Shown here piece by piece: positions 1-64,000 of a DNA stretch of 64,000 nt (its first letter is position 1; every line of letters begins with the position of its first letter). The stretch covers positions 1 through 64,000 of the forward strand of contig JAJVIK010000009.1 in assembly GCA_022072055.1 (NCBI GenBank). Reading direction: 5' to 3'. The DNA is from a bacterium (GTDB lineage: Bacteria; Hinthialibacterota; Hinthialibacteria; OLB16). The notes below the pieces were generated by a model, which worked only from the letters and a program-made list of their open reading frames with translations, searched no databases and was not told the DNA's origin. The translations under genes and the position numbers were made by a program.

Positions 1-89
1 CTCGCCTTCCAGCCCCTTCTCAACCCATCATACATTCCCGAGCATTCCCCATCCCTCAAAAAACTCAACCCCAAGAGTTGCTTAAATCC

Positions 90-110
90 GACCCCCGTTT
101 GTCGGATTCA
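90..110. repeat. Short inverted repeat ATCCGAC/GTCGGAT
   Basis: Seven-base perfect arms flank an eight-base centre just upstream of the truncated HD gene. It may mark the junction where the 5' end was lost or be a weak hairpin. No T-tract follows, so it is not a convincing terminator. Confidence 0.35.
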
Positions 111-116
111 CGCTGA

Positions 117-1280
117 ACCAGGACACAACAGCAGAGCGACCTTAGAGTAGCGGCGCTTCTCCATGACATCGGTCACTATCCATATTCTCATCTCATGGAA
201 GGCGTGGACCTTGTAAGGCTCCCAGAAGAATTCGTGGAGACGAGAGGTCCAAAGCGGGAACTGGACAAGAGCCACTGTCCCTATCCGAATCATGAGGAGG
301 TCGGACGTATAATAGTAGATTCCCAAAAAGACCTCTTCACGATACTCGGTGGAAAAGCAGAGGCGAACAAGATCGCGGACCTCTTCACTCGCTCCAAGGC
401 CGCCGATCAGCAGAAGAGCAAGTTGATTCATAGTAGCTTGGATATGGACCGGATGGATTACTTATTGCGAGACGCGCAGGCCACTGGCGTTCCATATGGC
501 CAGGTCGATGTGAATTACCTTCTGAACAGACTTCAGGTCGACAAGACAGGTCTCATTGGTGTATCCCAAAGGGCAATCCCCGCCGCCGAACATTTTCTGT
601 TTGCGCGCTACTTCATGTATCGAGTTGTATATTACCACAAAACAACTCTTGGGTTTGAAGAGGTCTGTCGCCATTTGCTTCGGAGGTTGAGAGACAAAGG
701 GGAGGGAGACGTTCCCGCTGATGGCAAAGCGATATGGCGAATCGTGTCAACAAAACGCCTTCTGCAGTTTACCGATTCCATGTTGGATCAAATAATCCAC
801 GATGCATCCACGAGCAGAAACCGTGTTATTCGGGCGCTAGCGAGTACTCTTTCTTCACGCCATCCCCCGCAATTGCTAAAAGAGGTTCAGTGGTTTTCAG
901 ATGGAAAACAGGAAATCGCCCCACCAGCACTCTTTGAAAGAAACTGCAAGGAAAAGCTAGCCTCGCTCTCGAAGAAGCACGGTATTCCGCTTGGACAATT
1001 CATCTTTGTCGAAACGAAGCCGCTGAAGATAGAACAACGAGGAGCGGAGATTCTAGCTGCGAGAGCCAATGAGCTTCAACCTGAAAACGAGGACGAATTG
1101 ATTCGGGTTATGGATGGAAATGTGGCCAAGCCACTCGTAGAAACAGAAAACAGTATCATCAGGTATAGCTCCCACACGATTTTCCGGATGAGCAGGCTCT
1201 ACGTCGTATGCCCAGGAGGGGAAAACTCCCATGCAGTGGAGAAGCTGAGGAAAGCAGTGAAGGATTGGGATAAACATTAA
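117..1280 (+). pseudogene. 5'-truncated HD-superfamily phosphohydrolase (COG1078/SAMHD1-like)
   Basis: The open frame runs from just after an in-frame TGA at 114-116. It begins with AALLHDIGHYPYSHLMEG (from about 150), the second HD-domain metal motif. It continues through LDMDRMDYLLRDAQATG, the signature of the dGTPase/SAMHD1-like COG1078 family, and ends at TAA 1278-1280. The family's N-terminal part, with the first metal histidine in a RFxHSLG-type motif, is missing. Bases 1-116 encode nothing like it in any frame, and no ATG precedes the HD motif; the first ATG at 195 lies after it. A functional family member would hydrolyse nucleoside triphosphates or nucleotides, but loss of the first metal ligand makes activity doubtful. 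The stretch is visibly AT-richer than its neighbours, which suggests acquired DNA. It could also be an assembly junction. Confidence 0.7.
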
Positions 1281-1321
1281 CCTGCGTCACTTGACCGAGT
1301 CCTGCATTGGTCAGGCGCGGC

Positions 1322-2347
1322 TTACTTCCCCCGCATGTAAGCCGCCACAAGGGCGATCTTGGCGTCCAAGTCGGCGAGGTCGATCATCTCAATCGAGCTG
1401 TGAATGTAACGCGTGGGGAGCGAGATCGTGATCGCGCGGACCCCAGAGCGAGTCCGTTGAATCCCACCGGCGTCGGTTCCGCCTCGGGGCAGGATGTTGG
1501 GTTGGTGCTTGATCTTGTGCTGCTCCGCGAGTCGCCGGAACTCGGTCAGGAGCGCATGGTCGGAGATCACAGAGCCATCCATCACGGTCAGCCCCACCCC
1601 TTCTCCAAGGCGCGTGATCGCGTCTTTCGGATCCGTTCCCGGCGTATCCAGGGCCAGGGTGGTGTCGAGCGCCACCGCGATTTCCGGCTCGACCCCATAC
1701 CCCGAGGTGGTTGCCCCGCGCAGCCCGACCTCCTCCTGGGTGGTGAACACCGCGTAGGTGTCATCCCGACTCGATTTTGAACGTTTGAGCGCCTGGATCA
1801 GGGTGTACACAGCCGTGCGGTTGTCCATCGATTTTCCGGTGAGACGGTTCCCGACTTGGAGCGTGTCCCGGTGGATCACCACCATGTCGCCCGGCGAAAC
1901 CAGCTTCTTGACCTCCTTGCCCGGCAGGCCCACATCCACATACAGGTCATCCAGCGTAAGGGGCTTCTTCTTGTCTTCCTCGGTCTGCACATGCACAGGC
2001 TTGGTCGCCGAGGAAACCACCCCCCAGATCTCCTTCTTCCCAAGGATACGAACCCTCTGGACCACCGTGTTGCGCGGGTCATGCCCACCGACCGGATTCA
2101 AGCGGATGAAGCCGTTGTCGTCGATGAACCGGACGATGAACCCGATCTCATCCATGTGCGCCGCGTACATCACTCGTCGCGGCTTCTTCGAGGTCCCCTG
2201 GCGGAACGCGATCAGGTTCCCCAGCGCGTCCACGCGAAAACTCTCCACCGTCCCCTTGAGTTCGCGTTCCACCAAGGCGCGTATTGCCTCCTCGCGCCCA
2301 GAAATCCCAGGGGTCTGGGTCAGTTCCAAGAGCAGCTCCAGCGACAT
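1322..2347 (-). CDS. M42-family metallo-aminopeptidase (FrvX-like)
   Basis: A 341-residue cytosolic di-zinc peptidase of normal M42 length. All family residues are visible: H64 and D66 in YAAHMDEIGF, D175 in SMDNRTAV, the catalytic pair E205/E206 in TTQEEVGLRGA, D228 in ALDTT, and H316 in YIHSSIE. PRGGTDAG near 287-294 is also typical. M42 enzymes form dodecameric tetrahedral complexes that trim N-terminal residues from peptides; some relatives are annotated as endoglucanase M, so substrate is uncertain. A GGGGGAG Shine-Dalgarno lies about 11 bases before the ATG. The gene follows NAD kinase on the same strand with a 16-base gap, so the two are probably co-transcribed. Confidence 0.9.
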   Translation of the reverse strand: MSLELLLELTQTPGISGREEAIRALVERELKGTVESFRVDALGNLIAFRQGTSKKPRRVMYAAHMDEIGFIVRFIDDNGFIRLNPVGGHDPRNTVVQRVRILGKKEIWGVVSSATKPVHVQTEEDKKKPLTLDDLYVDVGLPGKEVKKLVSPGDMVVIHRDTLQVGNRLTGKSMDNRTAVYTLIQALKRSKSSRDDTYAVFTTQEEVGLRGATTSGYGVEPEIAVALDTTLALDTPGTDPKDAITRLGEGVGLTVMDGSVISDHALLTEFRRLAEQHKIKHQPNILPRGGTDAGGIQRTRSGVRAITISLPTRYIHSSIEMIDLADLDAKIALVAAYMRGK

Positions 2348-2363
2348 TTCCAGGTCTCCCCCA

Positions 2364-3059
2364 TCAAGTGATAGCCTCCGCCTCCGGAAGGGACAGTATC
2401 CGCGCGGGCTCTCTTGCCTTGCGGACCGTGAAGGATTCCCCCTCGGAAAGCGAGATGGTTTCAGGGTCGTTGTCGGCGGCGACTAGCGCCGGTCCACGCA
2501 GAACCGTGACCCGGATCACAGCGCAATCGCGCAACACCAGGTGGTCCACCGGCTCAATCGTGTTGTTGAAGGCCAGGCCGATCCCCACCTCGAACAAGCT
2601 GTGGGTGATGCTCCGGTAGTAAGCCGTGCTCCCGAATGGAGTGGCCACGATCAGGCCATCGCCGATGATTTCATCGCTATAGAGTCGTCCATTGATCTCA
2701 ACCCTGTAGCGCACCGCGCTCGTGACTGCGGCGTTGTGAAAAATGATGTCATTGAGCGCGTACAGCTTTCGCCCACCGGACTCCGCCACCAGCTTCATCT
2801 GCGGAATCTCGACCAGCGTGTCCGCGGCGAGCTTGTCCAAAAGCTCCTCGAAACGATGGTTGTGGGTCTTGCGCGAGGTTTCCGAGGCGCGCATGGGGAG
2901 CTTCGGCACCCCCGGGTAATCACGCTCGGCCCACAGCAAGGTCCCATCCCCGCCAATCGAGACCACCACTTCGGGGGAAATGTCATCCCGCTCAAGTCCG
3001 CGCGCGGGCAGGAGCTCCTCCACCTCAGCCAAGTCTTGTCCAACCAGCGCCACTCGCAT
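2364..3059 (-). CDS. nadK: NAD(+) kinase-like protein (ATP-NAD kinase family)
   Basis: Makes NADP from NAD using ATP or polyphosphate in the cytosol. Seen: the GGDGT phosphate-binding motif at residues 36-40, ALNDI at 101-105, and GDGLIVATPFGSTAYYRS at 133-150, the three diagnostic NAD kinase blocks in order. At 231 residues it is shorter than the usual 270-300. The first Rossmann strand region is abbreviated and the protein begins directly with MRVALVGQDL. The C-terminal beta-sandwich is present. It heads a two-gene minus-strand unit with the M42 peptidase. The core motifs are intact, so it is probably active; the symbol is by family, not by close orthology. Confidence 0.85.
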   Translation of the reverse strand: MRVALVGQDLAEVEELLPARGLERDDISPEVVVSIGGDGTLLWAERDYPGVPKLPMRASETSRKTHNHRFEELLDKLAADTLVEIPQMKLVAESGGRKLYALNDIIFHNAAVTSAVRYRVEINGRLYSDEIIGDGLIVATPFGSTAYYRSITHSLFEVGIGLAFNNTIEPVDHLVLRDCAVIRVTVLRGPALVAADNDPETISLSEGESFTVRKAREPARILSLPEAEAIT

Positions 3060-3180
3060 CTCGAATCCTCACGGGTATTTGGGTTGACGCCATCGAGACT
3101 CCCCCGCATTCGGTCCATTCTACGCTTATCCCGGCGCTGAGTGTACGGTTCCCTGGACCGGACCGGATAAGGACGAACCG

Positions 3181-3855
3181 ATGACCCTTGATTTTTCCCA
3201 GTTCCCGCTCCCCGTGATCCGGGAAGAGGCCGGCTTTCGCGTCCTGAACAAGCCTTCCGGCCTTGCGGTCTTGAAGGACAACACGGGGGCCACCTCAATC
3301 CAGGACCTGTACCCAACCCAGTTCGGCGAGGCCTCCCTGTTTGTCCACCGGATCGACAAGGGGACTTCGGGGCTACTGATGGTGGCGCGAACCGAGAAGA
3401 CTCGCGCCGCGCTTGCGCGGCTCTTCAGTCAAAGTGGAATCGAAAAGACCTACCTGGCGCTTGTCTGGGGCAGGCCGGAACGGGAAGAGGGGCTGATCGA
3501 CCTCCCGCTCGAACCCGGACGAAAAGGGAGGTTCCGGGTGGCCCAGCCCGGGCGCGGTCAGGCCAGCCGAACCGAATACCGCCTTCTTGCCATGGGGGAG
3601 GGAGTGAGCCTGATCCGATGTCGCCCGCTCTCCGGGCGCACTCATCAAGTGAGAATCCACTTGGCCGCCATCGGCTGCCCCCTGGTGAAAGACCCGCTCT
3701 ACGGACGCGAGCGCTCCAGTCCCTCGCGGGATCCGCATCTGACACTGCACGCTTGGAAGCTCCGCTTCAGCTTGCCTGGAACGGATCAAATGGTCCAAGT
3801 CGAGGCCCCACCCCCTGACTGGGCGACACCGCTGCTGATTCTCCCAAATGCGTGA
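3181..3855 (+). CDS. RluA-family RNA pseudouridine synthase
   Basis: Isomerises uridine to pseudouridine in rRNA or tRNA. The catalytic aspartate is D59 in the motif VHRIDKGTSGLLMVAR. The C-terminal GRTHQVRIHLAAIGCPL and DPLYG blocks of RluA/RluC/RluD enzymes are intact. There is no N-terminal S4 RNA-binding domain; the 224-residue protein starts almost directly at the catalytic fold, as in RluA and TruC-type members. The target uridine cannot be predicted. It is divergent from the NAD kinase gene; the 120-base gap should hold both promoters, but none is clear. Confidence 0.88.
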   Translation: MTLDFSQFPLPVIREEAGFRVLNKPSGLAVLKDNTGATSIQDLYPTQFGEASLFVHRIDKGTSGLLMVARTEKTRAALARLFSQSGIEKTYLALVWGRPEREEGLIDLPLEPGRKGRFRVAQPGRGQASRTEYRLLAMGEGVSLIRCRPLSGRTHQVRIHLAAIGCPLVKDPLYGRERSSPSRDPHLTLHAWKLRFSLPGTDQMVQVEAPPPDWATPLLILPNA

Positions 3856-3871
3856 TAACCTCCAAGTTTGA

Positions 3872-3968
3872 GAACCACGGAGAACTCGGAAGAACCGGGG
3901 AGGGCGGAAGGGGACCTTCAGCGCGTACGTCCGTTCTCCGGCGTTTCCGATTCCGTTTTCCGTGGTTC
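3872..3968. repeat. Degenerate CACGGAG-type intergenic repeat with 10-bp inverted ends
   Basis: GAACCACGGA at 3872-3881 is the exact reverse complement of TCCGTGGTTC at 3959-3968. Between them are short degenerate GGAGAAC/GTTCTCC-like iterations. The pattern resembles the CCACGGAGAACACGG-type palindromic elements scattered between genes in many metagenomic genomes. An upstream ATG at 3868 would read through this element into surE, which argues against that start. Confidence 0.5.
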
Positions 3969-4011
3969 AAGAGACCACGAAAAAGATCATCCTTTCCCGG
4001 AGGTGACTTCC

Positions 4012-4836
4012 CTGAGCGCCATTCTGATTACGAACGATGACGGTTACAGCGCGCCCGGCCTGCGGACGCTGTGGGATTGCGCGAGCGCCCTGGAGGGGTT
4101 CCGTCCAAAGGTTGCCGCTCCGGCGCGGGGATGGTCTGTGCGCAGCCACGCCACCATGGTCCACGCCGATGAAGCCATCCGAGTCACTCCGCTCGACCTG
4201 GATGGGATGGAGGGGGTGATCGTGGATGGCTTTCCGGCGGATTGTGTGAGGGTCGCCCTCCGCGGATTGGACTGGCTCGAGGACGGGTGTCCCCTGGTGC
4301 TGTCCGGCATCAACTCGGGGGGTAATCTCGGGGTGGACGCTTACTATTCCGGAACGCTTGCGGCGGCGCGCGAGGGGGCGATCCTGGGGTGTTCGGCGAT
4401 TGCCCTCTCGGTCCTCTTCTCACGGACCGAGCCGACGGATTGGAGGCGAGTCGAACGATGGGCTCTCGCCGTGCTCCGCGAGCTTGCGCCACTGGCGCAA
4501 GCGAACTGCCCCTCGCTCTGGAATGTGAACTTCCCCGCTCCCCAGCTCTCGGATGAGCTCCCCCCCATCCGGTTTGTCCCGATGTCGACCGACCCGCTTG
4601 CGGTGAGCTACAACGGACATCGGGAGGAATCCGACTCGCTGGTTTACAGTGGCCCCTACCGGGACCGGTTCGCGCGTCCCGGCACGGATGTGGAGGCGCT
4701 CTTTTCGGGCGCGATCACAATTACCCCCATGCGTCTCGATCTCACCGACTCGACATTGCTCGAACAGGCGCGGTCCGAGTTTTCCATCGGCATGGAACTT
4801 GTCCCCTCGGAACGGGCGCTTTCCCCTCATGCTTGA
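4012..4836 (+). CDS. surE: 5'/3'-nucleotidase SurE
   Basis: A metal-dependent nucleoside monophosphatase, typically involved in stationary-phase survival. The N-terminus carries AILITNDDGYSAPGL with the DD metal pair. VLSGINSGGNLGVDAYYSGT, AAREG and WNVNFP follow, all SurE hallmarks. Start choice: a perfect GGAGGTGA Shine-Dalgarno at 3999-4006 lies five bases before CTG 4012, giving a 274-residue protein of normal SurE length beginning LSAILITNDDG. GTG 4003 is in frame but sits inside the Shine-Dalgarno and has no ribosome site of its own. ATG 3868 would add 48 residues encoded by an intergenic repeat. The rare CTG start is therefore best supported. The end overlaps the next gene by eight bases. 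Confidence 0.88.
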   Translation: MSAILITNDDGYSAPGLRTLWDCASALEGFRPKVAAPARGWSVRSHATMVHADEAIRVTPLDLDGMEGVIVDGFPADCVRVALRGLDWLEDGCPLVLSGINSGGNLGVDAYYSGTLAAAREGAILGCSAIALSVLFSRTEPTDWRRVERWALAVLRELAPLAQANCPSLWNVNFPAPQLSDELPPIRFVPMSTDPLAVSYNGHREESDSLVYSGPYRDRFARPGTDVEALFSGAITITPMRLDLTDSTLLEQARSEFSIGMELVPSERALSPHA

Positions 4837-5428
4837 GCTCCCCAAAACCCGAAAACTTGGAGAGAAGATCCTGGCCCCGGCGCAACGGTTTGATGCCCTG
4901 AGCCAATTTCTGGTGGACTACTTCCTGCCAGCTTGCGCGATTTTCGCCATGGTGTCTTTCCCGTGGCTCGCCTGGAAAATGAATGGAGTTTTCGGGCAAC
5001 ACCTCCCCGCCGAGGCGCGCGGCACAGTCCGGCTCATGCTCGGATTCATCGTATTCGTGGGGATCTCGACAGGCGCGGGATTTCTTTTCCTTCGATGGCG
5101 TCTCAGAAGGCGCATCTATGACCGGTATATTTTCACCGATGATCATGTGATCCGCGCCCATGTCGGGTCCACGGTAATCGAGGCGCCCTGGGAAACAGTC
5201 CGTATCGGCAAAGTGGTCGAACTCGGCCGGGTTCAGACCGCCACGCTTGAGACTCCCGCGGGGAAGATTTGGTTTGATGCCACTTATGTGGACGCCAACG
5301 GGCCGCGTCCCGCCCCGCGCCGCGGATGGAAGGGGGATTACCTCCTCTACCCGGACACCTCCCGCCGCCCCCTGCTCATCCGCCAGAATGAACTTTTCGT
5401 GATGGTGAAGGAAAGAGTGGGGGAGTGA
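4829..5428 (+). CDS. Two-TM membrane protein with C-terminal PH-like domain
   Basis: A 199-residue protein whose ATG overlaps the last eight bases of surE, implying translational coupling. Two hydrophobic helices are visible, near residues 28-50 (FLPACAIFAMVSFPWLAWKM) and 68-90 (LMLGFIVFVGISTGAGFLFL). A soluble C-terminal beta-rich domain of about 100 residues follows, with the alternating pattern of bacterial PH/YcxB-like domains (YIFTDDHVIRAHVGSTVIEAP). No catalytic motif is visible and no specific function can be assigned. A longer reading starting inside surE is only the out-of-frame continuation. Confidence 0.65.
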   Translation: MLELPKTRKLGEKILAPAQRFDALSQFLVDYFLPACAIFAMVSFPWLAWKMNGVFGQHLPAEARGTVRLMLGFIVFVGISTGAGFLFLRWRLRRRIYDRYIFTDDHVIRAHVGSTVIEAPWETVRIGKVVELGRVQTATLETPAGKIWFDATYVDANGPRPAPRRGWKGDYLLYPDTSRRPLLIRQNELFVMVKERVGE

Positions 5429-5493
5429 ATCGGTCGAACGGGGTTCCGGCGATCGGTGGACCTTGGTAGATTATACAAGAGGGGATCCGAAGG

Positions 5494-5742
5494 ATGTCAT
5501 CATACACATACACAGTCCACCTGGAACCTGACGAAGAAGGTGGGTACACGGTCACCGTTCCGGCCCTTCCCGGTTGCGTTACTGAAGGTGATGACTACGA
5601 GGAGGCGATGGCGAATGCTCAAGAAGCGATTCTTTGCTATCTGGAGTCTCTTCTTAAGGACGGGGAGCCGATTCCCCTCGAACCTCAGCCGGTCGGAGTG
5701 ATCGATATCGGATTGCGGGTTGAGTTTCCGGTTGCGGTATGA
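5494..5742 (+). CDS. hicB: HicB-like antitoxin
   Basis: An 82-residue protein with the HicB degenerate RNase H-like fold: YTVHLEPDEEGGYTVTVPAL, then PGCVTEGDDYEEAMANAQEAI. No added DNA-binding tail is seen, so autorepression, if any, needs another factor. It lies immediately upstream of hicA with a four-base ATGA overlap. The order antitoxin-toxin is one of the two known HicAB arrangements. A -10-like TATACA sits at 5472-5477 but no convincing -35 is visible. Confidence 0.85.
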   Translation: MSSYTYTVHLEPDEEGGYTVTVPALPGCVTEGDDYEEAMANAQEAILCYLESLLKDGEPIPLEPQPVGVIDIGLRVEFPVAV

Positions 5743-5963
5743 CCCGACTTCCAGCGATCACCCCGAGGGAGTTGGTGGCCGCGCTCAAGAGAATTGGCTT
5801 TGAAGAGCACCACCAAAAAGGGAGTCATCTCGCCCTCAGGCATCCAGTCACGAAGCGACGCACTATAGTGGCAATGCACAGAAAAGACCTGAAGCGAAGC
5901 ACGGTGAAGGGGATCTTATTGGAGGCCGGACTCACCGAAGAAGACATTCTGCGATTGCTGTAG
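5739..5963 (+). CDS. hicA: HicA-like mRNA interferase toxin
   Basis: A 74-residue dsRBD-like toxin that cleaves mRNA and tmRNA when free of HicB. The catalytic histidine is H30 in the motif KGSHLALRHP. The preceding RELVAALKRIGFEEHHQ and the C-terminal DLKRSTVKGILLEAGLTEEDIL are typical of the family. It overlaps hicB by four bases and should be translated with it. This is a type II module, probably part of the mobile gene pool. Confidence 0.87.
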   Translation: MTRLPAITPRELVAALKRIGFEEHHQKGSHLALRHPVTKRRTIVAMHRKDLKRSTVKGILLEAGLTEEDILRLL

Positions 5964-6027
5964 AGCTTGCATGCCGACCATTTCCCAGTAGATCTGGCGG
6001 TTGTCTCCGCCGGCCGACAGGGTTGCC

Positions 6028-7059
6028 TCAAGTATCACTCCCCTGGAACACCCCCCTCACCTCCACCGCTTCACCCCTCGTCGCCGAGCGCTCAAATCCC
6101 TCCGCCATCGCCACCGCCCAGAGCCCATCCTCTCCCGTGATCGGCATCGGCTCCCCACGCAGGACCGCCTCCGCGAAAAGTCGCAGCTCCTTGCGATAGG
6201 CCGGCTCCTCGTGAGCTTCCAGAATCGGGACCTCCGCTTCTTCGCCGTCCCAGCCCTTCCATCGCGCGCTTGCGAAGCCGGCCCAGGCTACCCCGCGCTC
6301 ACAGAACACGGTCACGCAGGTCTCACCCCTTGGGGAGATTTGCGAAAAATGAAACTGACCGAATGCCCCGCTCCCAAACTCGATGATTCCAACATGCAGG
6401 TCTTCGTAGTCGGTCTCCGGATCGGTTCCCACCCTGCGGCTCTTCGCGAACACCGAGATGGGGTTGCCGCATAAGTGGCGGGAATAATCCAGCTCATGGA
6501 CATGCACCTCGAACAGCAGTCCTCCACTGTTCCCTTTCCGCAACCGCCAAGCATCCCGATAGTTCGCCGGGAACGGTGGGCCGTACCGGCGCGATTCGAC
6601 CATGAGCGGCTTCCCCAGCGCCCCCGAAAGGACATGGTCCGCGAGGCGCCCGAACCCTCCGAAGTAACGCAACACCTGTCCCACCATCAGCGGCGAGCCG
6701 GCTTCCCGGCATGCCTCCACCACCCTCCGCCCCTCCGCCACGGATAACGCGAGGGGTTTTTCGCTGAACACCGCTTTCCCGGCCCGCGCGGCGGCAATGG
6801 CCTGGGCCGGTCGAATGGTGGGCGGCGCGCTCAGCAAGACCGCTTGGACCCCTTTCCTCTCCAGGAGGCTCTCAAAGGACTCCTCCGGCTCGCATCCGAA
6901 TTCCCCCACAACTTTCGACAGATTCTGAGGATGCGGGTCGAAGGCCGCCACCGGGGCCAGGCAGTCCAGTCCCACGCATTCTTTGAGGATCGCCTGGGCA
7001 ATACCCCCGCATCCAACCACCCCCAGTCCGAGTCGCTCCGCTTTCATGGTCACGCTCAC
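6028..7059 (-). CDS. Gfo/Idh/MocA-family oxidoreductase
   Basis: An NAD(P)-dependent oxidoreductase of the glucose-fructose oxidoreductase/inositol dehydrogenase family. The Rossmann motif GLGVVGCGGIAQAI lies near the N-terminus. EKPLALSVAEG around residue 100 carries the family's EKP lysine. FEVHVHELDY in the C-terminal domain holds the substrate-site histidines. The likely substrate is a sugar or inositol derivative, not identifiable here. Starts at GTG 7059, GTG 7053 or ATG 7047 are all possible behind GAGGGGG; ATG 7047 has a spacing of about 11. It stands alone on the minus strand beside the HicBA pair. Confidence 0.85.
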   Translation of the reverse strand: MSVTMKAERLGLGVVGCGGIAQAILKECVGLDCLAPVAAFDPHPQNLSKVVGEFGCEPEESFESLLERKGVQAVLLSAPPTIRPAQAIAAARAGKAVFSEKPLALSVAEGRRVVEACREAGSPLMVGQVLRYFGGFGRLADHVLSGALGKPLMVESRRYGPPFPANYRDAWRLRKGNSGGLLFEVHVHELDYSRHLCGNPISVFAKSRRVGTDPETDYEDLHVGIIEFGSGAFGQFHFSQISPRGETCVTVFCERGVAWAGFASARWKGWDGEEAEVPILEAHEEPAYRKELRLFAEAVLRGEPMPITGEDGLWAVAMAEGFERSATRGEAVEVRGVFQGSDT

Positions 7060-7157
7060 CCCCTCTTCGGGCTTTATTCACAGGCCCCTTCTTTTCACAA
7101 TCGGGGAACTTTACCCGCGAGAGTCCCGCATGGGTAAGAGGCGGCATCGAATTGTGC

Positions 7158-7186
7158 TAAAGTTCTCCCCTGTTTGGAGCCGATAA
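7158..7186 (+). promoter_or_regulatory. Sigma-28 (FliA)-like promoter TAAAGTTC-N13-GCCGATAA
   Basis: TAAAGTTC at 7158-7165 and GCCGATAA at 7179-7186 match the FliA consensus TAAAGTTT-N11-GCCGATAA at seven of eight and eight of eight positions. The spacer is 13 rather than 11-12, the one weakness. It lies about 220 bases upstream of the giant exoprotein start. The octamer recurs at 29506 and 52153. Confidence 0.5.
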
Positions 7187-7260
7187 CCGCTAGGTGGCTT
7201 TCCGATCCGATCCTCGGATGTCCATATCCTCCAGGGAAGGGCGGAAAAACAAAGAACACC

Positions 7261-7290
7261 TTGACAGTTGTTGTGAATGAAGGATATTTT
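7261..7290 (+). promoter_or_regulatory. Sigma-70-like promoter TTGACA with TATTTT
   Basis: A perfect -35 TTGACA at 7261-7266 is followed after 17-18 bases by ATATTT/TATTTT. The site is about 110 bases upstream of the giant exoprotein start, so this gene may have both a housekeeping and a sigma-28-type promoter. The rest of the 7060-7406 intergenic stretch shows only a small ATCCGA/TCGGAT hairpin near 7207. Confidence 0.5.
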
Positions 7291-7406
7291 TTCGGTTAAA
7301 CCGGATAGGGAAGGGCAGCCGTGAACGGGGCCTGACCGGAGGGGTCGGGGGATTCCCGTGTTCCCTTAATGTTTTTGCTTGTTGATTGTTGCCCAGGGAG
7401 TGTGAG

Positions 7407-10400
7407 GTGCTTGTGAAACTTTACCCGATACCCGTGCGGCCGCGCCCCACCACCCGAGGCCGAATCTGTCCGCGGTCGTTCCAGCCCGGACTCCTTTTCG
7501 CCGCCATGATTTTTCTCGTCGGCCCACAAGACGCGCGCGCCGATTTCACCAGCTTCGGAAACTCAGGGACCCAGGCTGCGGTCACCCAGGACATCAACGG
7601 CAACGACCGCTTCCAGGGCATCCTCCCCGGCCAGATCCTGACTCCCGCCCTCCGTCTCGACCTGGACGCCACCGGGCGCGAGGGCTTCACCAAGGAAGTC
7701 CAACCCCCCGAGGAAGAGGAGCAAGCCAAACAGGACGCCGAACCGAAGACCTTCATCTTCCCGAACGACATCGCCACAGAGCTCGTTTCACTTCGCTTGC
7801 GATTCACCAACACGCGGGTCAAGGATATCGGCGCAATCGCGATTGCCCGCGAGGGCGGCGATACCTTTGTCAGCCCGGAAAACCCGCTGGCCACTTCCAT
7901 CGGTCCTTCGGGGGGGCCGCTGGTTGGGGAAGCGGATACCCTGGGCAACCGTCTCGGCGCCGCCCGCGATGGGTTGACACGGATGGGGATTTACACACCG
8001 GACGAGGATCCCATCATCGCTTACATCCCCGCCCCGATGCTGCTCAAGGATGCCTCCCATCCCCTTAATGCGTATGACACCAACTGGACGTTAACCATCA
8101 ATTTTCTGGACATCGAGGAGGTCCGCAACGCCGCCTGCAATGGGGCCTCGCTGGTGGCCGATTGCACGGATATCCCGTCATTTGTGGTCGGTACACCAGA
8201 CATTCTGGAACGATACACGAATGGGGATTTCCGGTGCGGAAATCTCACCCCCGCGAGATTGAATCCGACACTTCCTCTCGGCGCCAACGGCAACCCGCTG
8301 TATAACCCTCGCCCGACCATTATTCGAGCGGCCGGGCCGGACTCGGTTGCGTTCGGAACGTTCTACATTCTCGTGGCCCCGAGTCGCTCCATCGAGTCGG
8401 GTGACATCATCCAGGTGGAGATGGATGTCCCCGGTGACACCGAGCCGGTGCCTTCCTCCTCACTTTCACCGGAAGGCCCCCTTACCGTGGACAGCGACCA
8501 GTCCGAGTCGGAAAACCAAGACTCGCAACGTTTTGTTTACTACGATTACGGCTTCGGTGGGTTGATCCTGCGCATCCCAGACCCGGCTTGCGAGGATGCG
8601 GGCGCGGATGACACCGAGGCCGTCTGCGAGCTCCCGGCCGCGTATTTGGATACCGCCAGCCTGCCCCTTTTCCCCGGCAACATGATCGCCACCTTCGAGT
8701 GCACCCAACTGGTGGCCGATCAGGTCCCCAACCGCAAGGTGAACGATGTCCGCATCGAGATCGAAGGCGGAGTGGAGATTCCCACCCTTTTCGGGCAATC
8801 CGTGTTCCGGAACGAGATTTGGTCCCAGTTCCCCCCGGGCTATCCCCTCATTCAACGCTTTGTCGCCAATCCCGATCCGACCGATTTTACAGTCAGGACG
8901 GGTCGATCCCATCTGGATGCCTCCCTTTCCACCGACCCCTACCCCTCGCCGGAGGTCCTTGCGAGCGGCGCGCAGGAATATGCGTGGTTCGGGTTTGACC
9001 TTGCCGGCGGCTGGCACGGCGGATACGACTTCCGTTTCTCGAATCTTGTGGTCGAGGTGCAGGGCCTTGGCGAGCTGAACGAGATCCCACGGGATGGAAT
9101 AGATAACGATGGGGATGGACTCACCGATGAGCCGGGAACCGAAGACACCCCCTTCGACCGTCAGCTCCCCGGGCGCAACGACGACGTCGACTTCTTCGCC
9201 GACCTGAGGCCGGTCTCCGCCGATGCGCTGGATGGGATGGCGGTGAACGGGGGCTCGCTCACTGCCGACGAACAATTCCTCGCCGCCGCGATTCTGGCCA
9301 ACAGCGTCCAGTCCGCCTACGATGTGGGTTGGGACCCGGTCTTTTCGATCCGTCATGTTTTGGACGACGCCGCGGAATCCAATTTCAACGAACCCCTTTT
9401 CACTTATGATTTGCCGGACAAGTTCTATCGCGATGTCATGATCCCCGGATTGGCCAATCGAGACGGCCTGACCAATCGGTTCCAACCGGAGCTTGGAATT
9501 CGTCTCAATGTTCTCCGTCAGCAAAACCCGGCTCGGTCCGAGTATATCGCCTCGCTCCTCCGCATCGGCGCCCTCCAAAGCCGCTTGATCGATGAGGATG
9601 GCGATGGCGAGGCGATGTCTCCGGAAATCCTCGGCTTCAAGATCGCCGACGGTTTGGACAACGACGGCAACGGCTTGATCGACGAGGGGATCGACGAGGA
9701 GGTCGAAAACGGCATCGATGATGACGGCGATGGCCGCATCGACGAGGATGTCAATTTCGTCCCCGCCTTGCTGAACATCGACGAGGAAATCCACAACTTC
9801 TTCGTGGACAACTTCGGGGGACGAGCCGGGGCCTACGACGAAGGGATCGATTTCCTGTTCATCGATTACAACCACAACGGCGTTTACGACGACGGCAGGA
9901 ACGACCAACTTCCCCCCAACAGGGATGAATTCCAGGGAACTGCGGGAACCTCGCCGCTGGTCGAGGGTGACCCCTACACCCCGCCGATCGCCTACCCGAT
10001 TGACGATGACCTGGATGCCGAAAGCGAGGATGGAAACCCCCTGACCGCGCCGCCGGTGATCGTGGACGCCAGCGACAACAACGGCGACGGGTATGTGGAC
10101 AACGGCGCCAATGAAGATGTCCGCGACTTGGTCTTCTCCGATTTCGGAGACTATACCGAGAACTTCTTCTTCGCGCCGGTCAACGAATCCTGGCTCTACC
10201 AGGACACCGGGGATTCCCGGTTTATCGCGGCCGGAAGGCTTCCCGGCCTGGATGATCCGATTGTCCAACCGTTTACCCAGGATGACATACCTTTCCACAT
10301 CCCCGCGGTCCGACTCAACGACCCGGACCGATATCTGCTCGGCTACAATTTCGCGGATGGCGACTCGCCGGGACCCTCGATCGACATCACCAATGAGGGG

Positions 10401-12926
10401 CAGTATGACTTCTTCCTCGGTTTCCGCATCCCGGAAAACCGCCCCATCGGCGAGGATTTCCAGGTGACCCTGTATCCGGGCGGATTGGGAGTGGAGTTTG
10501 ACACCCGGAGTAACTTTAACTCGGGCTTCTTGTCTTATCCGATCACTGGGGATGACCTTCTTCAATGCCGCTTCCCGGGCCTGTCGGGCCTTCCGGGACA
10601 GGGCAGCGGCGAAAGCTTTGTACCGCCACTTACCTCGCCGGCGAGGCCGACCGGTTATCAGATCACCAAGCGCCAGTTTGCTCACCTGCAAGTCGCGGAC
10701 GCCTTTGGCTACCAAAGCCCGGTTGAGGTGGATGGCGGCTACCGGGGACTCCCTTACCTGGACAACCTTTCGGCCCCCATGCCCGTGATCGCCATCAACC
10801 ATGTGGGCGCGCGCGAAGGATCGGGCGTTTCCGAGGAGAACGCCACCCTCAATTCGGTCCGTGTCAATTTCGACCCGATCCGCCTGCCGGAAGTGGACAG
10901 CGCTTGGAACCCGACCACCAGCGGGGGGGACCTCCGTCCGCTCTCCAATTCCAGCGACTCGGGGGTGGCGCTCTATCTCGACAGTAAGACCTCCGGTGCA
11001 CAGGGCGAGTTCGACCAGTCGGACGCTATTGTTCCCCTCAACCTCGAGACCCTCTCCTGGAACCAGGATCCGACCGATCCGGTGGTTCGCGCGGGCGGGT
11101 ACTATGTCGTTCTCAAGCCCTCTCAGGGAATCCGGTTGCCCAAGAGCGATTTCACCGAGATTCCCAGCTCCGACAACATCGCGACCCTGGATCCAAACCG
11201 GGGCTATGATCTCTTCGTGTGCGTCAAAACCAACACCTACACCAAGGCCCGGACCGCTTTCCGAGCCTTTATCCGACCGGGCGACATCACCTATGTCAAC
11301 GGCCGGAATACCATCGGCTCCGGCGTGGTCACCCACCCCTATGTGAGCAATGTGCCGATCCTCTTGAACGCCGATGCCGGCGCGAACCGTCCGGTCATTC
11401 CCCTCAGCGACTCCATCCCCGTCCTCGGAATGAACATGCTCGATGTCAACACCACCTTCGGCAGTCGCCCGGCGGGTTGGTCCATGCTCAATGTCCTTTT
11501 CCAAAACAACCCGGTGGGGGATTTGGCCTTCACCCCCTCGGATCTGCTCCCGATGCGCTCGGATATCCTGCGCAACATCCCGCTCGACCCCGCGGAGGAC
11601 AACGACAACAACCCCAACACCTTCCCGCTCCCGGATGGGATCGATAACGACGACGACGGGCTGACCGACGAGGGGGTCAACAACACGCTCGATTTTGACC
11701 TCTCCCGTTACACCACCCTTTCCGGAGTCGCCATCTTCCGGGACATGCCGAACAGCGACCGGAATGGTCTCTTTGACGACCCCTTGGACCCCAATGTCCG
11801 CGTGCCGGACCTTCCCGTGTTCCTTTCCGGCGAGGAAAACTTCGCGTTCCCGATCGGCACCGAAGCGTATATCTCCCTCGCGCTTGACCATGACCCGGTG
11901 GACATCAACGCGCCCGGGAAGGGCGATCCGATTGACCCCGCTCCGTTTGAGACCGTGCCGACCAACGACAACGGCGCCAATCGCGGCTCGGACTATTTCC
12001 TGGTGATCCGCACCAGCAAGTCGATCAGCCAGGGAGATGATTTCCAGGTCCGATTGACGACCCACGGGACCGTGATTCACACCAACGACGGCGGCACGGT
12101 CGGAATCGTGGTGGGCACCTCCTTCGGCTTCATGCCGGGCGCCACCACCGGGCTCGGACCGATCTTCCCCGAGCGGCAACCCTATTCCTACGATCCGCTT
12201 CGCAACGCGCGCCTTGTTCCGTCGCTCGCGCCTGTCGCGGAGGAGCCGCTTTCACCGGGGAATCTCCGGATTCCCGGAATCTCCGCGTTCGACACGGATC
12301 CCCCCGACCCCAGGCTGCGCTTCCTGGGTATCGACTTCACCCATGAGCTTTTCCCAATCCGGTCCCCCTTCAATTTGTATGAGGCTTACAAGCCGTTTCT
12401 TTCCAACGTTTACGTGAACACCGAGGATGGGGATGATCTTCCCAACCTTCAGTTCCTCCTCCCCACCTTTGATGAAACAATCGGAACCGACCTCGATATC
12501 GATCCGGGAACCGTGTTCCTCCGCTGGGCCGATATCGATGAGGACAGTCCGGACGCCGAGGTGACCTTGGTCTATTTCCCGGTCCTGATCGATCCGATGT
12601 TCGGGGAGCTCTTCCCGCTCACCCCCACGGATCCGCGATTCACCTTCACGGTGATCAGGGGAGTTTCACGGGGTCTTGATCCGAATTCGGATATTGATGA
12701 TTTCACGATTGTCCCGTACCAGGACCAGCTCCTCATCACGGACAACGAAAACGTGGTGGGAGGCCTCGGCACGGATATCTTTACTTGGGACGCGCGACTG
12801 GTTCCCCCGGGCCTGTATCGAATCGCCGCGTTCCTCAATGACTTCAGCAACCCGCCGGTGGTGGTGGTCGGGGGGAGAATCTTGATCGAGAACCAGCGCC
12901 CCGAGCTGATTCTCACCCAACCCTAA
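7407..12926 (+). CDS. Giant secreted modular protein with TSP3-like calcium repeats
   Basis: About 1839 residues. The N-terminus is basic and then hydrophobic (PGLLFAAMIFLVG), with probable signal cleavage at DARA-DF. Starts at GTG 7407 or GTG 7413 sit behind GGGAG/GAGGTG; a TTG at 7386 only lengthens the leader. The body is mostly beta-rich with no catalytic motif. Three sites carry acidic DGIDNDGDGLTDE-type loops (about 9094, 9650-9750 and 11634), the calcium-binding TSP3/EF-like pattern. At least four copies of a recurrent module combine an SGVALYxD-type strand with an acidic loop and an RTSxxxxxGDDFQV strand; the clearest is near 11990-12060. The same module recurs in the gene at 17991. 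Role inferred: calcium-stabilised extracellular or surface scaffold. The subtilisin gene follows after nine bases. Confidence 0.8.
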   Translation: MLVKLYPIPVRPRPTTRGRICPRSFQPGLLFAAMIFLVGPQDARADFTSFGNSGTQAAVTQDINGNDRFQGILPGQILTPALRLDLDATGREGFTKEVQPPEEEEQAKQDAEPKTFIFPNDIATELVSLRLRFTNTRVKDIGAIAIAREGGDTFVSPENPLATSIGPSGGPLVGEADTLGNRLGAARDGLTRMGIYTPDEDPIIAYIPAPMLLKDASHPLNAYDTNWTLTINFLDIEEVRNAACNGASLVADCTDIPSFVVGTPDILERYTNGDFRCGNLTPARLNPTLPLGANGNPLYNPRPTIIRAAGPDSVAFGTFYILVAPSRSIESGDIIQVEMDVPGDTEPVPSSSLSPEGPLTVDSDQSESENQDSQRFVYYDYGFGGLILRIPDPACEDAGADDTEAVCELPAAYLDTASLPLFPGNMIATFECTQLVADQVPNRKVNDVRIEIEGGVEIPTLFGQSVFRNEIWSQFPPGYPLIQRFVANPDPTDFTVRTGRSHLDASLSTDPYPSPEVLASGAQEYAWFGFDLAGGWHGGYDFRFSNLVVEVQGLGELNEIPRDGIDNDGDGLTDEPGTEDTPFDRQLPGRNDDVDFFADLRPVSADALDGMAVNGGSLTADEQFLAAAILANSVQSAYDVGWDPVFSIRHVLDDAAESNFNEPLFTYDLPDKFYRDVMIPGLANRDGLTNRFQPELGIRLNVLRQQNPARSEYIASLLRIGALQSRLIDEDGDGEAMSPEILGFKIADGLDNDGNGLIDEGIDEEVENGIDDDGDGRIDEDVNFVPALLNIDEEIHNFFVDNFGGRAGAYDEGIDFLFIDYNHNGVYDDGRNDQLPPNRDEFQGTAGTSPLVEGDPYTPPIAYPIDDDLDAESEDGNPLTAPPVIVDASDNNGDGYVDNGANEDVRDLVFSDFGDYTENFFFAPVNESWLYQDTGDSRFIAAGRLPGLDDPIVQPFTQDDIPFHIPAVRLNDPDRYLLGYNFADGDSPGPSIDITNEGQYDFFLGFRIPENRPIGEDFQVTLYPGGLGVEFDTRSNFNSGFLSYPITGDDLLQCRFPGLSGLPGQGSGESFVPPLTSPARPTGYQITKRQFAHLQVADAFGYQSPVEVDGGYRGLPYLDNLSAPMPVIAINHVGAREGSGVSEENATLNSVRVNFDPIRLPEVDSAWNPTTSGGDLRPLSNSSDSGVALYLDSKTSGAQGEFDQSDAIVPLNLETLSWNQDPTDPVVRAGGYYVVLKPSQGIRLPKSDFTEIPSSDNIATLDPNRGYDLFVCVKTNTYTKARTAFRAFIRPGDITYVNGRNTIGSGVVTHPYVSNVPILLNADAGANRPVIPLSDSIPVLGMNMLDVNTTFGSRPAGWSMLNVLFQNNPVGDLAFTPSDLLPMRSDILRNIPLDPAEDNDNNPNTFPLPDGIDNDDDGLTDEGVNNTLDFDLSRYTTLSGVAIFRDMPNSDRNGLFDDPLDPNVRVPDLPVFLSGEENFAFPIGTEAYISLALDHDPVDINAPGKGDPIDPAPFETVPTNDNGANRGSDYFLVIRTSKSISQGDDFQVRLTTHGTVIHTNDGGTVGIVVGTSFGFMPGATTGLGPIFPERQPYSYDPLRNARLVPSLAPVAEEPLSPGNLRIPGISAFDTDPPDPRLRFLGIDFTHELFPIRSPFNLYEAYKPFLSNVYVNTEDGDDLPNLQFLLPTFDETIGTDLDIDPGTVFLRWADIDEDSPDAEVTLVYFPVLIDPMFGELFPLTPTDPRFTFTVIRGVSRGLDPNSDIDDFTIVPYQDQLLITDNENVVGGLGTDIFTWDARLVPPGLYRIAAFLNDFSNPPVVVVGGRILIENQRPELILTQP

Positions 12927-12935
12927 GAGGAACGG

Positions 12936-15900
12936 ATGCCGAGCATGCCGAAACCATACACGATCTTTCCCGACCACTCTTCCGCTCGCCTCCGCGCAGC
13001 GTGGCTCGCCGCGGCGCTCGTTGCTCTCATGCTCGGCGCCCCGGAGGCAACGCGGTCGGCCTCCGCTCAGGAGATTGGGACCCTGCTGACCGCGAGCCCC
13101 GGCTACTCTAAGGTGCTCGCCCCAGATGAACTGCTCAGCGCCCTCCAAAAGGGGGGTGGCTCCGCTCCGGTCATCGTGAATTTGAAGTCCCGCTCGAAAA
13201 CACCCAAGACGGTCAACTGGAAGGACAAAGCCGCGGTCGCCGCGCTGAAATCAGAAGCGAAAGCGGTGGAGGATCAGGTTATCGCCAAGCTCGATCCCGC
13301 CAAATCCAAGATTCGCCACCAGTTCCCGCTCCAAGCGGGATTCTCCTGTGAGATAACGGAAGATGCCCTGGCCGAGCTGCTCGTGGATCCGTTGGTGAAT
13401 TCGGTGGAGCCGGTTCAGTTTCTCGAACCCCATCTGCGTCAGGGCATTCCGTTAATGAACGGCTTCGAGGCGCGGGCCTCATTCGATGGCAGTGGAGTGG
13501 CGGTCGCGATCTGCGACACGGGAGTAGATGTCAATCATCCGAAACTTGGTGGCGGCGGCTTCCCCAACGCCAAGGTGGTCGCGGGCTTTGATTACGGCAA
13601 CAATGATGGGGATCCCCGTCCGGGGCCGGTCGCGCCCGGGAACGCGCATGGGACCTCCGTGGCGGCCATCACCGCCGGCGACCCCGGCTCCGTGGGGGAC
13701 TATATCGGCGGGGTGGCCCCCAAGGCCTTGATTGTCGCTTACAAGATCTCAACCGACGCGGATAATCTCGCGCCGAACGATGCCATCATCGCGGCCTGGA
13801 ACAACGCGGCCGAGAGGAACACTCTTGGAGGAGGCGTGGCCGGCGGCGTCCCGATCGTGGCCATGAACACCAGTTTCGGGGGAGGGCAATTCTTCGCGAA
13901 TTGCGATGGTGAAAGCGCGGCTCTTACGGATGCGGCCGACGCCGCGACAGGCGCCGGAATCACCCTGTTTGTTTCGTCGGGCAACAACGGTTTCTGTTCT
14001 TCGATGGCCTCACCCGCCTGCCTCTCACAGGTGATATCCGTCGGCGCGGTTTATGACGCCAACATCGGAGCGCCGGGTTTCTGCATCAGCCAAGCCTCCT
14101 GTCTTCCCACAAATCCCAACGCGGGTTGCCCGACTGGTGAAGGGCTGTATTTCGAGCCTTCCACCAAGGCGGATCAAGTGACCGCCTATTCCAATTCCGC
14201 GCTCTTCTTGGGCTTGCTGGCTCCTTCCCACAACGCCTACACGGCGGACATCGTGGGTTCGGGCGGATCCACCTCGGGCGATTACACGACCAACTTTGGC
14301 GGAACCTCGGCGGCGGCGCCCTATGCAACCGGGGCCGCCGCGATTATTCAGTCAGCCGCTCTAGAGCTTCTGGGCAGGCTTCTCAGCGTGGACGAACTCA
14401 CCAATTTGATCCTTGACACGGGCGATGACATCACCGATCAGCGCAATTCGTTGACCACCCCACGAGTCAACATCGGACGCGCGATTGAAGTGCTCCTTGC
14501 CGAGGAGCCCACGCCCACGCCGTCCGGACCCTCGCCCACCCCCACCCCCTTCGTCGACTGCAATACTATCTTCCCCATCCGCGGCGAATACTTCGATCCG
14601 GAAAACGATGTCACTGTCGATCTCTACATGGAGCCGTTCTCAAAATTCATCGCCCTGGCCAACGAGGATGTCGAGCAGGCCAGCGACCCCGAGCGCATCC
14701 GCGAGGACGCCCTCTCCATCCCCGCATACATCGCCTCGCAGGTCCTTCCGCCCAACACTCAGACCCTCGAAATCGCCACCGGCATCTTCCTGCCCGAGGG
14801 CGAAGGGTTCCTCGAATACGATCTCGCGTGCGCCCAACTTCAACCCTTGGTCAACAACGACCTGCTGCTCTTCGGAGAGCCGTACGTGATCCTCGCCGTC
14901 TATTCCGACCTCGTTCCCCGCTCCGGGGATGGTGTCTCTCCGCCCGAGGTGGTGTACTTCGGAACCTTCTCGCCCGGCACCTTCCTGTTTGACCCGAGCG
15001 ACTTCGAACCGAAACCCTCGCCCACCCCAACCCACACCCCGCTCCCCAACGAGGTCAGCCTCGAGCTCGACACCGCGGTCGACCCCGACACCGAGCTCCC
15101 CCTTGATCCGGAGCTGCGCGCCGCCGAACTGCTCGACATCTCCTGGTTCGCGCAGGTGTTTCTCCCGAACGCGACTCTCACCCTGTATTTCGACCGCAAT
15201 GACCACCTCGAAATTCGCGGGCCCTTGAATGAACACCTCCGCACAGTCACCGCGGGCGAGGGGCAAGACGCCAGCGCCGTGGTCTCCTTGGGCGAAACGA
15301 TTGTCAACGACGGACTCTCCGGCTTTGACTTCGGTCCCATCGACCTCACCTCCGACCCTCGGTTCCCGCCGCCCCCCCCCACCGGAAAAGTCCAGGTCGG
15401 AAGCTTCAATCCCGACTCCTTCCGCTGGGATTTCTCCCAAATCCCCGCCGGGAGGTTCTTCATCTACGGCATCCTGGACAACACCAACGGGCAGCGAGTG
15501 GTGGATTACGCCCCCTACGCGATCTTGGCCAAGGCCAAGCGCTGGCCCGTGCTGATCGGCACGGCCGTCGATGACCGCTTTGTCCATGGCGTGGCGATCC
15601 ATGACCTGGTCACCTCGGCCTCGGAGCTCGATGTCGTGGCCGTCGCGCAATCCGGCGTGCTGCGCGTCCTGGACTTCCTCGGTCGCGCCTGGGGCCAATA
15701 CTCCGTGGACCTCGATGTCACCGTGGACACCGCCCCCGCGGCGGCGGAACTGGATGGGGATGAGGAGCTCGAAATCCTGCTTGGAACCGACCAACTCGTG
15801 AGCGACGAGAACCCCATCTTCGCGAACCGCAACGCGCTGCTCGCCATCGACGCCAATTTCCGTCCCAAGTATGAAGCCCTGCGGACAGCGGTCGGGGCCG

Positions 15901-17255
15901 GGAGCCTCTCCCAGGACCAGATCGAAACCCTTGTGGCCCAGAATGACTTGACCAACGCGATTCATTTCCTCCCGGCGGGGCACGCGGTCTTCCACACCCC
16001 CTCCATCCGCGACATGGATGGCGATGGAGTGAAAGAAGTCCTGGTGGTGACCCGCGCCCTGGCCCCGGGCGGCGACTCGCTTATCCAAACTGTTTCCTTC
16101 AGCGCGGCGGTCACCGAAAAACCCACGGTTGAAACCACCACTCTCGCACCCGGCGCCGGATTCCTGGGCGCCCCGGCCGTGGGGAATCTGGACAACAACC
16201 CGGATGATTTTGAGGTGGTGGTCGGGAGCCAGTCAGGAAGAATCTATGTCTTCGATCCGGACTCGGCGACCATCGGCGCGCCGATCCTCACCCTTCCCGG
16301 TCCGACCCTTCGCTCCGCCGCTTTGGTCGATGTGGATGGAGACGGCATCGAGGAAATTGTCATGGCGGTCAGCGAACGCGACCGCATGAGCCAGGCGCGC
16401 ACCGAACTCCACTTCTTCCGCGCCAATGGCCAGCCGGTGCTCTCGCAAACCCGCATCTTCCGGCCCACCTTGCTCTACGATTCACTCTCCACTCCGGTGG
16501 TCAGCCGTCTGTTCCCCAGCGGCGCGGTCCCCCCAGGCTATTCCAACGACTTTGTGGCCCTTTTCTCCACGCGTAACACCTTTGTCGGTATCAATCTGGC
16601 GAACGGGCAGCAGGTGTTCCACTTCCAGCCCCCCGGAACCGACCAGGCGTTCGGGTCCTCCTCGGCGGTGATCGGACAAGCCGACCCCTCGAAGGCGTCC
16701 TTCGAGATTGTCCTCGGCGGAGGAAGAGACACTCGCGGAAACCTCTTCGGTTGGTCATTCAACGCCGCTTCAGGGCAGCTGGAAACCGCGGCGGGATTCG
16801 ACACGCACAACGAGCCCGTTGTCCTTGGGGATTTCTTCCCCAGCAGCATCCTCGGGTCCCCGGAGATGGTGGACCTGGACGGCAACCGCAGGACCGATGT
16901 GATCTACACCAACGAGGGGGGCTATGTCGACCGCTTTGAGGCCCCCGACAGCGCGTTGTTCCCCGCGGATTATATCCCCACTGACTTCCCCTGGCCCGCG
17001 TTCAAGCACGACCAGGCGCGAACCGGCTCGACCTCCGGGAATGTGGTGCCGATTCAGCCGTTCCTTCCGGGCGATGTGAACCGGGATGGCGTTGTGGATG
17101 AGAACGACCTGTTCACAGTCAGCAAGTCTTGGGGCCGCCCGGTGGGCTTCGAGCTCCGGCGCGGCGCTTTAGATGGCTCCTCAGGAGCCGATGATGATTT
17201 CGGGATGAACTCTCAGCGCTTCCTGCTGCGGGTTCTGAGCGACATGAAGAAGTAA
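12936..17255 (+). CDS. Secreted subtilisin-like (S8) protease with FG-GAP-like repeats and dockerin
   Basis: A 1439-residue preproenzyme. A signal peptide (residues 15-45, cleavage near SASA-QE) precedes a propeptide of about 120 residues. The S8 catalytic triad is complete: D194 in CDTGVDVNHP, H238 in NAHGTSVAA, S458 in GGTSAAAPYATG, with the oxyanion Asn in SSGNNG near 350. Pro/Thr linkers, beta-domains and then a run of VCBS/FG-GAP-like blades follow (DMDGDGVKEVLVV, DVDGDGIEEIVMAV, DLDGNRRTDVIYT). The C-terminus holds a dockerin-like calcium loop, GDVNRDGVVDENDLFTVSKSW. It probably matures or degrades extracellular proteins and may process its giant neighbours (inference). A GAGGA site precedes ATG 12936. 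Confidence 0.9.
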   Translation: MPSMPKPYTIFPDHSSARLRAAWLAAALVALMLGAPEATRSASAQEIGTLLTASPGYSKVLAPDELLSALQKGGGSAPVIVNLKSRSKTPKTVNWKDKAAVAALKSEAKAVEDQVIAKLDPAKSKIRHQFPLQAGFSCEITEDALAELLVDPLVNSVEPVQFLEPHLRQGIPLMNGFEARASFDGSGVAVAICDTGVDVNHPKLGGGGFPNAKVVAGFDYGNNDGDPRPGPVAPGNAHGTSVAAITAGDPGSVGDYIGGVAPKALIVAYKISTDADNLAPNDAIIAAWNNAAERNTLGGGVAGGVPIVAMNTSFGGGQFFANCDGESAALTDAADAATGAGITLFVSSGNNGFCSSMASPACLSQVISVGAVYDANIGAPGFCISQASCLPTNPNAGCPTGEGLYFEPSTKADQVTAYSNSALFLGLLAPSHNAYTADIVGSGGSTSGDYTTNFGGTSAAAPYATGAAAIIQSAALELLGRLLSVDELTNLILDTGDDITDQRNSLTTPRVNIGRAIEVLLAEEPTPTPSGPSPTPTPFVDCNTIFPIRGEYFDPENDVTVDLYMEPFSKFIALANEDVEQASDPERIREDALSIPAYIASQVLPPNTQTLEIATGIFLPEGEGFLEYDLACAQLQPLVNNDLLLFGEPYVILAVYSDLVPRSGDGVSPPEVVYFGTFSPGTFLFDPSDFEPKPSPTPTHTPLPNEVSLELDTAVDPDTELPLDPELRAAELLDISWFAQVFLPNATLTLYFDRNDHLEIRGPLNEHLRTVTAGEGQDASAVVSLGETIVNDGLSGFDFGPIDLTSDPRFPPPPPTGKVQVGSFNPDSFRWDFSQIPAGRFFIYGILDNTNGQRVVDYAPYAILAKAKRWPVLIGTAVDDRFVHGVAIHDLVTSASELDVVAVAQSGVLRVLDFLGRAWGQYSVDLDVTVDTAPAAAELDGDEELEILLGTDQLVSDENPIFANRNALLAIDANFRPKYEALRTAVGAGSLSQDQIETLVAQNDLTNAIHFLPAGHAVFHTPSIRDMDGDGVKEVLVVTRALAPGGDSLIQTVSFSAAVTEKPTVETTTLAPGAGFLGAPAVGNLDNNPDDFEVVVGSQSGRIYVFDPDSATIGAPILTLPGPTLRSAALVDVDGDGIEEIVMAVSERDRMSQARTELHFFRANGQPVLSQTRIFRPTLLYDSLSTPVVSRLFPSGAVPPGYSNDFVALFSTRNTFVGINLANGQQVFHFQPPGTDQAFGSSSAVIGQADPSKASFEIVLGGGRDTRGNLFGWSFNAASGQLETAAGFDTHNEPVVLGDFFPSSILGSPEMVDLDGNRRTDVIYTNEGGYVDRFEAPDSALFPADYIPTDFPWPAFKHDQARTGSTSGNVVPIQPFLPGDVNRDGVVDENDLFTVSKSWGRPVGFELRRGALDGSSGADDDFGMNSQRFLLRVLSDMKK

Positions 17256-17282
17256 TCCCCGAAGGGGGAGGAGGCGCGACAC

Positions 17283-17852
17283 ATGGGTAAGAATCTGATC
17301 GGGATGGGGCTCCTTACGGTTCTGGCGATGTCTGTTCAGGCCACCACGGTCGCCCCGCTTTCCCTGGAGGAAATGACCCGTCGGAGCGATTCCATCGTCG
17401 TGGGGAAGGCCGTGAGCATTACCTATGGATTCAACAACCGCGCGGGCTATCCTGAAACCCGGACAACCTTTACAGTGGAGAGTGGGTTGTACGGCGCTTC
17501 CACGGGGGAATCCGTGGTGGTCTGCCTTCCCGGCGGCCCGGCGGGGAACGGGTTGGTGACCGTGGTGCCGGGCATGCCCAAATTCAAGGTCGATGAGCGC
17601 GCGGTTCTGTTCCTGGTCAAGGACAAGTCGCGCGATGTGACCATTCCCACCGGCCTGGAACAAGGCGTCTTTCGGATCAAGGTGGACCCGAAGACGAAGG
17701 AGTCCTATGTTTTCAACCAGAGTCGAGATCTCTCGGCCATCGGACAGTCCGCGATCTCCGGCGCCGCCTCGACCAAGGATGCGTCTAAACAACGTTTGTT
17801 CGATTTTGAACTGAAGGTGCGTCAACTCACCGAAAAGGTGAAAGACCAATGA
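17283..17852 (+). CDS. Small secreted protein of a family seen beside matrixin-like proteins
   Basis: 189 residues with a signal peptide ending near VQA-TT. The mature part begins LEEMTRRSDSIVVGKAVSI, followed by TTFTVESGLYG and GGPAGNGLVTVVPGMPKFKV, then a FLVKDK strand. From memory, this VVGKV...GG...PGxPxF layout recurs in uncharacterised exported proteins near matrixin genes, and here the next gene starts with a matrixin-like domain. No catalytic residue is evident; it could be an inhibitor, prodomain or chaperone of the neighbour (inference only). A strong GGAGGAGG site lies eight bases before the ATG. Confidence 0.6.
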   Translation: MGKNLIGMGLLTVLAMSVQATTVAPLSLEEMTRRSDSIVVGKAVSITYGFNNRAGYPETRTTFTVESGLYGASTGESVVVCLPGGPAGNGLVTVVPGMPKFKVDERAVLFLVKDKSRDVTIPTGLEQGVFRIKVDPKTKESYVFNQSRDLSAIGQSAISGAASTKDASKQRLFDFELKVRQLTEKVKDQ

Positions 17853-17864
17853 TCGAGCGGTCGC

Positions 17865-17890
17865 TCGGGCCTGATCGAGGCCCGATTTGA
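17865..17890 (+). terminator. Probable intrinsic terminator
   Basis: TCGGGCCT/AGGCCCGA form a perfect 8-bp stem around GATCG, followed by TTTGACTCT. The T-run is short, so termination may be partial. It separates the small secreted protein from the matrixin-headed giant gene. Confidence 0.5.
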
Positions 17891-17990
17891 CTCTCAAGGG
17901 CAATCATTGTTGAGCCGGCCGATGGGGTCCCAAGGGAAGGGATCCACTGACCGGCTTTCTGACTTAGCAGAGATGGGGGACCGTATATTC

Positions 17991-20900
17991 ATGGTGGCCA
18001 TGAGAAGCAAAGGGCCTCTGAGCGCCGGCCTGCTCGCGCTGGGAGTCTCGCTCTTTTGCCTTGGGCTTGCGTCGCGCCCCGCGAACGCTTACATCCGTTT
18101 CAACACGGGCGCGGGCTCGGCGAACGAGTCCGCCCTCGCGTCGTGGAACCTCGGGGCCTATCCGAATGGCATCCCTTATGTCATCCGAACCGATGTCGCG
18201 GGAGAAGGAACCTACGACATCCACGGAGCCTCCGAGTTTGATTTGATCCGCGAATCCTTCCAGGTCTGGGAGGATGTGGGGTCCTCCGCGATTGCCTTCC
18301 AAAGACTCGGAACCAGCAAGCAAGTGGTCCCCGGCCAGGTGGATGGGATCAACGCCATCGGTTTCGACAACGCCAGTCCCTTCGCTCAGGCGGGGGTCCT
18401 CGCGATTGCTCTGGTGTCGGTCAAGAACGGCTCGCAGGGCAACCCAGGCGAAATTGCCGAGGCGGATGTGATTGTCTTCGACTCCGCCGATATTCGCTGG
18501 AGCGCCTCCGCCAGAAACTCGATCACCGGAATACCCGGCTCCCAACTGGAGATCAACCTCAAGGAAGTGGTGGCCCGCGAGGTCGGCCACTTCTGCGGAC
18601 TGAACAACAGCCTTGTCCGTTACCCCTACGATAAGACCCTTTTCACCCTCCAGAACGGAGTGATCATTCGCGATTCCCGCACAGGGCCGTTTGTCTCCAC
18701 CGCCCTCATGTATCCCTTTGCCCTCACCGGTTCGCCGGTGCGCGCCTCAGCGGTGATTGGGGGAGTCCTGAACCCGGATGACATCGCGGCGGTCGCTTCG
18801 ATCTATCCCGTGCCGAACAACGCACAGACTCTCGGGTCCATCAGCGGGCGGATCACAATCCAGGACATGGCGGCCCGAACCACCAGCGACCTTTGTGGCG
18901 CGCATGTGATCGCTCTCGGCGGGGTCGGGAGCATCCCCGTCGCGAGCGCCCTCAGCGGACCGGATGGGACCTACCGCATCGATGGCTTGGCCCCAGGGAA
19001 CTATCGGGTCCTGGTGGAGCCTTCCTCGCCCGCGGACCTCCAAGACCTCTACTCCAACCTTTCCGACCTGGCTCTCGATTTCCACGCCGAGCTTTACAAT
19101 AACGCCTATCTTCCCGAGACCGACCGCGCCGCCACCGTGGTGGTCAACGGCGGCGTTGCCACCTCGGGAATCGACGTGGAAGTCATCAAGACTGTTCCAG
19201 TCAGCGAAATCACCTACGCCGCCGGCGGCGAAACCGACGACAACGGCGAACCGGTGGTGGTCAAGATCGAGCCGGACGACACGCTCGCGGACGCCACCCG
19301 CCTGCGGGATGAAGATCGTGACAAATTCATCGTTGTGAACGACAGGATTCAATTCCCGGGTGATAGGGACACTTACCTCCTTCACGCCAATCGGGATGAT
19401 GTTTGGAGCGTGGAGGTCTTCGCCGACCGAAACGGTTCACCGCTGGACCCGCTCCTCTCACTCTTCGGGCCGGGAATCCAGGCGGTTCCCTTTGCCACCG
19501 CGGACAACACGATTGGGTTGGGAAAAGACGCCCGGATCATTTTCACCGCGCCCGAGGTGAACAATTATTTCATCCAAATCACCGACGCCGCCGGGATGGG
19601 ATCCAACAACCACTTCTACAGCTTGGTTATTAAGAAGCTCTCCGGAAGGATCCCGGTCACCCCTCTCGGCGGTCCCACCGCGGTTCTCTCAGTTCCCATT
19701 TCGGACGCCGACTTGGTCGCGGCCGGATTTACCGATCCCACCTTCGGACATGTCTCCATCACCGAGCTGAAGGTGCAGTTTCTGGATGTGGATGGCGACG
19801 CCGGGCTGAACCCCGATGGGAGAGACTTCCTTCCCCCCGCGCGCTCCCACCGCGCCGATCTGAACATCATCGAAGGGGGCTTCATTCTCTTCAAGGATGA
19901 CGGAATTGTCCCCGGAGTGTTCGACTACGACCCGGTCACCCCCGACCCGGCCCAGGATTCGCCCGTGGCCCTTTCCGAGGCCCCCACGATCCAACCCTTC
20001 GGTTTCGGATTCGAGGTCACTTTCCGACCGGAGGAGCCCCTGGTCCTCCCCGCGGAACGACCCGGCGCCACCGACGCCACGCCGGATTTCCATATCGTCA
20101 TCCAACCCTCTCTGATGCTCCATCATGGGGATGACTTCCAGGTCATTATCCCGAAGGACGGCATCCGGGTCCGAAACAACAACGCTCCTCCCCCGCAGCC
20201 GGAGGTCACTCTTTTCAGTCAGCCCTACCCGCCGCCCTTTGAGCGGAACAAGTACACGGGGGATATCGTCGAACCGCGCTCCTTTGTGCCGACCGGGTCC
20301 GGTTTCGTTGATGTGCGTTCAATCGATTACGCCACGGTGGGACTGAACCTGATCGGCGATCCGGCGGAAGAGTATTGGATTTCCCAGGTGGAGCTTTCCT
20401 TTGTCGGTTACTCCTTCCACCGGTTGAAGGGGATTGCCTTCTTTGATTTCCTGGAGCTCTTCTTTCCCTATCAGACTGACCCAAGACACTACGGATGGGA
20501 CCTGACCGACCTCCTGCCGTTGACCAACGGAACGGTCACCAGCGGAGGAGTCTCCCTGTATCAGGACAACGACAACCTGGGGACCGCGGGGGATGGAGTG
20601 CCGAATTTCGGGCTGAACGGAGATGTGTTGGTCCCGCTAACCGGCGCCCAGCGGTTCGAGGTTTTTGATATCGATGATGTCCCACAAGAAATCCTGGTCG
20701 GGCTCCTGCCCCACCACATGCAGCAGCACATCACCGTTGACGATTTTCTCCTTTTCCGGGATGAGGTCGGTGTAACCGCCTTCAAGGCCATCCTCCCAGT
20801 CCTGCCTCAGGCGGACAGACTGGTTCCATCCTCCAATCGAGCCCAAGACGGGACCCTCGGCGCGGACATGTTTATCACCATCCGCACCAGCCATTTGGCG

Positions 20901-23900
20901 AAGGCGCTGGATGTTTTTATCCCGTATGTTCAGGTCGATGGAATACGTGTCTCAAACAACCTGTCGGAGGTGATTGCGTTCCAGGATCCGACTCGCTCCA
21001 CCCTGGTGAACGGGCGCACGCTCCGACCCATTGATAGCACTACTTCTCCGAGCACGGCCCTCGTTGAGGTCCGTCCCTCACCCACGATTCTCTTGAAGGA
21101 CATGGTCAACCCCGCCGACCCAAGCTCCCGGGGGAACATTATCGGAAGCTCGGCCGAAGGCGCGCCGCCGCTCGCCGTTCTGGGGATCGACGCCGAAGAC
21201 TCGGGAAGTTCGGCCCTGGTCTCATACAATGCTTCGGGTAGCACCGACATTCTTAGCGGCGTGGATGTTGTGAACACGGGCCTTGTGCTTGATTCGATTC
21301 GTGTTTTCATTGACCCCGTGGATTCGCCCCCTGAGATTCCGGCTCCCCCGCAACAGTTTATCGCCAATATCTTCGGGACCGCCCCGCCCTTCACATTGAG
21401 CCAGCAAACACTGATCGACTCGGACACGATCGACTTGCCGGACCGTGGAATCGAGATCATGGTGGATGACGACACCACCACGGGGGATTTCCTCGATAAC
21501 GACGGCGATGGGCTGGTGGACGAAGAGCTCCTCAACGACACGGATGATGATCTGGATGGAATTACCGATGAGGGCGACCAAGGGGATGGGGATGCCCCCG
21601 GCCTGAACGGACAGTTGGACCCCAACGATGATGTGATTGCGTTTCTCCAATTCAACGACATCAATCGGTTTACAACAGTCTACCCGTTCACCTCCTATGC
21701 GGCCGCTCCAGTGGTTTCCACTACCGGCGAGGGATCTTTGTTGATCGATTACACCGACCTGACTGGGAATTCCCAATCCGAGGAGGCGTTCGCGTTTGAC
21801 TTGGCCGCCGAACCCCTTTCGCAGATCTTCTTCGATTCGGTCTTCTTCCGCATCGACCACCCAGTCCTCGTGAGTGTTCCGGCGCAAGCAGCACCCTCGG
21901 TGGGAGCAAATTTCAGCCCGCCGTTTCAGTTTCCCCACGGTTTTTACATCGACTATGGGGACGATTTGACCACGTTGTTTGATGCCGGCACGGAAGTCGT
22001 GAACTACTACTTCAGAACGGAAATCCCCAACTCGAACGGCATCAATGCATTGATCGGGCCCGACTTCTTTGTCTCCGTGCGCATGGGACCGGACGCGCTG
22101 AACGGGGATTCTTTCCGGGTCCGAATCCCGGAGAACGGCATCGGCTACAGCGCGTACCGATCCGTGACCCCAGTGGGATTGGATGTGAGGCCCGGCGCCG
22201 CGCCGGTGGGAGACTTCTCCTCCTCGCGAGTTCGAGTTGGGACCGACAATTTCGTCCCCTCACTCACGTACCTCAAACCCATTCGACAAAACAACCGGGC
22301 GCGCGAGGTTCTCGTGGATGGACGCGTCGAGTATGAATTTGAGGTCGAGTTCACTTTTGAGGATCCGGATAACGACGCCCAAGTCGATTTCTTCTGGGAC
22401 ACCGACCGCTTCGGCCTGGACGGCAAGGAGATTCCCCCGGCCTACAACCAGTCCACCACGAATATCATCGATAATGATGGCGAGCGTCCCATGCGCTTCA
22501 TCTTCCGCTTCCCCGGTGAGCTCGCCCGCAAGACCTTTGCTGAGGCCTACATCTACGGGATAGTGACGGATGACGTAAACCCGCCGAAGCCGATTTACGC
22601 CCCCACGGCGATCATTCTCGACGCCACCAGCCGGAGCACCTACAACCCGGCCGACTTCATCCTCGCGGATAACCTCGGCCAGATCTTCGGCACCGGCGGA
22701 GCCAACGCCAACATCCCCGAATTCCGTCAGAACCGCAACATCATCCGCGACTTCGAGCTGACCCCCGCCGAGCGCGGCGGCCTTTACCTCCACGGCGAAG
22801 GGCGCGTGGTCCTGCGCGGCGACCCGGACCCCTGGGCCGATTTCGTGCGCACCGGCATCGATGTGACCTTCCCGCAAGGCGCCGCGCCCTTCATGGGAAT
22901 GGACCTCTTCCGTGACCTCGAACCGGACTTCCGGAACAACGGCTTCTACCTCCTGGATGCCATGGGCGGAGTTCACCCGGTTGGAGCTGTCCCCCCGGCG
23001 GGGTTCTCCCTCGCCGGAGCGCCGATGCTCGGGACCGATCTCGCGCGGGACATGGAACTGACCGCCACCGGGCTGGGGTTGCTGATCCTCGATGGAACCG
23101 GCAGGACCTACGCGCTGGGCGATGCCCCCCAAGCCGCCGGCGCGCCCGCTTTCTCGTTTGATATCGCGCGCGATGTGGTGATCGCCCCCGGCGGCAACGG
23201 CTTCTACATGCTGGATGGATTCGGCGGGATCTACACCATTGGTGACGCGCGGGCCTTTGACACCACCGACATCCCCTTCTTCCCGGGGTCGGATGTGTTC
23301 CGCGGCATCTCGGTGGTTCCCGGCGGCGCCGGACTGCTCGTCTTGGACCGCGAGGGTCAAGTCTATGGCGCGGGGGATGTCCTCCTGGGACCGAATCCCG
23401 TGCCTCCCAATGCCATCTCCGAACCGGCCGGAGTCAACCCCGGCGACCCGATCGTGTTCACGCCGCCGAACAATGTGGTCACCGGCGAGCTCGGCGGGGC
23501 ATTCATTGATATCGAGTCGGCGGGCACGGGAACTCTCCCTCAACAAGGGACGGATATCCTAGAATCGCTTTGTCGAGCCATCGTTCTCGAAGATCTGCAG
23601 GGTGTGTTGCGCCATTTCTCGACCGACTTTGTCGACGATCAAGGGCACGGTCTGACCGATCTGAGCTCGGTGTGGAAGCAATTCTTCGACTATTTTAAGG
23701 TGATCAGTTGTCGCATCGGTCGGGACAGCGTCCGAGTGAGTCAGGACGCGACCGGATTTGTCGTTTCGGCCAGCTTTGAGATCGCGGTCCTCAACCCCTC
23801 GCTGACTGTGTTCGCGCCCGCGGATGACCCGCTGATCCTCGATGTCGTGGATGATGACTTTGACCCGGGTCCCTTCATCTTCGGACCGGTGCTCATCGAC

Positions 23901-24962
23901 CAGGTCGCGCGCTTCTGGGAGACCGGCGATGGGCGCGGGTGGCGACTTTCGATCATTGACGATGATTACAATGAGGGCAGAATCGACCGCGCGGACCGCA
24001 TCATGGCCGAGCGGCACTTCACGAAGACCCGGACCCAGGCCTCGCGCGAGGGCGAGGGGACCATCTTCTTCGAGGAGGAGGATATCCGCTCGGAAGGGTC
24101 AAGCACCAACAGCGAATATATCTTCCGCTTCATTGAGGAGGTCGAGGGCTTCGGAGGCGCGGCGGAAGAACAGCTGACACCGCCGGGCGGCTCGATCGGC
24201 GGTTGGCACCAACCGGTCCTTTATGTTCTGGCCCTGGGCGCCTCCGGAGGGGATGAAGGGGGAGATGGCACCAACGTCGATGTCTTCCAGACCGTTCTCT
24301 TTGAGCTCCCGGTCTCCTTCAGGGTTCGCGTTCTGAACCAGGGAGGCGCGATCATCACCGGCGGAGAGCAGGCGGTGTTCGGCACGATCCCGATCCACGA
24401 GGCCCTCGTGGGTGATGTCGTTCAAAACGACGAAATCAACGAGACAGTCAATAACCCTGGCGCGTGGCGCTTCTTCCCCAAACCGGGAATAACGGTGGAT
24501 GCCGGTCGGGAGAACATTGTTGAGAGCCATTTGCGCGCAACCGCCGGACCCGAGGATGCCTCAATCACTCTGGAGGTCTCGGATCCGAACAGCTCCGCTT
24601 TCCTCGTGAACCTGACCGAAATGGACCGGCTCGGGTCCCTTCCGCCCGACATCATTCCGCTTCCCACCAACCTTCGGATGCTGCCCGAGGAGGTGAATCT
24701 GCTGCCCTTCGGCGCGTTCCAGAAGAGCATCCAGGTCAGCGCGGGGAATGATGTCCTCATTACCTTCTCGCGCAACGAACAACGCGGGGTGCGGGACCGC
24801 CTGATCTACGCGACCTTTCGCATCACCTCCGTGGTGGATGCGGTCGACGAGGGAGGGGGCGGTGGGACCGGAATTACGGGAACCGATGTGGAGAACTGCT
24901 CGTTCATTTGGCGGTACAGTCCGACGACGGACTTCGTCACCAATATGGTTCCCTTCAAGTAG
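17991..24962 (+). CDS. Giant secreted protein headed by a degenerate matrixin-like domain
   Basis: About 2323 residues. A signal peptide ends near PANA-YI. The first ~290 residues resemble an M10A matrixin, with the downstream Met-turn-like ALMYPFAL, but the zinc motif reads AREVGHFCGLNN instead of HExxHxxGxxH. Two of three histidines are lost, so peptidase activity is unlikely. A carboxypeptidase-regulatory/Cna-B-like domain (GPDGTYRIDGLAPGNYRV) and a PPC-like domain (PGDRDTYLLHA) follow. Next come at least three copies of the GDDFQV module shared with the 7407 gene and acidic LDNDGDGLVDE loops near 21500. Five ~45-residue ARDxE...LDGxGG repeats lie at 22670-23390, followed by an NTF2/SnoaL-like stretch and a beta-rich tail. 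ATG 17991 follows GGGGGA by 11 bases; TTG 17907 only adds leader. Confidence 0.8.
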   Translation: MVAMRSKGPLSAGLLALGVSLFCLGLASRPANAYIRFNTGAGSANESALASWNLGAYPNGIPYVIRTDVAGEGTYDIHGASEFDLIRESFQVWEDVGSSAIAFQRLGTSKQVVPGQVDGINAIGFDNASPFAQAGVLAIALVSVKNGSQGNPGEIAEADVIVFDSADIRWSASARNSITGIPGSQLEINLKEVVAREVGHFCGLNNSLVRYPYDKTLFTLQNGVIIRDSRTGPFVSTALMYPFALTGSPVRASAVIGGVLNPDDIAAVASIYPVPNNAQTLGSISGRITIQDMAARTTSDLCGAHVIALGGVGSIPVASALSGPDGTYRIDGLAPGNYRVLVEPSSPADLQDLYSNLSDLALDFHAELYNNAYLPETDRAATVVVNGGVATSGIDVEVIKTVPVSEITYAAGGETDDNGEPVVVKIEPDDTLADATRLRDEDRDKFIVVNDRIQFPGDRDTYLLHANRDDVWSVEVFADRNGSPLDPLLSLFGPGIQAVPFATADNTIGLGKDARIIFTAPEVNNYFIQITDAAGMGSNNHFYSLVIKKLSGRIPVTPLGGPTAVLSVPISDADLVAAGFTDPTFGHVSITELKVQFLDVDGDAGLNPDGRDFLPPARSHRADLNIIEGGFILFKDDGIVPGVFDYDPVTPDPAQDSPVALSEAPTIQPFGFGFEVTFRPEEPLVLPAERPGATDATPDFHIVIQPSLMLHHGDDFQVIIPKDGIRVRNNNAPPPQPEVTLFSQPYPPPFERNKYTGDIVEPRSFVPTGSGFVDVRSIDYATVGLNLIGDPAEEYWISQVELSFVGYSFHRLKGIAFFDFLELFFPYQTDPRHYGWDLTDLLPLTNGTVTSGGVSLYQDNDNLGTAGDGVPNFGLNGDVLVPLTGAQRFEVFDIDDVPQEILVGLLPHHMQQHITVDDFLLFRDEVGVTAFKAILPVLPQADRLVPSSNRAQDGTLGADMFITIRTSHLAKALDVFIPYVQVDGIRVSNNLSEVIAFQDPTRSTLVNGRTLRPIDSTTSPSTALVEVRPSPTILLKDMVNPADPSSRGNIIGSSAEGAPPLAVLGIDAEDSGSSALVSYNASGSTDILSGVDVVNTGLVLDSIRVFIDPVDSPPEIPAPPQQFIANIFGTAPPFTLSQQTLIDSDTIDLPDRGIEIMVDDDTTTGDFLDNDGDGLVDEELLNDTDDDLDGITDEGDQGDGDAPGLNGQLDPNDDVIAFLQFNDINRFTTVYPFTSYAAAPVVSTTGEGSLLIDYTDLTGNSQSEEAFAFDLAAEPLSQIFFDSVFFRIDHPVLVSVPAQAAPSVGANFSPPFQFPHGFYIDYGDDLTTLFDAGTEVVNYYFRTEIPNSNGINALIGPDFFVSVRMGPDALNGDSFRVRIPENGIGYSAYRSVTPVGLDVRPGAAPVGDFSSSRVRVGTDNFVPSLTYLKPIRQNNRAREVLVDGRVEYEFEVEFTFEDPDNDAQVDFFWDTDRFGLDGKEIPPAYNQSTTNIIDNDGERPMRFIFRFPGELARKTFAEAYIYGIVTDDVNPPKPIYAPTAIILDATSRSTYNPADFILADNLGQIFGTGGANANIPEFRQNRNIIRDFELTPAERGGLYLHGEGRVVLRGDPDPWADFVRTGIDVTFPQGAAPFMGMDLFRDLEPDFRNNGFYLLDAMGGVHPVGAVPPAGFSLAGAPMLGTDLARDMELTATGLGLLILDGTGRTYALGDAPQAAGAPAFSFDIARDVVIAPGGNGFYMLDGFGGIYTIGDARAFDTTDIPFFPGSDVFRGISVVPGGAGLLVLDREGQVYGAGDVLLGPNPVPPNAISEPAGVNPGDPIVFTPPNNVVTGELGGAFIDIESAGTGTLPQQGTDILESLCRAIVLEDLQGVLRHFSTDFVDDQGHGLTDLSSVWKQFFDYFKVISCRIGRDSVRVSQDATGFVVSASFEIAVLNPSLTVFAPADDPLILDVVDDDFDPGPFIFGPVLIDQVARFWETGDGRGWRLSIIDDDYNEGRIDRADRIMAERHFTKTRTQASREGEGTIFFEEEDIRSEGSSTNSEYIFRFIEEVEGFGGAAEEQLTPPGGSIGGWHQPVLYVLALGASGGDEGGDGTNVDVFQTVLFELPVSFRVRVLNQGGAIITGGEQAVFGTIPIHEALVGDVVQNDEINETVNNPGAWRFFPKPGITVDAGRENIVESHLRATAGPEDASITLEVSDPNSSAFLVNLTEMDRLGSLPPDIIPLPTNLRMLPEEVNLLPFGAFQKSIQVSAGNDVLITFSRNEQRGVRDRLIYATFRITSVVDAVDEGGGGGTGITGTDVENCSFIWRYSPTTDFVTNMVPFK

Positions 24963-25061
24963 TGAGGACTGCCCCGGGAGACCGTTACCGGGCCGGCCGA
25001 GGAATCGTTTGATATTGAGTTAGGCTTCCTGAATCGAGGGGAATAGGGAGGGTTTCAGTTC

Positions 25062-25994
25062 ATGGTGTTCCGGGTTGTCGGCGTTGCCCTGGCCCTCGCG
25101 TTGGTCGTGGCCGTGGTGGTCCTTGTGGGCTCCCCCTTTGGCGCAAAAAGCGAGGTGGAGCGTTTTCCTGAGGTTGCGCTCGTACCTCAGCCCCAGCCCA
25201 TGGATGTGGAAATCAACGACCGCCTGATCGAACGTTTCATCGCCGAGGACCGTGGCCTGCGCGCTGCTCTCGAGGGTGGCCCCGCGGTCTCTTCCTCAAC
25301 GGGAGAAGCTCAGGAAGAAGCGAGCGCTCCCCCAAAGAGCGAGAAGGAAATCATCTTCGAGCTGCTTGCTCCCTGGGTCTACGTGAAGCATCGGAGGATC
25401 AACGGGATCGAAGAGGCCACCTTCCACAACCAAAGCAACCAGAAATCGACTCCCTGGTTGCCGGTGGGCGGCACTCTCCAGGGCGCGACGATCATCAGCC
25501 TGGATTCCGACAAGGCGGTCCTCCAGCTCGGCTCCGCCACCGAAGAGTTGCTTTATGTCCCCCTGAACCCCCCGCCGTTTGACCCGTCGGTCCCACGCAC
25601 CCCCGAGCAGGTCGCGGACGCCCAGAGGCGATATTACATGCTTCACCATCGCCGGTTCCTCGTGATGGGACGTAAGTACAACGAGCTTGCGGGTCGTCCC
25701 AGGGACATGCAGATTCCCTCGCGGCAGGAGCAGCTCCAGCAGATGGACTCCTATCTTGCCGACATGGAGAAGCGAGTGGACAACATGGTCCCCGTGGAGC
25801 CGCCCGACCCGGCCTTGGTGGATACAAGCCAGATGACCGAGGAGCAGCTCAGGGCGTACCAGACTTACCTCGAGAATATCAGTCGGACCCCCGATGAGGT
25901 TCGCGCCGCGCTCGCCGAACAGCGTCGAAAGGTTCAGGAACGAATGGCTCAAGAGGGACAGTCCCCCTCCCCAGGCGGAAGCGGACAACAGTGA
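25062..25994 (+). CDS. Membrane-anchored GspC/PilP-like protein, paralogue A
   Basis: 310 residues with one N-terminal membrane helix (VVGVALALALVVAVVVLVG), then a Ser/Ala-rich linker. A small beta-domain near residues 100-170 (LPVGGTLQGATIISLDSDKAVLQLG) has the G(T/V)L...II...AVLxxG pattern of the GspC homology region or PilP. The C-terminal 120 residues are charged and probably helical. Known relatives connect inner-membrane and outer-membrane secretion or pilus parts. Assignment rests on pattern, not on a full-length match. It follows the giant exoproteins, and the paralogue downstream has the same architecture. GGGAGGG lies nine bases before the ATG. Confidence 0.5.
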   Translation: MVFRVVGVALALALVVAVVVLVGSPFGAKSEVERFPEVALVPQPQPMDVEINDRLIERFIAEDRGLRAALEGGPAVSSSTGEAQEEASAPPKSEKEIIFELLAPWVYVKHRRINGIEEATFHNQSNQKSTPWLPVGGTLQGATIISLDSDKAVLQLGSATEELLYVPLNPPPFDPSVPRTPEQVADAQRRYYMLHHRRFLVMGRKYNELAGRPRDMQIPSRQEQLQQMDSYLADMEKRVDNMVPVEPPDPALVDTSQMTEEQLRAYQTYLENISRTPDEVRAALAEQRRKVQERMAQEGQSPSPGGSGQQ

Positions 25995-26055
25995 CCCCCA
26001 CGGGGGGACCCTCACCGCCGAGGAGCGGCCCCACGCCTTGGCCTTGCCTCGATTC

Positions 26056-26970
26056 ATGCGCACGCCCCTGATCGCCCTGTCAGCCATTGCCGCGGTCGCC
26101 GTGCCGATCCTTGTCTACATCGCGGGGGATCGGGGTATCGAACCGCTTCCACGTAAACCGATTGAAATCCCGATTACTCTTCCCTTCCCGGACCTTTTGG
26201 CGCGTGAGTTGAACCACATCGTCGCGGAGGTCGATACCGAGAAGATTCTCGCGGCCACGACTGATGCAGCGTTTTCGAGCACGGTCGGCGGCGCCTCGAC
26301 GGCGGGGGAGGCGGCCTCCGAGCTTGTGGCGTCCGACTCTCCACCGGTGGACAGCCGACTCCTGGCCGACTCATTGTTCCTTGAAGAGCGCTACAGCGAG
26401 TTCGCGTACCTGGGTTCGGCCGGGAGCATCTCAGGCAAACGGCTTGGAACCTTCCACACCATCGCCTCGGGTGACCGCAAGACCGCGCTTGAGGGGGGAA
26501 CCATCCACATGCTCCACATCGACAAGATTGAGGAGGATCATGTGGTCCTTTCCCACGGCCAAGCCGAGCCGGTCAAGAAACCCAGAATCACGCTGGAGAT
26601 CGATGACCGCCCGGAATCGGAGATCTCACCCGAGGAGAGGCAGGCGCGCGAAACCCGTTACAAGGAGCTCTTCGGGAATCGTCACCTGGTGGAGGCTCGC
26701 CGCCATGCTCGGGAAAACGGCCTGCCGGAGGTTCAGGCCCCCACTCCGGAACAGGAGGCCGAGGCTCGTAAGCGCTACATGGAGACCTATGCGGTCTTCT
26801 TTCAGAAGCTCAAGGCCGGAGACCCCACCGCAAACCCGCGCGAGTTCCCAATACCCGACCAGAATTTCGAGGAGAACGTTCGGAGATACTTTGAAACGAA
26901 TTGGCCGAACCAGGTGGAGGTCACCACGGACCCCGGCAATCCCTCCGATCCGTCCAGGAGGGAAAACTGA
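26056..26970 (+). CDS. Membrane-anchored GspC/PilP-like protein, paralogue B
   Basis: 304 residues from ATG 26056: an N-terminal membrane helix (LIALSAIAAVAVPILVYIAG), a low-complexity linker, then an HR/PilP-like beta-domain (LEGGTIHMLHIDKIEEDHVVLSHG). The C-terminal region (about 220-300) is charged and helical. The layout matches the preceding protein, although identity is low, suggesting an old duplication that gives two partners of one envelope complex. The start is uncertain: the frame is open further upstream inside the previous gene, and no strong Shine-Dalgarno precedes ATG 26056. The stop lies two bases before the next ATG. Confidence 0.5.
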   Translation: MRTPLIALSAIAAVAVPILVYIAGDRGIEPLPRKPIEIPITLPFPDLLARELNHIVAEVDTEKILAATTDAAFSSTVGGASTAGEAASELVASDSPPVDSRLLADSLFLEERYSEFAYLGSAGSISGKRLGTFHTIASGDRKTALEGGTIHMLHIDKIEEDHVVLSHGQAEPVKKPRITLEIDDRPESEISPEERQARETRYKELFGNRHLVEARRHARENGLPEVQAPTPEQEAEARKRYMETYAVFFQKLKAGDPTANPREFPIPDQNFEENVRRYFETNWPNQVEVTTDPGNPSDPSRREN

Positions 26971-26972
26971 GG

Positions 26973-28151
26973 ATGCTTTGCCTGATTCTCCGCCTCACAA
27001 GAGCCTTCCCCATTTCGCTCTTGGTGTTCTTCTACGGCTGCGCCTCCGAACCCAAGGGGCCGCCTCCAGCTGAGCAGGCCAAGGCCGCCTCGGAAACCAC
27101 CCCCGCTCGCGTCGAGCCGACCCCGACCGCGCCTGGAGGCGCCGAAAACCCAGCCGACGTGACCGTGGCGGTGGTTGGACCCTACAAGATCACCCTCGCG
27201 GACCTCACCTTGCTGACCAAGGAGCGCGAGGCCGCCGCTCAGCCGGCGATGGCCACCATGACCGTCACGGATGTGCGGAGGCGGATTCGCAAGGAGCACC
27301 TGGAGGAAATGGTCGAGCGGCGGCTCTTGATCCTCGGGTCGAAGGAGCATCCCGAATGGGTCAAGGGGGGCTCGGTGGAGCTGGAGGTCAAGAAGCGGCT
27401 CGCGGAACTAGGGCCGGATGAAGTCGAAAGACGCAGGAAGATTGCCAACGTTCCCAAGGAGAGTTTTCTTGAAGAGTTCCGCCGATATGTCCGAGAGGAG
27501 CTGATGCAACGGGAGATCCTCCGTCGCGAGGTGAATGAAAAGGTGGTTGTCACCGACGAGGAAGTCCGCGAACGGTACGAACGTGACCGCGAGAAGACTT
27601 TCCATCGCCCCCAAAGCTGGGCGGTCCACCACATCGACCGGTTCCTCCCCAGGGGAAAGGCCGCCGAGCTTCCCGCGCTGATGGAGCGGATGGAGGCGCT
27701 CCGCTCCGAGGTGGCCTCCGTCATCGCGTCGGCCACCGCTCCGCGAGCCAAGGCCGATCTCATGGTTCCCTTCGTGAAGGCCCACAGCGAGGCCCCGGAT
27801 GCCCAGACCGGATATGCCTACATCTATGACACCGAGGGGCTTCGATTCGATCCTGAGTTTGTGAACCGTGTCCGCGGCTCCACTCCGGGCGAACTCAGCC
27901 CGGTTTTCGAACTCGCTGGGGACGAAACCCGGGTCGGAGCCTGTTTCTTCCTCACCTTTGACCGCAAGGAAGGAGTCTACACTCCGACCGAGAGCGCGCT
28001 TCGCACCGTGAAGGCGCTCCTCCGCCGTGAAAAGGGCGAGGCGCTTCACAACGCCCTATTCGAGAGGCTGCGGCGCGATTATCCTGTCCGCGTGTTTGAG
28101 GATAGACTCTTCTCGGGGCTGGAGGATGCCTCCGGCCAGCCGCGCCCATGA
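26973..28151 (+). CDS. SurA/PpiC-like periplasmic foldase lipoprotein
   Basis: 392 residues. A membrane-targeting N-terminus (ISLLVFFYGC) gives a plausible lipobox with C27. A SurA-N-like helical region follows (TVTDVRRRIRKEHLEEMVERRLL; KESFLEEFRRYVREELMQREIL). The segment NEKVVVTDEEVRERYERDREKTFHRPQSWAVHHI is the usual entry into a PpiC/parvulin domain. The C-terminal part then reads like a parvulin fold (GELSPVFELAGDETRVGACFFLTF). Such proteins escort secreted or outer-membrane proteins across the periplasm. Here it sits between the GspC-like pair and a Wzz-like gene. It overlaps the next gene by four bases (ATGA), and GGAGGGAAAACTGAGG precedes the ATG. Confidence 0.65.
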   Translation: MLCLILRLTRAFPISLLVFFYGCASEPKGPPPAEQAKAASETTPARVEPTPTAPGGAENPADVTVAVVGPYKITLADLTLLTKEREAAAQPAMATMTVTDVRRRIRKEHLEEMVERRLLILGSKEHPEWVKGGSVELEVKKRLAELGPDEVERRRKIANVPKESFLEEFRRYVREELMQREILRREVNEKVVVTDEEVRERYERDREKTFHRPQSWAVHHIDRFLPRGKAAELPALMERMEALRSEVASVIASATAPRAKADLMVPFVKAHSEAPDAQTGYAYIYDTEGLRFDPEFVNRVRGSTPGELSPVFELAGDETRVGACFFLTFDRKEGVYTPTESALRTVKALLRREKGEALHNALFERLRRDYPVRVFEDRLFSGLEDASGQPRP

Positions 28152-29449
28152 GTCCCGGCGCCGCCAAGGTTGACCGCGAAGTGACCTTGGTCCACCTCCT
28201 CGAGGTGGTCAAGGGCCACTGGAAGGCCATCGTGGCCGTCGGAGTCCTCACCCTACTTCTCAACGTCGGAGTCTTTCTGGCGCTTCCGGTTGCCTACCAG
28301 GCCGAGTCGTCCATCCTGCTCTCTCGGAGTCGGAGCAAGGCCGAGCCGACCGGAATCGACACCACCTCGGTGGGATCGGATGCCTTCGCCCTCGCGCTCC
28401 AGAGCGGGGAGGTGATGGAGAAGGCCCTCAAGAAGTTCAACCTGGACCAACCTCCTTACGAATATGATGTTCAGGAGCTTCAACAGACCATCAGCATCTG
28501 GGCGCTCCGCCGCGAAAACACCCTCCAAGTCCGAGTTAAACTGAGAAACCTCCAGGAGGGAACCCAGAAGCTCGTCGCGGATATCGCCAACTTCTTCCTG
28601 GAAGAGGCGGACAAGCTCGCCAAGGAACTCCTGAAGCAAGACATCGAGCGCTCCGTGGCGCTCCTGGAGGAGGAGTACAGGCGCTCCGAGCAACGGCTGG
28701 AGGAGTATCGGAAGCACTACCAGGCGGTCAAACTCGGGGCCAAGATCGAAAGCCAGCGCAAGGTCCTCGATTCCCTCGGTTTCGGGCTTTCCAAGCTCAT
28801 GGAACAATTCTCCATCGCCCAGTACGACTACGCCAACAACTCCGCGCTGGTCGAGGCTCTGGATCGCCTCTTGGCTGATGAAAAGGAACTCCTTTCCGTG
28901 CGTCGCGCCCTGGAGGAGGAGCCGGCATTGATGGCCGCCTACGCGGAAAAGGCCGGGGTGGGGGCGAGCTCGCTGTATAGCGCCACTTCAACCGTGCAAG
29001 AGCCGAATGAGGTCTACATCGCCCTGCGCGCCCTCCGTGATGAGGCCCAAGGGAAGATGGCCGGGGCCAAGAACGCTCTTGAGACGCTCCCGGATAAGAT
29101 TCAAGGGTACAAGGATGATCTGGAGGCGACGGAGCGGATCCTCAACGCGAGTGAGGAAGCGGAGCTGTTCTGGAAGGGAAATCTGACCGCCGCTCAACTG
29201 GCCTTCCAGGAGGTCTATGAGCGCCGGGAAGTGGCGGCCATGGCGATTGTGGCCGACCGGCAAGACCTGCTCACCTGGGTTCGAGCCTATCCTCCGCTCC
29301 GACCGACCGGTCTGCCACGTCCCGTGTTGGCCACCGCCTCGGCGGTTCTCGCCATGGCGGTCCTGGCCGTCTTGATCCTGTTGCTGGAGGTCTTCCGGGC
29401 CATCGGAAGTTCAGTAACCGGGGCAGGGAAGGAGTCCGCCAGGGCTTGA
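28148..29449 (+). CDS. Wzz/GumC-type polysaccharide co-polymerase without kinase domain
   Basis: 433 residues. A first membrane helix near 27-50 (AIVAVGVLTLLLNVGVFLAL) and a second near 395-420 (VLATASAVLAMAVLAVLILL) frame a large periplasmic domain rich in coiled coil (170-260 and 300-370). This is the Wzz/PCP topology that sets chain length of exported polysaccharides. No Walker motifs follow TM2, so it is not fused to a BY-kinase. The PNEVYIALRA-type segment before the second coiled coil resembles GumC-like proteins, but the usual Pro-rich motif near TM2 is weak. It closes the exoprotein operon with a four-base overlap to the foldase gene. No glycosyltransferase or Wzy lies nearby. Confidence 0.65.
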   Translation: MSPGAAKVDREVTLVHLLEVVKGHWKAIVAVGVLTLLLNVGVFLALPVAYQAESSILLSRSRSKAEPTGIDTTSVGSDAFALALQSGEVMEKALKKFNLDQPPYEYDVQELQQTISIWALRRENTLQVRVKLRNLQEGTQKLVADIANFFLEEADKLAKELLKQDIERSVALLEEEYRRSEQRLEEYRKHYQAVKLGAKIESQRKVLDSLGFGLSKLMEQFSIAQYDYANNSALVEALDRLLADEKELLSVRRALEEEPALMAAYAEKAGVGASSLYSATSTVQEPNEVYIALRALRDEAQGKMAGAKNALETLPDKIQGYKDDLEATERILNASEEAELFWKGNLTAAQLAFQEVYERREVAAMAIVADRQDLLTWVRAYPPLRPTGLPRPVLATASAVLAMAVLAVLILLLEVFRAIGSSVTGAGKESARA

Positions 29450-29485
29450 GCGGCACGCAACCCTTGAGGGCCGCAAAAAATGGAG

Positions 29486-29513
29486 CAAAGATAGAATGGC
29501 TGGGAGCCGATAA
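29486..29513 (+). promoter_or_regulatory. Sigma-28-like promoter CAAAGATA-N12-GCCGATAA
   Basis: The perfect -10 octamer GCCGATAA at 29506-29513 is preceded after 12 bases by CAAAGATA, five of eight matches to TAAAGTTT. It lies 55 bases upstream of the Cys-rich gene. It shares the 11-mer GGAGCCGATAA with the site at 7179. Confidence 0.5.
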
Positions 29514-29568
29514 TCTCCGGGTGTGAATTGGGTTTGAATTACCCCAAGGGCGAAACAGGAGGATCACA

Positions 29569-30234
29569 ATGAACACGAGGAAATTCCTAGGATGGGCCGT
29601 CATGGGGGTCCTGATGGTTGGCTGTACGGCTTGGGCGGGCGAGCCAGGGGATGCACCCGCGCCGGTCATTGAGAAGAGAACGCGCGAAGTGGCCGCGCCG
29701 GAGCCGGAGTCGCCGATGCCGATGGTGACCCGCGAGGCGCCGGCAGTTGGCGAGCCAAGCAGGGCGTGCTGCACCAAGACCTGCTATCGACCGGTCTGGA
29801 AGACGCGCGATATCACCTGCACCCGTCGGGTTTGCCGCTATCGGGATGAAGTTCGGACCTGCAAGGTCCCGGTGTACCGTCAGGAGCAACGGACCCGCAC
29901 GGTCACCTGCTGGAAGACCGAATGCGAAACTCGGATGCAGCAAGTGACCCAGTGTGTCAATCGGATCGATGAGTGTGGTCGTTGCTGCCCGGAGATGGTG
30001 ACGTGCGAGGTCCCGATCCAGGTTCCTGTCCGGGTCCCCTACGAGGTGGAGCAGGCTTACACGGTCTGCGTGTGCGACTGGGTGGAGAAGGAGTACACGG
30101 TGAAAGTTCCGTATTATGACACCGAGGAGTTCACCTGCACCCAGCAGTACTGCGAGATGGAGCCGTACGAGGTGGAGGTTGCCTGCTGCGTGCCCTGCTG
30201 CAACCCGTGCTGCAACACCTGTTGCGTGAATTGA
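29569..30234 (+). CDS. Exported Cys-rich protein (25 cysteines), VPVYR-repeat type
   Basis: 221 residues with a signal peptide; cleavage near AWA-GEP, or lipid modification at the VGC cysteine. The mature chain has 25 cysteines including six CC pairs and ends CCVPCCNPCCNTCC. Repeated VPVYR/VPYY and RTCxV segments recall the beta-repeat envelope proteins of Planctomycetes. Possible roles are a disulfide-crosslinked surface layer or metal binding; neither is shown. An AGGAGG site lies six bases before the ATG. It is probably a single-gene unit with its own sigma-28-like promoter and a terminator at 30307. Confidence 0.7.
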   Translation: MNTRKFLGWAVMGVLMVGCTAWAGEPGDAPAPVIEKRTREVAAPEPESPMPMVTREAPAVGEPSRACCTKTCYRPVWKTRDITCTRRVCRYRDEVRTCKVPVYRQEQRTRTVTCWKTECETRMQQVTQCVNRIDECGRCCPEMVTCEVPIQVPVRVPYEVEQAYTVCVCDWVEKEYTVKVPYYDTEEFTCTQQYCEMEPYEVEVACCVPCCNPCCNTCCVN

Positions 30235-30298
30235 ATTCCGTCCCATCGGCGGAGTGTGAAACGGCTCGTGGGGTTTCGAGACCCCAAACTGAACGGAA

Positions 30299-31279
30299 TC
30301 AGTCCCCCGCCCCTGTCGAGTACTCCTCGTCAGGGGCGGTTGTCTTTTCCACCCAAGCAAGGCCACCCGCGAGGTTGATGAACAGCGCGGGCCAGGCGAA
30401 CAAATCCCAATCCGCCACCCCCATCGAGGGACACCACACCAACGACCACAGGAAGGTTATCCCGGCTGTCACCAGGAGTCCGCCTTTCCAGCCTTGCCGG
30501 ATCCGATGGCCGAACAGGAGCAACAGCGGAAGGCCAATCGGAAGCGTCCAAAGGTGAAAACCCAGGATCAATTCCAAATGCTCCCACGAAAGAATCCCAT
30601 AGGGGCACAAGGTTCCCTCGCTATCCGAGAGCGAAACAATCCAGCTGAGGCGGAAGAAACCGAACACATTCCCGATCACTAGAAAGAAATCAAAAATCAG
30701 GATGGTTACCGTAAGCGCCAGCAGGGCTTCGGAGAGCCAGCGACGATTCCAGGGGCGCGCCCCCCAGAAAAGACCGGGCCAGATCATCAGGACCATCGGG
30801 TGGAACAAGGTGGAGACTCCCGCAAGCAGCCACACTGGGAGCAGTGGACGGCCCTCCTCGAGGGACTCCTTAAGGAGCGCGAAACACCAGATGGAAAGGG
30901 CATAGGGCCAAGCATAGTTCTCCACATGGCCCACAAACACCAGAACCCCCTTGCTGAGCAGGCAGACCCCCCAAACCCACGGACTCCGGGTGATCCGGAA
31001 CAGCCCCCAAGCAAACACCCCGCCCGCAATGGAGCTTGAAAGAGCAATGGCGTCCCAGGTGGACCATCCGAAATCCTTGAGGGCCATCCAAAGCAGTTTG
31101 TTCACGACAATCACCAGCGGGGCGCGCATGAAGAACTGCCAGGGGTGACCGATCCGGGTCGCCATCTCCTCGGAATCGCCTCCCGGCTGCGACCAGTGTC
31201 GCAATAGGAAGAGCGCGGTTGGGACGACCACAAGGAAGAGAAGGGTCGGAAGAATGTGTCCGCGAAGGGAAATGCGCAT
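30299..31279 (-). CDS. Polytopic membrane protein, GT-C-like
   Basis: 326 residues with about eight to nine predicted membrane helices (for example HILPTLLFLVVVPTALFLL and ALLALTVTILIFDFFLVIG). It is convergent with the Cys-rich gene. Loop features such as FVGHVENYAW and the C-terminal VADWDLFAWPALF resemble uncharacterised GT-C-like membrane proteins, but the diagnostic acidic motif of the first loop is not clear. It could be a lipid-linked sugar transferase or a transporter; no firm function. The start ATG 31279 has only a weak ribosome site. Confidence 0.55.
   Translation of the reverse strand: MRISLRGHILPTLLFLVVVPTALFLLRHWSQPGGDSEEMATRIGHPWQFFMRAPLVIVVNKLLWMALKDFGWSTWDAIALSSSIAGGVFAWGLFRITRSPWVWGVCLLSKGVLVFVGHVENYAWPYALSIWCFALLKESLEEGRPLLPVWLLAGVSTLFHPMVLMIWPGLFWGARPWNRRWLSEALLALTVTILIFDFFLVIGNVFGFFRLSWIVSLSDSEGTLCPYGILSWEHLELILGFHLWTLPIGLPLLLLFGHRIRQGWKGGLLVTAGITFLWSLVWCPSMGVADWDLFAWPALFINLAGGLAWVEKTTAPDEEYSTGAGD
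30307..30348 (+). terminator. Intrinsic terminator for the Cys-rich gene
   Basis: CCGCCCCTG (30307-30315) pairs perfectly with CAGGGGCGG (30331-30339), followed by TTGTCTTTT. The hairpin lies inside the last codons of the convergent membrane-protein gene, so one DNA segment serves both as coding sequence and as terminator. Confidence 0.7.
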
Positions 31280-31438
31280 GGCTCTGGGTGGTTCCCGGCA
31301 GGGAATCAGGTCACTCCCCTTCGTGCATTAGTCCAACGGCAAACCCATACCAGGAACCGCCGGAAACCTCCAGGTGTTTCCCTGTTCCACCCCCTTCTAT
31401 TAACATGCCCCTCAATCTCGAAGGTCCGGGGGCCGCCC

Positions 31439-32410
31439 TTGAACTCGTTTCGCCTTTTCGGATGGAATCCCACCCTGGTGATCGGCCAGTTCGCCGGGCT
31501 CGGGCTGATCTATCTCATCTTCTTCCTGCTCGGGGTTCCCTCCACCTTCTTCAACCTCGACAACACCAAGCTCGTGCTTGTGCAGACCGTGATCGTGGGA
31601 ATCGGGGCCTTGGGTATGACCCTCATCATCATTAGCGGGGGGATCGACCTCTCCGTCGGCTCGGTGATCGCGCTTTCGAGCGTGACCACGGCGCTGGCGT
31701 ACCGTTCCACGGAATCCCTCTCCGTCGCGGTCCCTGTTGGGATCCTGACCGGCGCCGGTTTCGGACTGCTCAACGGCCTCCTGATCGTGCTCCTCCGGAT
31801 TGTCCCCTTCATCGCCACCTTGGGGACGCTCGGAGTGGCCCGCGGCCTGGCCAAGATCGCCGCCCGTGAACAGACCGTGAACCCCCCCGAAAGCGCGCTC
31901 TCGGGGCTGATGACTTTTGAGCGCGGCGGCGCTCCCTGGGAACTTCCTCCCTCGGTCTGGCTCATGTTCGGTCTCGCGCTCCTGGTCGGCTTCATCCTGC
32001 ACTACACCGTCCTCGGGCGATACACCTTCGCCATCGGTTCGAATGAACCCACCGCCCGCCTGTGCGGAGTCCCGGTGGCAGTCTGCAAGGTCGGCCTGTA
32101 CAGTCTCTGCGGCGCTTTCACCGGGGTCTCCGGGGTGCTGATCTTCGGGCAGCTCACGGTCGGCGACCCCACCGTGGCGGTCGGCAAGGAGTTGGACATC
32201 ATCGCCGCCACCGTGATCGGCGGTGGAAGCCTCGCCGGCGGGGAAGGCTCCGTTCTCGGCTCCCTGATCGGGGCCTTCATCATGTCGCTGCTGCGCAGCG
32301 GATGCCTCAAGATGGGCTGGCCGAACCCCGTCCAGGAGATTGTGATCGGTTCGATCATCGTGCTCGCGGTGGCCATCGATCAGCTCCGGCACCGACGATC
32401 CTCCGAGTGA
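31439..32410 (+). CDS. RbsC-type ABC sugar permease (orphan)
   Basis: 323 residues from TTG 31439, the typical length of RbsC/XylH-type permeases, with about eight to ten membrane helices. The GMTLIIISGGIDLSVGSVIAL signature near the third helix and the cytoplasmic coupling loop TFAIGSNEPTARLCGV are intact. It would form the channel of a ribose/xylose-type importer. No ATPase (RbsA), binding protein or kinase gene flanks it, so partners must be elsewhere or it is a remnant of a larger locus. An upstream GTG (31256) would add about 60 residues lying antisense to the neighbouring gene's start and is rejected. The next gene starts five bases after the stop. Confidence 0.8.
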   Translation: MNSFRLFGWNPTLVIGQFAGLGLIYLIFFLLGVPSTFFNLDNTKLVLVQTVIVGIGALGMTLIIISGGIDLSVGSVIALSSVTTALAYRSTESLSVAVPVGILTGAGFGLLNGLLIVLLRIVPFIATLGTLGVARGLAKIAAREQTVNPPESALSGLMTFERGGAPWELPPSVWLMFGLALLVGFILHYTVLGRYTFAIGSNEPTARLCGVPVAVCKVGLYSLCGAFTGVSGVLIFGQLTVGDPTVAVGKELDIIAATVIGGGSLAGGEGSVLGSLIGAFIMSLLRSGCLKMGWPNPVQEIVIGSIIVLAVAIDQLRHRRSSE

Positions 32411-32415
32411 TCCGC

Positions 32416-32679
32416 ATGTCACGGCCCGCTCCTTCCCTTGAGGACCTGCGGAGGATGACTCTCGCCGAGCTCATGGAGCGGTTTCCCCAGTCGATGCCGG
32501 CCCTGTACAAGCATTTCGGCGCTTCCTGCTTTGAGTGTCCCGGCGTGGCTGACGAGACCGTTGAACTGGGCGCGCGGGTTCATCGGGTGGAGGAGGAGTT
32601 TTGGAGAGATCTTCTCGACGCGGTTTCGAGTGGAGAGATTTCCGAAGTCTCGCTTGATTCTTTACCGGGAGAGACCTGA
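32416..32679 (+). CDS. DUF1858 / hybrid-cluster-associated redox-disulfide protein
   Basis: 87 residues. The pattern MTLAELMERFPQSMPALYKH, then FGASCFECPGVADETVE, matches the DUF1858 family, whose CxxC pair often accompanies hybrid-cluster or redox proteins. Here C-F-E-C is intact. Members are small cytosolic helical proteins of poorly defined redox or nitrite-stress roles. It lies five bases after the permease and two bases before the BrnT-like toxin, probably in one transcript by position only. Confidence 0.75.
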   Translation: MSRPAPSLEDLRRMTLAELMERFPQSMPALYKHFGASCFECPGVADETVELGARVHRVEEEFWRDLLDAVSSGEISEVSLDSLPGET

Positions 32680-32681
32680 CT

Positions 32682-32969
32682 GTGTTGAAGATCACGGGGT
32701 TGGTTTGGCTCGAGCAAGTCGTCGAAAAGCTCCGCGTAAAGCATCACGTCACTCCCCACGAGGTCGAGGAAGCGCTAGCCAATTCCCCCCTCTTCCGCTT
32801 CCTTGAAAAGGGGTTACGGCCGGGTGAGAATGTCTATGCGGCCCTTGGTGGGACTGACGCGGGGAGGCCCCCGTTTGTGGTCTTTATCTACACAAAGAAG
32901 AAGAAAGCCCTGATATTATCCGCAAGGAACATGACCCGTGCCGAAAGGAGGCTCCATGAGAACGCGTAG
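32682..32969 (+). CDS. BrnT-like RelE-fold toxin
   Basis: 95 residues from GTG 32682, with GGGAGAG about eight bases upstream. Elements typical of BrnT are present: HHVTPHEVEEALANSP, then ENVYAALGGTDAGRPPFVVF and the end ILSARNMTRAERRLHENA with the SAR...R motif. BrnT toxins are RelE-like ribonucleases neutralised by BrnA. The downstream antitoxin gene overlaps it by 14 bases, matching BrnTA order. Sequence is divergent, so the family name carries some doubt. Confidence 0.7.
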   Translation: MLKITGLVWLEQVVEKLRVKHHVTPHEVEEALANSPLFRFLEKGLRPGENVYAALGGTDAGRPPFVVFIYTKKKKALILSARNMTRAERRLHENA

Positions 32970-33210
32970 GACTCCCATTTCCCAATCCGCCACGCCAATC
33001 GAAATTGGCGAGTTCTGGGACTCGCACGACCTTTCGGATTACTGGTCGGAGACCGCGGAGGCATGTTTTGAGGTCAATCTGGAGGGACGACCGAGCCTCA
33101 TCTCACTTGACCAGGAGCTCTCCAACGGACTCAGGGCTAGGGCAAAGAAGATGGGGATGACCGTGGGTGACCTCCTAAACCAATGGATTCGTGAAAAGCT
33201 CGCGAGCTGA
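32956..33210 (+). CDS. BrnA/CopG-like antitoxin
   Basis: 84 residues from ATG 32956, chosen because AAAGGAGG lies four bases upstream; an earlier in-frame GTG at 32938 lies before this site. The first half holds the FWDSHDLSDYWSETAEACFEV toxin-wrapping segment. The second half, LSNGLRARAKKMGMTVGDLLNQWI, is a ribbon-helix-helix-like DNA-binding region. It would bind the BrnT-like toxin and repress the shared promoter. The ribF gene begins 18 bases downstream. Confidence 0.7.
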   Translation: MRTRRTPISQSATPIEIGEFWDSHDLSDYWSETAEACFEVNLEGRPSLISLDQELSNGLRARAKKMGMTVGDLLNQWIREKLAS

Positions 33211-33228
33211 GACCTCCAACACTCCACG

Positions 33229-34188
33229 ATGACATCCAAATCCCCCCCTTGGGCCGGTCTATCCCTCCCAACCCCCAGCGCCATCGCCCTGGGGCTGTTT
33301 GATGGAGTCCATGTCGGGCATCAGGAGATCCTCCGTCGAACGCTGACCGTCGCGGAGAGGGTATCCCTGCCCGCCGCCGTGTTTTCTTTTCAGAACCATC
33401 CCAAGGCGGTCCTGGGCAACGGTCCCGAGGGGGCGCCGCGCCTGCTCGTTCCTCCGAAACGGCGCGAGGAGCTCCTTCGCGCCTTCGGGATGTCTGAAGT
33501 CCTGATGCCCGAGTTCACTCGCGAATGGGCCGAAACCCCAGCCGAAACCTTCGCGCGCGAATTCCTCGCGGAAACCCTCCGCGTTCGCCATGTGGTCGTG
33601 GGCTTCAACTATTGCTTCGGCAGACGCGCCGAGGGGCGAGCGAGAGATCTCCAGGGATTCGGGGAGCGCCACGGTTTCGGTGTCGAGATTGTCCCGCCCT
33701 TTCTGCTCGACGGCGAGGAAGTGAGCAGCACCCGCATCCGGTTGGCGATTCAGGCCGGAGACCTCGCCTCGGCCAATCGGCTCCTGGGAAGGCCGCACGA
33801 GCTCTCCGGGACCGTGATCCGGGGCGATGGGCGCGGGGTCCGGCTGGGCTATCCCACGGCGAACTTGGCGCCGGATCTCCCACCACTCCTGCCGCCCGGT
33901 GTTTACGCCGTGGAGGTGGAGGGGGCGGAACCCCTCGGCTTCGGTCTTTTCTTCCTCGGTCCCAGGCGCACCTTCGGCGAGGCGGAATCCGTATCCACGG
34001 TCGAGGTCCATATCCTCGATTACGCCGGAGACCTCTACGGTCGCCGACTGAGAATCGGAGTCCTTGGAAGGGTCCGGGGGGCGATGAAATTCACGGGTCC
34101 CGAGGCGCTCATCGAGCAAATCCGCAAAGACCGCGAGGCCTGCGAACCGTTCTTTCAAGAGCGCCTCCCCAAGGTGGGCGCGCGATAG
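33229..34188 (+). CDS. ribF: Bifunctional riboflavin kinase/FAD synthetase
   Basis: Converts riboflavin to FMN and then to FAD in the cytosol. 319 residues, standard for RibF. The N-terminal nucleotidylyltransferase has GLFDGVHVGHQ (22-32; H28 and H31) and EVSSTRIR. The C-terminal kinase has GRGVRLGYPTANL and VEVHILDYAGDLYG. Both activities look intact. It follows the BrnTA-like pair closely and is followed four bases later by a histidine kinase, so transcription is probably shared. Confidence 0.93.
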   Translation: MTSKSPPWAGLSLPTPSAIALGLFDGVHVGHQEILRRTLTVAERVSLPAAVFSFQNHPKAVLGNGPEGAPRLLVPPKRREELLRAFGMSEVLMPEFTREWAETPAETFAREFLAETLRVRHVVVGFNYCFGRRAEGRARDLQGFGERHGFGVEIVPPFLLDGEEVSSTRIRLAIQAGDLASANRLLGRPHELSGTVIRGDGRGVRLGYPTANLAPDLPPLLPPGVYAVEVEGAEPLGFGLFFLGPRRTFGEAESVSTVEVHILDYAGDLYGRRLRIGVLGRVRGAMKFTGPEALIEQIRKDREACEPFFQERLPKVGAR

Positions 34189-34192
34189 AGCC

Positions 34193-35740
34193 ATGGAACA
34201 GATCGAATCCGGAAACACGGCCACCCTCCCCCTGCTCGCCGCCAAGCTTTCACCCCTGGAGCAGGCCAAGGTCATCAACCGGCTGCTGGTGGTGCACCAG
34301 CTCAGCCTTACCCTGCAAACTCAGCTCGACCAGGAGCGACTACTCCGGATCATGCTCTCCGGAATCACCGCCGGAGAGGCGCTCGGCTTCAACCGCGCCC
34401 TGGTGTTCTTGCTGGATGACTCCAAGCAGGTGCTGGAGGGCGCCCTCGGTGTCGGCCCAATCAACGAGGAGGAATGCCGCCATGTCTGGCAGTGCATCGC
34501 CGAGCGCGGTCTCAAACTCTCCGATTTCATCAACGAGTTCGGCCACCTGACCCGCTATCAGACCGCGCAACTCAACATTCGGACCCATTCGATCCAGTGG
34601 AGGGTGGGCGAGATGGACGACCTGTTCACCCGAACACTTGTCGAGCGCGCCTGCTTCCATGTCACCCCGGACCGGTATCACGACTTGATTCCGCCCCCCA
34701 TCGCCGACCTGCTCGAGACCCAGGAACTGGTCACCGCGCCACTGGTGGTCACCGGCAACGCCCTCGGACTGGTCGTGGCGGACAACAAGTTTTCAGGTCG
34801 CCCGATCACCGAACAGGACATCCAGCTGCTTTCGATCATCGCCAACCAGACCGCCGCCGCGCTGGCCCACATCCGCCTCATCAAGGAGCTGGAGCGTTTC
34901 CAGGACCACCTGGAGGAAAAAGTCCGTGAGGCCGTGGCGGAAAAGGATCGCGCCATCGAGGACATGGTCCGCCGCGCCAAGCTTGCCAGCGTGGGCGAAA
35001 TGGCGGTCACCGTGGCGCACGAGATCCGCAATCCACTCACCGCCGTGCGCGGTTTCGCCCAGCGCCTCCATCGCAAGTACCGTGACCCCGAACAAGTCCA
35101 CGCCTACGCCGAGATCATCATCTCCGAGGTGGACCGCCTGAACTCGGTCCTTGGGGATGTCCTCGACTTCGCCCGCAACGTCGATTCGGTCCGCAAGGCG
35201 GTCAACCTGAACGACATCGTCCTTCGCACCATCCACCTGCTGGAGGAGCGTTTCGGCAGCCATCAGGTGATCTGCGAGACCGACCTCGATCCCAGCATCC
35301 CGACCTGCTACTACGATGAGGCCCAATTAACCCAGGTTCTCATCAACCTCATGAAGAATGGCGCCCAAGCGATGAAGGACGGAGGGGTCCTCTTCGTGCG
35401 CACCCAAGCCACCGACACCCACTGCCTTGTGGATGTGACCGACACCGGGGTGGGCATCCCTCCCAAGATCGCCAAGAAGATCTTTGAGCCGTTCTTCACC
35501 ACCAAGACCAAGGGGACCGGCCTTGGTCTGGCCCTTGCCAAGCGAGTGGTCGAGGAGCACGGCGGTGAAATTCGACTTGACAGCGCACCGGGGAAAGGGA
35601 CTACCTTTCGGATCATGCTCCCGATCCGCCTGGAGATCCCGAATGTCGAGGAAGTGATCGAATCCATCGATCACGCCAAACCCCTGGTCGATCCGGATGA
35701 TCCCCTTGGCCGCCAGGGCTGGGCGTGCGAACCTGTATAG
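34193..35740 (+). CDS. GAF-domain sensor histidine kinase
   Basis: 515 residues with no membrane helix, so a cytosolic sensor. A GAF-like domain spans about 45-230, ending PLVVTGNALGLVVADNKFSGRPIT. A coiled coil follows (235-265). The HisKA domain has phospho-acceptor H276 in VAHEIRNPLTAVRGFA. The HATPase domain has N385/N389 in VLINLMKNGAQAM, DTGVGIPP at 417-424, FEPFFTTK and GTGLGLALAK. The fold resembles NtrB/AtoS-type kinases. The adjacent receiver gene 15 bases downstream is the likely partner. The ligand of the GAF domain is unknown. Confidence 0.92.
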   Translation: MEQIESGNTATLPLLAAKLSPLEQAKVINRLLVVHQLSLTLQTQLDQERLLRIMLSGITAGEALGFNRALVFLLDDSKQVLEGALGVGPINEEECRHVWQCIAERGLKLSDFINEFGHLTRYQTAQLNIRTHSIQWRVGEMDDLFTRTLVERACFHVTPDRYHDLIPPPIADLLETQELVTAPLVVTGNALGLVVADNKFSGRPITEQDIQLLSIIANQTAAALAHIRLIKELERFQDHLEEKVREAVAEKDRAIEDMVRRAKLASVGEMAVTVAHEIRNPLTAVRGFAQRLHRKYRDPEQVHAYAEIIISEVDRLNSVLGDVLDFARNVDSVRKAVNLNDIVLRTIHLLEERFGSHQVICETDLDPSIPTCYYDEAQLTQVLINLMKNGAQAMKDGGVLFVRTQATDTHCLVDVTDTGVGIPPKIAKKIFEPFFTTKTKGTGLGLALAKRVVEEHGGEIRLDSAPGKGTTFRIMLPIRLEIPNVEEVIESIDHAKPLVDPDDPLGRQGWACEPV

Positions 35741-35755
35741 CGAAGGGAGCATGAC

Positions 35756-36130
35756 ATGGCCAAGATTCTGATTGTTGATGATGAACCGAACATTCGCCGC
35801 CTCTTTCGGGATGAATTGGAGGAGGAAGGACACACCGTCGACCAGGCGGGGGATGGCGCCGAGGCGCTCGCCGCGGTCGCCAAAACCGATTACCACCTGG
35901 TGCTGCTTGATCTGCGCATGCCCGAGGTGAACGGCATCGAGTTCCTCGAGGAAATTCGTAAGGATCGCCCTCACCTTCCCGTGATTGTCTGCACCGCCGT
36001 GCGGGGAATCGAGTCCGACTACGACCTTTGGGCCAACCAGGTGTCCGCGATTCTGAACAAGCCTGTCGATCTCGATGTTTTGAAAGCCGAGGTTCATCGG
36101 GTCCTTGACGAGAATCCCCAGCCGGCCTGA
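35756..36130 (+). CDS. Single-domain response regulator (receiver only)
   Basis: 124 residues, a CheY/Spo0F-like receiver without output domain. Acidic pair D8/D9 in ILIVDDE, phospho-acceptor D52 in VLLDLRMPEVNG, switch T80 in VIVCTA and K102 in NKPVD are all present. It likely accepts phosphate from the kinase immediately upstream and passes it to another protein or a phosphotransferase, since it cannot bind DNA itself. Confidence 0.92.
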   Translation: MAKILIVDDEPNIRRLFRDELEEEGHTVDQAGDGAEALAAVAKTDYHLVLLDLRMPEVNGIEFLEEIRKDRPHLPVIVCTAVRGIESDYDLWANQVSAILNKPVDLDVLKAEVHRVLDENPQPA

Positions 36131-36164
36131 GGACCACACAGTTTCCCCGGGACCTAGAGATTTC

Positions 36165-37751
36165 ATGCCACGGATCTTGATTTCCTTCCTGCTCGCCCTC
36201 TCAATTCTGGGAGGGGACCCCGCCCGCGTGTGGGCCGCGGACTCCGCCCCCCCGGCGGTGTCGCCGATTACCGAGGCGGACCTTCATCCGAAGACCCACA
36301 CCCCGGTTTCGGCTGGGATCAAGGACGTTGTCGAACAATCGGTGGATCTGATCCTCCCCCCTCTTTCCGAGGAGGAATCCGCCGACCTTTATGATGCCGA
36401 CCAAGTGGGCCTGACCCCGGAATGCCTCCGAGTCGGAGTGGTTCGTCCGGTGGAGATCGATGGCCCAATTCTCGGAAAGGCGGCCTATGGGAAGTTCACT
36501 CCACTTTCCACGGGGAGGGTCTGGACCGTTCGGATCCGTTCCATCGACGCCAAGGGGCTTCGCGTCCACTTTGAGGGGGTTGATCTGGCCGAGGGGGAAA
36601 CCCTTGTCGTGTATGATCCCGCAAGCCCAGTCAGCCGGGATGCCCCCGCCACGGGCAAAGGCCCGAACTCGGATGGGGAGTTCTACTCCCCCACCGTCTT
36701 CGCCGAGGAGATCCTGATCGAATACCGCTTCGTGGCGGAAACGGAATTCCCACGCTTCCGAGTGACCGGAATCGTTCACCTGGCCGAGAAGCCCCCCGCG
36801 CCCGATGCCGAAAAGGTGGACCTTTCCTGCCACAACGACATCACCTGCTACGCTCCAAGCTACTCCTACAAGTCCGGGATTGGGCGGATGCTCTTCGCCG
36901 ACGGCCAATCCGCCTATGTCTGCACCGGCGCGCTGCTGATCGACACCGCCCAAACCTTCGTGCGGAACTTCCTGACCGCCAACCACTGCATCTCGACCCA
37001 AGCCGTGGTCAATACGCTCGAGGTCTATTGGCTCTACGAGACCCCGACCTGCAACGGCGCTCCACCGAGCCTCAATTCGTTGAACAAAAGCACGGGCGGG
37101 ACCCTGCGGGCCACTCGTGGCGCGGATGTCTCGGACTTCACCCTGATCCTTCTGAACAGCGCGCCAGGGGGACTGGTGTATCTCGGCTGGAGCGCGGATG
37201 ACGGGTTTGTCGGCTCCATGGTGCATGGGATCCACCATCCGGACGGCAGCTTCAAGCGGATCAGTTTTGGCTCGATCACCCAGGATTTCAATTTCGCCGG
37301 ATACGATGAAAACAACTACTGGGTGGTGGCCTGGAACTCGGGTGCCACCGAGGGCGGAAGCTCCGGCTCCCCTCTGATCGTGGGCAATGGAACCCTGATT
37401 GGGACCCTCACCGGAGGAACCGATCCAAACCTCTATGATCCTTGCACCGATGGCCGAGCGCGGGACCTCTACGGACGTTTCTCCGAGACTTACCCCTTCA
37501 TCCAGGGCTACCTGAACACCGGGTCTCCGATCACCGCAACCCCCACTCGCACCGCGACTCGGACTCGAACCGCGACCCCCTCCGGCACCCCGACAAGGAC
37601 CCCGACTCGAACCCAGACACAGACCGGAAATCCCAGCGCCACCCCGACTTTCGCCTCGCCCTCGCCGGACAACCTGTTCCGTTACTCGCGGGTCTGGCAG
37701 AGCGCCGGGAATGGCCCCGCCGAGCTGCTCCGCATCCTCTCGCTCAATTGA
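36165..37751 (+). CDS. Secreted trypsin-like (S1) serine protease with Thr-rich tail
   Basis: 528 residues from ATG 36165. The signal peptide ends at VWA-AD. An N-terminal propeptide region of about 200 residues precedes an S1 domain with H274 in FLTANHC, D324 in DVSDFTLIL and S400 in GGSSGSPL, the arrangement of lysyl-endopeptidase-like enzymes. Cysteine pairs flank the catalytic site. A low-complexity TPTRTATRTRTATP linker ends in a short DNLFRYSRVW segment and stop, resembling half of the dockerin-like tails in other genes of this window. It follows the receiver gene; the upstream ribosome site is weak. Confidence 0.85.
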   Translation: MPRILISFLLALSILGGDPARVWAADSAPPAVSPITEADLHPKTHTPVSAGIKDVVEQSVDLILPPLSEEESADLYDADQVGLTPECLRVGVVRPVEIDGPILGKAAYGKFTPLSTGRVWTVRIRSIDAKGLRVHFEGVDLAEGETLVVYDPASPVSRDAPATGKGPNSDGEFYSPTVFAEEILIEYRFVAETEFPRFRVTGIVHLAEKPPAPDAEKVDLSCHNDITCYAPSYSYKSGIGRMLFADGQSAYVCTGALLIDTAQTFVRNFLTANHCISTQAVVNTLEVYWLYETPTCNGAPPSLNSLNKSTGGTLRATRGADVSDFTLILLNSAPGGLVYLGWSADDGFVGSMVHGIHHPDGSFKRISFGSITQDFNFAGYDENNYWVVAWNSGATEGGSSGSPLIVGNGTLIGTLTGGTDPNLYDPCTDGRARDLYGRFSETYPFIQGYLNTGSPITATPTRTATRTRTATPSGTPTRTPTRTQTQTGNPSATPTFASPSPDNLFRYSRVWQSAGNGPAELLRILSLN

Positions 37752-37755
37752 GCGC
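37742..37755. repeat. 14-bp perfect palindrome over the protease stop codon
   Basis: CGCTCAATTGAGCG spans the TGA of the protease gene. It may be a short hairpin or an operator for the tRNA promoter just downstream. No T-tract follows. Confidence 0.4.
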
Positions 37756-37767
37756 TCCCTGGCAGGA

Positions 37768-37796
37768 TTGAGTCCGATCCGCTCGCCGGGTATATT
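37768..37796 (+). promoter_or_regulatory. Sigma-70-like promoter of tRNA-Met
   Basis: TTGAGT at 37768-37773, a 17-base spacer, and TATATT at 37791-37796. The predicted start is only a few bases before the mature tRNA 5' end at 37807. Confidence 0.7.
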
Positions 37797-37806
37797 CGAG
37801 AGGCGT

Positions 37807-37883
<77 letters not shown>

Positions 37884-37961
37884 CCCATCGCCGCGCTCAC
37901 ACCGCCCGGAGTCGCGGAAATAGTGCTTGATCCAACGCCGCGTGCACCCATGGAGAAACCG

Positions 37962-39362
37962 ATGAAGACCCGTCTTGAGAAGGATTCCCTAGGCCCTCTG
38001 GAGGTGCCCGCGAACGCCTACTATGGAGTCCATAGCCAGCGCTCGATCCACAACTTCCAGATCAGCGGCCTGCGCCTCAAGGCCGCTCAGATCAAGGCCC
38101 TGGCCCAGATCAAGCAGGCCTGCGCCGAGGCCAACATGGGGCTGGGAACCCTCGAAAAGAAGAAGGGACGCGCCATCGTCGCGGCCTGCGAGGAGATCGC
38201 CGCCGGGAAACTCCATGAGGCTATCTGTCTGGACATTTTCCAGGCCGGCTCCGGAACCTCCAGCAACATGAACATCAACGAGGTCATCGCCAACCGGGCG
38301 ATTGAGCTTCTGGGCGGCAAGCGCGGGGATCGCGGGCTGGTGCATCCCAATGATGATGTGAACAAGGGACAGTCCACCAACAATGTATTTCCCTCCTCGA
38401 TTCGCGTGGCCGCGCTCGACCTCTCCGCCTCCCTCGCGGGAGCCTTGCGCAAACTGATCGCCTCGCTCGAAAAGAAGGCCAAGCGCTTTAAGCGAGTGGT
38501 CAAGAGCGGGAGAACCCACCTGCAGGATGCGGTCCCGGTGACCATGGGACAGGCCTTTCAGGCGCACGCCTCGGCCTTGCGGAAAGACCTCCAGCGTCTG
38601 GCCGACACCGACAAATTCCTTCGCAAGATCGGAGTGGGCGGCAACGCGGTGGGAACCGGGCTGAACACATTCCCGGAGTTCCGCCCGCTCATCATGAAAC
38701 ACCTCTCCAAGATCGCCAGGCGCAAGTTCGAGGTTCCCGAGGACCCGATTGAGACCACTCAGTACCTCACCGACCTCGCGCACCTCTCCGCGATTACCCG
38801 GATGGTCGCCATCGATATCGGCAAGACCTGCAACGACCTTCGTCTCTTGGCGTCCGGACCGAACACGGGGATCAACGAGGTGGCGCTTCCTCCGGTGGAG
38901 CCCGGCTCCTCAATCATGCCCGGGAAGATCAATCCCTCGATCTGCGAGGCGGTGAACATGGTCTGCATCCATGTCTTTGGGAATGACACAGCTGTTTCCG
39001 CCGCCGCCGCCGCCGGGCAACTCGAGCTGAACACCCACATGCCGGTCCTGGGACACAACCTCCTGGAATCGCTGGAGCTCCTCGCGAAAGCCGCGGTGCA
39101 CCTCGCCGAAAAGTGTATCGATGGCATTGAAGTCAATGTGGAGCAATGCCGCTGGTATGTGGAGAACAGTCCAAGCATCGCCACCGCCCTGAACCCCTAT
39201 ATCGGGTATGACAAGGCGGCGGAAGTGGTGAAGGAGTCTCTCAAGACCAAGAAGCCGATTCCGGAGGTGATTCTCGCGAAAGGTTATCTGACGCGCGAGC
39301 AGCTCAAGGTGGTTCTGGACCCCATCGCCATGACTCAGCCGAATCTGAAGCGCAAGAAGTAA
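37962..39362 (+). CDS. Aspartate ammonia-lyase / class II fumarase family enzyme
   Basis: 466 residues from ATG 37962 with GGAG six bases upstream. All superfamily regions are present: GSGTSSNMN at 97-104, GRTHLQDAVPVTMGQAF around H186, and the signature GSSIMPGKINP at 315-325. The N-terminus (TRLEKDSLGPLEVPANAYYG) is typical of aspartases. IMPGKINP and GNDTAV are seen in both subgroups, so substrate (aspartate or malate) is not settled. Oddity: STNN rather than STND/SSND in the first conserved block. It likely links amino-acid nitrogen to the TCA cycle. It lies downstream of the tRNA gene and convergent with the Gly/Tyr-rich gene. Confidence 0.85.
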   Translation: MKTRLEKDSLGPLEVPANAYYGVHSQRSIHNFQISGLRLKAAQIKALAQIKQACAEANMGLGTLEKKKGRAIVAACEEIAAGKLHEAICLDIFQAGSGTSSNMNINEVIANRAIELLGGKRGDRGLVHPNDDVNKGQSTNNVFPSSIRVAALDLSASLAGALRKLIASLEKKAKRFKRVVKSGRTHLQDAVPVTMGQAFQAHASALRKDLQRLADTDKFLRKIGVGGNAVGTGLNTFPEFRPLIMKHLSKIARRKFEVPEDPIETTQYLTDLAHLSAITRMVAIDIGKTCNDLRLLASGPNTGINEVALPPVEPGSSIMPGKINPSICEAVNMVCIHVFGNDTAVSAAAAAGQLELNTHMPVLGHNLLESLELLAKAAVHLAEKCIDGIEVNVEQCRWYVENSPSIATALNPYIGYDKAAEVVKESLKTKKPIPEVILAKGYLTREQLKVVLDPIAMTQPNLKRKK

Positions 39363-39392
39363 CAAGGGCGCCTCGCCCATGTCCGAGCGGCT

Positions 39393-40637
39393 TCAGTATC
39401 CGCTGCCGTAGCCGCCGCTGTATCCGCTCCCGCCATACCCGCTGCCGCCATACCCGCTGCCGTAGCCGCCGCCGCCGTAGCCGCTAGCGCCGTAGCCTCT
39501 CCCGCCATAGCTGCTCGCCCCATAGCCGCCGCCATATCCGCCGCCGCCATATCCGCCGCCGCCGTAGCCCCGGTTTCCGGATCCGCTTGAACCGTATCCG
39601 CTACTCCCGCCGAAGCGGCTTCCCGAGCTCCCCCCCCGACCGCCTCGCGACGATGATTCCGACCGTGACCGGCCTCGCGAGGAGGAGCGCGCGCTGCTTC
39701 GGTCCCCTCCTCCGCGCTGGTCCTGCTCGGCCAAGGCGCGGTCGGAACTGCCCCCCTTCCCGCCTCGACTTGAGGAGGATCGCTTGGAAGAGGATTTCGA
39801 GGCCGCCGGCGCCGAGGATTTTGAAGAAGCCGCCTTGGTCGAGGCGGCCTTACTCTTCCCGGATTCGCCGCCCGCCGCCGCGCCCCCACCCTTCCAACGG
39901 GGAACATACGGTTTGGGCGCGTTCGGATCCGCCGCCCCGGCCTGCTCAAAATTCTCCATCTTCTCGTCGATGTTGGAGTACAGGTCCTCATCCGACCAAG
40001 CCGACTCATCGAAGCCCTCGGATTCCTCCCATGCCCGCGCCCTCTCGTGGAGAGGAGCTCCCTCCTCCGCCGAGGGAGTCTCACTCGCGGACTCGGCGGC
40101 TGGCTCCGGGGCGGCGTTGGATTCGGTTTCGGTTCCCGTGGTTGTCGCGGCGGATTCTCCGGTGGAGCCCTCAACCTGGATGGGCCTGAGCACCGGGGGA
40201 AGCACGGAGGTTGTTCCCGCCACCGCGGCGGCAACCGACCGCGCCTCATCCTCGCCGCTCACCCGAAAGTCAATCTTGCGGATTTCGGCGGCTCGAATGT
40301 CCACGGCGCGACCCGCGCGGCGCACGGTGAACCTCCCTCGGTCGCCGCTGTAGGATTGCACCTCGACATTCGAGTACACGCTTTCATCCGGCAGCGTAAT
40401 GGTCGCGAGCGAGGAGTCAAAACGGATCTCCTCCACCTCTCCCGCGCGGATTTCCACGCGCTTCTCGCCGCGTTCCACGGTGAACAGGTTCCGTCGTCCA
40501 TCAAAGGACAGAACCGTCATGGAAGAGAAGGATTCGTCAGTCTTGAGCGTAATCACATCCCCGAATGAGGGGGCCGCCACGCCAAGGAAAAGGACTAGGA
40601 TAAAGGCCAGACCGGAATAGACCGTGCGCTCGAACAT
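39393..40637 (-). CDS. Secreted protein with two SH3-like repeats and Gly/Tyr-rich tail
   Basis: 414 residues from ATG 40637, chosen because AAAGGA lies eight bases upstream; the signal peptide runs through LAFILVLFLGVAAPSFG. Two tandem ~50-residue beta repeats follow (VITLKTDESFSSMTVLSFDG and ATITLPDESVYSNVEVQSYS), each ending R(A)GEVEEIRFD/RAAEIRKIDF. After an acidic linker and a Ser/Lys/Arg-rich segment, the last ~80 residues are GGYGGGGYGGGYGAS-type Gly/Tyr repeats, like prion-like or silk-type low-complexity domains. Function is unknown; polymerisation or adhesive matrix is a reasonable guess. Confidence 0.75.
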   Translation of the reverse strand: MFERTVYSGLAFILVLFLGVAAPSFGDVITLKTDESFSSMTVLSFDGRRNLFTVERGEKRVEIRAGEVEEIRFDSSLATITLPDESVYSNVEVQSYSGDRGRFTVRRAGRAVDIRAAEIRKIDFRVSGEDEARSVAAAVAGTTSVLPPVLRPIQVEGSTGESAATTTGTETESNAAPEPAAESASETPSAEEGAPLHERARAWEESEGFDESAWSDEDLYSNIDEKMENFEQAGAADPNAPKPYVPRWKGGGAAAGGESGKSKAASTKAASSKSSAPAASKSSSKRSSSSRGGKGGSSDRALAEQDQRGGGDRSSARSSSRGRSRSESSSRGGRGGSSGSRFGGSSGYGSSGSGNRGYGGGGYGGGGYGGGYGASSYGGRGYGASGYGGGGYGSGYGGSGYGGSGYSGGYGSGY

Positions 40638-40780
40638 GCCGTTCATCCTTTCGCGGTTGGAATCTCTGGATCTCGCGGGTGGGGATCTCCCCTGATCTCC
40701 CCCGTTGGGACACACACTTCCCCTTACCCTCATATTACGGCTGTTAACCCGGAAAGTCACGTCGCAAAGGGGGCCTGGGG

Positions 40781-40813
40781 AAAAAAGAAGAGGGCCGACC
40801 TTGCGGCCGGCCC
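40781..40813 (-). terminator. Intrinsic terminator with GCAA tetraloop
   Basis: Read on the minus strand: GGGCCGGCC, loop GCAA, GGTCGGCCC (one G.T pair), then TCTTCTTTTTT. It lies about 45 bases after the stop of the outer-membrane barrel gene. The rest of 40638-40857 is the leader of the Gly/Tyr-rich gene, with nothing else recognisable. Confidence 0.85.
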
Positions 40814-40857
40814 CACTTGGGTGAATCCTGACTGGTCTCGCCGCTTGCGCGACGGGA

Positions 40858-41967
40858 TCAGAAATGGAATGTCGCGGTTACCGTGTTGGTGACATCGCCA
40901 TCGCCAAGAAAGCGATACTGGAAGCCATAGTCCACGGTCAAATTCTGGCAGATGTTCAGACCCAAGCCGGTCGAGACAGCGTGATAATCAAGGCTGTCGT
41001 TCAGATTGGCCGCCAGGATCGGATCCTTGAAATCATAGGTGTTGTCCCGGTAGAGATAACCCACCCGCCCGGTCAGCCAGTCGCAGCATTTCTGCTCGAT
41101 GCCCGCGCGCACGGTCCAGGACTGGCCATCCTCGTCCGCCGGGACCAGGTTCGCGACGGGCACGTTCGCCAAGCGGATGTTCGAGTCCAGATCGTAGCTC
41201 ACGTAGTCCACCGAGGAGGTCAAGCGGGTGCGCTCAAACACCTGCCACGCGCCGCCGAGTTCCACTCCCCAACTCTCGCGGTCCCCGTTCTGCGGACCAA
41301 TAATGATAATGTCGGACTCCGGGTCGCCGCTTGCGTAGAACCCCGAAAGGCCGAGGGCCGTGCAGGCGCTCGGACGGCACTGGAGACCGAGAGTGTGACG
41401 GTAGCCGTCATCCATCTCGTAGTCCCCCCAGCGACCATCGACTTCGTCCTGAACCCAGGTGAACGAATAGCCGAGGCTCATGCAGGGGTTGAGGCGCAGA
41501 CCATAGGCGAAGTTGTAGAGTTCGCGGTCCACTTCGGTGTCTTGAAGGTCGGATGTCTCGCCCTCGGAGGCCGAGTACCCGAATCCCACGGTTCCGCCCA
41601 TCCGGATCGGCAGCGCGATGCGCAATGTCCCGACATCGTAATCCCGGCCGATCGCGTTGGTGAAGGGAAACTCATCGCCGTTGATCTCATCCCTTGAATA
41701 GGTGAACGAGGCTCCGCAATGGTCGATGAAGCCCAGCCCGGCCGGGTTCCCGAAAACGCTCGCCAGATCATCCGCCGTGGCGATGTTACTGCCGCCCAAC
41801 GCCAAGCTGCGGGCATCCAGCGGCAGGTCGAAATACCTCTGCTGGGCGTCCTGAATGAGGAACTCCTCCACATCATCCGCATAGGCGCCGCCGCTCATCG
41901 CGCAGAGGGCCAACGCCAGAATCCAGGGCCAGGGGCGGCCCCCACTGATGGAATGCATCGGTTTCAT
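40858..41967 (-). CDS. Outer-membrane beta-barrel protein (FadL/porin-like)
   Basis: 369 residues from ATG 41967 (AAAGGAG ten bases upstream). Signal peptide cleavage is near AYA-DD. The mature N-terminus, LPLDARSLALGGSNIATADDLASVFGNPAGL, matches the plug-like start of FadL/OmpP1 or PorV-type proteins. Amphipathic alternating strands follow to the C-terminal TATFHF with terminal Phe, the BAM signal. Unusually for such barrels it has several cysteines (CxSLGYS, CRPSAC, KCCDW). It may transport hydrophobic molecules or assist surface secretion (PorV-like). It lies 33 bases after the propeller-VWA gene in the same operon. Confidence 0.75.
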   Translation of the reverse strand: MKPMHSISGGRPWPWILALALCAMSGGAYADDVEEFLIQDAQQRYFDLPLDARSLALGGSNIATADDLASVFGNPAGLGFIDHCGASFTYSRDEINGDEFPFTNAIGRDYDVGTLRIALPIRMGGTVGFGYSASEGETSDLQDTEVDRELYNFAYGLRLNPCMSLGYSFTWVQDEVDGRWGDYEMDDGYRHTLGLQCRPSACTALGLSGFYASGDPESDIIIIGPQNGDRESWGVELGGAWQVFERTRLTSSVDYVSYDLDSNIRLANVPVANLVPADEDGQSWTVRAGIEQKCCDWLTGRVGYLYRDNTYDFKDPILAANLNDSLDYHAVSTGLGLNICQNLTVDYGFQYRFLGDGDVTNTVTATFHF

Positions 41968-42000
41968 GTCGCTACAGCTCCTTTCGGCGTCTCGCAACCG

Positions 42001-45000
42001 TTACTTCTCAACCGTTGAAATCAGGCTCGACAGCGCGTCGCCGCCATAGCCCTTCACGGACACAAACTCATCATCGCTCTTGGGATTCCAGAGCAATATC
42101 CCCTGAACGGCATGGAGGTCGCCCGCCAGGGGAACCACCACCGCGCGGAAGGAAACCTCCTCGCCATCCGCGGTGCGCGCGGCGACTGCATCCGGGAAGC
42201 GGACAAACAGCGCCTTGTCCGAATTCCGCGCCTCGCGCCAGGAGGTGGAAGAAACCGCCTCGCGGGAACCGCTGCACGATTCAACCAGCGCGATCACTTT
42301 GGCCGCGAGCGCCTCCCTTGTCTCATTGGAAATCGTCAGGCGCTTGCCGTTGTGGCGGACCAGCGTGGCCCGCGCCGAGGACTCATCCTCGCCCGCGCCG
42401 GCCGCTGAGGCGCTTTCCGAGGCCGGGGCTTGGTCCTCCTCCACGGTCGGCTTGGGGGAGCGGACAGCGCGCTCGATGGCCGCCTCCAGCTCGGCCGCTT
42501 CATCCTCATCCTTGAGGATCAGCTCGGCGCCGCGCTCGATGGGCGGCGGCGCCGTGCTCGAACCGCCGCGCTCCAGATCGACGAAGATGTCGAAGAAGGA
42601 TTCCAGGGCCTCATTGTTGATCGGCTGGGCGTCACCCACCGCGTAAATGCGACCCATGCCGTCCAGGATGTGCCAGCCGTTGCCGGTCGGAGTGATTTCC
42701 AGGTCACGCGCCAAGTCTCTTCCGAGGAACGGATTCTCGAAGAACAGGTCAAACGCCACCTGGGCGAGCGACCCGAAGCCGTGGACCAAACCGAAACCAT
42801 CCAGGACAATGTAGCCGGCCTGATCCGGAGCGATCTCCATCGCGCGGGCGATATCGAACCCGAATCCCGCTTGGCCGAAATGAGGCGCGAGGCCGAAATT
42901 CCAAATCCCCCCGAGGCCGTCGAGGATGTATTCACCCACCTCGGTCCTCAGGGCGATGCTCTTGTCGATGATGAAATCGGTGATGAACTCCAAATCACGG
43001 GCCACATCGAACGGGTGATACATGGTCCCGAAGAAGGTCTGCCCGATGAATCGAGCGTCCCCATACAGGTCCACCGTTCCAAAACCGGAGAGGACATACA
43101 CGCCGTCGCCGGTGGTGGTCAGCTCCACATCACGGGCGATCTTGCAGCCATAGTCCCGCCCGATGAAACCGGGATCGATCGTGCCGCGCGGGTACAGGTA
43201 ACCGCGCTCCTCGAGGATGATGTTCCCCGCGCCGTTATCCGTGCACGCAAAGGCGATCGCGCAGGGTGGATCCAGGTTGAGGTTGATGATCGGGGCGGGG
43301 TTCCCGGTGTTAAAGACCTCGCCGAAGATGTCCAGGACCTTGAAGCCGCCGCGCACCTCGCACTCGTCGGGCACGCCATTCTGGTTGACATCCTCGCTGA
43401 TGCCGTCCGCGATGTCGCAGGAATCCGGACGCCCGTTGGAGTTACAGTCTGTCGCCTGTCCGCAGGCGTCGCGGATCGAATCGCCGATGATCTGGCCGAA
43501 GTCCACTCCGGGGTCTGTGGATTGGAAGGTGACTCCGCGGGTTCCATCCGCCAGGGCTTGCGCGAGGGTGATCACGCAAGAGTCCGCGCCCGTGCCCGTG
43601 ATGGGCGACACAATCACCAGATTGTTGTTGGCGATCGCGATGGCGTTGGTGATCGCGTCCCGATCCGTGCCGGGGTCATCGCAGGGGTCGCCGCTGCAAG
43701 GGCCCTCGTCGCTGATCGGAATAATCAGGCGGACATTACCGGGGGTCCACGGGAAGTTCTGAGCCACCACCGCGGTGGCGTTGGCCCAGTCCTCCGACTG
43801 AATAATCACGGACCCGCAGCTGGAACTGCCGGGGACCGCGCCGCCAAGGAGGTTCGCCACGTTATCGGTCAAGCATCCGAAGTCCCCTCCGGGAGTCTCC
43901 GTGATCCCAAGGAACGAGGGGGTCACCGTGATCCCTTGAACCGCGAGGTCGGCCACCACCTGCTGGATGCTGCTGCACAATCCCGCCGCCTCATCAAACA
44001 TCGAGCCGGAGGTGTCCATGATGAACACCAAGTCCACCGGCGGGCAGGTCTCCTGATCGTCGGGGATCCCGTTGTTATTGCAGTCGGTGGCGCTCCCGAT
44101 CCAGGTCTTGGTCACCAAGTTCGAGAAGATTCGGGTTCCGGAGGCGTCCACAATGTAAGCCTGGATCTGGTCAGTCCCGGTTCCCCCATCGCCCAAATAA
44201 GTGGTCGAGGCTTGCAGATTCTGATCCAGCGGCTCCACATAGGTCTCGCCCGCGTTCGGTCCCGAGAGGATCTCGAAGGTCACCGGCTGAATCTGCGCTC
44301 CCCCCTTGGTCATCTCCGCGATTCGACTGACCGTGGCCGTGACCGTGTGAGTGGTGCCGATTGGGTTGACCGCCGTGAGCGGGGAAAGGGTGATCAATGT
44401 CACTCCGGGCGGGGTCGCGAAGCCGCCGCAAATCCGAACCACGCTGTTCTCGGAGGAGGTCGTGCCATCCGCAAACCGGACTCCATCCTGGGTCAGGTAC
44501 AGGCAGCCGTCCGGCCCGACCTGGGAAAGGTCCCCGCGGAAGCCGCCGCTCGCGAACAGGGACACCGTGGGGGTCTGAGTGAAGTCATCCCCCGGAAAAT
44601 CGATCCGGCTGATGGTTCCGTCCAGATTGTTGGTCAGTACGAAACGAGGAGAGGTCGCGCGGAAAGCGATCCCATCCGGCTCGGAGGGCAGCGGCACATG
44701 CTGCACCAGGTTTCCGTTCCGGTCCACGATCGTCAGGCGAAACACCGGGGAGCGATTCGCCAGGAACAGGAATTGACCGGTCGGATCGAAGAATAGGCCA
44801 TCCACGAAGCCCACTTCGGCCGCGTTGAGCGTGGCGAAGTTCCGCGAGGTGGTGAGCGCGGGGTTGACCGCCTCGATCAAGTTCGAGGAGCTGCCCACAT
44901 ACACGAGCTCCCCGGTGAGCGGGTCGGGTGTGATTCCCAAGGCGTTTCCAGCCGGACCGAACGGTCCGGAGATCACCACGCCCGTGTCGGCGTTCAGCCG

Positions 45001-45381
45001 CACCACGCCGCCGCTGGTGTTTGTGTAAAGAGAGCCATTGGGATGGTTAGTCAGGCCGCACCCCGCGTTGCTCGGAAGGTCCGCCACCTGGGGGTGGATG
45101 TTGGAGCCACTCATGGGAACGGTGGTTTGTGCGTCAAAGCGACGAAGGGAGCCGCCGCTGAAGGCGCAGGGCGAGACCAGCACATCGCCGTCGGGAGCGA
45201 ACGCCACTCCACCCATGAATCCGGCGGAGACCGCGTACACCTCTTGGGTGAAGCCCGGTTGAATGAACGTGTAGGGTTGCGCATCCACGACCACGGGGGC
45301 CAACACCATGAACCCAATAACCACGAACAGTCCCGCGAAGAGCTGCTTCCCCCTGCTGCATTCACCTTGAGTCATGTTCAT
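42001..45381 (-). CDS. Giant secreted propeller-VWA protein with ARDxE repeats
   Basis: 1126 residues; GAGGAGG six bases before ATG 45381. The signal peptide ends near VDA-QP. An NHL/SMP-30-like beta-propeller occupies about 40-330. A beta-domain follows, then TSP3-like DCNNNGIPDDQE. A VWA domain then has the MIDAS sequence IMDTSGSM, followed by a second calcium-type loop (DVNQNGVPDECE). Next come four ~45-residue ARDxE...LDGxG repeats (about 42625-43220), homologous to those in the 17991 gene. The C-terminal ~180 residues include a Glu/Ala-rich linker and a small domain. Role inferred: calcium-dependent adhesion or scaffold at the cell surface. Confidence 0.8.
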   Translation of the reverse strand: MNMTQGECSRGKQLFAGLFVVIGFMVLAPVVVDAQPYTFIQPGFTQEVYAVSAGFMGGVAFAPDGDVLVSPCAFSGGSLRRFDAQTTVPMSGSNIHPQVADLPSNAGCGLTNHPNGSLYTNTSGGVVRLNADTGVVISGPFGPAGNALGITPDPLTGELVYVGSSSNLIEAVNPALTTSRNFATLNAAEVGFVDGLFFDPTGQFLFLANRSPVFRLTIVDRNGNLVQHVPLPSEPDGIAFRATSPRFVLTNNLDGTISRIDFPGDDFTQTPTVSLFASGGFRGDLSQVGPDGCLYLTQDGVRFADGTTSSENSVVRICGGFATPPGVTLITLSPLTAVNPIGTTHTVTATVSRIAEMTKGGAQIQPVTFEILSGPNAGETYVEPLDQNLQASTTYLGDGGTGTDQIQAYIVDASGTRIFSNLVTKTWIGSATDCNNNGIPDDQETCPPVDLVFIMDTSGSMFDEAAGLCSSIQQVVADLAVQGITVTPSFLGITETPGGDFGCLTDNVANLLGGAVPGSSSCGSVIIQSEDWANATAVVAQNFPWTPGNVRLIIPISDEGPCSGDPCDDPGTDRDAITNAIAIANNNLVIVSPITGTGADSCVITLAQALADGTRGVTFQSTDPGVDFGQIIGDSIRDACGQATDCNSNGRPDSCDIADGISEDVNQNGVPDECEVRGGFKVLDIFGEVFNTGNPAPIINLNLDPPCAIAFACTDNGAGNIILEERGYLYPRGTIDPGFIGRDYGCKIARDVELTTTGDGVYVLSGFGTVDLYGDARFIGQTFFGTMYHPFDVARDLEFITDFIIDKSIALRTEVGEYILDGLGGIWNFGLAPHFGQAGFGFDIARAMEIAPDQAGYIVLDGFGLVHGFGSLAQVAFDLFFENPFLGRDLARDLEITPTGNGWHILDGMGRIYAVGDAQPINNEALESFFDIFVDLERGGSSTAPPPIERGAELILKDEDEAAELEAAIERAVRSPKPTVEEDQAPASESASAAGAGEDESSARATLVRHNGKRLTISNETREALAAKVIALVESCSGSREAVSSTSWREARNSDKALFVRFPDAVAARTADGEEVSFRAVVVPLAGDLHAVQGILLWNPKSDDEFVSVKGYGGDALSSLISTVEK

Positions 45382-45399
45382 CCTCCTCTATCGTCTGAC

Positions 45400-45770
45400 A
45401 CGGCCGGCGGCGCGAATAAGAAACGGCCACCCATCGGAGCCACGCCGGACAGTCGGGGAGCCGCCTGTGTGAACGGGTTTCGGCGCGTGGACCAGAAGAT
45501 CGAAATCTCGACCTTCAAGCGCGGATTTCCTTCCGCGCCGAGAGGCGCCGACTCAAACCTGTCCCATAGTGACGTGGCGCTTGAGCAGAAACGGCAAACG
45601 AGGCGGAAACAAACCGCCCAGAGGTGGGTGGGGAACTGGCCTCTCCCCCAACTGCGACACTTTCAGCACGGGCATCCCCGTGGCAAACGCAACAACCCAA
45701 TCACCCGACCTTGCAAACGCAAATTCAAGCGGTCAACGATACCTTTTCGGGGGGGGTATCGTCAAGTAGA
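45400..45770 (-). promoter_or_regulatory. Structured upstream region of the propeller-VWA gene
   Basis: The 481-base gap 45382-45862 has no gene. It contains a series of perfect hairpins: 45519-45538 (GCGCGGA/TCCGCGC), 45602-45618 (GGCGG/CCGCC), 45667-45682 (CACGGG/CCCGTG) and 45736-45762 (ACGATACC/GGTATCGT). The decamer GCAAACGCAA occurs at 45683 and 45713, exactly 30 bases apart. On the minus strand TTGACG and TATCGT, 18 bases apart, overlap the last inverted repeat and form a possible promoter. It could be a structured leader, operator array or ncRNA. It did not match a riboswitch I know. Confidence 0.4.
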
Positions 45771-45862
45771 CAATTGATCCTTAGCGCGAAAAAAAGGGAT
45801 GAATTCCTTGGGGATTCTTAGGGGTGGAGTTCAATGTGTGAATCATAGCTAATGGACAGGCA

Positions 45863-47794
45863 TCAGGGACTCGAGAGCCCCTCGCTCAGGGGGGGCTCGG
45901 CCACTCCGGGGCTCTCCGGAATCCACACCACCATCTCCCCCGGCTCACGGTTATCCCAGAAGCAATAAGGGATCGCACGAAGATAGGTTTGGTGTGTTTG
46001 GCCCGCTGACTGGTACAATTGCGCCCAATCACGGCTAGCCTTGCGCGCCCAGGCGCGGCCAGTCAAAACCTGGATTCCACCTAGGAGGTTCGGCTCGAAT
46101 CGAGTGGTGAGGACCGAATCCCTCGGTAAGAACAGGCTTCGCACCCCGCCCCCATGATCCACCCCCTCCAGGCAGTACACCAAAGGCCCGCGCATAAGCG
46201 CGACCTTCCCCCGGTTCTCCGTGACCCGAGGATCCGCCTCCATCCGTTCGATCTCCATTGGGAAGCGAATCGCCACGCGATCTCCCGCCCTCCACTCGCG
46301 CTCAATTTTCCAGTATCCCCGCTCCAAGTCGGGTCGCTTTGGTTGGGGTTTGCCGTTCAGCCAAAGTCGTGGCTCATGGGCCCATGTGGGAATTCGCAGG
46401 TTGAGACTGAAGGTCCCCCCCGGCGTTTCCAGGAAGGTGAATTGGATGTCCCCCGACCAGGGGAAGGTCGTGTCTTGACGGAGACGCACGGTTCCCGAGG
46501 CCACTCGCGCTTCGACCGTGCCGGCGGCATAGAGATTGACCCACAGGGCATCGTCGCTTTCGCCATAGAGGTAACCGCCGATGGTCGGGAGAAAGCGGGC
46601 CACATTGGGAGGGCAGCAGGCGCAATCATACCAAGGTTTGCGGTGGTGTTTTCCCCGACTCGCGAGCGGGTTTTCGTAGAAGAACTTGTCCCCTTCCAGG
46701 GACACGCCCGACAGGAGCCCGTTGTACGCCACCCGTTCCAGCACATCGGCGAAGCGGCTTTCCCCGTGAAGGAGCAGCATGCGGTGGTTCCAAAAGGCCA
46801 TCCCAATGGAGGCGCAGGTCTCGCAATAGGCGCTGTCGTTGGGGAGATCGTAGTCGGCGGAAAAGCCCTCGTTCTCGCGCTTGGAGCCGATCCCCCCGGT
46901 CAGGTACATGCGCCGCTCGGTGACACTCCGCCAGACCCGCTCCAACGCCGGAAGGTATGTCCGCTGCCCAGTAAGGGCTGTCCAATCTGCGGCGGCGGTG
47001 TAGAGGTACATGGCCCGAACGGCGTGCCCCACGATATCGGTGTGCTCCACAAGCGGCGCATGCGCTTGGAAGTGCTCCTGCTCGGGTTTGCGCTCCTGCC
47101 CACGGGCATGGAGGAAGAACCCGGCCAGGTCCCGATAGCGAGTCTCGCCGGTGGCCTCAAAGAGTTTGAGAAGCGCGATTTCCAGCTCTTCATGCCCCGG
47201 AAACCCGTAGCGTTTTCCCTCCCCGAAAATCGAGTCGATGTGGTCGGCGAGACGGATCGCGACCTCCAGAAACTTCCGTGACCCCGTGGCGCTCCAGTGC
47301 GCGACAGCCGCCTCGATCAGATGCCCGGCGCAATAGAGCTCGTGTTTGACAGGAAGATCGGTCCAGCGCTTATCCGGTTCGACCAGCGTGTAGTAGGTGT
47401 TCAGATACCCGTCGCTTTGCTGGGCGGCGGCGATCAGGTCGATCACCTCGTCGGCCTTCCCGCGGATCCCCTCATCCCGCGAAATCGCCACCGCGTAGGC
47501 GGCCCCTTCGAGCAGCTTGTAGACATCCGAGTCGTTGAAATAGATCCCCTCGAACTTACCTTCCATTCGCTTGGCGGCCTTGGCGAAATTGGAGATGCGT
47601 CCGGTCTCCTCGCAGAGCTTGAAGTTGTGCGGGATGGTCTGGGTCCGGTTGGCTTCGATCCGGGGTTTCCAGAAAGAATCCTCCACCGTGACCCGGGTGA
47701 ACGGCACCGCGCGCATGGCGGGAACGAAGGGGGTCTCTGTTGGGCTTGAAACGATCGCGCTCATGGTGAGCAGGGCAGGCCAAAGGGCGTTCAT
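45863..47794 (-). CDS. GH127 beta-L-arabinofuranosidase-like glycosidase
   Basis: 643 residues. The (alpha/alpha)6 GH127/DUF1680 domain carries the cysteine-zinc catalytic centre: E325 and C327 in CETCASIGMA, and C393/C394 in YDCACCPPNVAR, matching the Glu, Cys and CysCys ligands of the Bifidobacterium enzyme. DGYLNTYYTL and HELYCAGHLIEAA are also typical. C-terminal beta-domains include LNLRIPTWA. It releases arabinofuranose or related sugars from plant or algal glycans. The N-terminus is a possible but weak signal peptide. GGAGG lies five bases before the ATG. It is divergent from the 47943 gene. Confidence 0.88.
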   Translation of the reverse strand: MNALWPALLTMSAIVSSPTETPFVPAMRAVPFTRVTVEDSFWKPRIEANRTQTIPHNFKLCEETGRISNFAKAAKRMEGKFEGIYFNDSDVYKLLEGAAYAVAISRDEGIRGKADEVIDLIAAAQQSDGYLNTYYTLVEPDKRWTDLPVKHELYCAGHLIEAAVAHWSATGSRKFLEVAIRLADHIDSIFGEGKRYGFPGHEELEIALLKLFEATGETRYRDLAGFFLHARGQERKPEQEHFQAHAPLVEHTDIVGHAVRAMYLYTAAADWTALTGQRTYLPALERVWRSVTERRMYLTGGIGSKRENEGFSADYDLPNDSAYCETCASIGMAFWNHRMLLLHGESRFADVLERVAYNGLLSGVSLEGDKFFYENPLASRGKHHRKPWYDCACCPPNVARFLPTIGGYLYGESDDALWVNLYAAGTVEARVASGTVRLRQDTTFPWSGDIQFTFLETPGGTFSLNLRIPTWAHEPRLWLNGKPQPKRPDLERGYWKIEREWRAGDRVAIRFPMEIERMEADPRVTENRGKVALMRGPLVYCLEGVDHGGGVRSLFLPRDSVLTTRFEPNLLGGIQVLTGRAWARKASRDWAQLYQSAGQTHQTYLRAIPYCFWDNREPGEMVVWIPESPGVAEPPLSEGLSSP

Positions 47795-47833
47795 GGCAAC
47801 CTCCGGGAAGGGGATGATACGACAAGTGCAATT

Positions 47834-47843
47834 GTTCTAGAAC
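47834..47843. promoter_or_regulatory. Palindrome GTTCTAGAAC between divergent carbohydrate genes
   Basis: A perfect 10-bp palindrome lies in the 148-base divergent region between the GH127 gene and the 47943 gene. Its position suits an operator for a shared regulator; no -10/-35 pair is obvious next to it. Confidence 0.35.
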
Positions 47844-47942
47844 TCAGTCACGACCTTGAACACTGGCTTCCCTCTCTTCCATTCTCTGCGCCGTTCTTCC
47901 ACGATTCAACCTGTTGACCCACGAACTTGGAGGACCCATCCC

Positions 47943-50078
47943 ATGACTCCACTCGCCTTCCTCTTCGCCCTGCTCCTGGCCGCCCCATCCGAACTCGAAC
48001 CTCGCCTCGCCAACCTCCGCGCTCAGGCGGAACGCCTGGAACTTTTCACGGTTGGGGATGCCCTTCATGCCGAAAAAGAGCGCCGCCTTTCGGAAATCGC
48101 CGCGCGGATTGCCGAAGAAGCCACCGGCACGGAGTCGATCAAGGCCCTATACGAATCCATCGACGCCACCCGAGAATGGCTGCTGGCCAACGCCGCCGAC
48201 CCGCCCGCGCTCCAGCCGGGCACGGTCCGGGAGTCCGAGGACTCCTGGCGGATTGAGAATCCGGGCCTATCTGCCACCCTCGCCAAGAAAGACCTGTCCT
48301 TGGTGTTTGAAACCCCGGGCGCGCGCTGGGAAATGGAACCCTGCGGCCACGGCGACTTGGAGACATCCGGCAAGACCCTCAGCCTGTTCGAGGCCCGCGA
48401 ACGAACCATCGAGCCGTTCCGGGCCGGTCCGAGCCTCGGCGTGCTGATCACCCTCAAGGATTTTGCCGAGGCCGAGGGCCTGGAGCTTTATCTCGGGGTC
48501 CACCTCTCCGGATCGGAGGCTCTTTTCGAGGTGGCCGCGCGCGAGGGGCCGGTCGGCGTGGGCGCGCTCCATTGGCCCAAGGCGATCCGCTTCGATTCAC
48601 GTAAGGCCGACGATTACTCGGTGATTCCGTATATGCAGGGGATGCTCCTTCCCGCGAACTGGCCCAAGGAGTTTATTCGCGAGCGAAAACTCTGCCACAC
48701 GCGCTACCTCTACATGCCCTGGTTCGGCCAGGTTCGTGAGGGCAAGGGATACCAGGCCATCTTCGAGACCGGCTTCGATGGCGGCGGGAGCATCATCCAT
48801 CCCGCAAGCGGACCGACCACCCTGCGGCCGATGTGGTTCTCCAGCCTGGGCGAACTGCGCTACCCCAGACGGGTCCGATATGTTTTCGACGATAACGCGG
48901 GGTATGTCTCCATGGCCAAGCGCTACCGGCGCTTCGCGCGCGAAACCGGCCACTTCGTTTCCCTCCGCGAAAAGCTCGCTCGAACCCCCGCGCTCTCCAA
49001 GGTAATCGGCAGACCGGTGATCCACATGGGCTCGCTCTATCACATGGCCAAGACTTCCAAGTATTACAGCGCCGAAAATGTGGAGGGGAATCACGGTTTC
49101 ACCTCCCTCTCCGACCTTGCAGCATCCCTGCGCAAGCTCAAGGAGCGGGAGATTGAGGAGGCTTATGTCCACCTCGACGGATGGGGCTTCCGGGGCTATG
49201 ACAGCGCCCATCCCGACCCGCTCCCGCCGGGGGAGGAGCAGGGCGGCTGGCAGGGACTCCGAGACTTTGCCGCGACATGCAAGGAAATCGGTTACCTCTT
49301 CGCCGTTCACGACAACTACCGCGATTTCTATGAGAACTCCGTGTCCTTCGATCCGAGGCTCGCGCTCATGCGCCAAAACGGAGAGCATCCCAAGGATTCC
49401 ACCTGGTGCGGGGGACCGCAGCTCTTCCTCTCCGCCCGTTTCGCGCCGGAGTATGTCCGCCGGAACTATGATCTTTTCGCCGAAAATGGGGTCGAACTGG
49501 GGGGAGCTTACCTGGATGTCTTCGCGGTCGCCGACCTTGATGAGAGCTTCCAACCGGCGCACCCGATGAGCCGTGAAGACTGCGCTCGTTACCGCATGGA
49601 CTCCATCGAACTCTTGAGATCGCGCGGGTTTGTCATGAGCTCCGAGGAGCCGGTGGACTTCGCCGTGCCCTTCCTCGACTTGGTCCACCACGGCCCCTAT
49701 CCCACTTACCCAAATCTGGGCGGAGGAGATGCGGCGGGCCTCCCCGTTCCGCTCTTCAACCTGGTTTATCACGATTCCATCCTGCTGCCGTGGGAAATGG
49801 GCGAGGATGGCGGATGGGGAATTCCCAAGGGGGACTCGGGGCGGATGCATTGCCTGCTCAACGCGGGCCTTCCCTATCTTTCGCCCGGCGGATCGGACGA
49901 ACACCTCGCCCAAGCGAGGCTGGCGTGTCAACTGGCGGAAAGGTTGGCCTTTGAAGAGATGGTTAACCACGAATTCCTGGAGGAGGGCAAGCGACGGCAG
50001 CGGACAACCTACTCGGATGGCGTCCAAATCACCGTGGATTTCGACAAGGGAACCTTCCAGGTGGAGCCACCCCTGTGA
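47943..50078 (+). CDS. Secreted TIM-barrel glycoside-hydrolase-like protein (DUF5696-like)
   Basis: 711 residues from ATG 47943, with GGAGG nine bases upstream; an earlier reading from 47856 lacks a ribosome site. The signal peptide is MTPLAFLFALLLAAPS. A helical segment and a beta-sandwich-like region lead into a TIM-barrel-like half (about residues 330-640). This half has AYVHLDGWGFRGYD, LFAVHDNYRDFYE, GAYLDVFAVADLDE and VMSSEEPVDF, with acidic residues at strand ends as in retaining glycosidases. It resembles DUF5696 and GH101-like proteins, but no family is certain. It probably works with the divergent GH127 enzyme. Confidence 0.6.
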   Translation: MTPLAFLFALLLAAPSELEPRLANLRAQAERLELFTVGDALHAEKERRLSEIAARIAEEATGTESIKALYESIDATREWLLANAADPPALQPGTVRESEDSWRIENPGLSATLAKKDLSLVFETPGARWEMEPCGHGDLETSGKTLSLFEARERTIEPFRAGPSLGVLITLKDFAEAEGLELYLGVHLSGSEALFEVAAREGPVGVGALHWPKAIRFDSRKADDYSVIPYMQGMLLPANWPKEFIRERKLCHTRYLYMPWFGQVREGKGYQAIFETGFDGGGSIIHPASGPTTLRPMWFSSLGELRYPRRVRYVFDDNAGYVSMAKRYRRFARETGHFVSLREKLARTPALSKVIGRPVIHMGSLYHMAKTSKYYSAENVEGNHGFTSLSDLAASLRKLKEREIEEAYVHLDGWGFRGYDSAHPDPLPPGEEQGGWQGLRDFAATCKEIGYLFAVHDNYRDFYENSVSFDPRLALMRQNGEHPKDSTWCGGPQLFLSARFAPEYVRRNYDLFAENGVELGGAYLDVFAVADLDESFQPAHPMSREDCARYRMDSIELLRSRGFVMSSEEPVDFAVPFLDLVHHGPYPTYPNLGGGDAAGLPVPLFNLVYHDSILLPWEMGEDGGWGIPKGDSGRMHCLLNAGLPYLSPGGSDEHLAQARLACQLAERLAFEEMVNHEFLEEGKRRQRTTYSDGVQITVDFDKGTFQVEPPL

Positions 50079-50114
50079 GGGGAGAGTGACCGCCATCCGT
50101 TGACCCCCTCCTAA

Positions 50115-50168
50115 CCTCCCCCTTGAAAGGGGGAGGAAAAGTGGCGCCCCTCCCGCACGCGGGAGGGG
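50115..50168. repeat. Tandem REP-like palindromes
   Basis: Two perfect palindromes, 50115-50136 (CCTCCCCCTT/AAGGGGGAGG) and 50147-50168 (CCCCTCCCGC/GCGGGAGGGG), each with a two-base centre and separated by ten bases. The sequence type is a common intergenic element in GC-rich genomes. A partial relative lies near 57879-57920. Confidence 0.7.
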
Positions 50169-50276
50169 TTGGGGGAGGGTGAGTTCCACCTACCCAACCT
50201 CCCCGGCATGAAGCAAAATCTCCCCGCGCCCCCTTTTTTGGGGCGTCTTATTTCATCTCACCCCCGGAGGTTTGTC

Positions 50277-51269
50277 ATGGTTCACGTTGCCCGGATGCCC
50301 GCCCTGGCACTCATCCTCATCACCTTTGTTTCCGCGGCTCATGGAGAGAGCTCGGCGCTTAAGAAACTCGGACTTCCCCCGGAGACCCGCGCGCTGCTGA
50401 TTCACGCCGATGATGTCGGCATGAACTGGGCCGCGCATGAGGCCACCGTGCGCTCCATCAAGGAAGGCTCGGTGACCTGCGGCTCGGCGATGGTTCCGTG
50501 CTCCTGGTTTCCGGCCACCGCCAAGGCCTGCAAGGAAGACCCGACCCTGGATATCGGCCTGCATCTCACCCTCACCAGCGAATGGGGTCTCTACCGCTGG
50601 GGTCCGGTCGCCGGACGCAGTGTGGTTCCGCTCCTGGTGGATGAGGAGGGCTACATGTGGCGGGATGTCCTCCCCGTGTACAAATCGGTTGGGGGGAAAA
50701 TCGATCAGGTCGCGACCGAAATCCAGGCGCAAATCGATCTCTCACGCAAGCTCGGACTCGAGCCGACCCATCTCGATTCCCACATGGGCACGCTGTACTA
50801 CAACGAAGGCTACTTCAAGACGGTCTGTAATCTGGCCCTTGAGAATGATGTTCCTTTCATGACTTTCGCGTACAACGAGGAATTGATGAACGCTCAGGAA
50901 ACACCCCTGCGCTACATGACAAAGGAACTCACCGACAAGCTGGAGGACGCCGGGTTCCCCATGCTGGATGCCCTGATCAAGGATGAGCAGGTGGGCGACA
51001 CCTACGAGCAGGGGCTTAAGAACTACACGGAAATCATCTCGAGCCTCAAGCCGGGCGTCACCCTGATCATCCTCCACCTCGGGGTGGATGGGCCGGAACT
51101 CAAAAACACCACCAGCCGCCACTGGGCGCGTGACCAGCAGTTCCGGATCTTCACCGACCCCAAAATGGCCGAGCACCTCAAGAAGGAAAACATCCACCTT
51201 CTGGGGTGGCGGGAACTCAAGGAGAAGATCTGGGACAAGCGGGACAAATCGGTAAAGAAGCTGTTCTGA
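50277..51269 (+). CDS. Secreted YdjC/ChbG-family carbohydrate deacetylase
   Basis: 330 residues from ATG 50277 (GGAGG six bases upstream). Signal peptide cleavage is near AHG-ES. The metal site of YdjC-type polysaccharide deacetylases is visible: HADD at 43-46, H96 in GLHLTLTSEW, and H165/H169 in PTHLDSHMG. The family removes acetyl groups from N-acetylated or acetylated oligosaccharides. Export is unusual for ChbG, which is cytosolic, and points to extracellular or periplasmic glycans. It follows the TIM-barrel hydrolase with REP-like palindromes in between. Confidence 0.82.
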   Translation: MVHVARMPALALILITFVSAAHGESSALKKLGLPPETRALLIHADDVGMNWAAHEATVRSIKEGSVTCGSAMVPCSWFPATAKACKEDPTLDIGLHLTLTSEWGLYRWGPVAGRSVVPLLVDEEGYMWRDVLPVYKSVGGKIDQVATEIQAQIDLSRKLGLEPTHLDSHMGTLYYNEGYFKTVCNLALENDVPFMTFAYNEELMNAQETPLRYMTKELTDKLEDAGFPMLDALIKDEQVGDTYEQGLKNYTEIISSLKPGVTLIILHLGVDGPELKNTTSRHWARDQQFRIFTDPKMAEHLKKENIHLLGWRELKEKIWDKRDKSVKKLF

Positions 51270-51286
51270 GACCCGGGGTCCGCGCG

Positions 51287-52045
51287 CTACTCCCCCTCGG
51301 GCAGCGGTTTGTGCTCCGGGGGGAGCGCCTCGGCCATTCGGTTGTGCACCAGTTTGGAGAGTTCCTCGGTGCTGAGGGCATCCACTTGCTCGGCGGGAAT
51401 CGGGTCGAGGACGGTCACGCTCATCCGCCCAACCGGGTTGAGCAGCGCGCTGTGGCGCTGCAGGATCTGGTATGTCCCGGTGATGACAATCGGTTGGATC
51501 GGGACCCTGGCGCGCTTGGCGATGCTGAAAGCCCCCCCCAGAAAGGGGTTGAGATGCCCGGTGAGCGAGCGCTCTCCCTCAGGGAAGATCAGTAGCGAAA
51601 TCCCCTCCTCCAGCCGTTTGACCGATTGCTTCACCATCGCGAGGATGTCCTTGGGGCTTTCACGGTCCAGGAAGATGGTCCGGCACAGGATCATGTTGAG
51701 TCCCAGCGCGGGGATCCGGGTGTTGCTGCGCTTCGATATCCAGTGGAAACGGCTGTTCAGGCAGAACAGGACAAAGATGTCGAAGGTCGAAAGATGGTTT
51801 GCCACATACAGGGTGGGGCGACTCCAGTCCAGTCTTTCCTTGCCGCGAATCGTGAGCCTCCAGAACGGATTGCCCAACAGATAGGTTCGCGCCCAGATCC
51901 AGTTCACCCCATGGAGCCAGAGGCGGGAAGGGTCCCACCACGCGCTCAGCGCCCAGGTCACGAGAGTCAGCGTAATCAAGAAAACGGAGGTCACCGTGAA
52001 GTAGACCCAGTAATAAGCGCTGAAGATCAAGCGGACTAGGAACAT
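51287..52045 (-). CDS. plsC: 1-acyl-sn-glycerol-3-phosphate acyltransferase
   Basis: 252 residues from ATG 52045; longer readings extend into the divergent intergenic region and lack family content. An N-terminal membrane helix (LIFSAYYWVYFTVTSVFLIT) precedes the acyltransferase domain. The catalytic H84 and D89 sit in VANHLSTFD, and FPEGERS is at 154-160. It makes phosphatidic acid in phospholipid synthesis. It is divergent from flgM; the 218-base gap carries the GCCGATAA site reading toward flgM. Confidence 0.9.
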   Translation of the reverse strand: MFLVRLIFSAYYWVYFTVTSVFLITLTLVTWALSAWWDPSRLWLHGVNWIWARTYLLGNPFWRLTIRGKERLDWSRPTLYVANHLSTFDIFVLFCLNSRFHWISKRSNTRIPALGLNMILCRTIFLDRESPKDILAMVKQSVKRLEEGISLLIFPEGERSLTGHLNPFLGGAFSIAKRARVPIQPIVITGTYQILQRHSALLNPVGRMSVTVLDPIPAEQVDALSTEELSKLVHNRMAEALPPEHKPLPEGE

Positions 52046-52152
52046 GGCGGAAGTCTGCCTCAGGGCCGTTTTCCGGTCCAGAGGCCCATGCGCGTGGCGC
52101 GAACAAAAAGAGCAATTTCCAGAAAGTTCAACTTCAGGGTTTTCTCGGGACC

Positions 52153-52160
52153 GCCGATAA
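52153..52160 (+). promoter_or_regulatory. Sigma-28-like -10 octamer GCCGATAA upstream of flgM
   Basis: A perfect FliA -10 lies 103 bases before the flgM ATG. No good -35 sits at the standard spacing: TTCAGGGT 12 bases upstream has four of eight matches, and GAAAGTTC is 23 bases away. The third intergenic GCCGATAA in this window. Confidence 0.4.
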
Positions 52161-52263
52161 GATAGACTGATTTTGTGTGAGAGGGTTTTGGTTTGTTTGT
52201 CGATGATCGCCAGGCAGAGGTGTTTCACAGTGGGGTCAACGCGTTCTTGAGGGGGAATGCACG

Positions 52264-52551
52264 ATGAGTGACATTCGAGGGGTGTCGGGTGTCAACCCGG
52301 CCGATTTTTCAGCGCCTAGCATTCGGCGAGTGGGACGAACGGCGCCCGCCGAGCACATCCAGGATTCGGTTGAAATCTCCAGCGCTTCGGCGCGCGCCTC
52401 CGAGGTGGCGGCCTACGCCGACCTCGCCAAAGCCGCGCCCGACATCCGCGCGGAGGTGGTCGAGCTCGCCCGCAAGCGGGTGGAGTCCGGGGCCTATCTG
52501 GCCTCCGATGTCACCGCCGCCGTGGCGCGCAAGATCGCCGAGTCGCTTTAG
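52264..52551 (+). CDS. flgM: FlgM-like anti-sigma-28 factor
   Basis: 95 residues. The C-terminal half carries the FlgM pattern: [15 protein letters not shown], then [21 protein letters not shown] and [16 protein letters not shown]. Known role: it binds FliA (sigma-28) and is usually exported through the flagellar hook to release it. The N-terminal ~40 residues are extended and unstructured in character, as expected. No flagellar structural gene occurs in the window, so it is an orphan here. GAGGGGG about ten bases upstream sets the ATG. Confidence 0.8.
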
Positions 52552-52595
52552 CGGTGGTCCTTGCCGGCGGTTTCAATCGGCTCCGGAAAGGCGCC

Positions 52596-54233
52596 ATGCC
52601 GGCGCCGCTTCTGCTCGCTGCGGCCTTCAGCCTGTTGTCGCCAGTCGGGCCATCCGCGGTAGCCTCGATCGGCCAAGCGGGTTTTGCCGGGGACAAGGCC
52701 GGTTTGGTGGCCCTGACCACAACCGTTGGGACAAACACCTCCGTCTGCTCTTCCTCCGATACCGTGACAGTCTCCCCAAGCTCCGCGGTCACGCTCTGCT
52801 ATACGATCTCGAACCTGTCACCGGATGTGACCTATGAGGTGCACAGTTTGTCCGACAGTGTGTTAGGGGATATCTTGGTCGATTTCCCGTATGCCCTGGC
52901 TCCCGCGGCCACGGCCTATATCACGCAGACCTACACGGCTTGGGGAAGCGTCGTTCATGACTCAACCTGGACTGTTGTCGATCTCGACACCGGGAACATG
53001 GAAATGGCTCAGGACTCGGCCACGGTGCAAGTGAGTGACGCGATCGAGGTGGAAGTGGGTGTCGGCGCGGACTCGTCTGTCTGCTCCGGCAGCGAGGAAA
53101 TCTCGGTTCCCAAAGGTCTGAAAGTCCACTTCTGTTACAGCGTCAGGAATGCCTCCAATATCACCTTCGAACTCCACACGCTGATCTCTGATGAAGGTGG
53201 GACAATCCTCCAGAACTTCCCTTACCTGCTCGCCCCAGCTTCCATGGCGTTCATCACGCACGAGTACACCGCCAACAGCAGCATGGTCAATCACGCCACT
53301 TGGACAGTCGAGGACACGGACACGGGAAGGCTCTTTTCATCCGTCGATTCCGCCACGGTTACCGTGTTCAATCCAGTGGAGATCGAGGCCACCGTCGGCG
53401 CCCTTTCAAACTCATGCGCTCTCACCAAATCAGTGACTGTCACCGAGGGCGCCCCCGTCTATTTCTGCTTCTCCATCCGGAACCTTTCGCCCCTCACCTT
53501 TGAGCAACACACCCTGGACACCAGCCACACCGGTAATGTGCTCGCCAACTTCCCGTACAGTCTGGCCCCTGGCGCTGTCGCGTTCATCACCCAGGAGCTC
53601 GTCACCTCTGCGAGTGTCGTGAACGTTGCCACCTGGACTGTGTCAACGAATTCCGGGTATGTCGCTTACGCCACGGATTCAGCCTCGGTTAATGTGATCA
53701 CATTCACTCCCACGCCGACACTCACACTAACGCCGAGTGATACGCCTACCCCAAGCAGCACGTTAACGGACACTCCGACATCAACACCGACCCCCACCAG
53801 CACGTTGACGGACACTCAGACCTCAACGCCAACCCCCACCAGCACGTTGACGGACACCCAGACCGCAACGCCAACCCCCAGCAACACGGTAACGAATACC
53901 CCTACATTGGAATCAACCGCCACCGATACGCCGACCTTGGAGCCGACTTTCACCGCAACGGTCACCTCATCCAAGACCGAAGCTTTCACTTCGACGGCAA
54001 CGGCCACCGAAACCGCTCCGCCCACCGAAACCCCCACAAGCACGAGGACCGCCACCCCCACGGCGACCCGGACCGAAGCGGCGACTCCGACTTGGACACG
54101 GGATTACGACATCGCGCCGCCGACCGTCGATGGCCGGATCAACGCCCTCGACCTGATCGAATGGCTCAAGCTCCTGAACGGCGACCCCTCACGCTCCGAC
54201 ACGCTCTTCGATTTCGCGAGGTTTTGGGAATAG
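52596..54233 (+). CDS. Secreted protein with three ~110-residue Cys-pair repeats and Thr/Pro tail
   Basis: 545 residues from ATG 52596 (GGAAAGG upstream); signal peptide [20 protein letters not shown]. Three tandem beta-rich repeats each contain SxCxxxxxVTV, FCYSIRNLSP-like, FPYxLAPxxxAFIT and ATWTVxDTDTG segments. Each has two cysteines about 17 residues apart, a likely disulfide. A ~120-residue Thr/Pro/Ser linker is encoded partly by a 42-bp minisatellite. The end is dockerin-like: [19 protein letters not shown], then LFDFARFWE. The repeats recall DUF11-type adhesin domains but I cannot assign a family. It probably sits at the surface. It follows flgM after 44 bases. Confidence 0.75.
53757..53924 (+). 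repeat. 42-bp minisatellite encoding 14-residue Thr/Pro units
   Basis: Three near-identical 42-bp units start at 53757, 53799 and 53841, plus a degenerate fourth to 53924. Each encodes [14 protein letters not shown]-like residues. Copy number could vary between strains. It is in-frame within the secreted-protein gene. Confidence 0.85.
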
Positions 54234-54249
54234 CGGGAAAGTATTCCCC

Positions 54250-55479
54250 TCATGGGGCTTGGCTTTCCCACTCCGCTTGCCAGATCGGCGGGATGGTGGC
54301 GATGCAGACATCGTCATTTCCCAAGAGGCCCGAGGCGAAAACCACCTGTTCTCCCTTGCGGTCCCAGCCCACATGGGGGTGAGTCACCTCCACTCGCCCA
54401 TACTCACGGTGCCCCTGGGTGAGGATATAGGTTCGCGTGCTCTTGGCGTGAATCAGGCCGATGTCCCCATGCCAATTGTCGGCCACCACCCAGCGACCGT
54501 TCTCATGCCCGGCGGCGTGCCACCAATTGAACCGCGCAAGCTCCTCTGAGGAGGCCTCCGGCCACCAGTTTCCCTTACCAAGGATCCGAACCACGCGGTT
54601 CTTGAAGTCGAGGACCTTCACATCGGCATCCTCCGTGGGTTGCGGGTGGAAGCCTCCGCAAAAAGTGAGCGTGTCGTCGATCCACCAGCAGTGGTGTGTG
54701 CAGAACTCCCCTTCCACAAACTTGTGGTCATAGACTGTTTCCTTGGTGCGCACATCCTTGATCGTGGTCCAGGATGCCAGCGACTTGTAGCTCAGGAGGT
54801 TCGGGTTGGTCAGGCTGAACATGACATGCCCGGCGTATTGCGCGCCGGGAAGCCGCGCAATCTCGTCAATGCTTCCATCCCGGATGCCGATTGAGATCAC
54901 TACCGCTTCCTCTCCCGGGTTTGAGGACCCCCTTCCGCCGACCCCAAGGCCGAGACAGGCTCCCTCACTGTTCTCTGTCAGATAGGCGTTCGGACGGGCG
55001 TAGTCCCCCTCCAGAGCGCAGATCACCCGTTCCCGGGCGCGCACTCTTGAGGGTGAGGCGGAGGGGTTGCTCGAAGGGGAGATCTCCAAATCCACCTCCA
55101 CGACCTGATTTCCGCGAATCGCGTAAAAACTGTTCCTGGATTTCGCGCAGGTGGCGTACCCATATCCCCCTTGCGGATGTTTCAAACGAACCAGTTCCCC
55201 GGTGGCGGTAAGATAGGCCATCAGCCCCCCGTTCTCGCGCGAAGAGGTGAACAGGATCGCGGAACTGTCCGCCAGCCAGGAGCGCTGCTCGTAATACAGG
55301 TTCACATCCCCCGCCGGGTGGGTGGTCAAAAAGGTGAGCTCGGCGCCGGTTTCCGGATCGGTCTGTTTACGGTGCTCGCATGGGAGCACTTCCAGATCGA
55401 AGAGAGGGGCCTCCGCGATGGCCCGGATGGGCGCGGACAGAATCAGGATCAGCAGGATTGTCGGCAGGTTTGTTTTCAA
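54250..55479 (-). CDS. Secreted oligogalacturonate-lyase-like (PL22) beta-propeller
   Basis: 409 residues from TTG 55479. The Shine-Dalgarno AGGAGGAA is formed by the last codons and stop region of the upstream gene, implying coupling. The signal peptide ends near AIA-EA. A WD40/propeller pattern with PL22-like elements follows: LPGAQYAGHVMFSLTNPNLL, FCTHHCWWIDDTLTF, FNWWHAAGHENGRWVVADN and EVTHPHVGWDRKGEQVVFAS, giving several histidines for a metal site. PL22 enzymes split unsaturated galacturonate dimers. Export is atypical, so the substrate may be another uronide. Confidence 0.65.
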   Translation of the reverse strand: MKTNLPTILLILILSAPIRAIAEAPLFDLEVLPCEHRKQTDPETGAELTFLTTHPAGDVNLYYEQRSWLADSSAILFTSSRENGGLMAYLTATGELVRLKHPQGGYGYATCAKSRNSFYAIRGNQVVEVDLEISPSSNPSASPSRVRARERVICALEGDYARPNAYLTENSEGACLGLGVGGRGSSNPGEEAVVISIGIRDGSIDEIARLPGAQYAGHVMFSLTNPNLLSYKSLASWTTIKDVRTKETVYDHKFVEGEFCTHHCWWIDDTLTFCGGFHPQPTEDADVKVLDFKNRVVRILGKGNWWPEASSEELARFNWWHAAGHENGRWVVADNWHGDIGLIHAKSTRTYILTQGHREYGRVEVTHPHVGWDRKGEQVVFASGLLGNDDVCIATIPPIWQAEWESQAP

Positions 55480-55486
55480 TGGATTC

Positions 55487-56722
55487 TTATTCCTCCTGTT
55501 GGGATACTCCGCTGCTTTTCCTCCATTCCTCCTGGAAATGGAAGAGGTCCAGGAAGTCCACCGTTCCGTCCCCGTTCAGATCGTGCGGATTGGGAGTCTC
55601 GGTCGGCGAAGGCGTCGCGGTCAGGGTCGGAGAAAGGCTTGGGGTGGGCGTGGCGGTGAGCGTGGGAGACAAGGTGGCCGTGAAGGTTCCGCTCGGGGTG
55701 ACCGTGGGGATCGGAGTGCGAGTGACTGTCGGCGTGGGCGTGGCCACAATCTGGCCGTGAAAGTTGCGGACAAAATGAGTGAACGAAAAATCGAGCGTTT
55801 CCGGGACCATGTTATTGGGGAAGGGAAGCCAGCTCTGGATATCGTACTCGTCCGGTTTCCCACCCACCGCGCGGTACTCCCGTCCTTGTTGAAGCACGGA
55901 GTAGGTCCAGCTTGCGTCGCTGGAGTAGGGCGTGTGGTCGGAGGCCCAGTAGATCAGGCTGAATGGGAGTCCCAGTCCCCGGCAAAACAGCTCCAATTGC
56001 TTCACCTCGCTCCAGTTCCCATCGTGATTGAAGCGAATCCAATCCGGATCGAGGCAAAAGAAATCGAGGCCGCGCACATTCAATTCCGCGAGCCGCGCGT
56101 TCAGATCGAGGATCCAGTTCTTCAGGTCGTCGAGCGGGATCGCTGGGTAAGGCTCGATGCTCCCGATCGCGGTTTCCGGGTATTTCTCGCGGACCATCCG
56201 AATCCACTCGGCGGTCTGGTTCACCGCGAAGGCATAGTCTCCATACCCGTTGGCGAGCACATTGATGAGTGGCTCATCCATCGAGAAGGCGTCAATCCGC
56301 GCGCCCAGTGAAAGGAACCGGTCGTACAAAGGACTGACCGCGTCAAAGCAGGCTTGAGCCGACTGGCACCATTCCTTGAGCGCCCCGGTCTCGATGAAGA
56401 GCTTCTTGTCCCATTCCTTAATGAGCGCGAACCACTCGGTGAGCTCCGCGTCCGAATACCGGTTGATGGCGTGGTCGTAATACCCGATGGCGTGAATGAG
56501 GTTGCGCGCCTCGACCCACTCGTCGGGATGTTCGAAAAGGTCGCGGAACGGCTCCTTGTTTACGCCGATGCCTGGCGGTGGAACAAGGCGGATAAGGGGA
56601 ACCCCCGGGGGGAAGAGCGGTTCGGAACCCGCGAGGCTATCCGGGCTCGGGAGCAGGAGGGCGACCCACGCAAGGAGCGCCCTCCCGGCCCCGACTCGAA
56701 TCAGCCTTGGACTGTTTCCCAT
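55487..56722 (-). CDS. Secreted TIM-barrel hydrolase-like protein with Thr/Pro linker and dockerin-like tail
   Basis: 411 residues from ATG 56722, overlapping the upstream oxidoreductase gene by 22 bases. The N-terminus ([20 protein letters not shown]) is a signal peptide. The domain from 35 to 300 has barrel-like strands with acidic ends: [39 protein letters not shown] and [10 protein letters not shown], suggestive of a glycosidase of unknown family. [18 protein letters not shown]-type linker leads to [20 protein letters not shown], a single dockerin-like calcium loop. It may be displayed with other tailed enzymes. Confidence 0.65.
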
Positions 56723-57843
56723 GCCCCTGATCTTGCCGACTTGAGGACCGCGTCGCAAACCTGCTGGGTCTCGAGGGCGTCGCGGAAGGTCGGCGAGGCG
56801 GGCTTGCCCTGGGTGACCCCCGCGAGGAAATCGGCCACCTGATGGACAAAGCTGTGCTCGTAGCCGATCTGGAGTCCCGGGACCCACCATTTGCCCATAT
56901 AGGGGTGGTCGCCATCGGTGACATGGATCGAGCGCCACCCGCGCACAATCCCCTGATCGCCATGGTCGAAGTACGAGAGACGGTGCAGGTCATGGAGGTC
57001 CCAGGCGATGGAGGCGTGCTCGCCGTTGATCTCGAAGGTGTAGAGCGCCTTGTGGCCGCGCGCGTAACGGGTGCTCTCGAAGGTCGCCAGCGAGCCGTTC
57101 TTGAAGCGCGCGAGAAACGCGCAAGCGTCATCAATGCCGACCTTCTCGACCTTGCCGGTGAGCGTGTGCATGCGCTCCTTGATGAAGGTCTCGGTCATGG
57201 CGGAGACCTTGTCCACTCCGCCGTTGAGCCAGATCGCGGTGTCGATGCAGTGCGCCAGCAGGTCGCCGGTCACCCCGCTACCCGCGGCGTTCACATCCAG
57301 CCTCCACAACCCGGTCCCCCCCTGAGGAAGGTCGCTGGAGATCGTCCAATCCTGCAGGAAGACCGCGCGGTAGTGGAAGATGCGCCCGAGTTTGCCCTCG
57401 TCGATGAGCTGCTTGGCGAGGGTCACCGCCGGTACGCGACGGTAGTTGTACCAGACCATGTTGGGGACCTTGGCGGCCTCGACCGCCTTGACCATGTCGA
57501 TCCCCTCGGCGCTGTCGCGCGCAAGGGGTTTCTCGCACAGGATCATCTTCCCCGCCGCCGCCGCGGCCAGCGCGATCTCACGGTGGCTGTCGTTGGGGGT
57601 GCAGATGTCCACCAGGTCGATATCCTTGCGCTCGACCAGTTTGCGCCAGTCGGTCTCGGTCGATTCGAACCCCCACTGGGAGGCGAAGGCCTCGACCTTG
57701 TCCTTGCTCCGGGCGCAGGCCGCCTTCATGCGGATATCGTAACCGAGGTCGAAGAAATTCCCCACCTTGCGGTAGGCGTTGGAATGGGCGCGGCCCATGA
57801 AGCCGTACCCGATCACGGCGACATTCAAAGGTTTTTTGGACAT
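56701..57843 (-). CDS. Gfo/Idh/MocA-family sugar oxidoreductase
   Basis: 380 residues; GGAGG eight bases before ATG 57843. The NAD-binding motif [17 protein letters not shown] is at the N-terminus, and [12 protein letters not shown] holds the catalytic-region lysine. [16 protein letters not shown] carries the substrate-side histidine in the family's GGGxxxDxGxHxxD-like position. It probably oxidises inositol or a hexose-derived ring in partnership with the isomerase upstream. It lies mid-operon between the isomerase and the tailed hydrolase. Confidence 0.88.
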
Positions 57844-57927
57844 GGATGAGGCCTCCGTTCAATGTGGGGTGGGGTTCACCTCCCCCTGAATGACATTGAC
57901 TCCTACTAGTGGGGAGGGGATCCCGCT

Positions 57928-58977
57928 CTACTCTCTCCACCCGTGCGCGTCACGAACCGCCACCATCGCGGCCAGGATGCTGTTCCAGGTTTCCGGCTTC
58001 ATCATCACGCTGTTCGGGAACATGCAGCCATCCCAGCACATGTGCTTGAACGCCTTGGTCGGATTGCCCTTTTCGTCGCGCAGCCAGAAGCCCGCGTGGC
58101 GGGCAATGTCGAGCTTCCCGTTTGGATCGTTCGGCAGGCAGTGTCTCCCGGTGCGGTCGTGGGAGCCGGAGCCGAACACCGTGGCGTCGTTCTGGGCCAC
58201 ATGGAAATCGATGGTCCAGGGGCGCAGCGCGGCGGTCAATTGGATCAGCGCCTCATCGATCTTGTCGTGGTCGTCCCAGGCGAAGTTGGTCGGCAGGATG
58301 GCATCCTCCGGGGCGTTGTAGCCCATCGTGTAGAGCAGCGTGTGCGCCATGTCGGCCTGGAACCCCAAAGTCTTGGGGCGATTCACCATCTCCAGGAGCT
58401 GCACCATGCGCCGCCAACTGTGCATCCCCCCCCAGCAGATTTCCCCCTCGGCGGCGAGGCGCTCGCCATGGTCCTCGGCGATGTCGCACGCCAGGGAAAA
58501 AGTCTCCGCGATCTTCCTTTGATTGCCCTCAGGGTCGGCGGACCAGTCGCCGGGGCCACAGGCGGAATCGATGCGAACCACGCCATAGGGACGAACCCCC
58601 AGCTCCCGGAGATTCTTGGCGATGGCGCAGCCTTTCCTCACTTGGGTCAGAAAGTTGGTCCGCCCCTCTCCGGTGTCCATCGCGGAACCTCCACCGGTGG
58701 GGGGCCAAACCGGGGCCACTACCGAGCCGATGGCCAGGTTCCTGGCGCGGACCTTGTCGGCCAAACGCTTGAGGTCATCGTCCGAGGAATCAATGCTGAC
58801 ATGCGGGTCGAACAGGAACAGGTCCACCCCCTCGAACCGAGCGCCGTTCACCTCCGCGGCGGCGGTGAGTTCCAGCATCGTGTCGAGGTCGATCGGCGGA
58901 TCGGCCCCTTCTCCACCCTTCCCGACCACTCCGGGCCAGGCGGCGTTGTGCAGCTTGGGGAAATTGTTGGATGTCAT
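57928..58977 (-). CDS. Xylose-isomerase-like TIM-barrel sugar isomerase/epimerase
   Basis: 349 residues with a perfect AGGAGGTGA site upstream. TIM-barrel metal ligands of the AP-endonuclease-2/IolE superfamily are suggested by E178 in [25 protein letters not shown], and IDFHVAQND and GRHC near the C-terminus. It likely isomerises a keto-sugar or inositol intermediate made by the neighbouring oxidoreductase. The ~84-base gap to that gene contains imperfect CTCCCC/GGGGAG arms. Confidence 0.8.
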
Positions 58978-59012
58978 GATGGTGAATCACCTCCTGGGGT
59001 GTCGACTTGAAC

Positions 59013-59453
59013 CTACAGGAACTCCAAATCGTACTTTTTTCCCAGCGCGAATACAGCCTCTGTGCTCGGTGGACTGTCGGCGAAAAGTTCATGGGCCTCC
59101 ACAAAAAACTGCTCGAAACCTCCGGGAGCCAGCGTGACCACCATACGGCCCTCCGTGGCGCCGACATTCTGAAACCGGTGGGGGATTTCCTTGGGAGCAA
59201 AAAGAATCGCTCCCGGCCCGGCGCGGATGACCTCATCCCCAACCTGGAACTCGAACTCCCCTTCCACCACGAAGAAAGTTTCATGTTCCCGATGGTGAAC
59301 ATGGGGAGGGGGACCGCATCCGGGCGGCGGCTGCAGTTCGATCACTGAAAGCGCCCCACCGGTTTGAGTTGAGGGGACCCGGATACGAATGTGGTCGCCG
59401 AAGGCGTGATAGATGGGGACGGAATCAGGGAGAGCTAGGAGGGGCTCAAGCAT
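59013..59453 (-). CDS. Single-domain cupin protein
   Basis: 146 residues. The cupin motif 1, PPPHVHHREHETFFVVEGEFEFQVG, gives two His and a Glu as metal ligands. Motif 2 is IPHRFQNVG. AAGGA seven bases upstream sets ATG 59453. Such proteins are sugar-binding regulators, epimerases or dioxygenase relatives; here the context suggests a carbohydrate role. Confidence 0.8.
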   Translation of the reverse strand: MLEPLLALPDSVPIYHAFGDHIRIRVPSTQTGGALSVIELQPPPGCGPPPHVHHREHETFFVVEGEFEFQVGDEVIRAGPGAILFAPKEIPHRFQNVGATEGRMVVTLAPGGFEQFFVEAHELFADSPPSTEAVFALGKKYDLEFL

Positions 59454-59479
59454 GGGGGATCCTTGCAGTCCGGCGGGAG

Positions 59480-59779
59480 CTATGCGCCAACCAAATCAGT
59501 CAACTCAATTCCAAAACGGGGCGCTTCCTCCGCCCTTAATCCCAACGCGAGAGTCACCTCCAGCGCTTTATCCGTTCCTTCGACCTCTTCGTATGCCTTA
59601 AGGATGACCATGGCGCGATCTTCCACGGGAAGTTCCCCCCATTCGCTCCAAATGACATAGAGGTGCACCGGGCCTCCTGGTCCTGTTTGTTCGATGATGA
59701 TGGTCGGCTCGCGATCAGGCTTTCCCTCACGGAGCTCGCGAACAAGCAACACCCTCAGTCTCTCCAATGAAGGATCCAT
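59480..59779 (-). CDS. Hypothetical protein partner of the HEPN-like gene
   Basis: 99 residues from ATG 59779, preceded by AAGGA six bases upstream. It has an alpha/beta pattern (PTIIIEQTGPGGPVHLYVIWSEW) and a C-terminal helical part, with no motif I recognise. It lies 26 bases after the HEPN-like gene, whose composition it shares; both look AT-richer than the sugar genes around them. Possibly an antitoxin or specificity partner (inference). Confidence 0.55.
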   Translation of the reverse strand: MDPSLERLRVLLVRELREGKPDREPTIIIEQTGPGGPVHLYVIWSEWGELPVEDRAMVILKAYEEVEGTDKALEVTLALGLRAEEAPRFGIELTDLVGA

Positions 59780-59805
59780 CTTACGTTCCTTGCGGATAAC
59801 TCCCA

Positions 59806-60309
59806 CTATCTCCTCCAAAGCAGCTCGCGTTTGGCCATGAACCAAGCTGCGGATTCCACCAGTCTCCTCACCTCGCCAGGCTCCGGAACCATTCGTCTGT
59901 AGCGCATCGGAACCCACCAATGATTGTACAAAGTTTCGGCATGCATCAGCAACTCAGTCTGAACATGTGGCTCCAGCGGACAGCCCTGCCTTCGCTTTTC
60001 CAAAATCAGCAATTCAGACCAAAAAAAAACGCTATGAATGGCTTCGCTTTTCCATTGGACCCGCAGCACCTTTGCGGTCAAGGTCGTGGCGTCCAGCTCG
60101 GGCCTCACTGGGTCCATAAATGAAGCGCCTCTGCAAATAAAGAAGGCATTCTTGAGGATCATCTCCGCCGAATACCCCGTGAGATAGATCCCGATCCATG
60201 AGTCCCCACGTCTGATTAGATTGAGGCCTTCATGGAACCGAGATATAGACGATCGGGCCAGGTCAAGCAGGGTCTCGGGTCTTGCCTCTAGTCTCGCCCG
60301 GATCGTCAT
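59806..60309 (-). CDS. HEPN-like domain protein
   Basis: 167 residues, mostly helical. The segment RSSISRFHEGLNLIRRGDSW followed by IGIYLTGYSAEMILKNAFF has the aGYxxEhxLK pattern of HEPN proteins, and NHWWVPMRYRRMV resembles the later W..RY element. A clear RxxxxxH ribonuclease motif is not obvious. HEPN proteins commonly act as RNases or NTase partners in toxin-antitoxin and defence loci. Here it sits with a small unknown gene inside a sugar operon. GGAGG nine bases upstream of ATG 60309. Confidence 0.55.
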   Translation of the reverse strand: MTIRARLEARPETLLDLARSSISRFHEGLNLIRRGDSWIGIYLTGYSAEMILKNAFFICRGASFMDPVRPELDATTLTAKVLRVQWKSEAIHSVFFWSELLILEKRRQGCPLEPHVQTELLMHAETLYNHWWVPMRYRRMVPEPGEVRRLVESAAWFMAKRELLWRR

Positions 60310-60339
60310 TTCCTCGGACCTCCGCGAAGCTATCCAACC

Positions 60340-61572
60340 CTACGCCCCCACCTCCGGCGCTTGCGGATTCACCTCCGGCCCGAAGTACCGCAGCAGCACC
60401 AGCGGGCATTCCTTGGCTAGGTTTTCGACCGTGTAGCCCTCTTTGGCGCGCGCCTCGGTGATGAAGACCTCATCCTCGGTCATCTCGCCGAAACGGATCA
60501 GAGTCGGCGATTCGATGGGCATGTTGTTGAGCCGCCCGCGACCCTGCACCACGATCACCCCCGAGGCGCCGTTGTCCTTGATCGTCGCCTTGACCCCCGG
60601 CATGACAGTCAGCTCCTTCGAGGTGAACAGCTGTTCGCCGCGCACCTTGCCATAAACCACCCAGCGGTCGGTGTAACCCTCGCCGGAGCACCCCTTGTCG
60701 ATGATCGGCTCGAGATAGTGGTTGTCCTTGAAACTCGGATCGACATTCGCCTCCCAATCGAGGGCATCCACGATGTAATCCAGGTCTTGGTGCTTGTCCT
60801 TGGGAAAGTCCTTCACCAAGAGCGACCAGGGCACCGCGCGCCCCTCGACCATGGATTGGTACATCCCGAAAACATCACTGCCCCACTGGGGTTCGTAAGT
60901 GCAGAGCGAACCCGGAGCGTGCAGGATGCAAGGGCCCACCAGCCATCCGGTCCCGGGCTTGAGGCGATAGGCCTTGGAGTAATCCAGAATCCCATTGTCT
61001 CCATCATTCCAGCGCTCCAGGCAGCGACGGATATCGGCCTTGGTGGTTCCCGGCTCCAGTCCGAAGAAGGTGTAGGGGAAGTTGTTCCCGACATTGTTCA
61101 CCTGTGGCGGGAAATAGTACGACTCCGGCTTGCCTTCCTGGCCGACCAACGCGGCCTGTTCACGGCTCTGGTGCATGTGGTGGGGAATCGGCCCCATGTT
61201 GTCGAAGAACTTGCTGTAAACCGGCCACTTCTTGTACTTGTCCCAGATCGCCTTCCCGATCAGCTCCGCGCCCAGCGAGGCGACGGCGTCCTTGAGAGTG
61301 AAACGTTGCCCCTGGTGGACCGCGTAAGAAAGCCCTTCATCCGGCGGCGCGCCCTCATTGGCGGCGGGGGTGGTGGAGGCAAACCAGCGTTCATCAATCC
61401 CGCCTCGGTGAGTTCCGAGCGCGTAGTAATCATCCGGGTGCAGCTTGATGCGCTTTCCCGGCTGAAGGAACGATCGCGGCACCCAGTTGGGGGCCAAACG
61501 CAGGATGCCCTCGCCCGCTTCGAGCGCGGCCTTGGCGACTTGAGCGACTTCGTTTCCTTGAAGGGTTTTCAT
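60340..61572 (-). CDS. Mannose-6-phosphate isomerase-like cupin protein
   Basis: 410 residues from ATG 61572 (AAGGA eight bases upstream). Elements of the type I phosphomannose isomerase/cupin fold include PIPHHMHQSREQAALVG with metal histidines and, later, GCSGEGYTDRWVVYGK and GQGRGRLN-like strands. Nothing shows that the substrate is phosphorylated. It appears to be the first gene of an eight-gene minus-strand operon (down to 54250) for sugar handling. Confidence 0.6.
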   Translation of the reverse strand: MKTLQGNEVAQVAKAALEAGEGILRLAPNWVPRSFLQPGKRIKLHPDDYYALGTHRGGIDERWFASTTPAANEGAPPDEGLSYAVHQGQRFTLKDAVASLGAELIGKAIWDKYKKWPVYSKFFDNMGPIPHHMHQSREQAALVGQEGKPESYYFPPQVNNVGNNFPYTFFGLEPGTTKADIRRCLERWNDGDNGILDYSKAYRLKPGTGWLVGPCILHAPGSLCTYEPQWGSDVFGMYQSMVEGRAVPWSLLVKDFPKDKHQDLDYIVDALDWEANVDPSFKDNHYLEPIIDKGCSGEGYTDRWVVYGKVRGEQLFTSKELTVMPGVKATIKDNGASGVIVVQGRGRLNNMPIESPTLIRFGEMTEDEVFITEARAKEGYTVENLAKECPLVLLRYFGPEVNPQAPEVGA

Positions 61573-61675
61573 GGGAGTGATCCTTTTTGTGGGGTTTTGG
61601 CTCACCTGGCCGGTAGGGTCAAATCTTGCCCGACTCCCCCGGCGCGTTCAAGGTCCGCATGCGACCCGGTAATCC

Positions 61676-61704
61676 TTGACACCTGAAACCTCCCCCCCAA
61701 CAAT
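61676..61704 (+). promoter_or_regulatory. Sigma-70-like promoter of the cupredoxin-cox operon
   Basis: TTGACA at 61676-61681, a 17-base spacer and AACAAT at 61699-61704, about 75 bases before ATG 61781. It lies in the divergent gap with the isomerase-like gene. Confidence 0.5.
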
Positions 61705-61780
61705 CGCCGAAATTTCATCACGCGCTGGGGGGCGCTTGCTCGGCCCCCATCTCAGAGGCGCTATCAAGGAGCGTTATCTC

Positions 61781-62506
61781 ATGCGTTTTTCCATGATGAA
61801 GTCGGTTTTTCTCCTCGGACTTGCCCTCGCCGTTTCGGCCCATTCCGGCGACATCAAGGGCAAGGTGATCTTTGAGGGGACGCCTCCGCCGGAGCAGCCC
61901 ATTCGCATGACCGGCGACCCCAAGTGCGAGATGATCCACAAGGGGGAGACCCTGATGACCACCAACTTCGTGGTCGGACCCGACAAGGGACTCCAGTGGG
62001 TCTTTGTGTATCTCAAGGAGGGGGTGTCCGGGGAGTTCCCGCCCCCCAAGGAGCCGGTGGTTCTGGATCAGGTCGGCTGCCACTATGTCCCGCACGTTTT
62101 CGGCATCCAGGTCGGCCAGCCGCTCACCTTGCGGAACAGCGACCCGCTGCTTCATAACGTTCACATCATTCCCAAGGAAAACAAGGAGGCCAACATCGGA
62201 ATGCCGCTGGTGGGGGACCTCCCGCATGTGTTCGACAAACCCGAGGTCATGATCACCATTAAGTGCGACATTCACAACTGGATGTACGCCTTCGCGGGGG
62301 TTATGCCGCATCCCTTCTTCGCCACCACCGCCCCCGATGGAGCCTTCGAGATCAAGAATGTCCCCGCCGGGGACTACAAGATCGCCTTCTGGCACCGCCG
62401 CATGGCCGAGCAGGTCCTCGACATTCAAGTCGCGGAGGGCCCCATGGAACAGAATGTCACCTTCAATGAGTCCATGATCAAGGGAAGAAAGAAGAAGGCC
62501 GAATAG
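61781..62506 (+). CDS. Secreted cupredoxin-like (plastocyanin-fold) protein
   Basis: 241 residues from ATG 61781, with AAGGAG nine bases upstream. The signal peptide ends near SAHS-GD. Probable copper ligands are H125 in DPLLHNVHII, C162 and H165 in IKCDIHNWMYAF, and a nearby Met, the arrangement of blue-copper domains in methylamine-utilisation-type proteins. A C-terminal FEIKNVPAGDYKIAFWHRR segment is a carboxypeptidase-regulatory-like strand set. It likely delivers electrons or copper to the oxidase encoded 33 bases downstream. Confidence 0.82.
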   Translation: MRFSMMKSVFLLGLALAVSAHSGDIKGKVIFEGTPPPEQPIRMTGDPKCEMIHKGETLMTTNFVVGPDKGLQWVFVYLKEGVSGEFPPPKEPVVLDQVGCHYVPHVFGIQVGQPLTLRNSDPLLHNVHIIPKENKEANIGMPLVGDLPHVFDKPEVMITIKCDIHNWMYAFAGVMPHPFFATTAPDGAFEIKNVPAGDYKIAFWHRRMAEQVLDIQVAEGPMEQNVTFNESMIKGRKKKAE

Positions 62507-62539
62507 CGAATCTGGAAAAGTGACAGCAGCGGCGTGGCA

Positions 62540-64000
62540 ATGCCTCAGAGCGAACCCGTGGAACGGGTGACACAGATCCAGCGCCGGCCGTTAGCCCGGC
62601 GCTTCCTCCGCCAATATCTCTTCTCCACCGACCACAAGACCATCGGGATCCAGTATGGCGTGACCGCCATGCTGTTTCTCCTGGTCGGATTCGGTCTGGT
62701 TCTTGTCATGCGCTGGGCGCTGGCCTATCCGGGATCGCCGTTGCCGGAGTGGGCCCAATCCTGGGTGGGTGACAAGAATCTCCAATCCGGGGCGCTCAAG
62801 CCCGAGTCTTACAACCAGTTCGGCGCGATGCATGGGACCATCATGGTGTTCTTGGGGATTGTCCCGCTGGCGGTCGGGGCGTTCGGGAATTACCTCGTGC
62901 CGCTCATGGTCGGCGCCCCCGACATGGCGTTCCCACGGCTGAACATGGCCAGTTACTGGGCCTTCCTCGCGGGTGGGGTGGTGATGCTCGCGAGTTTTTT
63001 CCTCCCGCTCGGGGCGGCCAACTCCGGGTGGACCGCTTACCCGCCGCTGGCCTCCCTCTCGCCCGGCTCGGGACAGACCTACTGGCTCGTTGGAATTGTC
63101 CTTCTTGCGACCTCTTCCCTGCTCGGTTCGATCAATTTCATCACCACGATCGTGCAGCTCCGCGCCAAGGGGCTCGCCTGGATGCGTCTGCCGTTCTTTG
63201 TCTGGGCCCAGCTGGTGACCGCCTTTCTGCTGCTGCTCGCCTTTCCCCCGCTGGTGGCCGCGGGGGTTCTCCAGCTCATGGACCGAGTGGCGGGAACCAG
63301 CTTCTTCTATCCGTCGGGCCTCTTCTTGGGCGCGGAGCAGCTCGCGGTCTCAGGCGGAGGCAGTCCGCTCCTGTGGCAGCATTTGTTCTGGTTCCTGGCG
63401 CACCCCGAGGTGTATGTCCTGATTCTCCCCGCGATGGGCATTGTGGCGGAGATCATCGCCAACAACACGCGCAAGCCGTTGTGGGGCTATCGCTCGATGG
63501 TCTTCGCGGCGCTGTTCCTCGGATTCATGTCCTTTATTGTCTGGGCGCACCACATGTACCTGACCGACATGGGGACCTCGATCAGCGCCTTCTTTCAGGC
63601 CACCACTCTGATCATCTCGATCCCCTCCGTGATCGTGGTCTCCGCCTTGGTGGTGAGCCTGTGGGGCGGTTCGATCCGCTTCAACACCCCGATGCTTTTC
63701 GCGCTGGCGTTTCTCCCGATGTTCGGTCTCGGCGGTCTCACCGGGCTGCCGCTCGCGCTGGCCGCCTCGGACATCCATCTGCACGACACCCTGTATGTCA
63801 TCGGGCACTTTCATTACATCGTGGCGCCGGGAACCCTCTTCGCGCTTTTCGCGGGGGTGTATTACTGGTTTCCGAAGCTTTCCGGGCGGCGAATGAGCGA
63901 ATGGCTGGGCATCCTCCATTTTGTCCCCTCCTTCGTGTTCATGAACGGCATCTTTTTCCCGATGCTGATCCAGGGCATGGGTGGAATCTCGCGCCGTCTC
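62540..64000 (+). CDS. ctaD: Cytochrome c oxidase subunit I (partial; runs off the window)
   Basis: 487 codons from ATG 62540 to the last base; the 3' end lies outside. A haem-copper oxidase subunit I of the inner membrane that reduces O2 and pumps protons. Seen: H98 in GAMHGT (low-spin haem), HPEVY at 288-292 (CuB His and the cross-linked Tyr), the HH pair 337-338 in VWAHHMY (CuB), and H423/H425 in VIGHFHYIV (haem ligands). About eleven membrane helices lie in view. The HPEVY tyrosine places it in the A-type group. GTG 62534 is an alternative start; no strong ribosome site is visible. Confidence 0.95.
   Translation, partial: MPQSEPVERVTQIQRRPLARRFLRQYLFSTDHKTIGIQYGVTAMLFLLVGFGLVLVMRWALAYPGSPLPEWAQSWVGDKNLQSGALKPESYNQFGAMHGTIMVFLGIVPLAVGAFGNYLVPLMVGAPDMAFPRLNMASYWAFLAGGVVMLASFFLPLGAANSGWTAYPPLASLSPGSGQTYWLVGIVLLATSSLLGSINFITTIVQLRAKGLAWMRLPFFVWAQLVTAFLLLLAFPPLVAAGVLQLMDRVAGTSFFYPSGLFLGAEQLAVSGGGSPLLWQHLFWFLAHPEVYVLILPAMGIVAEIIANNTRKPLWGYRSMVFAALFLGFMSFIVWAHHMYLTDMGTSISAFFQATTLIISIPSVIVVSALVVSLWGGSIRFNTPMLFALAFLPMFGLGGLTGLPLALAASDIHLHDTLYVIGHFHYIVAPGTLFALFAGVYYWFPKLSGRRMSEWLGILHFVPSFVFMNGIFFPMLIQGMGGISRRL

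Follow-up and report, generated by a model that had tools for sequence, protein, structure and literature searches.

Does a gene for a giant exoprotein keep company with genes for its own export and display, and if so, which of its neighbours are these? The question is raised by eight plus-strand genes in a 64,000-nucleotide stretch of bacterial DNA (hereinafter, the window), which corresponds to contig C10 in a genome of 5.86 Mb and 32 contigs. An earlier note, made from the sequence alone, had read these eight genes as one self-contained system for exporting, maturing and displaying large proteins. All eight open reading frames are indeed present between 7386 and 29449, with the lengths given in that note, which counted P0001 from 7407 and P0004 from 17991, and they follow each other at short junctions (Table 1). 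Judged by comparison with related genomes, these frames are real genes rather than chance frames, because a gene corresponding to each of them, P0001 aside, occupies the equivalent position in a relative. The gaps measure 9 bp (P0001/P0002), 27 bp (P0002/P0003), 54-138 bp (P0003/P0004) and 99 bp (P0004/P0005); the frames of P0005 and P0006 overlap, leaving a gap of 61 bp if P0006 starts at its likeliest ATG, the P0006/P0007 junction is 2 bp with the likely start of P0007, and P0007 and P0008 overlap by 4 bp (ATGA). In the gaps 17853-17907 and 24963-25061 no terminator-like site was found on the plus strand, and it is plausible that the eight genes form one transcript. A sigma-70-like site lies ahead of P0001, such sites occurring across the region about as often as expected by chance.

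Table 1. Genes of the locus and sequence features within them (positions in the window).
Feature	Positions	Strand	Remarks
Sigma-70-like site ahead of P0001	7261-7290	+	10/12 matches
P0001, giant secreted protein	7386/7407-12926	+	1846/1839 aa
P0002, secreted subtilase	12936-17255	+	1439 aa
P0003, small secreted protein	17283-17852	+	189 aa
P0004, core giant exoprotein	17907/17991-24962	+	2351/2323 aa
D-rich pair of P0004, residues 1187-1241	21465-21629	+	DDDT..D.DGDGLxDEE..N..DDDGDGLIDEDxGD
Beta-propeller-like region of P0004, residues 1596-1832	22692-23402	+	
P0005, core connector	25062-25994	+	
HR domain of P0005, residues 91-168	25332-25565	+	confident part of AlphaFold model
P0006, second tandem connector	25894-26970	+	likely start ATG 26056
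P0007, core SurA/PrsA-like foldase lipoprotein	26901-28151	+	likely start ATG 26973
P0008, core Wzz/PCP-type protein	28148-29449	+	

So which of the eight genes belong together? The data set holds 13 relatives, two in the family of the window's genome (f1) and 11 in four other families of the same class, and the homologous loci were compared after ORF calling in these relatives; the next genomes listed beyond them have only the domain in common with the window's genome. On this comparison of sequences, the core of the module is four genes, those for the giant P0004, the connector P0005, the foldase P0007 and the Wzz-like P0008. The order giant-connector-foldase-Wzz is kept in G001, G003, G006, G007, G008, G009, G010, G011 and G013 and is seen in pieces in G002, G004 and G012, where contigs are cut; the sole exception among the intact loci is G005, in which the giant and the connectors stand together and the Wzz gene lies some 200 kb away. 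This order persists across families in which the sequences have diverged far and other genes flank the locus (in f2 they encode LpxB, TPR and SecDF proteins, in f5 a histidine kinase and a YfhO-like protein). A profile of the connector finds matches in all 14 class genomes, including all 8 of the near-complete ones, and in 0 of 372 genomes outside the class, so that the module is class-wide and, in this sample, class-limited; the Wzz profile is likewise strong in 14/14 class genomes. The conserved gene order that the earlier note had anticipated is thus found for the four core genes across families. An eight-gene conserved unit has to be rejected: P0002, P0003 and P0004 occur together in the window's family only, beyond which P0001-P0003 lie outside the module.

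The three accessory genes can be characterized to different extents. P0001 has a signal-peptide-like N terminus and three DxDxDGxxDE motifs, and a repeat of approximately 165 aa, for which there is no Pfam model, links it to P0004 and to a 3949-aa protein on another contig (C3) of the same genome; its repeats recur in a 2825-aa protein that adjoins the locus on the upstream side in G005. No syntenic orthologue of P0001 was found among the relatives, the G001 contig being cut at that place. P0002, which had been described as a dockerin-tagged subtilisin, is a subtilase (PF00082, E 2.4e-28) with the D-H-S triad in place (DTGVDVNHP, HGTSVAAI, GTSAAAPYATG) and with FG-GAP-like repeats; the dockerin part of that description is backed by no more than a C-terminal half motif of one loop with a sub-threshold Pfam E value of 0.016, and the locus is missing among the dockerin matches of the genome at E<=0.001. 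Among the relatives, only G001 and G002 have P0002 upstream of the giant, and the idea that this protease matures the cargo is not supported, given that most of the class has a module with no such protease. Proteins of 189-196 aa resembling P0003, identified by inspection and position only, are encoded at the corresponding position in both G001 and G002.

The giant itself comprises a degenerate matrixin-like N-terminal domain, a carboxypeptidase-regulatory-like domain, repeats, a D-rich pair, a beta-propeller-like region, a weakly suggested NTF2-like region and a conserved C-terminal tail. The zinc motif of matrixins, HExxHxxGxxH, is lost (REVGHFCGLNN in the window, REIGH in G001); HExxH occurs in none of the core giants, an intact HELGH being found in a neighbouring protein of G005, and the giants of f2 and f5 seem to be devoid of the matrixin-like domain. 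The D-rich pair is the densest stretch of invariant residues in the giant across the class and, if we may guess from its sequence, a likely Ca2+ site. The propeller-like region invited the idea of a secretin-sorting domain because giants adjoin two secretin operons; it turns up at about a dozen further places in each genome, and this idea was rejected. The fold of the repeat region could not be used, the model being too poor (pLDDT 56) and its structure matches meaningless. In the G001 assembly, the giant is broken into two overlapping frames, and the giant of G005 (C1:584497-589929) contains one in-frame TAA.

The crucial question, then, concerns the nature of the connector. P0005 is predicted to consist of a TM helix (residues ~3-22), a Pro-rich linker (23-88) that is disordered in the model, an HR domain (91-168) and a helical tail (181-297). 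In the AlphaFold model, built from three sequences, the block means over residues 91-168 are mostly 83-91. The top Foldseek match of this model is the HR domain of GspC from the GspC-GspD complex (3oss_C, probability 1.00, TMt 0.69), ranks 2-4 are three PilP structures, and PilP 4av2 and GspB 4wfw (0.87) are among the first fifteen. The E-values given by Foldseek are weak, starting at 0.025; we attribute this to the domain making up only 78 of the 310 residues of a model that is disordered in part. A chance fold match appears unlikely for this modelled domain because independent PDB entries agree with one another and with the Pfam result: HofP matches were obtained for six connector orthologues (E 2.7e-5 to 8.3e-3), one of them above the curated cut-off. 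A sequence-only PDB search with the connector gave matches at chance level. The description of these proteins as GspC/PilP-like is borne out by the Pfam matches and by the predicted fold of P0005, whose four top matches are GspC and PilP. Gene order and the GspC-like fold, the two points on which the earlier note had staked its proposal beforehand, have both been checked: the core order is kept, and the predicted fold is of the GspC/PilP kind.

GspC is built of a TM segment, a Pro-rich linker, an HR domain, another linker, and a PDZ or coiled-coil domain (PMC3169554). The connector has in common with it the single TM, the Pro-rich linker, the HR beta-domain and the variable C-terminal domain, and the HR domain of GspC is the best PDB match of its model. 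There are differences as well. The connector gene adjoins that of a giant cargo-like protein, whereas gspC lies in the gsp operon with the secretin and the ATPase; the PDZ domain is replaced by a long helical tail in which Y..G..F motifs recur; there is no match to T2SSC (PF11356) for the connector or anywhere else in the window's genome, even at E 10; and the connector comes in two tandem copies in some families. In the window the second copy is P0006, a diverged paralogue of P0005; there are two or more connectors in f1, f3 and f4, and one in f2 and f5. We therefore do not file the connector as a GspC, from which it differs in Pfam family and in operon context, and say only that it may work in the manner of a GspC-type adaptor. 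HofP, the only recurrent Pfam match, is the E. coli counterpart of PilP of type IV pili, with which the connector shares the predicted fold; PilP, however, is encoded in pilMNOPQ, and the module here contains no pilus gene.

The module encodes neither an outer-membrane channel nor an ATPase. The claim that the system is self-contained thus fails, since without a channel of its own a secretin from elsewhere must serve. Secretins are present in 14/14 class genomes, and the window's genome has four, all away from the module, none of which could be matched to the connector in particular. The secretin on C2 was rejected as the partner, its close relatives being found in the window's family only. 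On C3, the secretin sits in a pilM/pilN/pilQ/pilT-like operon, directly downstream of which is the 3949-aa giant (C3:78847-90696). The secretin frame at C6:181954-192582 encodes 3542 aa, with a GspD-type N0, 32 tandem Secretin_N domains and then the secretin domain, and implies a very long periplasmic channel; we know of no secretin near this length. The 172-aa protein encoded just before it reads, by eye, like a short GspC, and in the operons of the C6 and C3 secretins alike there seems to be, again by eye and with no useful Pfam match, a short HR-like protein belonging to the operon. Just downstream of the 3542-aa secretin, C6:194270-201226 encodes a protein of 2318 aa that ends in a propeller-like part and has repeats resembling, by eye, those of beta-helices. 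Long forms of this secretin occur in G001, where two frames measure 1763 and 1628 aa, and in G002, with at least 954 aa read in a frame of up to 2170, none as long as 3542 aa being seen in other families. Several families of the class also have an operon that encodes a cohesin-domain protein, a PilM-PilN fusion, a TPR protein and a TPR-secretin fusion (G003 C59:60063-69210 and relatives; C6:264001-284000 in the window's genome), and the class genomes carry many dockerins.

The HR domains of GspC, GspB and PilP have all been reported to bind the N0 domain of secretins (PMC9239104). The reading that we prefer, to which we would assign a probability of roughly 0.4, is that the module is dedicated to the export and display of a single cargo, with a GspC-type adaptor docking one giant onto a secretin, a SurA-like lipoprotein helping, and a co-polymerase-type protein providing a scaffold or a link to glycan. 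What has been established is the gene order, the class-wide presence, the predicted HR fold and the predicted topologies; docking, cargo recognition and the route of export would, we infer, run as follows. The giant, which has a putative signal peptide, would cross the inner membrane by Sec and would be guarded against misfolding in the periplasm by P0007. P0005, together with P0006 where present, would be the adaptor, anchored in the inner membrane and provided with a long linker, with its HR domain docking on the N0 of a secretin encoded elsewhere and its helical tail, in place of the PDZ or coiled coil of GspC, binding the giant. The specific cargo would thereby be coupled to an outer-membrane secretin and released to the surface. 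For P0008 we infer a ring of the polysaccharide-co-polymerase type, which might scaffold the complex or link the displayed giant to a surface glycan. The adaptor reading gains from the secretins in all class genomes and from the lack of a T2SSC match in the window's genome; counting against it are the missing secretin and ATPase genes, the HR-like proteins that two secretin operons seem to have already, the weak Foldseek E-values of a model built from three sequences and, for P0008, the lack of a precedent. A bolder version, in which the module is a new envelope-spanning display apparatus, universal in the class, where the GspC-type adaptor and the Wzz-type ring hand the giant to the secretin and fix it on the surface, strikes us as improbable.

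The alternative that survives best holds that the connector is a scaffold like GspB or PilP that assembles or anchors the secretin, the giant being its structural partner, at the surface or in the periplasm, rather than a chosen cargo. GspB is likewise a bitopic HR protein, varied in length and composition, that assembles and anchors the secretin (PMC9239104); the connectors resemble it in being bitopic HR proteins with varied tails, three of them also touch the Pfam T2SSB family weakly, and in f2 and f5 each giant comes with a single connector, which suggests that the two form a set pair. This alternative leaves unexplained why the gene stands by the giant and the foldase rather than by a secretin, and we consider it somewhat unlikely. 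GspB itself is mostly paired with gspA and serves the T2SS; there is no gspA-like gene here.

The two remaining core genes bear on a different alternative. P0007 has a lipobox Cys that is invariant in 10/10 orthologues, a sub-threshold SurA_N_3 match in Pfam and a match to the solved periplasmic protein 3rgc (E 3.8e-6), and its orthologue in G006 matches the peptidylprolyl isomerase PRK00059 (1.1e-15, below the cut-off of that model). It seems to share with SurA/PrsA foldases of the 3rgc kind the SurA_N-like and parvulin-like regions and the periplasmic location; it differs from them in being a lipoprotein tied to one locus, and in its parvulin signature glycines, which by eye are changed. P0008 was rightly called Wzz-like: its PF02706 domain scores 29.9 bits against the Pfam cut-off of 25.5. 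It has two predicted TM helices (20-38 and 398-416) around a coiled-coil periplasmic part and no kinase domain; with Wzz/EpsF co-polymerases it shares the two TM helices, the PCP N-terminal domain and the Pro-containing stretch before TM2. Unlike them, it has no polysaccharide genes nearby, and its conserved partner is a giant exoprotein. We found no earlier case in which a Wzz-type protein takes part in the export of proteins.

Could P0008, then, be a true co-polymerase in a glycan-centred surface system, with the giant as its surface partner and the HR domain as merely a common fold? Its score and the resemblance of its orthologues to CspC, XrtA and EpsF chain-length proteins speak for this, as does an exosortase encoded elsewhere in the genome. 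The pairing of a foldase with a Wzz protein recalls exosortase-linked EPS loci, where PpiC-type and chain-length proteins pair. Against this stand the neighbours scanned in two families, which are the LpxB, TPR, SecDF, YfhO-like and histidine kinase genes listed above with no polysaccharide genes among them, so that an EPS locus was rejected. The genome also has a separate Wza beside another Wzz (C2:440633-442506), and P0008 is therefore an additional Wzz, encoded at a distance from those polysaccharide genes; an exosortase is found in only 4/14 class genomes, and a link to exosortase/PEP-CTERM was rejected on that count. Altogether, the glycan-centred alternative looks unlikely. Finally, that these are co-transcribed envelope genes with no joint mechanism is very unlikely, even with the Wzz gene of G005 some 200 kb from the rest and with interactions among the products that are putative, given that wherever other families have an intact locus, save in G005, the order is the same although the flanks are not.

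How type II secretion chooses its cargo is an old question that, to our knowledge, is still open, no common signal being known. If dedicated export and display is the correct reading, this question becomes directly testable on a pair of one cargo and one adaptor that is present in every sampled genome of the class. The module would then be a case of a type II adaptor whose gene accompanies that of its cargo, and of a co-polymerase-type protein active in the handling or export of protein, and would show how uncultured bacteria may put proteins of more than 2000 residues on their surface.

Three other open reading frames in the window deserve mention. On the minus strand, 42001-45381 encodes a 1126-aa protein that has two propeller-like stretches related to P0004 and no Pfam match. 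Some 120 bp past the module lies a Cys-rich, lipoprotein-like frame of 221 aa (29569-30234, plus strand), also with no Pfam match. The frame at 36105-37751 (plus strand) encodes a secreted-looking protein in which, by eye, a trypsin-like stretch (GGSSGSP) and a tail rich in Thr and Pro can be recognized.
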